Shown here piece by piece: positions 1 through 64,000 of a stretch of DNA of 64,000 bases. Positions within the stretch are counted from its first letter, which is position 1. Every line of letters starts with the position of its first letter. Under the pieces are notes generated by a model that worked only from the letters and a program-made list of their open reading frames with translations, searched no databases and was not told where the DNA came from. Source of the stretch: Scilla litardierei (lineage: Eukaryota; Streptophyta; Magnoliopsida; Asparagales; Asparagaceae). A program made the translations under genes and the position numbers. The stretch is taken from assembly GCA_030789695.1 (NCBI GenBank), contig CM061141.1, positions 271,963,655 to 272,027,654 of the forward strand, read 5' to 3'.

Positions 1-1371
1 AGGCCTTGAGTCAGCAGATGTGCCTTTGAAGGACTCCTTCCTGACGAGCATCTTTTTAGTGTTTCCACCTCTCCATGGTATGCTGATATTGTTAATTATC
101 TGGTAACTGGTAAGACTCCTGACACTTGGTCTCTTCAAGACTTTAAAAGGTTCAAGTACGAGGTAAAATATTTCTTCTTTGATGATCCATACTTATATAA
201 ATATTGTACTGACCAAATTGTTAGGAGATGCATTCCTGATCATGAAATAACCAGTGTGATACAATTTTGTCATGATGGAGTATGTCGTGGACACTTTTCA
301 GCGAATAAAACTGTGGCAAAAATCTTGCAATGTGGCTTTTATTGGCCACCTATGTTTAAAGCTACATTTCATTATTGCAAGACTTGTGCTGCATGCCAAC
401 AATTAGGGGGTATTACTAGACGTAACATGATGCCTTTAAACCCCATTTTAGAAATTGAAATATTTGATTGTTGGGGTATAAACTTCATGGGACCTTTCCC
501 ACCTTCATTTGGATATGCTTATATTTTGGTTTGTATTGATTATGTTTCTAAATGGGTGGAAGCTATTCCTTGCAGGTCGAACGACACTTCCATTGTGTTT
601 AAGTTCCTCAAAGAGAACATTTTCTCTAGATTTGGAGTGCCTAAGGCCTTGATCAGTGATGGAGGGTCTCATTTTTGCAACCGCATGTTCGCTACTTTAA
701 TGAAGAGGTTTGGGGTCACACATAAAGTTTCTACGCCATATCACCCCCAAACCAATGGTCAAGCAGAGTTGGCAAATAGAGAGATCAAAGGAATTCTACA
801 GAAAACGGTGAATCCATCAAGAAAAGATTGGAGTTTGCGCTTACCTGAAGCATTGTGGGCCTACAGGACGGCCTACAAAACAATTTTGGGGATGTCACCT
901 TACCGTCTTATTTTTGGGAAGTCTTGTCACTTACCTGTTGAATTGGAACATAGATCTTATTGGGCGATAAAGAAATTGAATTTTGATACTGATTCATCTT
1001 TTTCTTCTCGCAGGTTACAATTATTGGAGCTAGAGGAGCTGAGGAGAAATGCGTACGACAACGCTAAAATATCGAAAGAGAGGATGAAATCCGTCCACGG
1101 CATGATGATCCTACGGAGGGAGTTCACCCCAGGCCAAAAAGTTCTTCTATACAATTCCAGGCTGCACATCTTTCCCGGGAAGCTTCGCTCTAGGTGGTAT
1201 GGACCTTTCACAGTCAAAGAAGTTTTCCCACATGGCGCAGTGCTATTATTGAACGAAAAAGATGGAAGTGAGTTCAAGGTGAATGGCCAAAGATTGAAGC
1301 ATTTTCACGAGCCTTGGACCAAGGAAGCGAGCACCATGGATCTCACAGACCCACCTTCGGGTGGGGACTAA
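1..1371 (+). pseudogene. Athila integrase domain, copy 1 (truncated by window)
   Basis: This encodes the integrase that would insert retrotransposon cDNA into chromosomes. The reading frame runs from about base 47 to a stop at 1369-1371; the first Met is at 256. The zinc-binding part has His-x6-His (HDGVCRGH) and a Cys-x2-Cys (CAAC). In the catalytic core the second Asp (ISDGG) and the Glu (GQAELANRE) are present. The first catalytic Asp, normally in WGIDFMGP, reads Asn (WGINFMGP, about base 482), so the enzyme should be inactive. A one-base deletion near base 46 puts integrase out of frame with the upstream RNase H; copy 2 has the same lesion. There is no chromodomain, as expected for Athila. 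Confidence 0.9.
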
Positions 1372-1406
1372 TCAGGTGTGTTCTTTCCATGATTCCCTCT
1401 TCCTAA

Positions 1407-1446
1407 CATTGAGGACAATGTCTATTTTAAGTTGGGGGGAGGGTAT
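1407..1446 (+). promoter_or_regulatory. Palindrome plus internal polypurine tract
   Basis: CATTGAGGACAATG (1407-1420) can form a 5-bp stem with a 4-base loop. About 10 bases later comes AAGTTGGGGGGAGGG. The same pair occurs in copy 2 (10094-10132) and on the - strand of both reduced elements (13978-14011 and about 39599-39632). A role as a secondary plus-strand primer or RNA signal is inferred. Confidence 0.55.
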
Positions 1447-2699
1447 AACTTTTAGGATTTTTATTTTTTCTCTTTTCTTTTTCCTTTTCTTTTAGGATTT
1501 TATTTTTTAGTTCCCTTTTTGCATTGGAAAAAAAATTTTGAGTTAAAATTTTTTTTTGAGTTAAGATATATCACCGAAATCTATTTTACCTAGAAATGAC
1601 CCTCATGTGATGAAATTTCTCGTTATTTATTCACCACCGTACACTCGTGATTTATTCTCTTCCACCACTATTGTCGAATATTCCAGTCTCATTTGATATG
1701 AATGCAAGTACTTGTGGTGAAATTTTCGTTGATATATCTCAATTGTATGATTAATTGACGACTTAATGAATCTAGAAATTATGGATTAGCAAGTAGTATG
1801 CTTTCATTGGAACACACCAAAGTTCATGCATCAATAATTCATAAAATAATTGGAGCATTGCTTTTCATCTCATATTCATTGCTATTTGCATGCTTTGTGT
1901 GATTTTGGGTAGAAGAATGTACCCCGTCTTTTGAAATGATTAGGATAACCCATTCTTGTGAAAGATTAAAGAAAAGGAAGCTATCTTGCTAAGTTATTTA
2001 TGCACACACAAAAGAAGAAAAAAATGAGATGAATGAAGAGAAAGAAATGAATAAATGTGTTACTAAAGAAATAACTTGGGTGGCTCGAGTAGTACAGTCC
2101 GAGGGGTCCGTCTTGGCCTAATGCCCTATTATCGTCCGATTTGGGAGCCATTGACTGGAACCTCAATTATTTGATGGAGCGATTCAAGTTATACATTTTT
2201 TCTGCGAATGTTGCTTGATGCGCGTTACGCAGAACTATTAAAAAAAAGAGAAGGAAAAGAAGGAAAACGTGTGCATAATTAGCAAGGCAAGAGAACTTCC
2301 AAAGCTTAAAGAAAACACAAGATGTGGTGTGATTCCCAATGAATGAAGATTGACGAGTGTATGTCTTGATACCATCCTATTTTTGATGCTTGCCTTGCAT
2401 GAAAAATCTACGCTCCAAGTTAAAATTTTTGAGTGAACGGTGTGGACCATTGATTTTGTATACTATGAGCCATGAAGTAATGGATAGTGAATTTAAGTCT
2501 ATTTTATAACCATTTGAGAAACTTGACACTCATGTTTGAAAACCCACAAGTACCATTACTTGATGAGCTTGAAAATTTTGATATTAGTGTGTGGTTATCT
2601 CTTTTGTCGTTGTAGTATGATGGTGAATGATTTGAGATCTGATAAGGTGATCTAGGTGTATTTTTAATCGCTCTTTTTGCTAGAGACTAGCAAAACGCT

Positions 2700-2710
2700 A
2701 GTTGGGGGGG
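2700..2710 (+). promoter_or_regulatory. Polypurine tract (PPT) of Athila copy 1
   Basis: AGTTGGGGGGG ends exactly where the LTR starts with TGTGATTCGG. A purine run next to the 3' LTR primes plus-strand DNA synthesis. In copy 2 it is shorter (11387-11396). Confidence 0.85.
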
Positions 2711-4512
2711 TGTGATTCGGGTTCAATATTACATATTTTACCCGCCATATAGCCCTATTTTGTGCTCATGTGATGCTACAATGTTCTCTAACTCATACGT
2801 ATTTTGTACACAATTATTTATTAGAAAAAACACTCTATTTGAGTACAAAACAGTAATTAACAGAGTATTTCTACACTTCTTATATTTTTCCTAGCTTGGT
2901 CTCGATCTCACGATTCCAACGACTATTTATTTGTATTTTTCTGAGATCTGTGCTAATTACTGTGTATTTTTGAATGCAGAATACCAATTAAAGGGGGAAA
3001 TACGCACGAAATACGGCAGAAAATACGAAATACGGGCCACGTGGCCAAATCGTGGCCGCGCAATCTTCATCCGACGGCCCAGATCAGAGTAATCCGATTT
3101 CTAATTCGAATTCTGAGCGGGCGAAATATCGACCGTTCGATTCAGATCGAACGGCTCCTATCTCCCCGTCCTCGTATTCGAAGAGCAGTCACATGGCAGC
3201 ATCGCAAGCTTCCCCGCTCGAATCGAACGGTCCAGGCGACGAGATGAAATGGGGCGACGTTGCTCGATCTGAGCCAACCATCCTGAATCCAACGGTGATC
3301 TGAAGCGACGGAGAGCGGGCGACGTGGCGTTCCGTGAGCCTTCCGATCAAGATCCAACGATCGACATCAACTCCACACGCGATTCAGATTCGATTTCATC
3401 CCGGCCGTCTGATCAAGATCCGACGGTCGAGATTCCACCCGAAGCGAAGTCGGTCGAGATCGAAGAAACGGGCGTGGATCCGACATCTTGGGACACGTGG
3501 CTTCACGAGGATTAATCCCGCTTGATCCTACGGCGGAGAATTGCGCCGACGTCACGGATCGGGTTCGGGTGCTATCGGGTGCGGATTTTGAACCCGTTAG
3601 CAACTTAAACCCGCAATGCCTATTATTTAAGCGTATTCTAGGGGTTTTGGGCGTATTATTGGCGTATTGGAGCACCTAGGAGCCGATTTTCCTCTCTGAA
3701 AAATTCTGTAAATTTCCAGAGGCTGTTCTTCAGTTTTCCAGAGAGTTTGGAGTCTAAAAGTGGAGATTTGGTGATATTTTCTTAAACTTATACCCCGTAT
3801 TTGGGTGTTTTTATACGTATTTTGAACTATATTTGATTGTATTGTGTAGAACCATGCTATATATGATGAAATCTCTGTTTATTTTTAGTATGAGTAGCTA
3901 AATTTCTATTGTGCATGGTATGGCGTAGTTAGCAGATGTGATTCGTATTCGTTTGGTTGTATTATTGCGCTAAAATTGCATGTCGATAAAGTTGTGATCT
4001 TTAGCTTAAAAATCCACTTTTTCATATTCCAAAAGAATTGATTTAGTAGATGATCGCCCCACAAGGGTGAGTTTTTGATCTCTCCAAAAGAGAGCTTCAT
4101 ATCTTATTTCAAAGATTATAACTTTAGCGACAATATTATTGAAATTTGTGCTTGAACCCCCAAAAGGGTATATTCCGATGAATTGCTCCCAAAAGGAGAA
4201 TTTATTGAGTTATAATAAACCAACCAAATAAATACGAATCATTGATCCTAATGAACCCATACCATGTGCATATTTCTCATTGATATTTTCACGTATTCTC
4301 ATTGTTCGTATCGTTCACGTATTCACAATTCACCATCAAACACATCCACACCACCACCACTAAAGTGTTTAGTTTCTCTACGTTGGCTTTCTAGTTGATT
4401 CAGTCTTGTGGTTTCAACAGATTTCTCTCGAGGATTCGACATCTGGACTCCCAGATTTTACTACTTGTACGGACTCTTGCGCTTGAGAGAGAGCACCTTT
4501 TTGGTCCCACCA
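2711..4512 (+). repeat. Athila LTR 1 (1802 bp)
   Basis: The LTR begins TGTGATTCGG and ends CCCACCA, so it has the usual TG...CA ends. A polypurine tract lies on its left and a tRNA-Asp primer site 7 bases to its right. It has the same length as, and near identity to, the LTR at 11397-13198. U3 holds palindromic motifs at 3060-3530 and a TATA-like TATTTAAG at 3624-3631. The many 60-100 codon ORFs inside it on both strands look like chance ORFs in GC-rich U3. Confidence 0.93.
3060..3631 (+). promoter_or_regulatory. Athila U3: palindromic GATC/ACGG motif cluster and TATA box
   Basis: This GC-rich stretch repeats GATC- and ACGG-containing words. It includes a perfect 9-bp inverted repeat CCGTTCGAT-N4-ATCGAACGG at 3133-3154. 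The cluster ends just before TATTTAAG (3624-3631), the likely TATA box. In LTR 2 this box has mutated to TATTTTAG. The divergent LTR of element A has the same layout on the - strand, with the 9-bp palindrome at 36469-36490 and the TATA box at 36004-36011. A function as promoter and enhancer is inferred. Confidence 0.6.
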
Positions 4513-4519
4513 AGTTTTT

Positions 4520-4537
4520 TGGCGCCGTTGCCGGGGA
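4520..4537 (+). promoter_or_regulatory. Primer binding site, tRNA-Asp
   Basis: TGGCGCCGTTGCCGGGGA lies 7 bases after the LTR end. It is complementary to the 3' end of plant tRNA-Asp(GUC) with its CCA tail. It primes minus-strand cDNA synthesis and is typical of Athila-type elements. Confidence 0.93.
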
Positions 4538-4653
4538 GAACGGTTTGTTACTACGGTTTATTTCATTCAGAGGACCTTCGGTGAGATCATTCCACTTTAT
4601 TGTATATAATTTTTGTTTGCTTTCATATATAAAAAAAATATTTGTGCTAGTTT

Positions 4654-7600
4654 ATGTGGCATAGGACTCCTAGGACACATAGATTGACTCGACGTTTTGA
4701 TATGGCTAATAATAATATGGATGAAAATTTTAGCAACAACAACGAAAATAATGTGCAACCTGGAGTGCCTAGGACTTTAAAAGATTTACTCAGACCCACT
4801 AGGACTAGCACTCCTTCATGCTTTGTTTTACCTAACGATGCAAATTCTTTCAATTTTAAACCTGGGGTGATCCAACTCTTACCCACCTTTCATGGGTTAG
4901 ACAAGGAAAATCCATATCTTCATATTAAAGGATTTGAGGAGGTGTGCTTGACATGCTTTGATGGGAAAACTAGCGAGGATACAGTATATCTTAAACTATT
5001 CCCATTTTCATAGAAAGACAAAGCTAAGAATTGGTTGAATGCATTGCCATCACATTCTATTACTACATGTATTGATTTGCAGGATGAATTTCTAAAGAAG
5101 TTTTTTCCTATTCACAGGACACAGGGACTGAAGCGGCAGATCATGAACTTTGCCCAGAAAAGCGAGGAGACATTCTACCAGGCATTTGAAAGGTTCAATG
5201 AGCTGTTGCTTGCATGTCCACACAATGGCTTCGACAAAAGCAGGATTATTGGCTTCTTCTACGATGGACTGCAGCCGCAGATGAAGCAATTTGTAGAGAT
5301 GGTGTGCAATGGAGGTTTCTTTGATAAAGAGCAAGATGAAGCTTGGACGTACCTGGAGGAGATAGCAGAAAATGCGCAGACATGGGATACTACTTCAGAC
5401 TACGAGAGAGGAGGCCACTCTGCACCATCCCAGCCTACACGAGGAGTGGTATTCAATTTGAAGCAAGAGGATGCGTTGGAGGCAAAGATGGAGGCCATGA
5501 TCTCAAACAAGCTTCATGCCATGAATTTGAAAGAGGCCAAAGCAGTTGAGATAGAGCAGACTTGTGCACTTTGCGACGTTGGAGGCCATGACACCAGTGC
5601 CTGCCCCACACTTCCAGCTTTGAAGAGCATGCTAGGCAATCCGACGGGGGTGAACCAAGTGTCCACCAACTACCAGGGCTTCAATTCCAACAACAAGGGG
5701 TGGCACAACAATCCTAATTTAAATTGGGGCCCCAATCAGCAACCTCAGCAGCAGGCTCCACCAACATTCAGACAAAATCAATACAACAACAATTATCAAG
5801 GTGGGAGCCAAAGGAGAGACCATGAGCCAATGCCACAACAGCAGATGCAACCATTTGGTGACGCACTTCAGCAGCTCATTCAATTACAACAAGCCCAAAT
5901 GCAGCAACAACATGCTCAATTTCAGGCTCAGCAGACGCAAAATCAGCAGATGAACGAGAGCTTGGCGAGGCTTACAGCGACATTGGAGAAAGGTAAGCTT
6001 CCATCACAATCAATTCCAAATCCTAATATGGGCTCATCTTCTTCTGCATGTAATAATATGAAGCCATGCCAAGCTGTGTCCACTTTGAGGAGTGGAAAAG
6101 AGATTCAGAAGCCTGACCCACCAAGCAGAGAAGCTGAGCAAGAAGAGGGAATTCAGACCCAAGAAGAGGAAATTCAGGAGCAAGAGGAGGTGCAGGAAAA
6201 GGGCACGGAAGTGGGTTTGAGCAAAAATGTCATTAAAGAGAAGGAACCCGCAGCATATGTACCTGCAGCACATTTCCCTCATCGGCTACTTCAGAAAAAC
6301 AAAGATAAGTATCAAACTGAGATTCGTGAAATTTTTCAGAAGTGCCAGATAAATATTCCATTGCTTGATGCTATTAATCAAATACCTGCCTATGCTAAAT
6401 TTTTGAAAGACTTGTGCACGGTTAAGAGAAAATTGAATGTGAAAAAGAAATCATTTTTGACTGAACAGGTTAGCTCTATTGTGCAACAAAATACACCACC
6501 TAAATTTAGAGACCCTGGATCACCCACCATCACTTGCACCATTGGCACTAAAAAGATTGGAAATGCTTTATTGGGTTTAGGTTCTAGTGTCAATATCTTG
6601 CCATATCCTATTTTTGTGCAGCTTGGGTTAGGACATCTAAAGCCTACATCTGTTATATTGCAACTTGCTGGTAGATCTATTAAAGTTCCAAAGGGATGCA
6701 TTGAGGATGTCCTCGTTCAGGTGGACAAATTTTACTACCCCGCGGACTTTATAGTTCTAGACATCCAAGGACCCCAAACTGCCAATGCTACTCCTATCAT
6801 TCTAGGTAGACCATTCCTAGCGACATGCAATGCTTTAATAAATTGTAGGGATGGTCAACTGAAAATTACTTTTGGCAACATGACTTTGGATTTGAATATT
6901 TTTAATACTTGCAAGTTGCCACATGTGGATGATGAGGTTGAGAAGGTGTATATGATTGATTCGTTGGTGGATGATTATATTTGTTCTGAATTTTGTGATG
7001 ATGCTTCTATTGTTGAGACTTTTATTGGTGATTCTGATGACATATCTTTTGTGCAGGAGAACGTGAAGGAGCTGAACGCAGTATGGGAGCCTAGGTTCGA
7101 GGCTTTGCCACCTAATGCATCAATTCAAATTTCATCAGAGGTGGAGGATCCAAAGCCCGAATTGAAGCCACTTCCTGAATATCTCAAGTATGCCTTCCTA
7201 GGAAACGAAAACAGCTTCCATGTGGTAATATCTTCTAAACTCTCTTTAGAACAGGAAAGATCTTTACTTGATGTGCTAAGAAAGCATAGAGGTGCTATTG
7301 GTTGGTCCATTGCTGACATAAAAGGTATTAGCCCTATTGTATGCATGCATCACATTTATTTGGAGGATGACGCCAAACCCACTAGAGAAATGCAACGTAG
7401 GTTAAATCCAACATTAAAAGAAGTGGTGAAGGGCGAGGTTCTAAAATTATTGGATGCAGGCATTATTTATCCTATTTCAGACAGTAAGTGGGTTAGTCCT
7501 ACACAGGTTGTTCCTAAAAAGTCTGGCCTCACCGTGGTTAAAAATGAGAATAATGAGCTTATCCCAGTTAGAGCCACCACAGGTTGGAGGATGTGCATAG

Positions 7601-8793
7601 ACTATAGGAAATTGAACTCCCGAACTAGAAAAGATCATTTCCCTCTTCCATTTCTTGACCAAATTTTAGAGAGGGTGGCTGGACATGAGTACTATTGCTT
7701 TCTAGACGGTTATTCAAGTTATTATCAGATTGAGATTGCACCAGAGGATCGGGAAAAGACTACTTTTACCTGTCCCTTTGGTACTTTTGCATTTAAAAGA
7801 ATGCCGTTTGGTTTATGTAATGCTCCAGCTACTTTTCAGCGATGCATGCTCAGTATTTTTGATGATATGGTTGAGAAAATTGTTGAGGTATTTATGGATG
7901 ATTTTTCAGTATATGGTAGCTCTTTTCATGATTGTTTAACTAACTTGGCTCATGTTCTTGACAGGTGCATTGAAAAGAATCTCCTATTGAATTGGGAGAA
8001 GTGTCATTTTATGACCACAGAGGGACTTGTCCTTGGTCACCTGGTTTCTAAAGATGGTATACAGGTAGACAGAGCCAAGGTAGTGGTAATTGAGAAGCTA
8101 CCAAGTCCTAAATGCGTGAAGGACATCAGATCATTTTTGGGACATGCAAGATTTTATAGGCGATTCATCAAAGATTTTAGCGCTATATCTCGCCCACTTT
8201 GCAACTTACTAACTCTAAATGAGGATTTTATTTGGACACCAGAGTGTCAAATTTCTTTTGAAACTTTAAAGAAGTTGCTGATTTCTGCTCCCATTTTACA
8301 GGTACCAGACTGGTCCCTACCATTTGAAATAATGTGTGACGCGAGCAATTACGCAGTTGGTGCAGTCCTAGGCCAAAGAAAAGACAAAGTTCCAGTGGTG
8401 ATTTACTACGCTAGCAAGACATTAAATGACGCTCAGAAGAACAATACGACCACAGAGAAGGAGTTGCTGGCTGTAGTATTCGCGTTGGAAAAATTCAGGA
8501 GCTATAGTCTGGGATCACCTATTTTGATATATACTGATCACTCTGCTTTAAAATATTTATTGTCTAAAAAAGATGCTAAGCCTCGATTGATACGATGGAT
8601 TTTATTGTGGCAGGAGTTCAATGTCATAATCAAGGACAAGAAAGGCGTGGAGAATCTAGTAGCTGACCACTTATCACGATTGACAATAGGCCTTGAGTCA
8701 GCAGATGTGCCTTTGAAGGACTCCTTCCTGACGAGCATCTTTTTAGTGTTTCCACCTCTCCATGGTATGCTGATATCGTTAATTATCTGGTAA
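4654..8793 (+). pseudogene. Athila gag-protease-RT-RNase H, copy 2
   Basis: This is the polyprotein of the only full-length Athila unit in the window. Gag runs from about 4654 (alternative Met at 4702) and contains a zinc knuckle CALCDVGGHDTSAC (CX2CX4HX4C, about base 5560) followed by a Gln/Asn-rich linker. The protease motif near 6571 reads LGLGSS where Asp-Leu-Gly is expected, so the catalytic Asp is replaced by Gly. RT follows, with MCIDYRKLN near 7591 and the catalytic FMDD near 7890. RNase H has CDASNYA near 8338 and ends VADHLSRL. A TAG at 5011-5013 splits gag; the third tandem copy has TTG (Leu) there. A one-base deletion near 8733 shifts into integrase. Lineage: Athila, from FLGHARFYRRFIKDF and the lack of a chromodomain. 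Confidence 0.9.
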
Positions 8794-10058
8794 CTGGTAA
8801 GACTCCTGACACTTGGTCTCTTCAAGACTTTAAAAGGTTCAAGTACGAGGTAAAATATTTCTTCTTTGATGATCCGTACTTATATAAATATTGTACTGAC
8901 CAAATTGTTAGGAGATGCATTCCTGATCATGAAATAACCAGTGTGATACAATTTTGTCATGATGGAGTATGTGGTGGACACTTTTCAGCGAATAAAACTG
9001 TGGCAAAAATCTTGCAATGTGGCTTTTATTGGCCAACTATGTTTAAAGCTACATTTCATTATTGCAAGACTTGTGCTGCATGCCAACAATTAGGGGGTAT
9101 TACTAGACGTAACATGATGCCTTTAAACCCCATTTTAGAAATTGAAATATTTGATTGTTGGGGTATAAACTTCATGGGACCTTTCCCACCTTCATTTGGA
9201 TATGCTTATATTTTGGTTTGTATTGATTATGTTTCTAAATGGGTGGAAGCTATTCCTTGCAGGTCGAACGACACTTCCATTGTTCTTAAGTTCCTCAAAG
9301 AGAACATTTTCTCTAGATTTGGAGTGCCTAAGGCCTTGATCAGTGATGGAGGGTCTCATTTTTGCAACCGCATGTTCGCTACTTTAATGAAGAGGTTTGG
9401 GGTCACACATAAAGTTTCTACGCCATATCACCCCCAAACCAATGGTCAAGCAGAGTTGGCAAATAGAGAGATCAAAGGAATTCTACAGAAAACGGTGAAT
9501 CCATCAAGAAAAGATTGGAGTTTGCGCTTACCTGAAGCGTTGTGGGCCTACATGACGGCCTACAAAACAATTTTGGGGATGTCACCTTACCGTCTTGTTT
9601 TTGGGAAGTCTTGTCACTTACCTGTTGAATTGGAACATAGATCTTATTGGGCGATAAAGAAATTGAATTTTGATACTGATTCATCTTTTTCTTCTCGCAG
9701 GTTACAATTATTGGAGCTAGAGGAGCTGAGGAGAAATGCGTACGACAACGCTAAAATATCGAAAGAGAGGATGAAATCCGTCCACGGCATGATGATCCTA
9801 CGGAGGGAGTTCACCCCAGGCCAAAAAGTTCTTCTATACAATTCCAGGCTGCACATCTTTCCCGGGAAGCTTCGCTCTAGGTGGTATGGACCTTTCACAG
9901 TCAAAGAAGTTTTCCCACATGGCGCAGTGCTATTATTGAACGAAAAAGATGGAAGTGAGTTCAAGGTGAATGGCCAAAGATTGAAGCATTTTCACGAGCC
10001 TTGGACCAAGGAAGCGAGCACCATGGATCTCACAGACCCACCTTCGGGTGGGGACTAA
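8733..10058 (+). pseudogene. Athila integrase, copy 2
   Basis: Integrase continues from the frameshift near 8733; the first Met is at 8943. It is almost identical to copy 1, with only a few amino-acid differences, and shares both the one-base deletion upstream and the Asp-to-Asn change in the first catalytic motif (WGINFMGP, about base 9169). The His/Cys zinc-binding part, the second Asp (ISDGG) and the Glu (AELANRE) are intact. The protein ends in a short tail (TDPPSGGD). The shared lesions mean both copies descend from one already damaged element. Confidence 0.9.
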
Positions 10059-11396
10059 TCAGGTGTGTTCTTTCCATGATTCCCTCTTCCTAACATTGAG
10101 GACAATGTCTATTTTAAGTTGGGGGGAGGGTATAACTTTTAGGATTTTTATTTTTTCTCTTTTCTTTTTCCTTTTCTTTTAGGATTTTATTTTTTAGTTC
10201 CCTTTTTGCATTGGAAAAAAAAATTTTGAGTTAAAATTTTTTTTTGAGTTAAGATATATCACCGAAATCTATTTTACCTAGAAATGACCCTCATGTGATG
10301 AAATTTCTCGTGATTTATTCACCACCGTACACTCGTGATTTATTCTCTTCCACCACTATTGTCGAATATTCCAGTCTCATTTGATATGAATGCAAGTACT
10401 TGTGGTGAAATTTTCGTTGATATATCTGAATTGTATGATTAATTGACGACTTAATGAATCTAGAAATTATGGATTAGCAAGTAGTATGCTTTCATTGGAA
10501 CACACCAAAGTTCATGCATCAATAATTCATAAAATAATTGGAGCATTGCTTTTCATCTCATATTCATTGCTATTTGCATGCTTTGTGTGATTTTGGGTAG
10601 AAGAATGTACCCCGTCTTTTGAAATGATTAGGATAACCCATTCTTGTGAAAGATTAAAGAAAAGGAAGCTATCTTGCTAAGTTATTTATGCACACACAAA
10701 AGAAGAAAAAAATGAGATGAATGAAGAGAAAGAAATGAATAAATGTGTTACTAAAGAAATAACTTGGGTGGCTCGAGTAGTACAGTCCGAGGGGTCCGTC
10801 TTGGCCTAATGCCCTATTATCGTCCGATTTGGGAGCCATTGACTGGAACCTCAATTATTTGATGGAGCGATCCAAGTTATACATTTTTTCTGCGAATGTT
10901 GCTTGATGCGCGTTACACAGAACTATTAAAAAAAGAGAACGAAAAGAAGGAAAAAGTGTGCATGATTAGCAAGGCAAGAGAACTTCCAAAGCTTAAAGAA
11001 AACACAAGATGTGGTGTGATTCCCAATGAATGAAGATTGACGAGTGTATGTCTTGATACCATCCTATTTTTGATGCTTGCCTTGCATGAAAAATCTACGC
11101 TCCAAGTTAAAATATTTGAGTGAACGGTGTGGACCATTGATTTTGTATACTATGAGCCATGAAGTAATGGATAGTGAATTTAAGTCTATTTTATAACCAT
11201 TTGAGAAACTTGACACTCATGTTTGAAAACCCACAAGTACCATTACTTGATGAGCTTGAAAATTTTGATATTAGTGTGTGGTTATCTCTTTTGTCGTTGT
11301 AGTATGATGGTGAATGATTTGAGATCTGATAAGGTGATCTAGGTGTATTTTTAATCGCTCTTTTTGCTAGAGACTAGCAAAACGCTAGTGGGGGGG
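10059..11396 (+). other. Athila 3' non-coding region, copy 2
   Basis: This is the counterpart of 1372-2710, nearly identical, with the palindrome CATTGAGGACAATG at 10094-10107, a G-rich tract after it, and the LTR-adjacent polypurine tract at 11387-11396. I see no coding sequence. Confidence 0.75.
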
Positions 11397-13198
11397 TGTG
11401 ATTCGGGTTCAATATTACATATTTTACCCGCCATATAGCCCTATTTTGTGCTCATGTGATGCTACAATGTTCTCTAACTCATACGTATTTTGTACACAAT
11501 TATTTATTAGAAAAAACACTCTATTTGAGTACAAAACAGTAATTAACAGAGTATTTCTACACTTCTTATATTTTTCCTAGCTTGGTCTCGATCTCACGAT
11601 TCCAACGACTATTTATTTGTATTTTTCTGAGATCTGTGCTAATTACTGTGTATTTTTGAATGCAGAATACCAATTAAAGGGGGAAATACGCACGAAATAC
11701 GGTAGAAAATACGAAATACGGGCCACGTAGCCAAATCGTGGCCGCGCAATCTTCATCCGACGGCCCAGATCAGAGTAATCCGATTTCTAATTCGAATTCT
11801 GAGCGGGCGAAATATCGACCGTTCGATTCAGATCGAACGGCTCCTATCTCCCCGTCCTCGTATTCGAAGAGCAGTCACATGGCAGCATCGCAAGCTTCCC
11901 CGCTCGAATCGAACGGTCCATGCGACGAGATGAAATGGGGCGACGTTGCTCGATCTGAGCCATCCATCCTGAATCCAACGGTGATCTGAAGCGACGGAGA
12001 GCGGGCGACGTGGCGTTCCGTGAGCCTTCCGATCAAGATCCAACGGTCGACATCAACTCCGCACGCGATTCAGATTCGATTTCATCCCGGCCGTCTGATC
12101 AAGATCCGACGGTCGAGATTCCACCCGAAGCGAAGTCGGTCGAGATCGAAGAAACGGGCGTGGATCCGACATCTTGGGACACGTGGCTTCACAAGAATTA
12201 ATCCCGCTTGATCCTACGACGGAGAATTGCGCCGACGTCGCGGATCGGGTTCGGGTGCTATCGGGTGCGGATTTTGAACCCGTTAGCAACTTAAACCCGC
12301 AATGCCTATTATTTTAGCGTATTCTAGGGGTTTTGGGCGTATTATTGGCGTATTGGAGCACCTAGGAGCCGATTTTCCTCTCTGAAAAATTCTGTAAATT
12401 TCCAGAGGCTGTTCTTCAGTTTTCCAGAGAGTTTGGAGTCTAAAAGTGGAGATTTGGTGATATTTTCTTAAACTTATACCCCGTATTTGGGTGTTTTTCA
12501 TCGTATTTTGAACTATATTTGATTGTATTGTGTAGAACCATGCTATATATGATGAAATCTCTGTTTATTTTTAGTATGAGTAGCTAAATTTCTATTGTGC
12601 ATGGTATGGCGTAGTTAGGAGATGTGATTCGTATTTGTTTGGTTGTATTATTGCGCTAAAATTGCATGTCGATAAAGTTGTGATCTTTAGCTTAAAAATC
12701 CACTTTTTCATATTCCAAAAGAATTGATTTAGTAGATGATCGCCCCACAAGGGTGAGTTTTTGATCTCTCCAAAAGAGAGCTTCATATCTTATTTCAAAG
12801 ATTATAACTTTAGCGACAATATTATTGAAATTTGTGCTTAAACCCCCAAAAGGGTATATTCCGATGAATTGCTCCCAAAAGGAGAATTTATTGAGTTATA
12901 ATAAACCAACCAAATAAATACGAATCATTGATCCTAATGAACCCATACCATGTGCATATTTCTCATTGATATTTTCACGTATTCTCATTGTTCGTATCGT
13001 TCACGTATTCACAATTCACCATCAAACACATCCACACCACCACCACTAAAGTGTTTAGTTTCTCTACGTTGGCTTTCTAGTTGATTCAGTCTTGTGGTTT
13101 CAACAGATTTCTCTCGAGGATTCGACATCTGGACTCCCAGATTTTACTACTTGTACGGACTCTTGCGCTTGAGAGAGAGCACCTTTTTGGTCCCACCA
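11397..13198 (+). repeat. Athila LTR 2 (1802 bp)
   Basis: Same ends, length and sequence as LTR 1 apart from scattered substitutions. The U3 palindrome is at 11819-11840 and the degraded TATA box (TATTTTAG) at 12310-12317. It is the 3' LTR of copy 2 and also the 5' LTR of the truncated third copy. Confidence 0.93.
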
Positions 13199-13204
13199 AG
13201 TTTT

Positions 13205-13222
13205 TGGCGACGTTGCCGGGGA
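13205..13222 (+). promoter_or_regulatory. Primer binding site of tandem copy 3, one mismatch
   Basis: TGGCGACGTTGCCGGGGA differs from the tRNA-Asp complement at one base (C to A). It lies 6 bases after LTR 2. Its presence shows that a third internal region starts here. Confidence 0.85.
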
Positions 13223-13339
13223 GAACGGTTTGTTACTACGGTTTATTTCATTCAGAGGACCTTCGGTGAGATCTTTCCACTTTATTGTATATAATTTTTG
13301 TTTGCTTTCATATATAAAAAAAAATATTTGCGCTAGTTT

Positions 13340-13834
13340 ATGTGGCATAGGACTCCTAGGACACATAGGTTGACTCGACATTTTGATATGGCCAATAATA
13401 ATATGGATGAAAATTTTAGCAACAACAACGAAAATAATGTGCAACCTGGAGTGCCTAGGACTTTAAAAGATTTACTCAGACCCACTAGGACTAGCACTGC
13501 TTCATGCTTTGTTTTTCCTAACGATGCAAATTCTTTCAATTTTAAACCTGGGGTGATCCAACTCTTGCCCACCTTTCATGGGTTAGACAAGGAAAATCCA
13601 TATCTTCATATTAAAGGATTTGAGGAGGTGTGCTTGACATGCTTTGATGGGAAAACTAGCGAGGATACAGTATATCTTAAACTATTCCCATTTTCATTGA
13701 AAGACAAAGATAAGAATTGGTTGAATGCATTGCCATCACGTTCTATTACTACATGGATTGATTTGCAGGCTGAATTTCTAAAGAAGTTTTTTCCTATTCA
13801 CAGGACACATGGACTGAAGCAAGCATCTCTCTAA
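13340..13834 (+). pseudogene. Athila gag N-terminal fragment, copy 3
   Basis: Gag is open from Met at 13340 and matches copy 2 closely. It lacks the TAG that interrupts copy 2 at 5011 (TTG, Leu here). Homology stops at about 13819, after the region around 5140 of copy 2. The last few codons and the stop at 13834 come from unrelated junction sequence, so about the last 85% of the polyprotein is missing. Confidence 0.9.
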
Positions 13835-13881
13835 TGAAGTTCTTTAGAAAAACTTCTTTTCGGTCCCATCTTTTGGGAATA
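13820..13881. other. Junction filler between Athila array and element A
   Basis: About 60 bp match neither flank clearly. They contain a small inverted repeat (GAAGTT...AACTTC). This may be filler from end-joining after deletion of the rest of the third copy. Confidence 0.4.
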
Positions 13882-13977
13882 GTTTAATATAATCTGGGAG
13901 TCCAGATGTCGAATCCTCGGGAGGAAATCTGTTGCAACCACAGCTCAAATCAAATAAAAATCCTAAGGTCTCATACA
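13882..13977 (-). repeat. Remnant 3' LTR of element A
   Basis: About 90 bp match the LTR end region at 15236-15310, including the stretch GGAGTCCAGATGTCGAATCC. Almost the entire LTR between this and the polypurine tract is missing. The - strand start reads TGTATGAGACC, not TGTGATTCGG as in the Athila LTRs, so the end is rearranged or divergent. Confidence 0.65.
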
Positions 13978-14011
13978 CCCCCCCAACTAAAGATGGACAT
14001 TGTCCTCAATG
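13978..14011 (-). promoter_or_regulatory. Element A polypurine tract and palindrome
   Basis: On the - strand CATTGAGGACAATG (13998-14011) is followed by AGTTGGGGGGG (13978-13988), which abuts the LTR remnant. Here the palindrome-linked tract is the LTR-adjacent one, unlike the autonomous copies, where it sits about 1.25 kb upstream of the LTR. Confidence 0.7.
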
Positions 14012-14063
14012 TCGAAAGGTGCACGAGTTTATTCAAGCAAGCATCCTAGAAAGCATATAAAAT

Positions 14064-15066
14064 CTACACTACTGGAAAGAACACACCGTGATTAAATGGC
14101 GGATCCCGAATCTTTAATTGTGGAGGAAGTTGTTCAATTTTCTCTTTGCGCTCCTCGGCGAGTAATTTTCCTCCAATGACTAACCTGGATCCCAGCAACA
14201 TAACTCCCAGCATTTCTATAAGATGTTCACCTGTAACCTGCAAGAGATGAATCACGTCAATCCATTTCAGTCTAAGATTTTTCTCAATAAAAAGTATTCC
14301 AAATGTAGTCATCAAAATAAGTGAAATAAATTAAAGCGAGTTGATGAATACTCCATGAAAGATATGCACTACTCTCGGTATGATGCTCGATCAATGGGGA
14401 GAGGGGTAAATGATTTTGGGACAAAACTGGAGGAGGGCATGGTTCTGACTCCATGGCGATAATCTCAAAACCCTTTTCCCTAGCTGTCTCCTCCTCTCGT
14501 TCATCCAAAATTGCTAGCTCGTCCTCTCTTTTGCACACACTTTCTGCCATGTAGATATTATTTTTGCCCTCAACGTGACATGGCTCGCTCGATATACTCC
14601 GAGCAAGGAAGTTCTCTTGGAATTGATGTGATGTGGCCTCCTGTGTCTGAATAATCAGGTAAACTTCCTCTTTCAAGGATTGCAAAGGTACGTCTACGCT
14701 TTGCTCTTCTTGATCGAGGCACGAAGGCTCCGTTGAATCGCTTTTTGAAGTCTCTTCCATGGTTTCTTCATTTTCTTGCACAGACTCCATGTATTCACAC
14801 GCCTCTGTCGGCGTCATGACACCCAAGAATTCCTGCAGCTGGGGTTGTAGTCCATCTAGGAAGAACTCCATAAGCTCGTCATTTGTGTACCCATGCTGCG
14901 GATAGCTCGATACTATGTCTATGAACCTCCTCCAGGCCTAAAAGAAAGTTTCACAGTCAGTTTGATTAAAATTAACAATCTTGAGCTTCTCCATCCTATG
15001 TTTGTGTGCATTAGCATACCTTGCATCATACAGATTGTTTGTGCAATAGAAATTCATATATTCCAT
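14064..15066 (-). pseudogene. Element A reduced gag with a unique C-terminal tail
   Basis: From Met at 15066 the protein keeps the middle of an Athila Gag, including an EFFLDGLQPQLQEF segment similar to FFYDGLQPQMKQF of copy 2. An in-frame TAG at 14938-14940 stands where copy 2 has Gln in the same context. After a Glu/Ser-rich stretch the first frame ends at 14284 just after DDYIWNTFY. Another frame then carries a tail ending at 14064 with VTGEHLIEMLGVMLLGS and EQLPPQLKIRDPP. The tail is conserved in element B. It starts right after a TTGCAG that could be a splice acceptor. The tail's function is unknown. Confidence 0.7.
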
Positions 15067-15161
15067 TTTTAAAAAGAAAAACAAAAGTTTATGTACAGTA
15101 AAGTGGAAAGATCTCACCGAAGGTCCTCTGAATGAAATAAACCGTGGTAACAAACCATTCC

Positions 15162-15179
15162 TCCCCAGCAACGGCGCCA
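15162..15179 (-). promoter_or_regulatory. Element A primer binding site, tRNA-Asp
   Basis: On the - strand TGGCGCCGTTGCTGGGGA lies 6 bases from the LTR end. It matches the tRNA-Asp complement with one mismatch. Confidence 0.88.
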
Positions 15180-15185
15180 AAAACT

Positions 15186-15650
15186 TGGTGGGACCGAAAA
15201 GGTGCTCTCTCTCAAGTGCAAGAGTCCGTACAAGTAATATAATCTGGGAGTCCAGATGTCGAATCCTCGGGAGGAAATCTGTTGCAACCACAGCTCAAAT
15301 CAAATAGAAATCCTACGAAAAGAAACTAACCACTTCAACAATGATGACGGTGATAGTGATGTGAACACGTGAACAATATGAACAAGGAAAATCGTGTAAG
15401 AAAATATCTATAAAAAGTATGCACATGGTATGGGTTCGTTAGGATCAACGATTCGTATTAATTTGGTTGATGAATATAACACAATGAATTCTCTTTTTGA
15501 GAGCAATTCACCGGAAAATATCCAATATAACTCAATGAATTCTCCTTTTGGGAGCAACTCATCGGAAGATACCCTTTTGGGGGTTCAAGCAAAATATTCA
15601 ATAAGATCGTCGCTAAAGTTATAATACGATATGAAACTCTCTTTTGGAGA
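15186..15650 (-). repeat. Element A 5' LTR, inner part
   Basis: On the + strand it starts TGGTGGGACC, the complement of the LTR end. It is related to the Athila LTRs at 2711 and 11397 but clearly diverged. It stops at GGAGA, the duplicated target of the Tekay insertion, and resumes at 35511. Confidence 0.85.
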
Positions 15651-16762
15651 TGTCACGCCCCGCTTCCCTAAAATGGAGGCGAGACGCGAGAAGGTCCGCA
15701 CAGGTGTGGAGCTGTGAAGCTACACACCCGATAAGCGTCAGTAAAACAAGTGCAGGTCCCTGTAACCACGAACAGAACAAAGATAATAACACAAGAGAGA
15801 CAGAAATAAAATCTCAAATCTCAGCATTGTCCAACACTAAAATTAAGTTCAACATCCAGAAAAGCCACCAGGCTAAAAGAAAGAGTCTAAAGGCCCAGAA
15901 AAAGGCCAACAAGGACAAACATAACAAAGTATTGGTGCCACGCACCGACAACAAAACAGTCTAAACAACAACACACACAGTCCCTACGACTGATCGCCCG
16001 TGTCCACGAAGTCCTCGTCAAACACAGGCTCGGGCTCGGCGTCCGCAAACACCTCGTCCTCAACAACGAACTCAGGCTCAGGATCTAACATGTGTCTCCC
16101 AAAAGAGTAAAGGGGCACATGTCAGCAAGTCTAAAAGACTTGGGCAAGGAAACTGAAAGGAGAGTACACTAACAACCTAGCAGTTATAGTATGATGCATG
16201 ACATGGCAAGTATAGTATGGAAGTGACAAGTAAAGGGAAGTACAAGTAGCAAGTAGCAAGTAGCAAATATGTCATGGATAACGAGTTTTACAAGTAAAAC
16301 ACGGACAAGTACAAGTCAAGTGGTTCACGTCAAGTGTTCACGTCAAGTAAACACGTCAAGTAAACAAGTTGTGCACAGAGATTTCGTCTGCTGGCTAGAG
16401 TGGCTGATCGGGCCAACTCGTAAGCTCGGGTGACCGCTTATCCCTACCCCTCCACGTGTATCGAGCCAGGGCACTACCCCGAACACGGAATGCTCGCTTC
16501 TGGATCACGAGCCAAGAAGTGTATTTAACACGTATGGCGTAGGGTTATGCCTGCAACGCAGGTGCCTAGCCGGAAACAAGTAGATCGGGCATTGGCTATC
16601 AACTAACACACGTGGCCCGCTTCTGGAACACGAGCCAGGAAACATAAGTATTGTAGCGTGTGCTACGAATGCGAGAGTCAACATGGATAGCATGGATGAT
16701 AATTAATACGCGTACCGTTAATTAAAATTAAACGTGACATGGTAGTTATGCAACATGATAAA
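15651..16762 (-). repeat. Outer Tekay 3' LTR, part 1
   Basis: This matches 33081-34192 of the other LTR. It includes short tandem repeats such as AAGTAGC near 16240-16265 and ACGTCAAGTAA near 16328-16365. The ORF at 15644-15964 is a chance ORF in the LTR. The LTR is interrupted at ATAAA (16758-16762) and resumes at 26921; the other LTR reads straight through this site. Confidence 0.92.
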
Positions 16763-16935
16763 TGTAACGGCTGGTTTTTGTATGATGAATATTATATATA
16801 TATATATGCAATTGTTCGTCTTCTTTCTTTACTTCTCCGCGCTCACATCTTAGTATAGGATCACTCTTGGAACTCATTAGAATCATCCCGAAGCTTCCCG
16901 CTTCATTTTGCGACTTCCTGTGCAAGTTAGCCGGT

Positions 16936-17511
16936 TCACGTTGAGGAACCGATCGACTAGATGTCCATCTAGTCGGTCAACAACTCCTCATGGACCGACT
17001 AGTTTTTGTCAGGCTTTTTGCCTTGAGTTACTGTTTACGCTTAGTCGGTCTAAGTTCAACCACCGACAGACTAGTTATCGAACTAGTCGGTCAACACTTC
17101 TTCGCAGACCGACTAAGTACAGTGATCATTTTTCGCATCAGGTTACTGTTTACCGTTAGTCGGTCAAAGAACGAATACCGACCGACTAGTTGACGAACTA
17201 GTCGGTTAGGTCTCCTTCTCTGACCGACTAATCTTCAAAATATCTCGTTGACCACCTTTACCCTTTAGTCGGTCTATGAACACTGGCCGACCGACTAGGT
17301 TGCAAACTAGTCGGTCGACTAGCCTTCACAGACCGACTAACTCTATAAATTTTACAACAACCCTGTTCTCGGTTTGGGTTTTAGTCGGTCACAGTTATAC
17401 GACCGACCGACTAGTTTCCAAACTAGTCGGTCGACCGCCCTTCTCTGACCGACTAGTTGACCCCGAAACCCTAATTTCTGTGCTAGCCGCCGTTTCATTT
17501 TCTTATTTAAA
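16936..17511 (+). promoter_or_regulatory. TAGTCGGTC/GACCGACTA array upstream of TATA box
   Basis: Five modules, roughly 115 bp apart, lie at about 16936, 17040, 17154, 17264 and 17382. Each module reads TAGTCGGTC - about 15 bases - GACCGACTAGTT - 4 to 6 bases - AACTAGTCGGTC - about 15 bases - GACCGACTA, so it is two nested inverted repeats. Some linkers contain TTACTGTTTAC. The array ends about 45 bases before TATTTAAA. ACCGAC is the DRE/CRT core bound by plant CBF/DREB factors. An enhancer role is inferred from position and motif. Confidence 0.75.
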
Positions 17512-18457
17512 CGGGGCTTTCTCTTTCATTTCTACTGATTGTTTTCAGTCTCCATCTTCCCCAAACCTATTCCCCTACCTCTCACGTCCTCCCCTTTGCT
17601 CTTCCTCCATCCTTGCGCCCTCCATCTTCCACAAAGCTCTCCCTCTTCTCTCATTTCCCTTTCTTTTGCCCTAGCACGGAGTTCTCGTCTCAGATCCAGC
17701 AGCAACGACGCCAGGAGACGCTGAAATCTTCACCACCACCGGCGATCAACGTTCTCGCTGCGCTACCCGCGGCTTGGGAATTTCCGGACGACGTAAAGCT
17801 TCCACCCTTTCCAGATTGGACACCGGATCTTCGTGCAACTGTCAATTCCAGGTTGGTGCCCTAAATTCGTAGTAACCTCCACAATAGATGATCAAACCCT
17901 AAATAAAAGTCGCAACCTAATCAAACTAAATTTATTTTTCGCGGATCTTTAAAACGTTGTACAACCGTAGAAATCGACGAATGGACATTATGCATGCACA
18001 CATAGGATAGATCATCGATTAGGTCAATTCATTAAAAATGTGATTTTTGGATTGATTAGGATAGTCCCGATAACCTAGACATAACCCTAATAGGAATTAA
18101 TGAATCGTGATCTGACACCGTCACCGTGTCACGATTTTCAGACGCTCATCCGCCAACGAGACATTTGGACGAGGCGTACCAGGGAGACGACGCACTCGCC
18201 ACCACAGGCAAGTGTATCACTTGCGTTCTTGGCCATGTTTAGGCCTTCATCTTGTTAGGATTGTTAATTTAGAAACTTGAGAACCGGACGTGAAATAATA
18301 GCGTCCGGGACGCCTTTGATGGCTCAGATTTGACAACGAAATCTGAGTCCAACAACAACAATTTTTGACATCATAGGATTGACATGCGTGTGCGTGAGTT
18401 GTGGACACCCTAGTACAACCCCTCCTATTTTTTCGTGTCTTGTTCCTTTCCGTCTGC

Positions 18458-18640
18458 ACAGCCTGCGGGCAATAGGGCACTCGTCGAGCCAGAGCGAGTG
18501 ATCCCTTGTACTAGTTCACAGCCCGATGGGCAATTGGGCACTTGTCAAGCTAGAGCAGGTGATCCCATGTACCGATACACAGCTCAGAGAGCAATTGGGC
18601 ACTTGTCAAGCTAGAGCAAGTGATCCCATGTCTTGTCACG
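18458..18640 (+). repeat. Three tandem 61-bp hairpin units in the LTR leader
   Basis: Each unit has GGG-stem-loop-stem-AT-CCC. Stems are CACTCG/CGAGTG (18478-18500), CACTTG/CAGGTG and CACTTG/CAAGTG, around an 11-base loop. In the 3' LTR (about 25950-26125) the second stem reads CACCTG/CAGGTG. The paired bases change together, which supports selection on an RNA hairpin, although the units lie outside any coding frame. Confidence 0.75.
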
Positions 18641-19432
18641 ATTCTTAGGGTTATGGGGTAGGGTTGAGCGTGTAAGCGGCAAGAGGGACTGATCCCCCTC
18701 GAACCGAACAGGCGTGAACCCTTTCGTGTCTTGTCTTGTCTTGTCGTGTCTGGCTTCCGTGTTCCGTCTTGTTTTGACACCTGTAGGCTAGTCCCGTAGT
18801 CCATAGCACTCGCTATGACTACTACTTGTCTTGTTTACTTTCTTGTTGTGTTTCTTTCTGTTGTTAAAACCTCAACATGTTAATCAACCAGTAAAACGTT
18901 GTAAGTAAATGGTACACTTGTAGCTTGGTCTAATCTTTTCTTGTAGACCTTGCCTGACGTACAGTTCCTTCTTTTGGTGCTGTACGTTAGGGATTGAGCC
19001 AGAGTACGTGGAGGAGACTGACCTGCCTGCCAACGTGGAGCCAGAGGGTGTCGATCCTGAGTACGACCTCGAGGAGGATCAGAGTTAGAGACTTTTTAAT
19101 AGCAGATTCCAGAGGCGTTACTATCTTGTTGGGTGCGTAGCACCTTTTATGATTCTTTGTCTAGGTTGGGTGCTTGCACCATTAGATTTACTTTTCTGCT
19201 GTTGTAGCCCTTCGGGCGTTGAGACTTGGTACTCTTGATATGTTGGAATAAAATTTGTGATGTTCTTTCCTTCTTGTACTTTTATTGTTCTGTACTAACA
19301 TGCAGGGACCTGTACCTTTGCCTTGGTACCACACAGACGCTTATTGGGTCAGGGCTTCGTAGCTCTGTCCTAAGCGGGCCTAGTCACGCTTCGCCTCCGT
19401 TGTTTTGGGAAGCGGGGCGTGACAGGTTTTAG

Positions 19433-19450
19433 TGGTGGCCCATGCAGGTC
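19433..19450 (+). promoter_or_regulatory. Inner Tekay primer binding site, tRNA-Ile-like
   Basis: TGGTGGCCCATGCAGGTC lies 8 bases after the LTR end. It is complementary to the CCA tail, acceptor stem and T-arm of plant tRNA-Ile(AAU), whose 5' end I recall as GGCCCAT. The same 18 bases occur at the same distance in the outer Tekay. Many plant chromoviruses use initiator tRNA-Met, so this is an unusual primer. Confidence 0.75.
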
Positions 19451-19558
19451 CACGTCCCAAATCTTTCTGCAAGTACAGAACAGTAAGAGTAAGGACATTC
19501 ACTTTTGATATTCAAACATTGTACGCGTCTAACCTTCGTCTTTCTGTCAATAGGATGG

Positions 19559-20701
19559 CCGGACGACGCGTTACCCGATCGGGAAACTTAGGCGATGGAG
19601 TTCCGGAGGACCAGGGCGGAGAGTTCCGTCAGTTTCTGGGTGTGATGAGGGAGATGCTGGATGTTTAGCATCAGCTGGTTCAGCAGTCTCAGCGTGCTGC
19701 TCAGGCCCCACCTGTTGCACCACCACCACCTCCGCCTGCCCCACGAGCTGCTCCAGGAGTGAAGCAGTTCAACGAGCTACAGTCGAAGACTTTCTCTGGG
19801 AAGGAGGGACCTCTGGGTGCCGATGAGTGGATCCAGAGCACAGAGGATAAATTAGTTGCTGCAAAGATTCCTGACGACACCCGAGTGGAGATAGCGAAGA
19901 CGCAGCTGACGTAGAATGCGAGGAACTGGTGGCGCATTGAGGAGAGGCGTCTGGAGAAACCAGTGGAGTGGAGGACCTTCAGATCGATGTTTAAGGATAA
20001 ATATTTCACCAAGTCTGCTAGGAGGGAGCTACTGAGCAAGTTTATAGATCTGAAGCAGAAGGACATGACGATCGATGAGTATGAGGCTGAATTTGAGATG
20101 CTGAGCCGATTTGCCCCGCACATGGTGAAGAAGGAGGAGAACCGAGCTGAGCGGTTCCGTCAGGGACTTCGTCCGAAGGTCCAGGCTTCCATGTCTTCGG
20201 CAAGTTTCTCGACTATGAGGGAGGTGCTTGATGCTGCAAAGAATCATGAGCTCATAGCTCTTCTGCCTGACCATCCAGCTGATAAGGAGAAGCGTCCCAT
20301 GGAGCAGTACCAGCCACCTGCTAGGCCGGTGATGAGGCCAGTCCAAACTGTGCCATTTAAGAGGCCTGGAGCACCAGTGCAGCAGCAGAACAAGGGTCCG
20401 TGCCATTTCTGCGGCAAGCTCGGACATGTTCAGACCAACTGTCGGAGGAAGCTGGGACTGTGCCTACTTTGTGGAGATGCTTCGCATGCTGCGAAGGACT
20501 GTCCTAGAGCCTGTACTGCTGTTGTTGGAGTGCCAGCACCGTTACAGATGAGGGCACCTGCTCTGGTTCAGAGAGGACCTGCCGTTCGTGGACCACCCTT
20601 GGTGCCACAGAGGCAGCTATACCAGCGAGCTGTGCAGGCTCCGAGACCGGCCTATACTATGACTGCTGCAGAGACCGGGGCGCTGGATGGAGTGATTGCA
20701 G
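19559..20701 (+). pseudogene. Inner Tekay gag (exon 1)
   Basis: This encodes the capsid/nucleocapsid protein. Met at 19559 starts MAGRRVTRSG, matching MAGRRFTRGG of the outer copy. The retrotransposon gag domain includes NARNWW and RFAPHMV. Two zinc knuckles follow, CHFCGKLGHVQTNC and CLLCGDASHAAKDC (both CX2CX4HX4C). TAG stops lie at 19666-19668, where the outer copy has Gln, and at 19912-19914. The exon ends GTGATTGCAG at 20701, followed by a 5' splice site. Read into the intron, the frame stops after five more codons, giving a free Gag terminus. Confidence 0.88.
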
Positions 20702-20819
20702 GTAATATCTTGACCTAGTCTTTTCATTTCATAATTATATTGTATTGCTAGTCTAGTTAGTGTTGTCTGTTTGTTTGATTGTTAGGGTAGTGTTTGACCT
20801 TAGACCCTTGTTTTCTTAG
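20702..20819 (+). other. Intron 1 at the gag/protease junction (118 bp)
   Basis: GTAATATC opens and TTTTCTTAG closes this intron. Joining the flanks restores the conserved VIAG-TILV join just before the protease DSG motif. A stop (TAG) lies in frame soon after the donor, so retained intron gives Gag and spliced RNA gives Gag-Pol. The outer Tekay has an intron at the same codon (114 bp) starting GTAATC. Prediction is from sequence only. Confidence 0.8.
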
Positions 20820-23250
20820 GCACCATTCTTGTGTTCTCTCACCCCGCTCTGGCTTTGTTTGACTCCGGTGCATCTATGTGCATCTTATCCCGGAGGTTTA
20901 TAACAAAGCACTCCATTCCTACCCACACACTTCCTAAGTGTTGGGACATCACTACTGGGAACGGAGTGGTGACGGTGAATCTGGGATGTCGGTCGATCCC
21001 TGTGGTGGTTAGTGGACATGAGCTATATGCAGATTTCATTGTCCACGATCTACCACATTTCAATGTCGTCCTCGGCATCGATTGGCTGGGTGATTTCCAC
21101 GCTTCGATCGATTGTCATAGCAAGAGGGTGGTTTTCCGGATTCCAGGCCATCCGGAGTTCGAGTTCCGTAGCCGAGACGAGTCGCTTGGGCCCATCAGAT
21201 TTCGGGCCAAGCCGGTGGTGCCGGTGATAGCAGCGTTGCAGATGGAGATGGAGATTGACCGACCAGCGGTTGTCAGAGACTTTGACGACGTCTTTCCGGA
21301 GGATATCTCGGGTCTGCCAACCGACAGAGCTTTGGAGTTCGGCATCGATCTGATGCCGGGTGCGCAACCGATATCGAAGGCGCCGTATCGGATGGCTCCC
21401 GTGGAGCTTGAGGAGCTGCGGAAGCCGTTGGATGAGTTGTTACAGAAGGGTTTCATCCACCCTAGTGTGTCACCGTGGGGTGCACCTGTATTGCTCGTGA
21501 AGAAGAAGGATGGGTCCCGCATGATGTGTGTGGATTATCGAGGATTGAATGCCGTCACTGTGAAGAATAAGTATCCGCTGCCGCGCATCGACGACATATT
21601 TGATCAGCTGGGAGGTTCGAGAGTTTTCTCGAAGTTGGACTTGAGGAGAGGTTACCATCAGTTAAAGGTAAAGAAGGATGACGTCCCGAAGACAGCTTTT
21701 CGGACGAAGTACGGGCACTATGAGTTTGTGGTGATGCCATTCGGCGTGACCAATGCTCTAGCTGTGTTCATGAATCTTATGAACTTGATTTTCTACGACT
21801 TCCTGGATAAGTTTGTCGTTATTTTCATTGACGACATTCTTATTTACTCGAAGTCTGAGGAGGAGCACAGCTGTCATCTGATGACAGTGTCGGAGACGCT
21901 GAGGCGACACAAGTTATATGCCAAGTATAGCAAGTGCGAGTTCTGGCTGGACAGAGTCACGTTTCTGGGACACGTGGTGTCTGGTGATGGCATATCTGTG
22001 GATCCAGAGAAGGTCAAAGCAGTCAGAGATTGGCCGACTCCGCAGTCAGCATCCGACATCAGGAGTTTTCTTGGTCTAGCATGCTATTATCGACGGTTCA
22101 TTAAAGTTTCTCGAGGATTACGGAGCTGATGACGAAGCTGACGGGGAAGGACGTGGAGTTTCTGTGGTCTGATGCTTGTGAGGAGGCTTTCAGTATCTTG
22201 AAGGCGAGGTTGACCACGTCACCAGTTTTGACGGTACCGGATCGGAGCGGAGGATTTGAAGTTTATTGTGATGCATCGGGGAAGGGCCTGGGATGCGTTC
22301 TGCATCAGCATGGCCACGTGGTCGCGTATGCTTCTCGTCAATTGAGGACTCATGAGAAGAATTACCCGACGCACGATCTGGAGTTGGCAGCGGTGATCTT
22401 TGCGTTGAAGATTTGGAGGCATTTCTTGCTGGGTGAGTGTGTGAAGATTTATACGGATCATAAGAGCTTGAAGTACATATTCACCCAGAAGGAGCTCAAC
22501 ATGCGTCAGAGACGATGGTTGGAGCTCATGGCTGACTACGAGATAGATTTGCAGTACCATCCGGGGAAGGTGAACTTTGTGCCGGACGCTTTGAGTAGAC
22601 TCCCCACCGCTATGGTGCATACTGCTGACTGGAGGATTCAACAGGAGCTGAAGGAGATGGATTTGGAGGTTGTCCTACCTGGTGTGATTCATACTTTCAT
22701 GAATTTGCAGATTCAGTCCACGATTGTGGATCGGATCAAGGCATCACAGGCAGGAGATCCGAAGTTGCAGAGGATCAGGAGGCAAGTTGAAGCTGGACTG
22801 CGAGCAGAGTTCGTGATTCATGAGGATGGTTCGCTGCGGTACGGCAGCAGACTCTGCGTACCTGCGGGTGATGTTCGTGAGGAGCTTTTGAGTGAGGCTC
22901 ATAGCTCGCCTTATTCTATACATCCTGGTGGCAACAAGATGTATAAGGATCTTCGACTGAATTACTGGTGGATTGGCATGAAGAGGAGTGTGGCACGGAG
23001 CGTTGCCAAGTGTTTGGTATGCCAACAGGTGAAGGCCGAGCATCATCGTACTGCTGGACTGCTGCAACCGCTTCCCATTCCAGAGTGGAAGTGGCAACAT
23101 ATTACGATGGATTTCGTGACTGGTTTACCTCAGACCCCGAGGCAGAACGACGCAGTCTGGGTGATCATAGATCGGTTGACCAAGTCTACGCATTTTATTC
23201 CTTTTCGAGTGGGCCAGTCTACAGAAGCCTTGGCGAGGAAATATCTTGAG
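20820..23250 (+). pseudogene. Inner Tekay protease-RT-RNase H-integrase N-terminal part (exon 2)
   Basis: Protease has the intact active site LFDSGAS (about 20860). RT shows [10 protein letters not shown] and the catalytic FIDD (about 21830). A small deletion near 22107 shifts the frame; the outer copy reads FIKDFSRI there. RNase H follows (YCDASGKGLG, TDHKSLKY, ending VPDALSRLP near 22600). Integrase has CLVCQQ in the zinc-binding part and the first catalytic Asp in TMDFVTGLP. The exon ends at KYLE before the second intron. Confidence 0.9.
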
Positions 23251-23321
23251 GTAAAATTTCGTTTCTACTTCTCTTTATTTTTCCTCCTTGATTAGTTGTG
23301 ACGTAGACCGTGTACGTGCAG
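23251..23321 (+). other. Intron 2 inside integrase (71 bp)
   Basis: It begins GTAAAATTTC and ends TACGTGCAG. Splicing joins KYLE to EIVRLHGVP, the usual chromovirus integrase order. The length is not a multiple of three, and reading through gives a stop (TAG at 23293-23295). The outer Tekay has a 72-bp intron at exactly the same codon. Confidence 0.8.
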
Positions 23322-24215
23322 GAGATTGTACGTTTACACGGGGTCCCCGTGAGCATCGTGTCTGACCGAGACATGAGATTCATATCTCAGTTCTGGAGAA
23401 GTCTGCAGGAGCATTTGGGTACGAGTCTGAGTTTCAGCACGACGTACCACCCGCAGACCGACGGCCAGTCCGAGAGGACTATACAAATTCTGGAGGATAT
23501 GCTGCGAGCTTGCACGCTCGACTGGAAGGGATCTTGGGAGGACCATCTCCATTTGGTGGAGTTTTCTTATAACAACAGCTACCAGGCGAGCATTGGCATG
23601 GCACCGTTTGCTGCCTTATATGGGAGGAAATATCGATCGCCACTGAGCTGGGATGACGTTGGAGATCGGGAGCTGTTGGGTCCAGAGATGATTGTTGAAG
23701 CTATGGATGTCGTGAGAGACATCAGGGAGAAGCTCAGAGTTGCGTAGGATCATTTTAAGCATTGGGCTGATGCCAAGAGGAGACCGTTGGAGTTTTAGCC
23801 TGGAGATCACGTTTTCTTGAAGATTTCTCCGAACCGCGGAGTTATTCGTTTCGGGAAGAAGGGGAAGCTGAGCCCGAGGTTTATTGGACCTTTTGATGTG
23901 CTGGAGCATGTGGGAGCAGTGGCCTACCGCCTTGCTCTACCACCATCTTTGGTGGGGGTTCACGACGTATTCCACGTATCACAGTTACGTCGGTACGTCA
24001 GTGATCCGTCGCACACGGTGGATTTCTCGGAGATCACGGTCCGTCCGAACCTGACCTACGACCAGCAACCCGTGCAGATTTTGGACCGTCGACAGAAGCA
24101 GTTGAGGAATAAGGTAGTTGACCTGGTGAGAGTGATGTGGCGTCACGGATCGCCTGGAGAGTCCACTTGGGAGAGAGAGGATGAGATGAGAGAGCGTTAC
24201 CCTCACCTATTCTGA
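23322..24215 (+). pseudogene. Inner Tekay integrase C-terminal part and chromodomain (exon 3)
   Basis: The catalytic core continues with Asp in VSDRD and Glu in [11 protein letters not shown] stops at 23745-23747 and 23796-23798 stand where the outer copy has Gln. After the GPFDVLE segment the protein ends in a chromodomain-like tail with [18 protein letters not shown] and STWEREDEM. The chromodomain is the hallmark of chromoviruses and is thought to guide insertion to chromatin marks. The stop is at 24213-24215. Confidence 0.9.
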
Positions 24216-24242
24216 AAGAAATTCCGAGGGCGGAATTTTCTT

Positions 24243-24255
24243 AAGGTGGGTAGGA
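24243..24255 (+). promoter_or_regulatory. Inner Tekay polypurine tract
   Basis: AAGGTGGGTAGGA abuts the 3' LTR start TGTAACGG. The outer Tekay has AAGTTGGGGAGGA in the same place. Confidence 0.85.
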
Positions 24256-26915
24256 TGTAACGGCTGGTTTTTGTATGATGAATATTATTTATATATATAT
24301 GCAATTGGTCGTCTTCTTTCTTTACTTCTCCATGCTCACATCTTAGTATAGGATCACTCTTGGAACTCATTAGAATCATCCTGAAGCTTCCCGCTTCATT
24401 TTGCGACTTCCTGTGCAAGTTAGCCGGTTCACGTTGAGGAACCGACCGACTAGATGTCCATCTAGTCAGTCAACAACTCCTCATGGATCGACTAGTTTTT
24501 GTCAGGCTTTTTCCCTTGAGTTACTGTTTACGCTTAGTCGGTCTAAGTTCAACCACCGACCGACTAGTTATCGAACTAGTCGGTCAACACTTCTTCGCAG
24601 ACCGACTAAGTACAGTGATCATTTTTCGCATCAGGTTACTGTTTACCGTTAGTCGGTCAAAGAACGAATACCGACCGACTAGTTGACGAACTAGTCGGTT
24701 AGGTCTCCTTCTCTGACCGACTAATCTTCAAAATATCTTGTTGACCACCTTTACCCTTTAGTCGGTCTATGAACACTGGCCGACCGACTAGGTTGCAAAC
24801 TAGTCGGTCGACTAGCCTTCACAGACTGACTAACTCTATAAATTTTACAATAACCCTGTTCTCGGTTTGGGTTTTAGTCGGTCACAGTTATACGACCGAC
24901 CGACTAGTTTCCAAACTAGTCGGTCGACCGCCCTTCTCTGACCGACTAGTTGACCCCGAAACCCTAATTTCTGTGCTAGCCATCGTTTCATTTTCTTATT
25001 TAAACGGGGCTTTCTCTTTCATTTCTCCTGATTGTTTTCAGTCTCCATCTTCCCCAAACCTATTCCCCTACCTCTCACGTCCTCCCCTTTGCTCTTCCTC
25101 CATCCTTGCGCCCTCCATCTTCCCCAAAGCTCTCCCTCTTCTCTCATTTCCCTTTCTTTTGCCCTAGCACGGAGTTCTCGTCTCAGATCCAGCAGCAACG
25201 ACGCCGGGAGACGCTGAAATCTTCACCACCACCGGTGATCAACGTTCTCGCTGCGCTACCCGCGGCTTGGGAATTTCAGGACGACGTAAAGCTTCCACCC
25301 TTTCCAGATTGGACACCGGATCTTCGTGCAACCGTCAATTCCAGGTTGGTGCCCTAAATTCGTAGTAACCTCCACAATAGATGATCAAACCCTAAATAAA
25401 AGTCGCAACCTAATCAAACTAAATTTACTTTTCGCGGATCTTTAAAACGTTGCACAACCGTAGAAATCGACGAATGGACATTATGCATGCACACATAGGA
25501 TAGATCGTCGATTAGGTCAATTCATTAAAAATGTGATTTTTGGATTGATTAGGATAGTCCCGATAACCTAGACACAACCCTAATAGGAATTATGAATCGT
25601 GATCTGACACCATCACCGTGTCACGATTTTCAGACGCTCATCTGCCAACGAGACATTTGGACGAGGCGTACCAGGGAGACGACGCACTCGCCACCACAGG
25701 CAAGTGTATCACTTGCATTCTTGGCCATGTTTAGGCCTTCATCTTGTTAGGATTGTTAATTTAGAAACTTGAGAACGGACGTGAAATGATAGCGTCCGGG
25801 ACGCCTTTGATGGCTTAGATTTGACAACGAAATCTGAGTCCAACAACAACAATTTTTTACATCATAGGATTGCCATGCGTGTGCGTGAGTTGTGGACACC
25901 CTAGTACAACCCCTCTTGTTTTGTCGTGTCTTGTTCCTTTCCGTCTGCACAGCCTGTGGGCAATAAGGCACTCGTCGAGCCAGAGCGAGTGATCCCTTGT
26001 ACTAGTTCATAGCCCGATGGGCAATTGGGCACCTGTCAAGCTAGAGCAGGTGATCCCATGTACCGATACACAGCTCAGAGAGCAATTGGGCACTTGTCAA
26101 GCTAGAGCAAGTGATCCCATGTCTTGTCACGATTCTTGGGGTTATATGGTAGGGTTGAGCGTGCACGCGGCAAGAGGGACTGATCCCCCTCGAACCGAAC
26201 AGGCGTGAACCCTTTCGTGTCTTGTCTTGTCTTGTCGTGTCTGGCTTCCGTGTTCCGTATTGTCTTGACACCTGTAGGCTAGTCCCGTAGTCCATAGCAC
26301 TCGCTATGACTACTACTTGTCTTGTTTACTTTCCTGTTGTGTTTCTTTCTGTTGTTAAAACCTCAGCATGTTAATCAACCAGTAAAACGTTGTAAGTAAA
26401 TGGTACACTTGTAGCTTGGTCTAATCTTTTCTTGTAGACCTTGCCTGATGTACAGTTCCTTCTTTTGGTGCTGTACGTCAGGGATTGAGCCAGAGTATGT
26501 GGAGGAGACTGACCTGCCTGCCGACGTGGAGCGAGAGGGCGTCGATCCCGAGCACGACCTCGAGGAGGATCAGAGTTAGAGACTTTTTAGTAGCAGATTC
26601 CAGAGGCGTTACTATCTTGTTGGGTGCATAGCACCTTTTATGATTCTTTGTCTAGGTTGGGTGCTTGCACCATTAGATTTACTTTTCTGCTGTTGTAGCC
26701 CTTCGGGCGTTGAAACTTGGTACTCTTGATATGTTGGAATAAAATTTGTGATGTTCTTTCCTTCTTGTACTTTTATTGTTCTGTACTAACATGCAGGGTC
26801 CTGTACCTTTGCCTTGGTACCATACAGACGCTTATTGGGTAAGGGCTTCGTAGCTCTGTCCTAAGCGGGCCTAGTCACGCTTCGCCTCCGTTGTTTTGGG
26901 AAGCGGGGCGTGACA
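24256..26915 (+). repeat. Inner Tekay 3' LTR (2660 bp)
   Basis: Near-identical to 16763-19424, with scattered substitutions. The palindrome array is at about 24440-24955, the TATTTAAA box at 24997-25004 and the hairpin units at about 25950-26125. It is followed by the ATAAA target duplication. Confidence 0.94.
24440..25004 (+). promoter_or_regulatory. TAGTCGGTC array and TATA box of the 3' LTR
   Basis: This is the second copy of the five-module array. A few motif copies differ from the 5' LTR, for example TAGTCAGTC near 24464 and GACTGACTA near 24826. These show single-base decay against an otherwise constant motif. Confidence 0.72.
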
Positions 26916-26920
26916 ATAAA

Positions 26921-28188
26921 TGACGGATCTAACTTCGTTGTCAAGCTAGTTCCTGAAATTGCGCCTAGGCGAGTATCATTTCGTCGCCTAGTCTCTTTTA
27001 CACCTACACAAGCAAATGGCCTAAGACATGGCCCAAAACCCTAAGTGGCAAGTTTCACTTGCCTAGCACCGAGGATGACGATCACGAAGGTTCGTCTCGC
27101 AAGCGCTAATCTATGGGGAAATTCGCTGTTAAGGAGAAACAATCATCGAAACAACATTCATTTTCATTAGGGTTTCACAAAAACACAAATGGGTTATGAG
27201 AATATTAAGAGATCGATTTATTACTGAATCGTTAGCGGAAGAACGATGTCGAGCAAGCACGGCGATGGAAGAACGATCCGGGAAACTAGGGTTCAGATCT
27301 GGAAATGGGGAGAAATTCTCGGGAAATGGGGTTTTGGGGATTTTTGGGGGTTTTCCGGCGACCCAGAGGTGGTGGCCGGCCAAAATGGAGAGGGAGAGTA
27401 GCTCTTGATGAAGGAGGAAGGCTAGGATTAGATGGATGATGATTTGGGAAAGAAGGAGGCTCAGGAGAAATGAAAGAAGAAAAGAAAAACGTTTGGGGGG
27501 TTTAAATAGGCACAGCCGGCGGCTGGGCAAACCCTTGATTTACGACAGCAGTTAGTCGGTCAAAGAAGGGTTGTTGACCGACTAGTTCAATAACTAGTCG
27601 GTCGGTCAACCAACTGTGACCGACTAAAACCAAACAGTAACTCAGGTTGTCGAAATGATCAAGGAATTAGTCGGTTAAAGAACAATGGCTGACCGACTAG
27701 TTTGCAACCTAGTCGGTCGGTGGTTGTTCTTGGACCGACTAACGATAAACAGTAACTTAGTTAAAATGTATCAAAGGAACTAGTCGGTCTGAGAGCAAGT
27801 TCTGACCGACTAGTTTCACATCTAGTCGGTCGGTGGTTGTTCTTAGACCGACTAAAAGTAAACAGTAACTCCTGTACAATTGATTCAATGAACTAGTCGG
27901 TTCCAGTAGAGTTCCTGACCGACTAGATCTCAATCTAGTCGGTTGGTCCCCCTTCTTGAACCAACTAAAGTGCACTAAAAGTGCTGAATTGAAGCGCGAA
28001 GTTCTAGGAAGATTCCCGCGGCTTCTAGGATCACTCTAACTCTAAAATATGAGCGATTTGAAGTTCGTCATGAGTGACTTACTCCAAGATCAACGATTCT
28101 AAGGAAGAAGCTAGAAAATCACGACGAAACGATCGAAATGAAAGCTACGAAGACGAAAACCACACATGAGGAGAAAATCCACCAAAAC

Positions 28189-28220
<32 letters not shown>

Positions 28221-28251
28221 TAATCCAAATACATGAAAACCAGTCGTTACA
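26921..28251 (-). repeat. Outer Tekay 3' LTR, part 2
   Basis: This continues the LTR from 16762 and matches 34193-35510. It carries the TATTTAAA box (- strand, 27501-27508) and the palindrome array (about 27545-27965). The end ...TCGTTACA at 28251 is the - strand LTR start. A long AT microsatellite lies at 28188-28214. Confidence 0.92.
27501..27965 (-). promoter_or_regulatory. Palindrome array and TATA box in outer Tekay 3' LTR
   Basis: Four TAGTCGGTC/GACCGACTA modules about 115 bp apart lie upstream (- strand) of TATTTAAA. Linkers read AACAGTAACTCAG on the + strand, the complement of the inner Tekay linker. The layout equals that of the inner element although other parts of the two LTRs are unlike. 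Confidence 0.72.
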
Positions 28252-28264
28252 TCCTCCCCAACTT
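28252..28264 (-). promoter_or_regulatory. Outer Tekay polypurine tract
   Basis: On the - strand AAGTTGGGGAGGA abuts the 3' LTR start TGTAACGACTGG. Confidence 0.85.
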
Positions 28265-28297
28265 AAGAAGAATTCCGTCCTCAGAATTCCCCAACAC

Positions 28298-29200
28298 TCA
28301 CGTGTCCAGAAACAAAAGTGGGTAGCGCTCTCGAATCTCATCCTCATTCTCCCAAGTAGACTCTCCTGGCGAGCCGTGTCGCCACATCACCCTCACAAGA
28401 TTGACAACCTTGTTCCGAAGTGACTTCTGATGCCTGTCCAGAATCTGCACTGGCTGCTGGTCATACGTCATATCAGGGCGAACGGTAATCTCCGAGAAAT
28501 CCACAGCATGAGATGGGTCGCTAATGTATCGACGAAGCTGCGACACATGGAAAACATTGTGAACTCCCTCCAAAGATGGCGGCAAGGCTAAGCGGTAGGC
28601 TACCTCGCCAACTTTCTCCAGAATGTCAAACGATCCAATGTATCGCGGGCTCAACTTCCCTCGCTTCCCAAAGAGAATCACACCACGATTCAGGGAAATC
28701 TTCAAGAACACATGGTCGCCTGGCTGAAACTCCAAAGGACGGCGTTTAGCATCCGCCCAATGCTTAAAACGGTCCTGAGCAATCCTCAACCTCTCCCGAA
28801 TGTTCCTGACAACATCCACGGCCTCCACAATCATCTTAGGTCCCAACAGCTTCCGATCACCAACGTCATCCCAACTCAACGGCGATCGACATTTCCTCCC
28901 ATACAGCGCGGCAAAAGGTGCCATGCCAATACTCGCTTGGAAGCTGTTGTTGTAGGAAAACTCTACCAGATGTAGATGGTCCTCCCACGAACCCTTGAAA
29001 TCCAACATGCACGCCCTCAGCATGTCCTCCAAGATCTGAATCGTCCTCTCAGACTGGCCATCCGTCTGCGGATGGTACGCCGTGCTGAAACTCAGACGCG
29101 TATCCAAACTCTTCTGCAAACTCTGCCAGAACTGAGATGTGAACCTCGTGTCTCTGTCTGACACGATACTCACAGGGACTCCGTGAAGTCGTACGACCTC
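28298..29200 (-). CDS. Outer Tekay integrase C-terminal part and chromodomain (exon 3)
   Basis: The frame is open with no stop. It carries catalytic Asp (VSDRDTRF) and Glu (GQSERTIQ), the GSFDILE segment and a chromodomain-like C-terminus ([26 protein letters not shown]). At the positions where the inner copy has TAG this copy has Gln (RIAQDRF and EFQPGDH). The exon starts at 29200 after the acceptor GTGCAG. Confidence 0.88.
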
Positions 29201-29272
29201 CTGCACGATTCACGTTACATCACTATCTAAACTAGGAAAAAGGAAATAGAAGCGGAGAGTAAAAGAATTTAC
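29201..29272 (-). other. Outer Tekay intron 2 inside integrase (72 bp)
   Basis: On the - strand it begins GTAAATTC and ends CGTGCAG. Splicing joins RRYME to EVVRLHG. Position and boundaries match intron 2 of the inner Tekay, while the middle has diverged. Confidence 0.8.
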
Positions 29273-31692
29273 CTCCATGTATCTCCTCGCTAGCGCCTCA
29301 GTGGACTGTCCCACTCGGAATGGAATAAAGTGCACGGATTTGGTCAATCGATCTACGATCACCCAAATCGTGTCATTCTGCTTCGGACTCCGAGGTAGTC
29401 CAGTCACGAAATCCATAGTGATGTGTTGCCACTTCCACTCCGGAATCGGAAGCGGTTGTAGCAACCCTGCCGTACGCTGATGCTCCGCCTTTACCTGCTG
29501 GCAAACCAAGCACTTGGCTACACTCCGAGCCACACTCCTCTTCATACCATGCCACCAAAAGTTCAGACGAAGATCCTTGTACATCTTGGTCCCACCAGGA
29601 TGCACAGAATACGGTGAACTGTGTGCCTCCACCATCAACTCCTCTCTAATATCCCCTGCTGGCACACACAACCTGGCTCCAAACCTCAGCGAGCCATCCT
29701 CATGAATCAAAAAGTCAGTCCACAGACCGGCTTCCACCTGCCCCCGAATCTGCACCAGATTCGGATCCTCAGCCTGGCCAGCCTTGATTCGATCCACGAT
29801 CGTCGATCGAATCTGCATAGTCATCAACGAAGAGGCCTCCCCAGGAAGAACGACCTCAACACCAGACTCGCAAAAATCCTACTGCAATCTCCACTGCGAA
29901 GTCAAAATAATCACCGCTGGAAGCCTACTCAGCGCATCAGGAACCACATTCACCTTGCCAGGGTGATACTGCAAATCAATCTCATAATCCGTCATAAGCT
30001 CCAACCATGTTCGCTGTCGCATGTTGAGCTCCTTCTGAGTGAAAATATACTTCAAGCTTTTTTGATCGGTGAAGATCTTCACTTTCTCACTCAGCAGGAA
30101 GTGCCTCCAAATCTTGAGTGCAAACACAACAGCAGCCAACTCTAAGTCATGCGTCGGGTAATTCTTCTCATTTGTTTTGAGCTGACGCGAAGCATAAGCC
30201 ACAACATGCCCGTGCTGATGCAATACACAACCGAGAACCTTGCCAGAAGCATCGCAAAAGATCTCAAATCCACCGCTGCGATCAGGCACAACAAGAATAG
30301 GGGCAGTCGTCAATCTCTCCCTCAGAACACCGAAAGCATTCTCACAATCACCCGACCAAACAAAAGGCACATCCTTCCGCGTCAATCTGGTCATCGGCTC
30401 GACGATACGGGAAAAGTCCTTAATGAAATGCCGATAGTAACCAGCAAGCCCAAGGAAACTCCGGATCTCAGACGCTGACTGCGGAACAGGCCACTCTCGA
30501 ATAGCCTTGATCTTCTCGGGATCCACTGAAATACCATCTCCAGTCACCACATGCCCGAGAAAAGCAACTCTGTCCAGCCAAAACTCGCACTTCGAAAACT
30601 TAACATACAGCCGATGCTTCCTCAAAATCTCCAATACCGTCCTCAAGTGCGAGGCATGCTCTTCCTCTGACTTTGAATAGATCAGAATGTCGTCAATAAA
30701 GATAACGACAAACTTATCCAAAAAGTCGTAGAAGATCAGATTCATCAGATTCATGAAAACTGCGGGTGCATTGGTTACACCGAAAGGCATAACCACAAAC
30801 TCGTAGTGTCCATACTTCATCCTGAATGCTGTCTTCGGAACATCTTCCTTCTTCACCTTCAGCTGATGATAACCACTCCTCAGATCCAACTTCAAAAACA
30901 CCCTCGAACCTCCAAGCTGATCAAAAATATCATCGATGCAAGGCAACGGGTATTTATTCTTGATGGTCACCGCATTCAACTCCCGATAGTCCACGTACAT
31001 GCGACGCGAACCATCCTTCTTCCTCACCAGCAGCACCGGTGCTCCCCACGGAGACACACTAGGATTGATATAACCCTTCTGCAAAAGCTCATCCAGCTGC
31101 TTCCGCAATTCCTCCAGCTCAGCGGGTGCCATACGATATGGCGCCTTCGAAATCGGTTGCGCTCCCGGAATAAGATCAATAGAAAATTCCAGAGCTCGAT
31201 CAGGTGGCAAACCAGACATCTCCTCGGGGAAGACGTCATCAAAGTCCCGCACAACTGCTGGCCTCTCCAGCTCCATCTGCATAGCCACAATCTCCACCGG
31301 TCTGGCCCGAAATCTGACAGGACCAAGCGAACTGCTACCTCGGCTGAACTCAAATACTGGATGTCTGGGAATCTCGAACACCACATTCTTCCTCCGATAG
31401 TCGATCGCAACATAGAAGCTCGCAAGCCAATCCATCCCAAGGACCGCATCATAGTTGATGATGTCGTGGACAATGAAATCAACGTAAAGCTCATGTCCAC
31501 AAACCACCAACGAGCAAGAATTGCAACCAAGATGCACCGAGACCACGCCATTCCCTGTAACGATATTCCAACTCTTGGAAAGAGGGGACATCGACAAGGA
31601 ATGCTTCTCCACGAAGCTCCGAGAAATAATGCACATCGATGCACCTGAGTCAAAGAGGACTCGTGCAGGAAATGTGCACACCAAAACCACAC
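29273..31692 (-). pseudogene. Outer Tekay protease-RT-RNase H-integrase N-terminal part (exon 2)
   Basis: This exon is a single frame of about 800 codons with one break, a TAG at 29879-29881 between RNase H and integrase where the inner copy has Gln (CAG). Protease [19 protein letters not shown] and FIDD, RNase H CDASGK and VPDALSRLP, and integrase CLVCQQ and TMDFVTGLP are all present. RNase H has TDQKSLKY where TDHKSLKY is usual. Confidence 0.9.
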
Positions 31693-31806
31693 CTAACAAG
31701 CAATTTAACAATCAAATCCTAGTCTAGCAAACAATCATGTTCAAGCAAAAAACATAATCTAACAATCAAAACTAGCTAGGAAAGTAACAGCTAGATTGAG
31801 GATTAC
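31693..31806 (-). other. Outer Tekay intron 1 at the gag/protease junction (114 bp)
   Basis: On the - strand it begins GTAATCCTC and ends GCTTGTTAG. Splicing joins VIAG to VVLV upstream of DSG. Unspliced, Gag ends 11 codons into the intron. It occupies the same codon as in the inner Tekay. Confidence 0.82.
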
Positions 31807-32935
31807 CTGCGATAACCTCATCCACAGCCTCGCTCTCCACATCGGTCATCAGAAAAGCATGCCTCCTCGGCGGAAAAGCCTGCTGAAAAGCCTGCCTCTG
31901 TGGAACAAGAGCTGCTCCACGTCCAGCAGGAACAGACGCTCTCTGCTGCAACGACTGTGCTGCAATAGGTGCCCTCCAAGGCTGCTTCGACCTCGGACAA
32001 TCCTTCATGGTATGGGTAGGATCTCCACAGACAACACACTGGCCCAGGAATCTCCTACACTGATCCTTGATATGCCTGATCCTGCAGCAGAAATGGCAAG
32101 TCTTCTGAATAGGCCCTCCTGGCCTCTTGAACTGAGCTGGCTGATTAGGCTTGAAACCAGGCCTAACCATCGCTCTGGCCTGCTCCATAGGCCTCTTCCC
32201 AGCACCAGAAACATGTCCCCTCCTCTGGCTCAGGTTCAACTCCTGCCTCCTCGCAGCGACCAGAACCTTCTGATAAGAGTCCAGATCAGAGGAAGACACA
32301 AAACTCTGAAGCTCCAAAGCAAGTCCCTGCAGGAACCTCTGAGCCCTCTCATCAGCATCCTGCACCATCTTCGGTGCGAACCGACTCAGCCTAGTGAACT
32401 CTTGGTGGTACTGGTCCACCGACGAGCTCCCTTGCTTCAGCTCAATAAAGCGCTGCAGCATCTCCTTCCTAGCAGCCTTCAGAAAGAACTCCTCATCAAA
32501 CCTGGACTTAAAGGTAGCCCAAGCTATCGGCTCCACCAACATCTTCTCTTCAGCATCCCACCAGTTCCGAGCATTATCCTTGAGTTGCCTCTTCGCCAAA
32601 TCAACCCATCCAGCAGGGCTGATCTTGGCCATCTTCAAGTTATCCTCAATGTTCTGAATCCACTCATCGAAAGCCAGAGGACCCTCAGACCCATCAAAAT
32701 AAGCGGGACCCAGCTCTCGAAATTGCTTCGTTCCCGGCTCGGAGCGAGGGGCATCCTGGATTGCCCGACCAGCTCGAACAACTGGAGCATTCTGGACTTG
32801 CAGGAGCACGTCCTGCTGCACCTGCATCATCTGAAGCATCATCCGCATCATCTCCCCATTGGTGGGCTCCCGCTCAGGCTCCTCGTCATGAGGGGGCACA
32901 CTACCACCACCACGGGTAAATCGCCTTCCTGCCAT
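31807..32935 (-). CDS. Outer Tekay gag (exon 1)
   Basis: Intact frame from Met at 32935 (MAGRRFTRGG) to the intron-1 donor; read into the intron it gives a 387-residue Gag stopping at 31772. It has a retrotransposon gag domain (DNARNWWDAEE, RFAPKMV), a basic linker, then two zinc knuckles: CHFCCRIRHIKDQC and CVVCGDPTHTMKDC (CX2CX4HX4C). It would package the genomic RNA in virus-like particles. No stop or frameshift is seen. Confidence 0.9.
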
Positions 32936-33054
32936 CTAATGACACAGAAAACGAAGCAGATTAGACTCATAGCTTATGACTCGGATGTCGAACTTAGTTT
33001 ATTGGACATTCTAATATTATTATCGTTATTCCGACAATTCGCAGCTACAGAAGA

Positions 33055-33072
33055 GACCTGCATGGGCCACCA
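33055..33072 (-). promoter_or_regulatory. Outer Tekay primer binding site, tRNA-Ile-like
   Basis: On the - strand TGGTGGCCCATGCAGGTC lies 8 bases after the LTR end. It is identical to the inner Tekay site, and its match to tRNA-Ile extends two more bases (TC). Confidence 0.75.
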
Positions 33073-33080
33073 ACAAAACC

Positions 33081-35510
33081 TGTCACGCCCCGCTTCCCTA
33101 AAATGGAGGCGAGACGTGAGAAGGTCCGCACAGGTGTGGAGCTGTGAAGCTACACGCCTGATAAGCGTCAGTAAAACAAGTGTAGGTCCCTGTAACCACG
33201 AACAGAACAAAGATAATAACACAAGAGAGACAGAAATAAAATCTCAAATCTCAGCATTGTCCAACACTAAAATTAAGTTCAACATCCAGAAAAGCCACCA
33301 GGCTAAAAGAAAGAGTCTAAAGGCCCAGAACAAGGCCAACAAGGATAAACATAACAAAGTATTGGTGCCACGCACCGACAACAAAACAGTCTAAACAACA
33401 ACACAAACAGTCTCTACGACTGATCGCCCGTGTCCACGAAGTCCTCGTCAAACACAGGCTCAGGCTCGGCGTCCGCAAACACCTCGTCCTCAACAACGAA
33501 CTCAGGCTCAGGATCTAACATGTGTCACCCAAAAGAGTAAAGGGGCACATGTCAGCAAGTCTAAAAGACTTGGGCAAGGAAACTGAAAGGAGAGTACACT
33601 AACAACCTAGCAGTTATAGTATGATGCATGACATGGCAAGTATAGTATGGAAGTGACAAGTAAAGGGAAGTACAAGTAGCAAGTAGCAAGTAGCAAGTAT
33701 GTCATGGATAACGAGTTTTACAAGTAAAACATGGACAAGTACAAGTCAAGTGGTTCATGTCAAGTGATCACGTCAAGTAAACACGTCAAGTAAACAAGTT
33801 GTGCACAGAGATTTCGTCTGCTGTCTAGAGTGGCTGATCGGGCCAACTCGTAAGCTCAGGTGACCGCTTATCCCTACCCCTCCACGTGTATCGAGCCAGG
33901 GCATTACCCCGAACACGGAATGCTCGCTTCTGGATCACGAGCCAGGAAGTGTATTTAACACATATGGCGTAGGGTTATGCCTGCAACGCAGGTGCCTAGC
34001 CGGAAACACGTAGATCGGGCATTGGCTATCAACCAACACACGTGGCCCGCTTCTGGAACACGAGCCAGGAAACACAAGTATTGTAGCGTGTGCTACGAAT
34101 GCGACAGTCAACATGGATAGCATGGATGAAAATTAATTCGCGTACCGTTAATTAAAATTAAACGTGACATGGTAGTTATGCAACATGATAAATGACGGAT
34201 CTAACTTCGTTGTCAAGCTAGTTCCTGAAATTGCACCTAGGCGAGTATCATTTCGTCGCCTAGTCTCTTTTACGCCTACACAAGCAAATGGCCTAAGACA
34301 TGGCCCAAAACCCTAAGTGGCAAGTTTCACTTGCCTAGCACCGAGGATGACGATCACGAAGGTTCGTCTCGCAAGCGCTAATCTACGGGGAAAGTCACTG
34401 TTAAGGAGAAACAATCATCGAAACAACATTCATTTTCATTAGGGTTTCACAAAAACACAAATGGGTTATGAGAATATTAAGAGATCGATTTATTACCGAA
34501 TCGTTAGCGGAAGAACGATGTCGAGCAAGCACGGTGATGGAAGAACGATCTGGGAAATTAGGGTTCAGATCTGGAAATGGGGAGAAATTCTGGAGAAATG
34601 GGGTTTTGGGGATTTTTTGGGGGTTTTCCGGCGACCTAGAGGTGGTGGCCGGCCAAAATGGAGAGGGAGAGGAGCTCTTGATGAAGGAGGAAGGCTAGGG
34701 TTAGATGGATGATGATTTGGGAAAGAAGGAGGCTCAGGAGAAATGAAAGAAGAAAAGAAAAATGTTTGGGGGGTTTAAATAGGCACAGCCGGCGGCTGGG
34801 TAAACCCTAGGTTTACGACAGCAGTTAGTCGGTCAAAGAAGGGTTGTTGACCGACTAGTTCAACAACTAGTCGGTCGGTCGACCAACTGTGACCGACTAA
34901 AACCAAACAGTAACTCAGGTTGTCGAAATGGTCAAGGAATTAGTCGGTTAAAGAACAATGGCTGACCGACTAGTTTGCAACCTAGTCGGTCGGTGGTTGT
35001 TCTTGGACCGACTAACGATAAACAGTAACTTAGGTAAAATGCATCAAAGGAACTAGTCGGTCTGAGAGCAAGTTCTGACCGACTAGTTTCACATCTAGTC
35101 GGTCGGTGGTTGTTCTTAGACCCACTAAAAGTAAACAGTAACTCCTGTACAATTGATTCAATGAACTAGTCGGTTCCAGTAGAGTTCCTGACTGACTAGA
35201 TCTCAATCTAGTCGGTTGGTCCCCCTTCTTGAACCAACTAAAGTGCACTAAAAGTGCCGAATTGAAGCGCGAAGTTCTAGGAAGATTCATGCGGCTTCTA
35301 GGATCACTCTAACTCTAAAATATGAGCGATTTGAAGTTCGTCATGAGTGACTTACTCCAAGATCAATGATTCTAAGGAAGAAGCTAGAAAATCACGACGA
35401 AACGATCGAAATGAAAGTTACGGAGATGAAAACCACACATGAGGAGAAAATCCACCAAAACATATATATATAATATAGATAATCCAAATACATGAAAACC
35501 AGTCGTTACA
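33081..35510 (-). repeat. Outer Tekay 5' LTR (2430 bp)
   Basis: The uninterrupted partner of 15651-28251. It reads through the site (GATAAATGACGG near 34187) where the other LTR holds the inner Tekay. The TATTTAAA box is at 34774-34781 (- strand) and the palindrome array at about 34825-35240. It is followed by the GGAGA duplication. Confidence 0.94.
34774..35240 (-). promoter_or_regulatory. Palindrome array and TATA box of outer Tekay 5' LTR
   Basis: Four modules of TAGTCGGTC/GACCGACTA about 115 bp apart lie upstream of TATTTAAA. A few copies have decayed, for example GACCCACTA near 35119 and GACTGACTAG near 35190. Confidence 0.72.
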
Positions 35511-36920
35511 GGAGAGATCAAAACTACGATATGAAACTCCCTTTTGGGGAGATCAAAACTCACCCTTTTGGGGCGATCTTCAACTCAATCACTTCTTTTG
35601 GAAGATGAAAAAGACGATTTACGAACAAAGATTACAACTTTAACGATGTTTAACGATTTAGCACAAGGAATACAACCAAATAAACATGCATCATATCCCC
35701 TAACTACGCCATACCATGCACAATAACAATTTAGCTACTCATGGTGCAAGAATAAACAAGTTTCATAACAAAATACATTAATCTAATAGCAAAATACTAT
35801 AGAAAAGCACCAAATACGGGGTTTAAGTTAAGAAATTTATCACCAAATATCCTTGAAAAGACACCAAAACTCTCTGGAAATAAGAAAATAGCCACTGGAA
35901 TTTTACAGAATTTTGTGGTGGCGAAATACGGCTCCTAGAGCCTCCAATACACTCAAAATACGCCAAAAGCTCCTTGAATACGCCCAAAAAACCCTAGGAA
36001 TACCTTAAATAGAGAGATTGCGGGTTGAATAGGGTTAACGGGTCAAAACCCGCTTCAAGTTTGCGCCCGCACCCATTTAGAATAATCGGAGCAAATCGTG
36101 GTCGTCCGATCAAGCGGGATTGAACGTGCGATTGACACGTGGCACTCTTAACGGGTTTCCTCGCACCCGCGCCCGCTTACATCTTCGATTACGATTCGGA
36201 GTAGATCTGGACCGTTGGATACGGATCCAAGCGTTGTGGAGAGGCCATGTCGCTGCTCTCGAATTCGAATTCGAATGGAATTCGTAATTGCTGTCAACCG
36301 TTCGATCGAAAATCGACCGTCCAGAGAATGCCACGTCGCGATAACGAGAGTCGCTTCGAGTTCAAATTGCGGGGAAGTTTTGCACCGTCCGATCTCAATC
36401 GACTGCCCACGCGCTGCCATGTGGCCCCCTCTCCGCTGCGATCTGCGTTCGAGCGGGCGGATTATGGGCCGTTCGATCGAAATCGAACGGTCGTAGGATT
36501 TCCGTGTCGCCCCTTGTATTGATCTGCTCTACGTTGCTGCGGGCCGTTGGATCGAGCGGGAAGCGGCGGATGGCCGCAACGTGGCAGCGTCTGATCGGTC
36601 TGTATCCGTATTTCTCGTATTTCTGCCGTATTTCTCCAATTAATTAGTATTCTGCATTCAAAAATTTACAGTAATTAGCACAGATCTCAGAAAAATACAA
36701 ATAAATAGTCGTTGGAATCGTGAGATCAAGACCAAGCTAGGAGAAATATAAAAAGTGCAGAAATACTTCGTTAATTGCTGTTTTATGCTCAAATAGAGTG
36801 TTTTCTCTAATAAATAATTGTGTACAAAATACGTATGAATAAGAGAACAATGTAGCATCACATGAGCACAAAATAGGGCTAAATGGGGGGTTAAATATGT
36901 AATATTGAACCCGAATCACA
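35511..36920 (-). repeat. Element A 5' LTR, outer part
   Basis: This resumes the LTR split at 15650 and ends CCGAATCACA, the complement of the Athila LTR start TGTGATTCGG. The TATA box TATTTAAG is at 36004-36011 (- strand). Upstream of it lie palindromes such as CCGTTCGAT-CGAA-ATCGAACGG (36469-36490). The + strand ORFs near 36215-36522 are chance ORFs. Confidence 0.88.
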
Positions 36921-37155
36921 CGCATGACGAATGTGACCGCGGGTGGCAGTCGAAGTGTCAGAAGGCTCGGATCTCCGACACGTGGATGAGATCCTACGGC
37001 AGAGATCGGTTGGTGATTCCTATAAATAGGGGAGGGGGAGATCGAGCGAGAGGTTTCCCACTTCTGGATTTCTTCGAGCTCTCGCCTCCTACAGAGTTTT
37101 CGTTTGCCGTTCCCGTCGCAGCCGTCGACGGAGTTCCTGCAACAGTTTCGACTAC
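36921..37155 (+). promoter_or_regulatory. Orphan promoter-like segment
   Basis: About 235 bp between two LTRs belong to neither. They contain TCCGACACGTGG (a DRE-like core next to an ABRE/G-box), ATCGGTT, a clear TATA box CTATAAATAGG near 37020 and a CT-rich leader. This could be the U3/R piece of another LTR or a host promoter; no coding sequence follows. Confidence 0.4.
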
Positions 37156-38315
37156 TGACGTGCATTTATATTTCATATATTTGCGCACGTTTTCTTCCGT
37201 GTTTTTCCGCTATTTTCTGCCGTCTTGTACTTGTTTTCTCGTGTTTTCTTATTTTCTTTCACTTTTTCGTGTTTTTGTATATTTGCAGGAGTTTACCGAC
37301 GTAGGGGGATATAAAACGACGATATCATGAGTCCCCGGAGCAACGGGAGGTGTCACACGTGATCCAGGGGGTCAAACGACGAAGATCGCATCTTTCAGCC
37401 CCTCACCCGACCGGTTGGTCACTTCCAACCGATCGGGTGATGCACGCGTACACCACCCGGACACAAGTTGGAGCGGCCAAGAAGTCACCCGGTCGGTTCA
37501 GAGACCTGTTCAAATGCCCCAACTCTCTAGATTCTGATGGTGAATGCCAACTGATCGAGTGACCTTCACCCGATCGGTTCACCTGTAGCCGATTCTCCGA
37601 AGCCAAGACACGGAGAGATCAACCGACCGGTTCACCCGACGGCACGAAGATCCAACCGATCAGCTTCAACCCTCAACCGACCGTGCCGTGTGACCGAGTG
37701 AAGTCCTATTCTGAGCCGCCGAAGAAACGAAGTAGGTCACCCGATCGGTTGACTCTTCAACCGATCGGGTGATATCGTATTCTATATATAGGACCCCTAG
37801 GTTTTCCAGAAACGGGAGTTGTTATTTTTTGCTGTTTTTTCTCTCTCTTGACGGCTGTAATTTTTTAGATATTTGTAAGTCTTCTGATATTTGTTAAACT
37901 TTAATATAGTGTTATTAGCATTGCTCTTACTGCTTTTCAATCGCTTGATCATGTTTCTAACGGTCGATTTCAATTTAGATTGCTTTTTACTAAATATGTG
38001 TGAGTAGTTCCCAAATCTGGGATTCTGGTGGAAACCCCTTCGTGGGCTCTTCCCGATGCGTCCATAGGACTACGAAATCGATAGGGATTAGGAATCTACC
38101 GGTTATGCGGGGTGTTTTATTGTCATCGGCGGGAAAAAGACCGCCTTTGACCGTTGGCCAAGGGGGACTAAACTTGGCGGTTGACTCACTAGCCATAGCT
38201 CACGCCCTTAGCGTAAACGTCGAATCCTAGCGCGTGGGAGCGACATGATGAGATGTTGGGAGTTATCGTTGCGAGCTTAGTGCTCCCGGAGTCGGTCAGT
38301 GTTAATGGACACGTC
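37156..38315 (+). repeat. LTR fragment of element B family (+ strand)
   Basis: It starts TGACGTGCATTTATA and matches, in opposite orientation, the LTR ending at 43419 over about 1.15 kb. It carries a palindrome array (37400-37770) and a TATA box. It breaks off after GTTAATGGACACG, so the LTR 3' end is missing. The next bases belong to the - strand interior of element B, so the two LTRs are inverted relative to each other. Confidence 0.7.
37400..37790 (+). promoter_or_regulatory. ACCGATCGGGTGA array upstream of TATA box
   Basis: Repeated words such as ACCGATCGGGTGA, ACCCGATCGGTT and ACCGACCGG end just before TATATATA at 37783-37790. The centre CCGATCGG is palindromic. Layout and pentamer ACCGA/TCGGT resemble the Tekay arrays, but the surrounding sequence is different. 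Confidence 0.6.
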
Positions 38316-40104
38316 AAAATCCCCCAAGCTGAACTCTTCCTCGTCCTCGAGGAAGACGAGTGAGAGTAGGAGCTCGGAGGGGAAAAATAGAGAGAGAGAG
38401 AAAAAGAAAACTCTATATCCTAGATCGCCCGTAAGGGCCAACAAAATCAAACACGCCACACGAAGCAAGCATACGACAATACAGAACACTAAACCAAGGA
38501 ATGTGAGTCCAAACAAGTGTCATGGGCCCACGCAGTGAAGCGCGAGTGAGTGTGGTCGTGTGCTAGCAGATGGTGTCACTATCTACGATGTGCAATAAAG
38601 CTCGATATACACAAATCCAAGGAATGACCCAAATATCGATTCGATTCGAATTAAGCGGTGAATATATAGCTCAAGCATGCATGAGAATAGAGCGAGAATC
38701 GAAGCGTATCATGCATCGGGGACTCCACAGCTAGGGACAAGAAAATCACCACACTATAGCCTAGATAATCGCTAGAAGGTCCCTATGCCAAGTGTTTTCG
38801 AAAATGATGGGGGTTGAGATGATGTGGAGTAGAACACTCGGTGCAAATTCTCGCCTTCCCTTTATTCTCGGTAGATAGGAAAAATATTCACACTTGAAAT
38901 TTTTGGGTTTTGGGTATTTGTATTTTTTTGTTGGCTTTTTGGCTATACAAAATTTTTCTTTGCTTTTCTTTTTGGGTTTTTTTTCTCATTTTTTTTTTGG
39001 ATTTTTGGGGTTTTGGGTATACACATGTGTACTCTCCCAAGTGGGAGAACGGTACACGACGAGGGGATTTGCACCAAGTAAAACAAAAAAGAAGTCGAAA
39101 TCTAAACACTTGGGCAAAGGAAACTATTCTCGCTAAATAGAGCATAGGCTAAATGGGTTGTCCTAGTCCTTAATTGTGGAATCCCGACACATGCGAAATG
39201 AAGTACCCGATATATATATATATAGCATGCAGAAGCAGACAGGGAAAATAAATACCGCATATTCAAATCGAAGCATGATAATCTAGGGGTCATTCTTGGA
39301 CAGGTATATAAAGTAAAATCACAAAGTAGAAGCACACCAAATAGCTAGGCACGACGAACGACTCACAAAAAGCTAAGTGGACCCATGATGCGTGAAATGC
39401 AAGAGAACTCGAAATCCTAGGGTTAGTGAATGTGATTATCGATGCCATGCTAGATGTGTGTGATTTTGTGGCGATTCATCATAGGGTTCATCTCTAGGAG
39501 AAAGAGATAAAAAGAAGAAAAGAAAAAGAAAAAGAAAAACACGGAGAAAAACGACTCAAATAACGAAGAAAAAGAGACAAATGACGCACGAAGTGTGACT
39601 CCCCCAAGCTGAAACTTGCATTGTCCTCAATGCAATAGTAATGAATACGGGAGGGCAATGAAAATGTAGGGGAGTTACGCACCGACACAAAAAAATGAAA
39701 AACACGAAAAATACACGAACGAAACAGGAAAATAAAGAAAAAGAAACATACATAATAAAAGATGTAAAACGCAACGAAGGACTCAAATACACAAACACAC
39801 GACAACGACACACGAAAACATGCACACAAAAGTCGATTTCCCCCAACCTGAACATGACAATGCTAGCAAAATGATATAATCAATGGGGATGTAGAGATAT
39901 GCTAGGGGAAAATCGGAAAAGAAAGAAATCAGAATGCAGGAGAGACAGTGCTCGTTCTCCTCGGAAGAGGATGGGGTGAAATGATAGAAGGGCACGACAT
40001 GAAGGGTTATTAAGATGCAAAAGCAAATCCTATATACGCTCCCCTCGCTAATGAGAGGAGACGAGATTATTCAAATCTAAACTAGAAAGCGGTAAATTTT
40101 TACA
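38316..40104 (-). other. Element B 3' non-coding region
   Basis: Low-complexity purine/pyrimidine-rich DNA. On the - strand a motif like TTCAGCTTGGGGGA occurs three times (about 38320, 39600 and 39840). The middle one follows the palindrome CATTGAGGACAATG (39619-39632). The Phe/Leu-rich ORFs near 38894-39140 and 39494-39855 reflect base composition and are not called as genes. Confidence 0.55.
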
Positions 40105-41465
40105 CTACTGGATTAGGATACACCTGAGCATAGGCGGATCCAAGATCTGAAGTGGGGCAGGTAGCTGCTCCAACTGCTCCTTCTGTGGCTCCGCCAGAAG
40201 CGCTGTGCCACATGTGCCAATGGACCCAAGCAATGCACCTCCAAGCATCCCTCGTAGGTGTCCACCTGTGACCTACAAAGGACGAGGTGCATTAGTCCAT
40301 GGCAAGAAATTATTTCCCCAAATAAATGTATCCCAGAGATAATCATCAACATGAGATGGAAAAATAATAAAAGGGTGACGAATACTCCCTGAGAATGGGT
40401 CGCTATCCTCTGTACTAGCGATGACCAAATCCTCGCTCTCCGTGAGAAGTGGCTCTCCAGGTAGTGACGCACCGCAGCATACCTCAAGGGAAGTAGATCC
40501 TGTGTCATGCGAGAAATATGGCGTGTCAAAAATATATGAGTCTAAAGAAATAGGACGTGAAAAGCGAGACTCAAATGTCGAGTGAGAGTGAGTATGAAAA
40601 TCTCCCTGAATAGGGGCAATATGCTCAAGTAGATGCTCAGCCGCATAAGAAGTGGAGCGTGACAGTAGAGGTAGATGTGGCTCGGGCTCCATGAAGTGGA
40701 TGATCGTATCCAAGCCCTCATGCACATCCTCCTCGACGATATGCTCATGCTCCTCCATCTGCCCGATGTCCTGAATGACATCCTCATGGTTGACCACCGA
40801 CCAAGGAGGAAGCTGTGACAGAGATGGCTGTGGAGGTGGATGTGGAGCGGACCCCTCGTATGTGGTTGTGGTGTCCTTGTCCTCACGCACATCCTCCTCG
40901 CTGGTATGCATAATCTCTGTAAACTCCTCAGTGCTCTCATAGGACTCATGTGGGGTATCCAAATCAAGACAAGAAATATCTCCCACAGATCCTAGATAAA
41001 TCTCCCCATCCTCACTATCATCATCAAAAATGCTTCGTCATCCAAGTGGTAGTGATGGAAAAATGGGGTATCGGCTTGAGATGTGTCTATGGTGGTCGAT
41101 GGCATGGTGGTCTCAACCATGAAAGTGGGTATATCCTCTCCTTCATCCCCTCTCCTCGGTGTCAGCTCGGTGATTGGTACCATTAAGTTTTGTAATATTT
41201 GGCCTTGGTTAAACATGGCACCTTCAAGGAGAGACACGATGCTTGATTCTTCTTGTGTTTGTGGAGGGGTATAAGGTTGAGGAAATGGATGGGAGGTGTT
41301 TGGGCTAAGGTTGTGGGAAAATGTTTGGCCTTGGAGTGGGGGGAGGCTCTCAAGTGTAAATGGGCAATCATAATACACATGCCCCGCCATCCCACAAGTC
41401 TCACAAACCACAACCGAATAAGGATTGTATCCTCCCATCTGAGCATCGAAATTTGATCTCCACAT
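40105..41465 (-). pseudogene. Element B reduced gag with conserved tail
   Basis: Met at 41465 starts a protein with a zinc knuckle CETCGMAGHVYYDC (CX2CX4HX4C, about residue 21). A one-base slip in a T run near 41030 shifts the frame; the next frame continues through an acidic, His-rich stretch to DDYLWDTFIWGN. TAG at 40273-40275 then separates VTGGHLRGMLGGALLGS and EQLPAPLQILDPP, the tail shared with element A, which ends at 40105. At the TAG position element A has CAG. The tail function is unknown. Confidence 0.65.
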
Positions 41466-41661
41466 GGTTACACCAAATATACCTGGACAACAAAAATAAG
41501 GAAACTAGAGAGGAGCGTCAATAGTACAAGAAAATAACAAAAAGATAATATAATGGTGGGGGAAAAATTTCTTGGTTATTGAATTTTTTTTTAAAATTTT
41601 TTTTTGTGTTTTTATGCGTAGTCTAACGAACCCAAGCTAAGCTAATATCAAACCGAACGCC

Positions 41662-41679
41662 TCCGCGGCAACGGCGCCA
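41662..41679 (-). promoter_or_regulatory. Element B primer binding site, tRNA-Asp
   Basis: On the - strand TGGCGCCGTTGCCGCGGA lies 6 bases from the LTR end and differs from the tRNA-Asp complement at one base. Confidence 0.85.
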
Positions 41680-41685
41680 AAAACT

Positions 41686-43419
41686 TGACCGGCGCCCCGT
41701 TTACGGTATGGGCGCGGTGTCGTTTTACCGCAAGTGCACGGTTAGTGTAGGGTGCGGGTTTATCGAACTCAGGGAGGTGGATGGCTTGAGTGGCTACTAG
41801 CCTCGCCTAGGTCGTGTGCTAGCTACGCGGGTGATATGGGTGGAAGTGTAGAAATAAAAGAAAGAAATGAAAAGACACAAAATGAGTCCCCACTAACATG
41901 GGCTAGAGCATTCATGACACTTGGCATTTGACTTGACCCAGGGTGAGACATTGCCCCAAAAGGTGGTACCTAGCGTCCATGGCCCGATATTCCGGTCAGT
42001 GCCAAGCACGCTAGGCCTACCCGGTTCCAGACGGTGGGCATTCCCATGTCCATTAACACCTTCCGCAACTGGGAGCATTAAGGCCACAATGATATCTCCC
42101 AACACTTCGTCCAAGCCGTTCCCACGCGCGAGGACTCCATGTCTACACTAGGGGCGTGAGCTTTGGCTAGGGAGTCAACCACCAAGTTTATTCCCCCTTG
42201 GCCCGACGGTCAGAGGCGGTCTTTCTCCCGCCAATGACAATGAAACACCCCCGCGTAACCCTAATGGTCAAATAGGTCAAATGTGATTTCTAGCAATACA
42301 TCGAAGTGGATCTTGAATGGACAAGCACCGGACCCCAATCCCCAACACATCTAGTGTGTTGCCGTACGAATTGGACCCAGATTGCAAGAAATCCCCATTG
42401 ACGCATTTCATCGAACACATACCATGCAACCAAGTCAAATGAAACAACCAAGCATCAATCCTACCCTACCCCGTATTAGGGTTCATCAATACTACTCAAT
42501 GATGAAAAAACATATAAACCAACAACACAAAAGGCATACAAACATTCATCATCAAGAAAACTTAACACAATACAAAACAATGGAGAAAGAGAGAAGAAAA
42601 TACTTATCTCCGTTTGAATCCAACGACCCAATACAAGATTTATTAACCAAAAGCCCTAATCTAAACTAACCTAGAACTCACAAGAGAAGGGGGGGAAAAA
42701 GCCCTAAAAACTCCAGGAGATCCCCCTCAAGTCGGCCAGCCTCGTGTATTTATAGCCACACTTCGAAACCCTAATGGTTCGGGTCCAAACCCGCAGGAAA
42801 AACACCACCCGATCGGTTGACAAGTCAACCGATCGGGTGATCTGTTACAAATAATAAACAGAAAACGGCGGAGTTTCACCCGGTCATATGAACCGGTCGG
42901 TTGAGTTCTTGGAGTGACCGGTTGGATCTTGGCGCCATCGGGTGAAGGGATCGGTTGGGTGCCCGTGTCTCGGCTCCTCAGCATCAGCTACAGATGAACC
43001 GATCGGGTGAGAGTCACCCGATCGGTTGGAATTTGGCTTGAAAAGACAGAGAATCAGCCCCGTTTGAACCGGCCTGTGAACCGGTCGGGTGACATTCACT
43101 TGAGCTCCGGCCGAGACCGGGTGGTGCACGCGTGCATCACCCGATCGGTTGGAGATGACCAACTGACCGGGTGAGGGGCTGAAAGATGTAATCTTCGTCG
43201 TTTGACCCCCTGGATCACGCGTGACTCCCCCCGTTGCTCCGGGGACTTGAGATATCGTCGTTAAACGTCCCCTACACAGGCAATCTCCTGCAAACATGGA
43301 GAAACAAAGAAAAGTGAAAGAAAACGAGAAAATACGAGAAAACGAATAAAAGACGGCGGAAAATACGGAAAAACACAAAAGAAAACGTGCGTGAATATAT
43401 GAAATATAAACGCACGTCA
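41686..43419 (-). repeat. Element B 5' LTR (about 1.73 kb)
   Basis: On the + strand it starts TGACCGGCGCC and ends GCACGTCA. It includes the TATA box TATAAATA (- strand, 42747-42754) and a palindrome array (about 42800-43170). The 95-codon + strand ORF at 42382 is a chance ORF. The right end abuts copia gag sequence at 43420. Confidence 0.8.
42747..43170 (-). promoter_or_regulatory. ACCGATCGGGTGA array and TATA box of element B LTR
   Basis: About ten words of the ACCGATCGGGTGA/CACCCGATCGGT type lie upstream (- strand) of TATAAATA. They match the inverted fragment at 37400-37770 in order but with substitutions. Confidence 0.6.
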
Positions 43420-44533
43420 GTATTCTAAAGTAGTAAATAGATATACTAAGACTAAAGATGAGTTAACTAGTCTCCAAACCTCACCTAAGCCTGTCATCAT
43501 CAACAACGACACCGTTGTTGAAGGTTTAAGAAATGAGATTGTAAATCTCAAATCTCAGCTTGAGCATGTTCATATTGAGGAATCGGATGAACGCGAAATA
43601 GCGGATTTGATTTCTCGAAACTCAACTTTGAGTATTGAGAATGAGAATCTCAAGTCTCGTGTTTGTGTACTCATAACTCAAGTGTCCACTTTGGATGCTT
43701 CTATACTTTCTCTCACCGAGAAGTATGAGTCCACATTAGGCCGAATTAATAAATTCAATAAGGTAAGGACCATTTGGATAATATCCTAAATGACTTACTT
43801 CCGACCAATCAGCGTAATGGCTTGGGGTATAAAATGGGAAATTCATCCAAATCTTCCACCACCTTTTTAAGACCATCTTCCGAAGCCTCAACTAGTGGGA
43901 GTAAACACCCCATGGGTAGTTCATCTACCAATGGTGCTTCCACTAGGTACACACCCCCGTTTGGAAAGAAACCCACTTTGGGTGGACATCCAAAGAAGGG
44001 TCATGCATTTATGTACACCAATACCATGCAACATAGGAACACACCTCCTACTCCACATGTTCACACGTATAATGATTTCTATGCACCACATCCACGAGCA
44101 CGTGCACACCAAGTGAGACACACTCAGCACGTGTTCCTCCACATGCATATGTTCATACACATCACTATCATATGAACAATTATCTTCATGCACCATATCA
44201 TATGTCGCCACCACCATTTCATCATGTGCCATATGCTTATCCACGACATGCATTTCTTAGGCCACCTCCTCATAGGCCACATGCATCACGTAGAAATCAA
44301 CAACGTATGCATGCTCCCAATAGGAATAGGGCTCCCAAGACATTCACTATTTGGGGCCCGAAGGACACTAGCATGCATGAAAAACAAGCATACATAAATT
44401 CTTATTTCATGAATGTAGTGAACAATGATGATTATGTTGGGAAGTCTAAGTCCAATTGGACTTGGCTTCCAAAGGTCTAATCTTTTAGGACCCAATGACC
44501 TTGGGTACCATGGAATGGTATCTTCATCTTTAG
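43420..44533 (+). pseudogene. SIRE-like gag remnant
   Basis: The frame starts inside gag with a coiled-coil-rich stretch (NLKSQLEHVHIEE... and SLTEKYESTLGRINKFNK, to about 43763), then shifts into a Ser/Gly/His-rich tail (43774-44480) broken by further frameshifts. The CCHC knuckle expected upstream is not present, consistent with truncation. Confidence 0.7.
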
Positions 44534-47500
44534 GTACTCAAGGAAAAGAAACGGAGCAATAAATCCAAATTTAGCTCCAAGGATGGGTGGATACTCGATA
44601 GCGGGTGTTCAAAACACATGACGGGTGAAGCTCAATTGCTCTCCGGAGTGCTGCCCATTGAGAATGGGAACCGAGTAGTCTTTGGAGGCAACGAGAGTGG
44701 AACCATCATTGGTGTTGGTAAAGTTGGTAACCCATCTAAACCTCTTATAAGTGATGTTTACCTTGTTAACGGTTTAAATCACAATCTCATTTCAATAAGC
44801 CAACTTTGTGACAAAGGTTACAAAGTTAGCTTTGCGAAAGGAATGTGTCATATTTTTAGTAAAGATAATAATAATGTGTTATTTTCTGGCACATGCCATA
44901 AGGATATATATATCCTAGATCTTCCAAAATCACATGAACAATGTCTCATTGCCAACACAAGTGAACAACACTTATGGCATCGACATTTTGGTCATGTGAA
45001 CTTTGGAACACTTTTTAAGCTATCCAAGTTAAATTCTATTAAAGAATTTCCTAAGCTTTCTTTCCAAAAGAAAAGCTTTTGTGACTCGTGTCAACGAGGC
45101 AAACTTCCAAAATCGTCATGTAAACCTAAGAAGAGCATTTCCTCTAAACGGCCTCTAGAGCTTTTACATCTAGATCTTTTTGGGCCAACTAGAGTTGCTT
45201 CATTAGGGAATACTCGATATGGACTTGTCATCGTTGATGACTTTTCTAGATTTACTTGGGTATTTTCTTTAACTAATAAAAATGATGCTTTTGAAAACTT
45301 CACAATATTTGTTAAGAAAGTACAAAATCTCATTGGAACCACCATGGTCACTATTTGTAGCGATCATGGAGGGGAATTTGAGAATGAGTCTTTCTCAAAT
45401 TTTTGTGATGAAGTTGGTATTACTCACACCTTTTCCTTCCCTCGCGCACCTCCTCAAAATGGTGTTGTTGAGAGAAAGAATAGGACGCTAGTGGAATGTG
45501 CTCGCACTATGCTTGATGATAGCCAACTTGGCCATCAATTTTGGGCGGAAGCGGTACATACCGCTTGCTATGTGTTTAATAGAATACTTTTTAGGCCCGG
45601 CACCAAACAAACTTGTTATGAATTTTTGTTTGGTAGATTGCCTCAAGTTAAACATTTTCGAGTTTTTGGTGCAAAATGTTTTATTAAAAACACGTATGGT
45701 AGCTTGGACAAATTTGATTCAAGATCCGATGAGGGGATATTTGTTGGATATTCCTCACGTAGCAAAGCCTACCGGATATACAACAAAAGAACCTCAACGA
45801 TCGAGGAATCACTTCATGTTTCATTCAATGAAAATTTTATCCCTCCTAGAATTATCAATGATGATGACTCCATGGAAGTTATATGTGATTCTATTGGTAA
45901 TTCTAATCCTATTGATTCTATTGATACTAACCCTACTGATGATTCTTTTGAGAATGTTCCTAGTGATCAGGGAGTTCCCAAACGACTTCATACAGTTCGT
46001 GACCATCCTCATGAGCAAGTCATTGGCAACATACTTGATAGTGTCAAGACGAGATCTCAAGTCAACTACTTCGCTCATTGTGCCTTTGCCTCCTTAATAG
46101 AGCCAAAGAATATTAACGAAGCGTGCGAAGATAGTGCTTGGATCCTAGCCATGGAAGAGGAACTCATTCAATTTGAGAGGAATGAGGTTTGGGAGCTTGT
46201 TCCATTGCCTTCGAAGAACCACACCGTTATAGGAACGAAGTGGATTTTCAAGAACAAGACCGACGAGAACCAAAACGTCGTCTGGAACAAAGCTCGGTTA
46301 GTAGCTCAAGGCTACAGGCAAGAGGAAGGTATAGATTTCGAAGAATCCTTTGCTCCGGTAGCTAGATTAGAATCTATTAGGTTGTTGTTATCTTTTGCAT
46401 GCCATAAAGATTTTAAACTCTTTCAAATGGATGTAAAAAGTGTGTTTTTATACGGAGATGTCATTGAGGAAGTTTATGTTTCTCAACCTCCGGGTTTTAT
46501 AAATGAAAAATTTCCAAATCATGTTTTCAAACTTAAGAAAACACTTTACGGTTTGAGACAAGCTCCTAGAGCTTGGTATGACCGCATAAAGAACTTTCTT
46601 TTCGATTTGGGTTTTAAAATGGGTGAAGTTGATTCTACACTATTTGTTAAGTATTCGAATCATGATATTATTTTAGTTCAAATTTATGTTGATGATATCA
46701 TTTTCGGTGCTACTAACTTCACTCTTTGCGAAGAGTTTTCTAATGTCATGAAGGACCAATTTGAGATGAGCCACATGAGTGAGCTCAAATATTTCTTAGG
46801 TCTCCAAATTCGCCAAATGCACGATGGAATCTTCATCCACCAAACAAGTACACGGTGGAGTTGCTAAAGCGATTTGGAATGGAGAATGCTTCTGGCAAGA
46901 AGACTCCAATGAGCACTACTACACATCTTGATAAAGATACATGCGGCAAAGATGTAGACATTCGTCTATATCGAGGTATGATAGGTAGTTTATTATATCT
47001 TACTACCAGTCGGCCCAATATTATGTTTGCTGTATGTGTATGTGCTCGTTATCAATCACAACCTAAGGAATCTCACTTAGTAGCGGTAAAACGTATTTTC
47101 TTTTATTTAAGTTACACACTCGACTACGGATTACTTTATCCAAAGTCTAGCACATATGAGTTAATCTCATATAGTGACGCAGATTATGCTGGATGCAAAT
47201 CCGACAGGAAAAGTACTAGTGGCACTTGCCATTTTATAGGAAATTCTCTTGTCTCTTGGTTTTCCAAGAAGCAGAATTCCGTATCACTTTCAACCACCGA
47301 GGCGGAATATATTGCCGTCGGTGCTACGTGTGCTCAGGTTCTTTGGATGAGACACACTCTTAAAGACTTCGGTATAAACTGTGATACTTGCCCTATCATG
47401 GTAGACAACCAAAGTGCAATATGTCTCTCTAAGAATCCGGTACACCGTTCCCGTTCCAAACACATAGATGTCCGTCACCATTTCCAAGATGAGCATGTTG

Positions 47501-47634
47501 CTAGAAAGGACATCATTTTAGTGTACGTTGAAACCCAGAAACAAATCGTCGATATTTTCACGAAACCACTCAAGGAAGACTCCTTTGTGCGGTTACGTCG
47601 AGAATTGAGGATTATGGGTGAATCTAAGATTTAG
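44534..47634 (+). pseudogene. SIRE-like pol: protease, integrase, RT, RNase H
   Basis: The frame opens at 44534. Protease has LDSGCSKHM just before Met 44618. Integrase has the zinc part with HLWHRHFGH and CDSCQRG, and catalytic Asp (LHLDLFG), Asp (CSDHGGEFE) and Glu (NGVVERKNR). RT has [17 protein letters not shown] sequence and YVDDIIFG (about 46688). A single-base slip near 46845 separates this from the rest of RT and RNase H (46855-47634: DADYAGC, TEAEYIA, SKHIDVRHHF). Except for that slip the protein is full length. Confidence 0.9.
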
Positions 47635-47879
47635 GATTCATATTTTCAATAATCTTGCATGATAATAATTTTTACTATATGCTCATGCTAGATTTGTTGG
47701 GATTTTCAGGATTTATGATTGGATTTTCGGAGTTTATGCTAGATTTGTTCATACACGTCGTATTTAAGATTTTCTGGTATTTATGGGGTAGAATAACGAT
47801 GTATGCGAGTATTTAGATGTTTCGTCCAAGTGCACTTAGGAGAGAACTCAAAATTTCAAAATTTCAAATTTTTGGACTC

Positions 47880-48155
47880 TCTTAGTCGGTTCAAGTTCAT
47901 TAGCCGACCGACTAGTTTCAGTTCTAGTCGGTCAGTGATTGAACTCAGACCGACTAAATCTTGCCTTTGTTTTGACAATCTGTTACTGTTTGCAGTTAGT
48001 CGGTCTTAGCTCATTGGCCGATCGACTAGATTGCACTCTAGTCGGTCAGCACTTGAACTTTGACCGACTAGATCTGCAAGGGCATTTCTGTCTTTGACTC
48101 TTTGAATCGTTTTATAGCCTCTCCGCACCGATTAGTTTTCATTCTAATCGGTGCG
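47880..48155 (+). promoter_or_regulatory. TAGTCGGTC array and TATA-like box upstream of the extra ORF
   Basis: Two complete modules (about 47882-47957 and 47996-48072) have the Tekay pattern, including the linker GTTACTGTTTGCAGTTAGTCGGTC at their join. TTTTATAG follows at 48110-48117, and a degenerate third palindrome (ACCGATTAG...CTAATCGGT) at 48127-48150. The extra ORF starts about 310 bp further on. A role as a separate promoter for that ORF is inferred. Confidence 0.6.
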
Positions 48156-48426
48156 ACAACTATCCTAAACCCTAACCCCGCGACCCGTTCAGCTTCTCTC
48201 CACCGTGTGTCGTCGTTTCCAGCCACCGTCAGCAATCGCCGATCATCTACCTCCTTCCTAGGGTCTCGCTTGGTATATCTACTCTCTCCCTCTCTTGTTT
48301 AGGGTTCAATCGTTTTTGTTTTAGAGTTCGTATTAGGGTTTCATTCTTATTTCCGTTCGTTCACTCTCAATTTCGATCGATTTAGGGTTTCTATTGGTTG
48401 ATTGAGTGTTGTCTCCTCTCACGATC

Positions 48427-49968
48427 ATGGCGAGAACACGCATTCCTATCCGTCCCTCTAGTCCGTCTCCCATGACCGTCGAATCTCCTCCTACCGACCC
48501 TCCTCAACCCAAACGCCGCGCCAAATCGACTCGTCCATCCTTCGCTTCGCCTCCTCTTAAGAAGAAGAGGATGGCTACTTCTAAGCCTAGAGCCCGATCA
48601 TCTTCACAACCCAAGCCTAGCTCCTTTTGTGCACCCACTCCTCCCACTTCTGACTCCGACAAAGAGTATATTCCTGAGTCTGAGCCTACCAAGAAGGCTC
48701 CTACTCCTCCTCCTCGTTCTTCCTCTCGTCAGTCGAAGGGGAAGTCTCCCATGCCTTTGGGTGGTGTCGATATCTCGTTGTGTCACGATGACCCGATGTG
48801 TCTAGTGGCATACAATTGTATTGAGCTTTGTCCTTTGATTTTGGAGCACTTTGTCCAGTTTTCTGACTTTCCACATCTCGCAGATCTCCTCTCCTATAGC
48901 GGCCTATTATATTATCTTCGCCATGATCCCAAGGCGAATCCTCATCCGTACCCCAGGCTCGTCAAATTGTTCTATGCTAATCGAGTACGGGGTGAGTATA
49001 ATGACACCCACTCCATTGAGACCACTGTCTTGGGGACACATATTGTCCTCACGGCAGAGATTTTAGGGGAGTTGATTGGTGTCTCATCCTCTGGCCTGCT
49101 TCCTTCTGATATCTCCGTGGAGAATATCCACGATCTTAACCAGACCATGCTTTCTAAGGTGTTCCATGTCATTCCTCCCGCCATGATTGGCGTCCCCTCG
49201 AAATCATTTAAGCCAAATGCGTGGGTCTTGAATCTCATTCTGAAGTCGTGTCTTCTACCGAAGTACGGCTTCTCTAGCTTGCCCTCTCAGCCGTTCCTCA
49301 AGCTTATCTACGCTCTTTTCATAGGGAGCGAGATAAATTGGGCACGCATTATCCTTGATAAGATGGATTCCTTTGATTGCATAAGGAAATCCACCAAGTC
49401 TGCCCATATTCCTTATCCTTGTCTATTGACTCTCGTTTTCCGTCATTTTGGCGTCCCTCTCCCTCCCGATGATCAGCGTCCTTTGGGTCCTCCCCTGAAC
49501 GCGACTGCCGTCAAGAAGTCTCTTGCGGCGATGTGTCACGTTCAGAGGACTACCCCTGCTGCTGCTCCTGCTCCTCCTCTTCCTTCACTCTATGAGTTTT
49601 CAGTTTTCCTGAGACGTCAGGAGTCTCGTATTTCTCGTTGTGAGGAGATGCTTGCTCGCATCTGCGAGTATCTGGATATTGATGTTCCTCCTTCAGTTTC
49701 TGACAAGGAGGAAATGGATGATGCTGATCTCAAGGAGCTTGTTGGTTCTCCTGTTCGTGCCCCAGAGGGTACGTCTGCTACTACTACTTCTGCTGGTGCT
49801 CCCGAGAGCACACCTGCTGCCACCATTTCTTCGGTGGATACTTCTTCTGGTGCTCCCAAGACCACTCCTGTTGCCACTCTCCCTTCGGTTGTCACTCCTG
49901 CCATTCCCGAGACCACCACCTCTTTTGTAGAGCCTGCTGCTGCTGCTGACCCTGACTCCTCCGCCTAA
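48427..49968 (+). CDS. SIRE-associated extra ORF (ORF3), function unknown
   Basis: Uninterrupted frame of about 513 codons from ATGGCGAGAACACGC. The first ~110 residues are basic and Pro/Ser-rich (KRRAKSTRPS). A central globular part (SDFPHLADLL, LVKLFYANRVRGEYND, LIGVSSSGLLPSDIS) resembles the plant retroelement domain annotated as putative plant transposon protein. Near residue 390 a short helical stretch (FLRRQESRISRCEEMLARI) is followed by an Ala/Thr/Pro/Ser-rich tail. No signal peptide or membrane segment is clear, so an envelope role is not supported. It is intact while pol is frameshifted. Met 48406 upstream is an alternative start. Confidence 0.75.
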   Translation: MARTRIPIRPSSPSPMTVESPPTDPPQPKRRAKSTRPSFASPPLKKKRMATSKPRARSSSQPKPSSFCAPTPPTSDSDKEYIPESEPTKKAPTPPPRSSSRQSKGKSPMPLGGVDISLCHDDPMCLVAYNCIELCPLILEHFVQFSDFPHLADLLSYSGLLYYLRHDPKANPHPYPRLVKLFYANRVRGEYNDTHSIETTVLGTHIVLTAEILGELIGVSSSGLLPSDISVENIHDLNQTMLSKVFHVIPPAMIGVPSKSFKPNAWVLNLILKSCLLPKYGFSSLPSQPFLKLIYALFIGSEINWARIILDKMDSFDCIRKSTKSAHIPYPCLLTLVFRHFGVPLPPDDQRPLGPPLNATAVKKSLAAMCHVQRTTPAAAPAPPLPSLYEFSVFLRRQESRISRCEEMLARICEYLDIDVPPSVSDKEEMDDADLKELVGSPVRAPEGTSATTTSAGAPESTPAATISSVDTSSGAPKTTPVATLPSVVTPAIPETTTSFVEPAAAADPDSSA

Positions 49969-50879
49969 GCTTGCGTTGGAGGACTCTCCCATGTGCACTT
50001 GGATGATATATCTGTCGTGAGAGAGTGGGGTAGGATAGTTGGGTGGTTATGTCTTTTTGATGTATTTTTGGATGTTTTCATGATACATTTTGATGTATAT
50101 TCATTTTGATGTCTGTTGAGACATGTGTTGTATTTTGTGCACCGATCTGATGATCGTTTATATTTGTGTTGGCGGATGTATACTTTTTGATGTATCATGT
50201 TATGTATATATACATCGTGTTGCCATTTACTTCAGTGTGCACATTATATATCTTTTTGTTTCTGATGTTGATTTCGTCGCTCGACGATTATATTGATTAA
50301 ATAGAATTTTTCTTTGAAAACATAGAATTGTTTTCCATGCACTAAATTCACTAAGAATGTTGATATTGGAGAGTATGTTCCATAACTCAATATGTGAAAT
50401 TGATTTGAGTTTTGATGATTTCATTTTTCGATTTTCGACTATGGTCTCGTTGGCACGCTTTGATTTTCTTCGTTCTTTTACGTTGGTGTCATTTGAACCG
50501 TGGTCATATTCTTCGACTCTCGTGCTTTTATTTTAGCCATTGTTGTTGTCGTTGATCTCCTCCCGCTCTTTTTGCTAATGCCAAAGGGGGAGAGAATTAA
50601 TAATGACGATGTGTTAAATGGATAATTTAAAGCAATTTACAGTGAATCTAATTTGATATGTTAGATTCAGGGGGAGTTAAGATATAAAAATGGATTTAGA
50701 TCCTAAATTTCAATAATTGGGTTCATATTTTATACTTTCCTCGTCTGCTTGATGCGTATGATTATTATTTAATACGGAATTAACGCGTCATCAATGCAGT
50801 GAGAGTAAGTAAATTTCTTTTGACTCATTATTATTGATTATTATTTATGTTGGTTTGTCATCACCAAAAAGGGGGAGAA
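49969..50879 (+). other. SIRE-like 3' non-coding region with G-rich tracts
   Basis: AT-rich DNA with three polypurine-type runs: AAAGGGGGAGAGA near 50584, CAGGGGGAGT near 50669 and AAAAAGGGGGAGAA at 50866-50879. The last abuts the LTR and is the likely polypurine tract. I see no ORF of note. Confidence 0.7.
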
Positions 50880-52600
50880 TGTTGAGTATTGATTCTCTGG
50901 ATTTGGTTTTGATGATGAACAAACATAAATATTGTGAACTAACTCTTTGTGAGCGCAGTTATGGAGATCATCGCCAAAATCCTACGTATATCAAAAGCGA
51001 CGTCTCAAGACTTCTCAAAGCGTGTGATCATATGCCTGAAGCTTCGTTGAAGCTCTAGGAGCATTAATGAAGTCAAGAGATTCGGATTGAAGCTTTGAAG
51101 ACGGGTCGTCAAGTTTATTTTATACTCTTCTAGCTTCTTTTCGTAGAATGTTAAGCCTTGAGTAGGTCTTACATTATAATCTTCATAACGCTCATATCTT
51201 AGAGCTAGGATTATATTAGAAGCCCAAACAAACTTTTCCGAAGATTCACGCTTCATTTTGCGGCTTCTAGTGCATCTTAGTTGGTTCAAGAAGAAGAACC
51301 AACCGACTAGATTGTCATCTAGTCGGTTAAGAATCCTTCTTAAACCGACTAGATTGTCTTGCTCAATTCAGCATCTTCACTGTTGACCAATTAGCAGGTC
51401 CAAGAAGGTTCACCGACCGACTAGTTGTCAAACTAGTCGGTTTGGAATCCTTCTTAGACCGACTAGTTATACTTTCACTTTTCAGCCTGAGCCACTGTTT
51501 ACTGTTAGTCGGTCCAAGAACATTCATCGACTGGCTAGTTGTGAAACTAGTCGGTTGGAATTTGTTCTTAGACCGATTAGTTCTCTTGTGTTCAGCTTAT
51601 TGTTTTTCAACTCCTTAGTCGGTCAAAGAACACTCACCGACCGACTAGTTGTCAAACTAGTCGGTTGGCAAGTCTTCTTAGACAGACTAGTTCTATATCT
51701 CCTGAACTATCTTTCTTGGCTGTCAACCTCTTAGTCGGTCCAAGAAGAATCACCGACCGACTAGTTGAGAAACTAATTGGTCAGTGATCCTTCTTTGACC
51801 GATTAGACTGCTTCAGAAATAGATCCGTTGGAGCATTAATTGCACGAATTTTCCCTCTCTCTTCTCTCTATCCTATATTTACTTGTGATGCTTCTTCATA
51901 GCATTCAAGGCTGATATTATTGAGACTTTGAGAATCAAAGAGAGAGCTTTTAATTCTAATTTCCAAGCTGACTCATTTCTCACAAGAATCTCTCCAAACT
52001 TCTTGAGCCCTAATTTCCTCAAGAGAGATTCTCTTCATTGTGAGCTTTCCAAGCCAAGAGCTTGATTCAAAGTCACCAACTCCATCCTAGCCTTCGATCG
52101 CTGTTCATCTTGGTGGAGCTAGGGTTTGGTGACATTCTTCTTCATCAAAATCCTTCTTGCCCTAAAATCGTAAGTTTACTCAAGGCATAGGATTTTGTTG
52201 GTAAGCATTTCATTGTTTCATTTACATTGCTATTTCAGTTTATCTCTCGGTTGTGAGAGAAGTTTGTGATCCCGGTTTGTGGGAGTCACATTTTGATTTG
52301 TGTATGATTTGATCTTGTATAGGTTTTCTACAAGAATTTCATAGTGCAAAGCTTGAGTTAGAGGATTCTAACTCAAGTAGCCGGAGGAGATCCGGGTGTT
52401 TGGGACGTAGGATCACCAGGAACAAGTTGGGGAGACTTGGGTGGATACGAACCCGTTATATCGCTTTGTTTGCAATTGTCTTTCTTTGTTGTCAATATTT
52501 TCATTCCGCATTGTTGGTTGAGTTTGCATGATAATTAGGAATTATACTCTTGATTATTTTAAAGTACTATTCACCCCTAGTACTTGTGCAGTAGCTATCA
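50880..52600 (+). repeat. SIRE-like 3' LTR (about 1.72 kb)
   Basis: It starts TGTTGAGTATTGATTC after the polypurine tract and appears to end GTAGCTATCA at 52600, where the ATHILA-like reading frame on the other strand begins. An alternative end is CTTGTGCA at 52590. It carries the palindrome array and a TATATTTA box. Confidence 0.75.
51285..51881 (+). promoter_or_regulatory. TAGTCGGTT/C array upstream of TATA box in SIRE-like LTR
   Basis: Five modules about 112 bp apart (near 51290, 51390, 51505, 51615, 51730) have the Tekay pattern ...AGTCGGTC - GACCGACTAGTT - AACTAGTCGGTT - GACCGACTAG. One linker reads CTGTTTACTGTTAGTCGGTC. The array ends about 70 bases before TATATTTA (51874-51881). A Ty1/copia LTR thus shares the module of Ty3/gypsy Tekay LTRs. 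Confidence 0.72.
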
Positions 52601-54290
52601 GGGCATTACATTTCTCGGTGAGGACGACCGATGCCGGTGTGAAAGTGGTGCCAGTGAGTGGTGTAGGGTACCCTAAGGAGATAACCAGAGAGGCTAGAAG
52701 GTCCCGAAGCGGTAGAAGGGTGATGGCTGGTTCCTGATCTGAAAAGTGTGGAGCAGTAGGCTCAGGAGCAGACGGGATGACCATGCCCTCAGATATGGGT
52801 GCGGAGGAGAAAGTGGCAGAGGCCTCAGGGCAGAGGGTGGTGACAATCTCAGTGGTCCCGACGGTGGTGGTGGTGGTGACAGAGGTGGCGAAGGTAGTGC
52901 CTCCTGGTGGCAGACGGTGTACAGGCTGTGCTGGCTGAGCAGCCACGATGGCAGCCAGGTCGGACTCCTCGTCCTCAGAAGAGCTGAGTACCCAGTCGTC
53001 GGCGTCAACGTCGACGGGTGCTCTAGGGGGCTCGAGGACGTGGAGGGCGGGAAGTGGGAAGACTCTAACAATCATCCAGCATTGCTGGACTGGCCCTACA
53101 AGGGTGAGGTGGGGGGGTGGGAAGGACAAAATGGGGTGTGTGATGGGTGCCTAAAAGATAGGCCCAGTGACGTTCCCCATATGGCCGGATGATGTGTTTG
53201 TGCTCAAGCACACCCAAAGTCAAGCGCGTATGGCCAGGGGGTCACTAGGCCATCAAGAAGATCTATGCCCAGCATCCGTGTGAAGATGGTGAAAAATCCA
53301 CTGCAGCAGATATCAGTGGCGTAGCAGGTGTGGGCGGTCTGTTGGAGGCGGTAACACAGCCAGTGTGCTGCATCGGAAAGGACGAAGGGGTGGAGGGAGC
53401 CGTCCCGGTGGTACCGCAGTGGTCGGGTCATTCCCATGAGATGGAAAAGCTCAGGTAGGGACATAGTCTCGACCTCTGGCCTGCAGAAAATGGTGGTGGC
53501 TAGGTGTCGCTGGGCATAGCAAAGGCAAGGATGCACAATGCATGATGCCTTCGCCCGACTGGGGCGGTAATGGTCCAGACCAGAAATGCGAAGCCAGAAA
53601 GCAGAGGCATCGAAAGTGGCTAGATCGTAGTCTGAGGAGAAGGCAGTGGGGTGGTCAGGGACGGCTGGAAAGTGGAAGTGAGCGTAGATCTGGACGTACA
53701 TGATCACGAAGTCATGGTCAAGTAGCCTGAAGCTAATTCCGTCGCACGCCGAGGTGCAGGCAATGGAACTCAATGCCTCTAGAGTGAGGCGGGTGTAGGT
53801 GGGGGCATGGGCTGCGAGGAGTCAGTCGAAACCGATGGTGCAGTAAAGCCAATGGACCCCCTACAGGAGTCCTAGGCATCGGTTGGTAGGGAGGTGGATG
53901 AACTGTGTGGGAACGATCCTCTGCTGCGACAGTGCAACGAAGCGGTCGCGGTATGCATCGTCCCGAAAGGTTATGCCGAATGTCCGCACCCGCAGCAACA
54001 GAGCGGTGGGAGGGGCAGATGGTGCGGTAGTGGGGATGGGGGCGGAAGTGGCAGGGATGTGTGGGCGATGTGGTGGTTGAGCGTGTGCGGGTAGTACGGC
54101 GAGAGGGATGGTGGTGGTGTAATCAGAAGATTAGGACACGGACGAAGAATTGCCCATGTACTCCTCCTCGGTGGAGGGTGTAGCGGCACGGTGAGTGCCG
54201 TGTGCGGGCTGAGAAGAGGAGGCGTCAGTGGCCTTCCTCTTCCCACGTCGTGCAGGTGTGGGCTGCCTCCCACTAGTGCGAGGCGGCATC
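52601..54290 (-). pseudogene. ATHILA ORF1-like protein
   Basis: Met at 54290 starts MPPRTSGRQPTPARRGKRK, a basic N-terminus. After a frame change the central part (53773-53204) has LTLEALSSIA, FWLRISGL and the RPSRAKASCI segment typical of the plant ATHILA ORF-1 family. The C-terminal part (53129-52601) is Ser/Thr/Pro-rich and acidic. Two or more frame changes and stops interrupt it, and it is cut at the SIRE LTR. The Gly-rich + strand ORFs here are antisense shadows. Confidence 0.7.
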
Positions 54291-54529
54291 GTGCTACCGG
54301 CACGTGGATTGTGTCGGGATAAAAATAAAGAGAGGGTAGAGTTTACCAACATGAAGGTCGTGGCAAGAGCGATGTGATCGGGCACATGACTACTGCTAGT
54401 CAGAGGAATCTCCCAAGCTGCTCCAGGACGTTTCCTCCTCTGTAGGCGTAATGTACCTGAAATAGAAGGAAAAAGTAATATCAGCCGGATCAAAAGTAGT
54501 GTGTAGGGGAAGATGTGTGTGGGAGCTCG

Positions 54530-55400
54530 ACCGAGCACAAGCTAAGCTCGGTCGAGTAGGTAGGGTGGCGGGGTTGCATTGGTGGGATGGTTACTCGACC
54601 GAGCAGTAATTGTGCTTGGTCGGTAGGTCGGATGGGGAGGGGGTTACCCTAGGGCTATTGGGAGGAGGCAGGGGTGTTTTAATAGGAAAGGGGGTATGGA
54701 TGGGGAGAGGGAGGGGTGGGGGTGGAATGGCATTGTGGGCAGCGCCGCTGGCACTGGGTGATTCTGGCAGCGTTGCTCCGGTGACGGCCAGGGCAGAGGG
54801 GGGCGAATTTGGACTGGAGATGGAGGAATATGGAGAGATGGGTGGATGGAGGAAGAAAATAGGTGGAGAGAGAGGACCGGTGTGGCGTGCAGTCGGCAGC
54901 GTGGCCAGCGGAGGGGACGGTGGTGACAGCAGTTTGGGTCGAGTAGGTGAAGGGAGTTGGGGATGCTCGGGCAGAGGAATTTGGGGGAAAAAAGGGATTA
55001 GGGTATAATAAAGTCGAATCAGGTTTTGATAAACCCGACTCGTTCAGAATGTGGGCCCCGGACGATTAAAGCTCCTGCTATTCGGCCGAGCAGCATAACT
55101 GCTCGGTCAAGTCAGAAAATAAAATAATCGAAATTGAGGTTTAGAACACTCCCTCGGCTACTCGATCGAGTAGGGGCTACTCGGGCCATGTAGGCAGAAC
55201 GCCATTTGTTTATTATTTCTCTGTGCTTTCCTCAGCTCGGTCGAGCAGATGGATACTCGGTCGAGCAGGCAGCTACTCGACCGAGTAAGTGCTACTCAGG
55301 CCGCGTAGGCAGAGCACCATTTTTCATTGCTTTTCCTGCACTCTCTGCTACTCGACCGAGTAAGTGCATACTCTGTCGCGTCATCGCTTACTCTTTTCCC
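54530..55400 (-). promoter_or_regulatory. CTCGACCGAG array and TATA-like box upstream of the ATHILA ORF
   Basis: Many copies of CTCGACCGAGTA/TACTCGGTCGAG and variants lie in 55060-55375. A TATTATA box follows (- strand, 55004-55012), then a CT-rich leader with further copies near 54530-54640 and a possible splice acceptor (TTCTATTTCAG, about 54460). This may be an internal promoter for the ORF or an embedded LTR piece. Confidence 0.5.
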
Positions 55401-55609
55401 TTGAACTTGTTCTTCTATCAGCTGCTCTTCTCCTAGCTCCCTTCCCTTCAATACATCATCTTGTGCACTTCCCTCAACGTTCAACCTGTATGAAGGAAGA
55501 TCTTGTCAGATTTATACAGTTTTGTATTTTTAAAGAATAGAAAGCATTTTTACTTGGTTTTCTGGGATATATAGATCCAAACAAAAATTGATAAAGAAAA
55601 TCTAAGATA

Positions 55610-58231
55610 TAAAAAGTCAGGTTGCCTCTTGATAAGCGCTCATTTTGAGTCATGAGCTCGACTCCCTCAAGTTCTTCAATTGTTGTTTGGCGCATAAGAG
55701 ATGCTTGCATCATACTTGCCAAAGATACCGTGCGGCGGTACTTGGCATATTTCCTCTCCATGGTTTTCCTCGGCTACGTGATGGATGGCTTCCGGCTCCT
55801 TGTGGTGCAAAGAGTCGTCTATGGGCTCCTCATCAAGCACACCAAGATAGGCGGCAATCGCCTTGTTGTAGATGGAGTCACCATCATCATCAAAACATGT
55901 CCTCATCGGGTCCTCCATGACCCCTTCAGTGGTATGCTCCCCTATGGCATCATATTCTAAGAGCTCCAGATAACTAGCTCCTTCTTCTCGGACATGCTTC
56001 CTCATGGACTTTTGCAACCGGAATTGGGCTTCAATATTGCCCACATTCATTGAGAGAGTCCCTTCACGAATAGCTATCAGGACACCGGCCGTCGCCATGA
56101 AAGCACGTCCAAGTATGAGTTGGAAACTCCCTCCCTCTGGCATATTCATTATAATAAAATCCACCGACACACACAATCCGGTCGGTATTTGCAGAGTGAT
56201 CTGCCAAATGTATAGACATGTTTATGGGCTCCAACTCAATTTCGGTTTGTAGTCTTTCGAATTTGGAGAGCGGCATCAAGCTGATGCTCGCTCCCAAGTC
56301 GATCAAAGCACGGTTGATAGGCGTATCTCCAATAGAGCATGAGACTGTGAAGCTTCCTGGATCTGGTAATTTCTTCGGGAGATGGTTCTTTATGGTGGAG
56401 GTTGAATCCTCTAAAAGCTTTATTTTTTCATGCTTCCGCTTCCCGGTGATATGGTCTTTCAGAAACTTTGCATAGATAGGAATTTCTATAATGGCATCCA
56501 TAAAAGGGATGTTGAGCTGAATGCCCTTCAGAAGTTACGTAAACTTTGAGTACTTTTTCTCCATTTTCGCTATAACTAGCCTCTGTGGATACGGTGGAGG
56601 GGGTCGGCTTCCCTTATCTTTGGCGGCATCCTTAGGATATGGCTTACTGGAACTAGTTGCATCGTCCTTTGGTACCGGTGTGACGGTGTGTATGGTGGAA
56701 GGCGAATCCTCCCTCTCCCCATACATCATAGGCTCATCCGTAGCCTCTTCCTCATCATTGCCAATAGTGGCATCCTTAATTGTAACTTGTTCTTTGTTTG
56801 TAACCGGCACCATCACAGCGTCGGTTATCCGTCCTCCACGCGTGTTAACGGAAACCATGTCATTAGCTTGAGCCCTTGGATTCGGCTCCGGTTGCGAAGG
56901 CAACCTCCCTTGTTTCTTAAGTAATTGGGACATCTGACCCCTTAGCTCATCAAGCGACGTGTTTATGTTTTAGAATTGAGTAGACGTATCTTGGTTGAAC
57001 CTTACTTGTCCGCTCATGAGCGTCTCTAAGGTAGTCTCCAGACTGGAGCATGGTGGTGTTGGTGCATAGTTTTGCTGGGGTGGGCGATTAAATTGGTAGC
57101 CCGGTGGTCGATACGGCCCAGATGGCCTAAATCCGCTCTATTGTTGATGTGGCGGCGGTCCTTATTGTTGAGGAGGGAGTCTATGGAGGTTACAGCCCTC
57201 CATTTGGATTCCCGTAGGACAATCCGGGGTGGTTCATTGCAGCCAGATGCTGCCACTAATTCTGTCCATCTCCTTGTATGTAATGTACTTGCTCGGATGA
57301 TTCGGATCTGTCATAAAGTCCCTCATTAGGAACGTATCTTTGCTCTCCATAGTCCTCTTAAGGATGATAGGCTAGAGCGCTGGTAGTTGTTGGAATGGAA
57401 TCCAATCGTTGCTCGATCCTAGCCACCTGCTTGCACAAAGTTTCAATGTGAGAATCGAGGTGGCTAACAGCTTTTACCTCAGGAGTCCTGGTAATAATGG
57501 TGCGCTCCTCGCTCCACTGTTGGTTGTTTGCTACCAAATGATCAAGTAGGTCAATTGCTTCATCTGCTGACTTGTCCAGAAGGGTGCCTTGTGCGCCGGC
57601 ATCGATGATCATCTTCGTACTGGGTTGCAGCCCGTTGTAGAAGATTTGTTGAACCTTTCCCAGGCTTCATAGAGCAACTCTTGCCGCATTTGCTTAAAAT
57701 TGGAGATCGCTCCTCTGATCATCACCATTTTTGACGGAGGGTAAAATTTGTCTTCGAAAGCAAGCGCCAGTTGCTCCCAAGAAGTGAAGTGGTTGGACGG
57801 GTGGGCCCGCAACCAACATGAAGCCTTATCCCGTAGAGTGAAGGGAAAGAGCATTAGCTTTATCGCATCTTCGCTCATGTCCTTAGTCTTGAAGGTATCG
57901 CACTTCGCCAAAAAAGTGTCGATATGATGGTTCAGGTTCTTGTGCGGGTTCCCATGGAAGGGATCCTGCTGCATCAAATTTATGAGCCCGGTCTTTATTT
58001 CGAAGCTAGTTGCCGCCAGTTGCGGTCTCAAATGGAGGAATTGTTTCTTAAGCTCGATTTAATGTTGTCCCGGATGGACCTGATGCGAGGCGAAGTTACG
58101 GTTTTTTCTACAATAGTGTCGAAGGGGGGCTGTCCCCTAGTCGAGGCTCTGAGAGTCCTTGCTGTCTTCTCGATTTCAGGGTCAAATAGTAGTTCTTTGT
58201 TAGCTGTTCCGAAGCGAGTAATCATGCCCAA
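55610..58231 (-). pseudogene. Athila gag-protease, frames broken
   Basis: Gag begins near 58231 and contains the capsid segment DPFHGNPHKNLNHHIDTFL and LPFTLRDKA-type sequence (LMLFPFTLRDKASCWL), with frameshifts near 58030 and 57630. A Pro/Gln-rich linker follows (56933-56535). Protease near 56340 has an intact active site (LIDLGASISLMPLS) and LGRAFMATA-type flap sequence. The frame ends after VPPHGIFGKYDASISYAPN and a Ser/Gly segment near 55610. The same ending occurs at 61310-61460. No RT follows. Confidence 0.8.
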
Positions 58232-58370
58232 AACAACTTAGAGAGTACCATGAGTAACAAGATGATAATAAATAAAAAGAATAAAAATAAAAAGGTTGGA
58301 AGGATATGAAATGATAAGATTCGCTAGCAGATTCTTCAAAATAAAAATAAACTGAGATACACCGTAACTA

Positions 58371-58388
58371 TCCCCAGCAACGGCGCCA
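58371..58388 (-). promoter_or_regulatory. Primer binding site, tRNA-Asp
   Basis: On the - strand TGGCGCCGTTGCTGGGGA lies 5 bases from the LTR end (GGACGCATCA). It matches tRNA-Asp with one mismatch. Confidence 0.88.
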
Positions 58389-58393
58389 AAACT

Positions 58394-60182
58394 TGATGCG
58401 TCCAGAACTTACACCTAAAATCTACCTGGCAGCTTCACAGTCGCCATGCGCGGTATGGTTCCTAGGCGTCGACTTTGGTTTTATCCGCAAGCAGACGGTG
58501 TCAAATTATAGTGTGAAAGGTTGTCGAATCCTACAGGGACAGTGACAATGTATTGGAGTCTCAGTTTATTTCTATATCTCAGAATGAGATAGTAGTCGAT
58601 TGGGGGATTGTTTGTTTGATGTTGTTGTTGGTCCAATATAGAGAAACTAGGGCCTTAGGGATCACTGCTAGGATCGTTGGAGATCGATGTTAGAATAGTA
58701 TTCTTACGTTGCATTGGTTTTATGGGATTGATCTCTCAGCTCATGCCACCTCGTGGGTTATAGCTTCGAGGTACTTAGTAACTCTCATTGACGCAATAGC
58801 GGTAGCCGTCAATATAGTGATATAGTTCGTTGGGGGATCCCCTCAAGACACGAGCCAGACATGGTCACGAGCCTTGGTTGGATCCACTAACTCCCTAATT
58901 AAATCCTATGGATACTCCTTAATCTAATCAATTCCATCGACCGTAGGCATGATCTCAGTACGAGTTCCCCTAGAGATTTGGGTGTATCGACCAAAATACT
59001 CCCTCTTGCTCCCAACACAACATAAAACTCCAGATCTACATCTCTTTCCTAAGGTCTTAGGGCTAAACCATCAGCCCTAGAGAAGATTACTCACATATAG
59101 TAATTATAACAAATAAAAATGCACTTTTTGCCATAGAAAACATCGTAGCAATTAAATCAAACAAGAAATGATGATCTTACGTATCGAAAACCGAGAAAGA
59201 ACGATACCCAATAGAGAATAAAAGAATTCCCACAGATTCCAAGATGCAAGAGACAAGAAAAATTCGATCTTTTTCAATGACGGCTCAATCCAAAACCCTA
59301 GATATAAAACAACTAATTAAATCTCCCCTTTCTTAAAATTAATTAAAAGCTGAAAAGGAACTCCCTAAAATGTCAGGAAAAATCCCTTAACTACATAGAG
59401 GGTGGACCCCTAGAAAAAAATCTGAAAATCTGGATGTTTGGGGCCCATACGTCGCCAACCGAGTCGGCTGCTCGATCGAGTATGCACCTGCTCGGTCAAG
59501 CAGGTACCTTAGCTGCTGCTGGCTAGAAAAGGGGTCCGGGCTACTCAGTCAAGTAGCCTGCCTACTCAGTCGAGTTGTCAATAGGTCGGAGCTCTCCTTC
59601 CAAAGTGTCGCTCTGCCTACTCGGGTCGAGTAGGTCATGCTCGGTCGAGTCGTCAGAGGATCAAATTTTCTTCTCCAAAATGTCACTCTGCCTGCTCGGG
59701 TCGAGTAGGTCCTGCTCGGTTGAGCAGGATGCTGGTGGGAGGGGGCTCGAAGACTGGATCGACTCGAGCCGAGTCGTCACTCTGCTCAGTCGAGTAGGAT
59801 GCGGTAATTCTTCCTGCCGGACTCGTGGGTCAGTCAACCGAGTAGCTTGTGCTACTCGGGTCGAGTTGCCTGTGAAAGCTGCATATGCTTGGGCTTTGAC
59901 TCTTTTCTCTCGCTAGCTTCTCCTCTTCTTCTTCCATATGCTTCTGAACCTTGGCGAACTCCTGTAGAGTCTCGCCAACGGCATCATGGACATGCCGGAT
60001 GTGTCCATGTCCCAAAATGGCTTCGAATCGCTCCAAAATTCCTGAAAATCCACAAAGCTCTACGAAACTCGAATATAGTGTTAGAAGTGCAGTATCATAT
60101 GAAAATACAGGATTTGGATGCGGATATGACATGAAATGCAATGAAATGATGCTATGAAAAGATGGAAAATATGGACACATCA
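58394..60182 (-). repeat. Athila-type 5' LTR (1789 bp)
   Basis: On the + strand it begins TGATGCGTCC and ends GGACACATCA, a near-perfect 10-bp terminal inverted repeat. TATA-like TTTTATA (- strand, 59303-59309) lies just downstream of a CTCGGTCGAG array (59455-59870). The bases after 60182 are a + strand LTR remnant. Confidence 0.85.
59303..59870 (-). promoter_or_regulatory. CTCGGTCGAG array and TATA box of Athila-type LTR
   Basis: About a dozen words such as CTGCTCGATCGAGTA, CTCGGTCGAG and CTCGGGTCGAGTAG lie upstream (- strand) of TTTTATATC. CTCG...CGAG makes each copy palindromic. The same word type fills 55060-55375. Confidence 0.6.
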
Positions 60183-61077
60183 ATTTCTGTATTCTCTTTG
60201 TTTGGTATTGAATTTCTCCTCTATTTCTATTGCTTTTGATATTGATTGCTGTCATGATATTTAATCCTCTCATTTCCATTGTTTTTCTTGTTTCAATCAT
60301 GATTAGTGAGTACTTCTATCTAGAGCTAATGGATGTGCCCTAGGATTTTAAGGTTTAGATGCTTAAACCATGATTTTCAGGTTAGATTGGTGATTAGGGG
60401 TGTGATGTGATTGATTTACCCAAGTTTACAGGATTCACTTAGGGTTTGTGATCCACGGTAGTGGCACTTGCCCAAGAGATTGCCATATAAGCTTGATTAG
60501 GGTCATTAATCGATTCACTTAACGTTTGTGATCCATGATAGTGGCACTCACTCTATTGGTCTCCACCAATGCCCTATATCCTTAATTGATGACCTATGAT
60601 AGTAGCATTAATAAGGGCCATCACATCACGGATCTAAACTCTAACTCACGATAGTGACAAAAGTGGAGATCAGGAATTATTTGTCGATCGTAATGCATGT
60701 TTCACATGCAAGGTCATCCATGATGGTTGGGCTAAGCACGTGACACGTTAGATGAGTAGTTCAACGATAGTTGGCTACGATTTCACATTTAAGATGTGAC
60801 AATATTGTCGTATGAACCAAATCCAACCTTATAATCATGACCTAGCATCGACACCCAACGAATCCTTTTGGTGACTCCTGGCTTCCTAGTTTCCCCTTAT
60901 TGTTAGTATTAAGAGAGATAACCATGACAAAATCTTGGATGCACCCCACGACTAACACATTCACACAACTCTGAACCATAGCATGAGGCTCATACCAATC
61001 GCCTTCCCAGTGGACCGACAACCTATACTATAATACAAACCTATCGACACCCTTACACTTGGGGGCTCGAACACAAG
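60183..61077 (+). repeat. Athila-type LTR remnant (R-U5 part, + strand)
   Basis: GTGAGTACTTCTATCTAGAG and the following CCCTAGGATTTTAAGG correspond to GTGAGTAATCTTCTCTAGGG on the - strand near 59090. So this is the 3' part of a related LTR in opposite orientation. It contains degenerate repeats of GATAGTGGCACT. No primer site follows; the sequence jumps to protease coding sequence. Confidence 0.6.
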
Positions 61078-61460
61078 ACATGGATGATGACGGTGACACC
61101 GTATACAATAGGGAGTTGGCCTCTTAAGTAAATATCTTGAATGAAGAACCACCCTATGCATTGTATTCCCAACAATATCCGAAACCTGGAGATGATAATG
61201 ACCCCGAGGCCGTCGAGATCCGTAGACACATCAATGAGGCGTATTTGAAATGCCAATTGAAGACGAGCACGGATGATGAGACCGATGAAGGTTCACCGGA
61301 TACCATAGGCCAACTTCCACCTCACGACCTAATTGGGAAGCACGATGAGCGTATTTCCTTTGTGCCGAACATCTTGAAGCGTCAATTAAAATCAAAAGGG
61401 GTCGAGCTTATGAACTTAAACAAGAGCTTCTCTGGAGACAACCCGAGTTCTTTCTTTTAA
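61078..61460 (+). pseudogene. Athila gag-protease C-terminal fragment
   Basis: DDDGDTVYN (DDDGDSIYN at about 55880 on the - strand), LPPHDLIGKHDERISFVPN and SGDNPSSFF align with the C-terminus of the gag-protease on the - strand at 55610-55890. A TAA interrupts it near 61126. The frame ends at 61458-61460 with no RT after it. Confidence 0.7.
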
Positions 61461-61796
61461 ATTTCATTTTCTTCTTTATTTTATTTATTCAAAAACATGA
61501 CATAAAAACGATTAAACACAATTAAAAAAATTTAAAATGACAAAATATAACAATTTCTGACGTATTGAATTCTGTGCAGGTTATCGATGAAGGGAGGAGC
61601 CATAACAATGGGGAGATGAAAGAAAGTGTATGCTACTCGGACTGAGTCTATCACTAGGCAAGAATAAGGCCAAATCAGCCCCTGCCTTTATTGCCACTCG
61701 GACTGAGTGAACATGTTGTTGAGAGATATGTATGCCCTCGAGGCTATTTATATCTGTGTATATATACAAACATCTTGTAAGCTGTTTGATAAGAAT
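61461..61796 (+). other. Region downstream of Athila gag-protease fragment
   Basis: AT-rich, with a possible splice acceptor TTCTGTGCAG (about 61570-61579) and two copies of ACTCGGACTGAGT near 61636 and 61696. These resemble the CTCGACCGAG words that follow the homologous protease end on the other strand. A TATTTATAT box lies near 61746. Confidence 0.4.
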
Positions 61797-61840
61797 TTAC
61801 CTAAGTAATAATAATGTAGTATACATTAGAACTTAGGTAA
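61797..61840. repeat. Hairpin
   Basis: TTACCTAAGT and ACTTAGGTAA are a perfect 10-bp inverted repeat. Inside them TAATGTA and TACATTA pair as well, giving about 17 paired bases with a small internal bulge and a 3-base loop. Confidence 0.6.
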
Positions 61841-63118
61841 AGTCCTGAGACTTGATGCGATGTCAAACAAGTATCGAGATGAGGATCTCGATCATGGAGA
61901 ATTGCTTGGCCGTTTGAAGCATAAGTCTATAATCGTTCATGGTCTTAAATGTTTCGAGAAAAGGATATCGATGCATCGGATTACCATTATGTCTTTGTCT
62001 TCACAATGGAGTGGCGACGATGATCTCATGGTCGTTCGATATGTCGAAGTCGAAGACGAGACACAGGTGATCATTGAAGAATGAGTTCACTGAACGACCC
62101 CACAAGAGTTATCATATGGTTAACATTAACTAATCTGTCAATGATAACTCTCAGTGATGATAGGCAAGTTGGTCCATAGACTTGAGGTCATTGTATGAAC
62201 CTGTGCGTGAACGGTGTCACTTAGATCTCTGACCTAGCTTTGAGGCAAGGCCTGTCGAAAGGTCTTTGGTTGGGTGACACTTGAAGCGTGCGAGGAGAGT
62301 AATTACCAAGAATGGATTCGTCTCTCCCATTTATGGGGAGTTAGTGTCGTACATGTTAGTTTGGTCTTTAGTAAAAACACGGGCCAGATTATGTTGGAAG
62401 AAGTCCAATATTATTTGAGTAAAGATCGACGAAGACTAACCGGTTTCGAGCTATCGAGGTTGACAGTTGACCATACCTTAGGCTTGGCTAAGCGACATAT
62501 TTATGACGAATGGACTAAAACTGTGGTATTCATCACGGACACAGTCAGAGTGATCCCGACGACACTTTAGTCAATTGGTCATTCATGTAATTATAATGCC
62601 AAACAGGGACGACACCTGCTGCTCGTGGTCACTGTCGTCTAGGGGTTTCGAGATTTTACCTGTAGTAGGGTTAGGATGTATGGTCTCAAACCGAGTAGGA
62701 TTTGTGCAATTAAGGAGGAGTGCACTCGGTTGCACGTGAATAATTAGTGTAACAAAGGGTTTGTGATAATAAAGTCTAAAATAATACATCAGATGTATGT
62801 GAATTAATTATGTCGTAAAAGGTTTGTAATATAGGCTAAAAGATATTAATGATATGGGATTATTGCATATGAAGCAAATAAATTAAATATGTCGCAAAAG
62901 GTTTGCAAACATATTTTAGATCACATATGATGCGGTACGCACAAACGCATAGAAAAGATCCATTCGACAAAACGGGGGTCCAGGAACGGGGTCCAGGAAT
63001 GTCCTGGACCGACTGCAAAAGCTTGGGTCTGGTGCAACCCATTAGGGAATGTCATCCCACTTAGCTAGGGTTTACCCTAGTCAAAAACGGCTGGAAATTT
63101 CCAGATTATGTTTGGAAA
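61841..63118. other. Unassigned DNA
   Basis: Two + strand ORFs (61860-62084, 74 codons; 62274-62570, 98 codons) show no motif I recognise and are not called as genes. From about 62750 to 62915 a word like TGTCGCAAAAGGTTTGCAA recurs three times in variant form. The composition and layout look like LTR or leader DNA of an unidentified element, but no ends, primer site or coding motif support that. Confidence 0.35.
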
Positions 63119-63432
63119 GGGGTCAACTTTGTGGACGCATTTGTGGGGTTAAACGACCTCGAAATTGCACAAAGTTTTTTTCTATGCGTTCACCATGTAA
63201 AGTCATTCGAAACGACATATTGTATACCTTCGAGGGATCACTGGTGAGGAAGAAACAATTGCTCAATGGAAGAATGAATCTGGACTTAAATCTGTCCAGA
63301 TTCAGCTTTCTGCAGTTTTCGGGCCAACTTTAAGAGGACATTTGAGGGGTCAAACGACGTCAGAATTGAGCCTCGTTTGTTTCTAAGCATTCACTATTTA
63401 GTGCTCTTCGATTTAATATATGATATTGAAGG
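63119..63432 (+). repeat. Diverged direct duplication, unit about 198 bp
   Basis: 63119-63232 and 63317-63432 share, in order, GTCAACTTTGTGGACGCATT / GCCAACTTTAAGAGGACATT, then GGGGTTAAACGAC / GGGGTCAAACGAC, then ATGCGTTCACCATGTA / AAGCATTCACTATTTA. They look like an old tandem duplication. Confidence 0.55.
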
Positions 63433-64000
63433 GTTTCGATGGACCTACATGGCATAAAATCTATGCCCGTCTTACGTCAGACAGACGATAGAATCAGAAA
63501 ATAGCAGCGGAAAAATAATAACCTTAAACATTTTAATGAATGCCCTAAGGACATCATTAACCCTAGCCAGCAAATCTACTATCTTGGGGTGGGTCTGACC
63601 AACCCCAAAGATAGATCTAAACTACTTCAATAATATATGAAAGAATAGATAAAGTGACATACCTGGAACTTCGTTTCCACAGAATACGAAGCGTCGTTTT
63701 CAGCAACTTTCTTTCGCTCCCGAAGCAAGCCGCCTCTGTGCCACCAAGACTGGAACACCCGAAGCGAGCAAACACCGTGCCTCCGAGCCAATCACTCGTC
63801 GAAGAAATTTTCACTTGAGTACGATCCACGTCAAAGACTTTGGATCTAATCCAAACCTCCTCATCGTCTTGCTCGAATGTGAACGGAGGAATGTAAGATA
63901 TTAAGGAGGAGGGAATAATTTAAGTCTCGGCTCGAGCGTGCTCAAAACTTTTAGGAGCTACTCGAATCTGAAGACAAATTTTCCAAGGGGGTTAGCCCCT
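63433..64000. other. Unassigned DNA at window end
   Basis: The 70-codon - strand ORF at 63617-63829 shows no recognised domain. A phrase with GCAGCGGAAAAATAATAACC near 63506 is reminiscent of LTR leader DNA in - orientation, but nothing decisive is visible before the window ends. Confidence 0.25.

What the first reader, a model, noticed from the sequence alone, without database searches (positions are those of the whole stretch)
16936..59870. Promoter-proximal nested palindrome arrays with a common ACCGA/TCGGT core in several unrelated LTR families
Each LTR family here carries an array of short inverted repeats immediately upstream of its TATA box. Words: TAGTCGGTC (Tekay, SIRE), ACCGATCGGGTGA (element B), CTCGACCGAG (Athila-type at 58394-60182), and CCGTTCGAT-N4-ATCGAACGG (Athila array and element A). 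The first three share the pentamer ACCGA followed by a family-specific base (ACCGAC, ACCGAT, ACCGAG). Families with otherwise unrelated sequence thus have the same architecture: several to a dozen palindromic units ending about 10-150 bases before TATA. This looks like a class of LTR enhancer or structural element that I cannot match to anything described.
Basis: partly seen in the sequence, partly recalled or inferred. Interest (0 to 1): 0.9.

Follow-up and report, generated by a model that had tools for sequence, protein, structure and literature searches.

The report
Promoter hairpin arrays shared across retrotransposons
Several plant retrotransposons in this stretch of DNA carry arrays of mirror-image sequence blocks just upstream of their predicted promoters, and one copia-type and two gypsy-type elements hold the same alignable array, which likely works as an on-switch that was passed between them; the array type itself was already described in one group, the Sireviruses.

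Summary
The arrays are real and far beyond chance, but the kind is known. Bousios et al. 2010 (PMC2829016) described palindromic CGG-CCG "RM boxes" upstream of the TATA box in Sirevirus (SIRE) LTRs and again upstream of the ENV gene. What goes beyond that paper: (1) two Ty3 chromovirus families carry the same array. With sites masked it still aligns to the SIRE LTR (z 29-61), 110-150 bp of non-array flank included, and some units group by position across superfamilies: one homologous block, not convergence. (2) The unit is a fixed 74-bp dyad with four TAGTCGGTC sites spaced 23/19/23 bp in 25 of 25 units; its arms covary in the spacers. (3) An Athila-type element and element B show a related architecture with other words (site pairs 19-23 bp apart), and Athila too has arrays before an internal ORF. 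The shared ACCGA pentamer is weaker than claimed: 9 of 17 Athila sites carry it, and element A has another geometry. Most likely a cis-regulatory array bound by host factors; the factor and any activity are untested.

The parts
16928..17455 (+). TAGTCGGTC array, 5 units of 74 bp, in left LTR (16762-19424) of chromovirus E
   Evidence: sites at 23/19/23 in every unit; LTR pair 97.6%
24421..24948 (+). same array in right LTR (24255-26915) of E
27553..27967 (-). TAGTCGGTC array, 4 units, in the F LTR copy that E interrupts (15651-16764 plus 26916-28209)
34826..35240 (-). same array in the other F LTR (33081-35481)
51278..51805 (+). TAGTCGGTC array, 5 units, in SIRE 3' LTR (about 50880-52600; the 3' end is read from the terminal CA, no second LTR in the window)
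   Evidence: PPT at the LTR junction
51128..51277 (+). non-array flank shared with the F LTR (148 bp) and, in its right part, the E LTR (110 bp)
   Evidence: local alignment z 25 (F) and 16.6 (E)
47883..48071 (+). second, internal TAGTCGGTC array of SIRE, 2 full units; a weaker site pair follows at 48126-48153
48427..49968 (+). extra ORF of SIRE in the ENV position, PF20167
44534..47634 (+). SIRE pol region (two overlapping ORFs): integrase before RT = Ty1 order
   Evidence: no Pfam match for the 46783-47634 ORF
28298..31711 (-). F pol: protease-RT-RNaseH, integrase, chromodomain = Ty3 order
37404..37771 (+). element B array, copy 1 (CACCCGATCGGTTG)
42806..43173 (-). element B array, copy 2
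59471..59865 (-). Athila-type LTR array (CTCGGTCGAG-like pairs) in LTR 58394-60182
54526..55380 (-). internal Athila-type arrays (54526-54603 and 55081-55380) upstream of the ORF from 54289
52600..54289 (-). broken ORF of the Athila-type element, PF03078 in 53204-53821
3133..3440 (+). element A array (CCGTTCGAT-N4-ATCGAACGG), different geometry; also near 11819 and 36298-36490 (extent read by eye)

Best explanation
A copia-type SIRE element and two gypsy-type chromovirus families in this window carry one alignable promoter-proximal array of the kind called RM boxes in Sireviruses, and it likely acts as an enhancer that a host DNA-binding protein uses to drive the LTR promoter and, from a second array, the element's extra gene. 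Shown here: each unit is a 74-bp dyad with four 9-bp sites at fixed 23/19/23 bp spacing; sites are conserved (0.93-0.96) while spacers and linkers drift; several units match by position across superfamilies, so the array already had more than one unit when it was shared; arrays sit just before TATA-like sequences in the LTRs and before the ENV-position ORF. Inferred: the block crossed the Ty1/Ty3 boundary by recombination (probably from SIRE, where such boxes are old, to the chromoviruses); binding is by dimers or tetramers on sites about two helical turns apart; the ACCGAC core makes an AP2/ERF (DREB-type) factor a candidate only. Arm complementarity in the spacers shows that the hairpin is also kept up, by selection on structure or by copying of one arm from the other.
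For: Homology: blastn 67.9% over 647 bp (E LTR 57-695 to SIRE LTR 287-927, 4e-83) and 71.2% over 576 bp for F; with sites masked z 28.7 (E-S), 60.6 (F-S), 36.1 (E-F) against 300 single-base shuffles each; flank alone z 16.6, 25.0 and 8.0. Position-wise grouping: unit 1 of E, F, SIRE in one fork (86/99, with internal unit 1 on a long branch), E5+F4 (100/99), E4+SIRE4 (81/75); 8 of 13 inner branches are open and only one is starred. Linkers 49/50/44/51 in E against 49/49/45/51 in SIRE. Geometry: 25 of 25 units 23/19/23; 23 of 25 units given to MAFFT align with no gap over 74 columns. Conservation over 16 non-redundant units (linkers were compared without gaps, which lowers their figure). ACCGAC/GTCGGT: 97 in 2606 bp of arrays, 28 in the other 61394 bp. 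Covariation: own-arm spacer pairing 0.562 against 0.466, P 0.00005, within elements 0.0003; both-side changes 45 against 27.8 (1 of 500). Parallel design: Athila and B site pairs 19-23 bp apart (6/11, 4/7, 4/9, 3/9, 1/2 of adjacent distances; P 0.00025, 0.0004, 0.004, 0.037, 0.17); B sites 124/139 identical between copies, rest 207/294. Published precedent: PMC2829016 sections 9 and 11.
Against: No expression, binding, TSS or small-RNA data. One window only: one SIRE copy with one LTR, 5' part missing; the host genome could not be searched. TATA of the internal SIRE array and of the Athila LTR is weak. With sites masked, the internal SIRE array barely aligns to the others (z 2.9, 3.9, -0.1), so its kinship rests on sites, geometry and linker words. 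The SIRE array does not reach the usual CpG-island GC content (GC 0.42, o/e 0.81). The TAG flank of the site is as invariant as its core, which an ordinary DRE site (consensus recalled) does not ask for; and in tomato Rider a CBF site in U3 did not bring cold induction. Two of five covariation measures do not exceed shuffles, and the sites themselves show no covariation (P 0.14). Direction of transfer is not shown. Spacing P values treat tandem units as independent; their centres were typed by hand, include sites with 1-4 mismatches, and leave out one 2-mismatch hit (54934).
Confidence: 0.62

Rival explanations
1. The hairpin itself is the functional object: the 74-nt stem works in the RNA (the 3' U3 and the internal array are expected in the genomic RNA) or as a DNA cruciform, for example in RNA stability, packaging or 3' processing; protein sites are secondary.
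For: Whole 74-bp unit is one imperfect hairpin with compensatory spacer changes; single-strand DNA folds z -6.4 to -7.6 in 4 of 4 units folded, of 25.
Against: Site letters are far more conserved (0.93-0.96) than pairing alone needs, since the partly paired spacers drift; position tracks promoters; mismatch types (site pairs GT 15, AC 6; all pairs GT 21, AC 54) do not settle an RNA strand bias.
Confidence: 0.2
2. Quasi-palindrome correction: reverse transcriptase or replication template switching keeps copying one arm onto the other, so palindromes persist as by-products without function.
For: Would explain arm covariation without selection and growth of tandem units.
Against: Does not explain position before promoters in LTRs and before internal ORFs, nor site letters kept across superfamilies while spacers drift.
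Confidence: 0.1
3. Convergence: Tekay-type and SIRE elements built TAGTCGGTC arrays independently because the same host factor selects the same site.
For: Athila and element B show that similar designs with other words can arise.
Against: Alignable spacers and 110-150 bp of flank, matching linkers, position-wise unit kinship.
Confidence: 0.04
4. Small-RNA liability reading: palindromes are mainly hairpin sources of siRNAs by which the host silences the elements.
For: Maize Copia LTR palindromes and hairpins are small-RNA hotspots, and hairpins peak in CHH methylation (passages of PMC10760457 and PMC5311732).
Against: An element gains nothing from keeping such a target; the PMC10760457 authors themselves suspect a cost of loss related to cis-regulatory function.
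Confidence: 0.04

Closest known systems
Sirevirus RM boxes (Bousios et al. 2010, PMC2829016; abstract, sections 9 and 11, passages)
   Same: Multi-copy palindromic CGG/CCG motifs in the upper part of the LTR before TATA, and more copies before the ENV-position gene; similar cores in print (Barbara TCGGTCYCACCGA, Osr10 CGGTCTGACCG, Vitis CGGTCGACCG).
   Different: Here the CGG and CCG halves are separate 9-bp sites in a fixed 74-bp four-site dyad, and the array also occurs in Ty3 chromoviruses; the paper calls RM Sirevirus-specific, having compared Ty1/copia elements.
5' CpG islands of Del (Tekay) LTRs (Cruz et al. 2014, PMC4029996; passages read)
   Same: Variable CG-rich block in the 5' part of Del LTRs; the paper relates such blocks to CpG-rich regions before TATA.
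   Different: No palindromes or tandem repeats are mentioned (0 hits for 'palindrom', 'tandem repeat', 'inverted repeat'); the TAGTCGGTC arrays here have GC 0.42-0.47.
Tnt1 U3 enhancer boxes and stress-responsive LTRs (Tnt1 boxes recalled; Rider PMC6762207, passages read)
   Same: Cis elements in U3 upstream of TATA that call host factors.
   Different: As far as recalled or read, no four-site dyad and no sharing across superfamilies.
Grande gene23 with its own promoter (PMC7264820, passages read)
   Same: Accessory gene of a plant LTR element transcribed from a separate internal promoter.
   Different: Antisense gene, and no array shared with the LTR reported in the passages read.

Membership tests
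Sirevirus (SIRE), for the element at 43430-52600 | Ty1/copia gene order and RVT_2 | tested here: met
   rve before RVT_2 in ORF 44534-46867
Sirevirus (SIRE), for the element at 43430-52600 | Multiple PPT copies before the 3' LTR | tested here: met
   GGGGGAG at 50586, 50670, 50871
Sirevirus (SIRE), for the element at 43430-52600 | Inverted repeat around the PPT/3' LTR junction | tested here: met
   22-bp arms, 19 of 22 complementary; score 32, reached by 1 of 1000 shuffles; exact published position not compared
Sirevirus (SIRE), for the element at 43430-52600 | Paired LTRs and PBS junction | not testable with these tools
   5' part is missing from the window
Sirevirus RM boxes (SIRE arrays) | At least 8 copies, clustered in the upper LTR, close before TATA | tested here: met
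   20 sites in the LTR array, from base 399 of a ~1720-bp LTR, 68 bp to a TATA-like sequence
Sirevirus RM boxes (SIRE arrays) | Compact palindromic box with CGG-CCG core | tested here: inconclusive
   CGG and CCG sites alternate as a dyad, but the 9-bp sites are 10-14 bp apart, not joined as in the printed boxes
Sirevirus RM boxes (SIRE arrays) | Further copies upstream of ENV | tested here: met
   8 sites at 47883-48071, ORF from 48427; that the ORF is an ENV gene is by position only
Sirevirus RM boxes (SIRE arrays) | RM cluster forms a CpG island | tested here: not met
   SIRE LTR array GC 0.42, CpG o/e 0.81; no CpGplot run
Sirevirus RM boxes (E and F arrays) | Host element is a Sirevirus | tested here: not met
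   E and F are Ty3: RVP_2, RVT_1, RNaseH, Integrase_H2C2; chromodomain in F
Sirevirus RM boxes (Athila-type arrays) | CGG-CCG core in one box | tested here: not met
   0 of 17 sites (found with CTC-N3-5-GAG) hold both CGG and CCG
Tekay/Del lineage (E and F) | Chromodomain chromovirus with long LTRs | tested here: inconclusive
   Chromo match E 0.00037 in F, below the curated cut-off (20.8 against 25.1 bits), none seen in the E ORFs scanned; LTRs 2.4-2.7 kb
Tekay/Del lineage (E and F) | RT phylogenetic placement | not tested
DRE/CRT (DREB-bound) elements | RCCGAC core | tested here: met
   97 ACCGAC/GTCGGT in arrays; consensus recalled
DRE/CRT (DREB-bound) elements | Binding by DREB and stress induction | not testable with these tools
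   no binding or expression data

The most novel reading that the evidence does not exclude
Plant LTR retrotransposons of both superfamilies trade a ready-made promoter cassette: a multi-unit array of self-complementary 74-bp dyads crossed between Ty1 Sireviruses and Ty3 chromoviruses as one block, and Athila-type elements built the same two-position layout (U3 plus the promoter of an accessory gene) with different words, so RM arrays are a general promoter class that is kept up as hairpins and as protein sites at once.
Probability: 0.45. Interest if true: 0.75.

Novelty: new variant of a known kind. Interest (0 to 1): 0.55.

Why it matters
LTR promoters decide which elements escape silencing. 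A promoter array held in common by two superfamilies would mean that regulatory parts of retrotransposons evolve apart from their genes and that one host factor could wake unrelated families together. The exact 23/19/23 spacing, the arm covariation and the second array before the ENV-position gene turn a 2010 suggestion (an internal ENV promoter) into a set of precise, testable predictions.

Tried and rejected
Search of the host genome for the motif: not completed. IMG/VR scan for GACCGACTA-N10-TAGTCGGTC: 2 contigs, each with a single hairpin (one followed by a T run), no array in the stretches held. Rfam: no match at gathering scores. ORF of SIRE: one weak homologue, Cephalotus, among the 7995 candidates scored; not alike to the Athila ORF piece; no clear transmembrane stretch (best 19-residue hydropathy 1.6), so 'ENV-like' is by position only. 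Host identity: the 120 RT matches listed (of 7972) have 36-69% identity (Asparagus 69%), so only 'an angiosperm'. Nested insertion of a Tekay LTR inside the SIRE LTR: rejected, because LTR parts before and after the block do not match between SIRE and E or F (z -1.3 to 2.7 in five of six comparisons; one 48-bp F-SIRE stretch that ends in CCCTAATTTCC has z 5.0). ACCGA as the unifying core: weakened (9 of 17 Athila sites). Motif strings in the literature: 20 of 269 and 12 of 128 papers were listed, none with a title on LTR elements; texts not opened. The statement that I know of no report of cross-superfamily RM sharing rests on the listings and on passages of PMC2829016 only; Bousios 2016 in Genome Research is not held and I know it from citations in PMC10760457.
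Full report
What is in the window. The sequence is a nest of plant LTR retrotransposons. Element E (+ strand, LTRs 16762-19424 and 24255-26915, 97.6% identical) sits inside one LTR of element F (- strand, LTRs 15651-16764 plus 26916-28209, and 33081-35481). Both are Ty3: aspartic protease, RVT_1, RNase H and Integrase_H2C2, with a chromodomain match in F that is below Pfam's cut-off. A SIRE-type Ty1 element runs from about 43430 to 52600 (5' part missing): integrase before RVT_2, three GGGGGAG tracts before the 3' LTR and an inverted repeat around the junction (19 of 22 bases, 1 of 1000 shuffles as good), as reported for Sireviruses (PMC2829016). An Athila-type element lies on the - strand (LTR 58394-60182, PBS at 58376, gag match in 57609-58058, weak protease match in 56064-56534), and two copies of a further element (B) at about 37.1-38.3 and 42.0-43.4 kb.

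The array unit. All TAGTCGGT and ACCGACTA words of the window lie in six arrays. Scanning with up to two mismatches gives, in 25 of 25 units, four sites in the order forward, reverse, forward, reverse with centre distances 23, 19 and 23 bp; units are joined by linkers of 44-51 bp, centre to centre. Over 16 non-redundant units the sites are 0.93-0.96 conserved, the spacers 0.67-0.72 and the linkers about 0.5, the last compared without gaps. MAFFT aligned 23 of the 25 units (two of the right E LTR left out) over 74 columns without a gap.

A dyad whose arms covary. The whole unit has one dyad axis. Counted as a 36-pair stem on 22 distinct rows, 78.2% of cells pair against 74.1% in shuffles; cells changed on both sides are 45 against 27.8 (1 of 500 as high), the covariation score 0.156 against 0.105 (0 of 500), and slid registers give 0.03-0.08; the two other measures (pairs and types with changes) do not exceed shuffles. 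These rows include both LTRs of E and F. A stricter test on 16 non-redundant units, pairing each unit's left spacer with its own or another unit's right spacer, gives 0.562 against 0.466 (P 0.00005; 0.0003 when shuffled only within an element), while the sites, which hardly vary, show nothing (P 0.14). So something keeps the arms alike: selection on structure, or arm-to-arm copying. I cannot tell which.

One block in two superfamilies. With every site masked, E, F and the SIRE LTR still align (z 36.1 E-F, 28.7 E-SIRE, 60.6 F-SIRE; 300 single-base shuffles each). The non-array flank just upstream aligns as well (z 8.0, 16.6, 25.0). Unmasked, E LTR 57-695 matches SIRE LTR 287-927 (67.9%, 4e-83) and F LTR 93-656 matches SIRE 249-810 (71.2%, 4e-86). 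LTR parts outside the block do not match between SIRE and E or F, except one 48-bp F-SIRE stretch (z 5.0). Some units group by position across superfamilies: first units together (86/99, with the long-branch internal unit 1 drawn in), E5 with F4 (100/99), E4 with SIRE4 (81/75); the tree is otherwise poorly resolved (8 of 13 inner branches open, one starred). Hence the array was probably shared when it already had several units. Direction is not shown; that 13 Sireviruses of various plants carry such boxes makes SIRE the likelier donor.

Two positions in one element. SIRE has a second array at 47883-48071, between the end of pol and the extra ORF 48427-49968 (PF20167). It has the same geometry and the linker word GTTACTGTTT, but with sites masked aligns only weakly (z 2.9, 3.9, -0.1). 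The Athila-type element repeats the design with its own word: pairs of CTCGGTCGAG-like palindromes in the LTR (59471-59865) and again at 54526-54603 and 55081-55380, the nearest 236 bp upstream of the ATG (54289) of a broken ORF with a PF03078 match. The two ORFs are not alike.

What is common to the families. Taking 19-23 bp from the TAGTCGGTC arrays, adjacent sites fall in that range in 6 of 11 (Athila LTR, P 0.00025), 4 of 7 and 1 of 2 (Athila internal; P 0.0004 and 0.17), 4 of 9 and 3 of 9 (element B; P 0.004 and 0.037). These P values treat tandem units as independent; the centres were typed by hand, some sites have 1-4 mismatches to the word, and one 2-mismatch Athila hit (54934) was left out. 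In element B sites (placed on copy 1) are 0.89 identical between the two copies and the rest 0.70. ACCGA/TCGGT itself occurs in 9 of 17 Athila sites. Element A uses CCGTTCGAT-N4-ATCGAACGG with 13-bp centre distance and does not belong.

Comparison with what is known. Bousios et al. 2010 (outline and abstract, sections 9 and 11 in full, other passages) describe palindromic RM boxes in 13 Sireviruses, 12 of them with a CGG-CCG signature, upstream of TATA, and upstream of ENV in nine; they call the motif Sirevirus-specific and suggest an internal ENV promoter. That covers the SIRE part of the finding. [quoted passage not shown] Del LTRs of some groups have a variable 5' CpG island (passages of PMC4029996). 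I found no report of the same array in a Sirevirus and a chromovirus in the listings of my searches; most subscription papers are not held.

Mechanism. I commit to a cis-regulatory array bound by host factors, with sites about two helical turns apart, serving the LTR promoter and a second, internal promoter. Shown: position, geometry, conservation, homology. Inferred: binding, activation, transfer route. ACCGAC is the DRE core (recalled), and 97 of 125 copies in the window lie in the arrays, but the equally conserved TAG flank means that the factor may be another.

Noticed in passing
1-5134 and 8688-13820: 5.1-kb direct repeat, 99% identical, 8.69 kb apart, with pol domains in and between the copies: looks like two element copies in tandem that share an LTR (Pfam).
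   Followed up: no
3028-3630 against 35984-36606: In element A the palindrome array region gave no blastn match between the two copies although its flanks did (91.5% and 77%): fast array turnover with the motif type kept.
   Followed up: partly
18467-18631 and 25957-26122: 61-bp tandem repeat, 2.7 copies, inside both LTRs of E, downstream of the array.
   Followed up: no
62751-63000 and 45501-45750: Two further peaks of inverted repeats (3 each against 0.12-0.15 expected), one inside SIRE pol.
   Followed up: no
17466-17474, 24959-24967, 48167-48175: Telobox-like AAACCCTAA words between array and TATA in both E LTRs and just after the TATA-like sequence of the internal SIRE array (the word also occurs at five other + strand places).
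   Followed up: no
48427-49968: Intact 513-residue ORF with PF20167 in the ENV position; only one weak homologue (Cephalotus) among the 7995 candidates scored in a 5.8-billion protein search.
   Followed up: partly
52600-58393: Athila-type element keeps gag and weak protease matches and a PF03078 ORF, but no RT or integrase match was seen in the - strand ORFs scanned between them: probably a deletion derivative.
   Followed up: no
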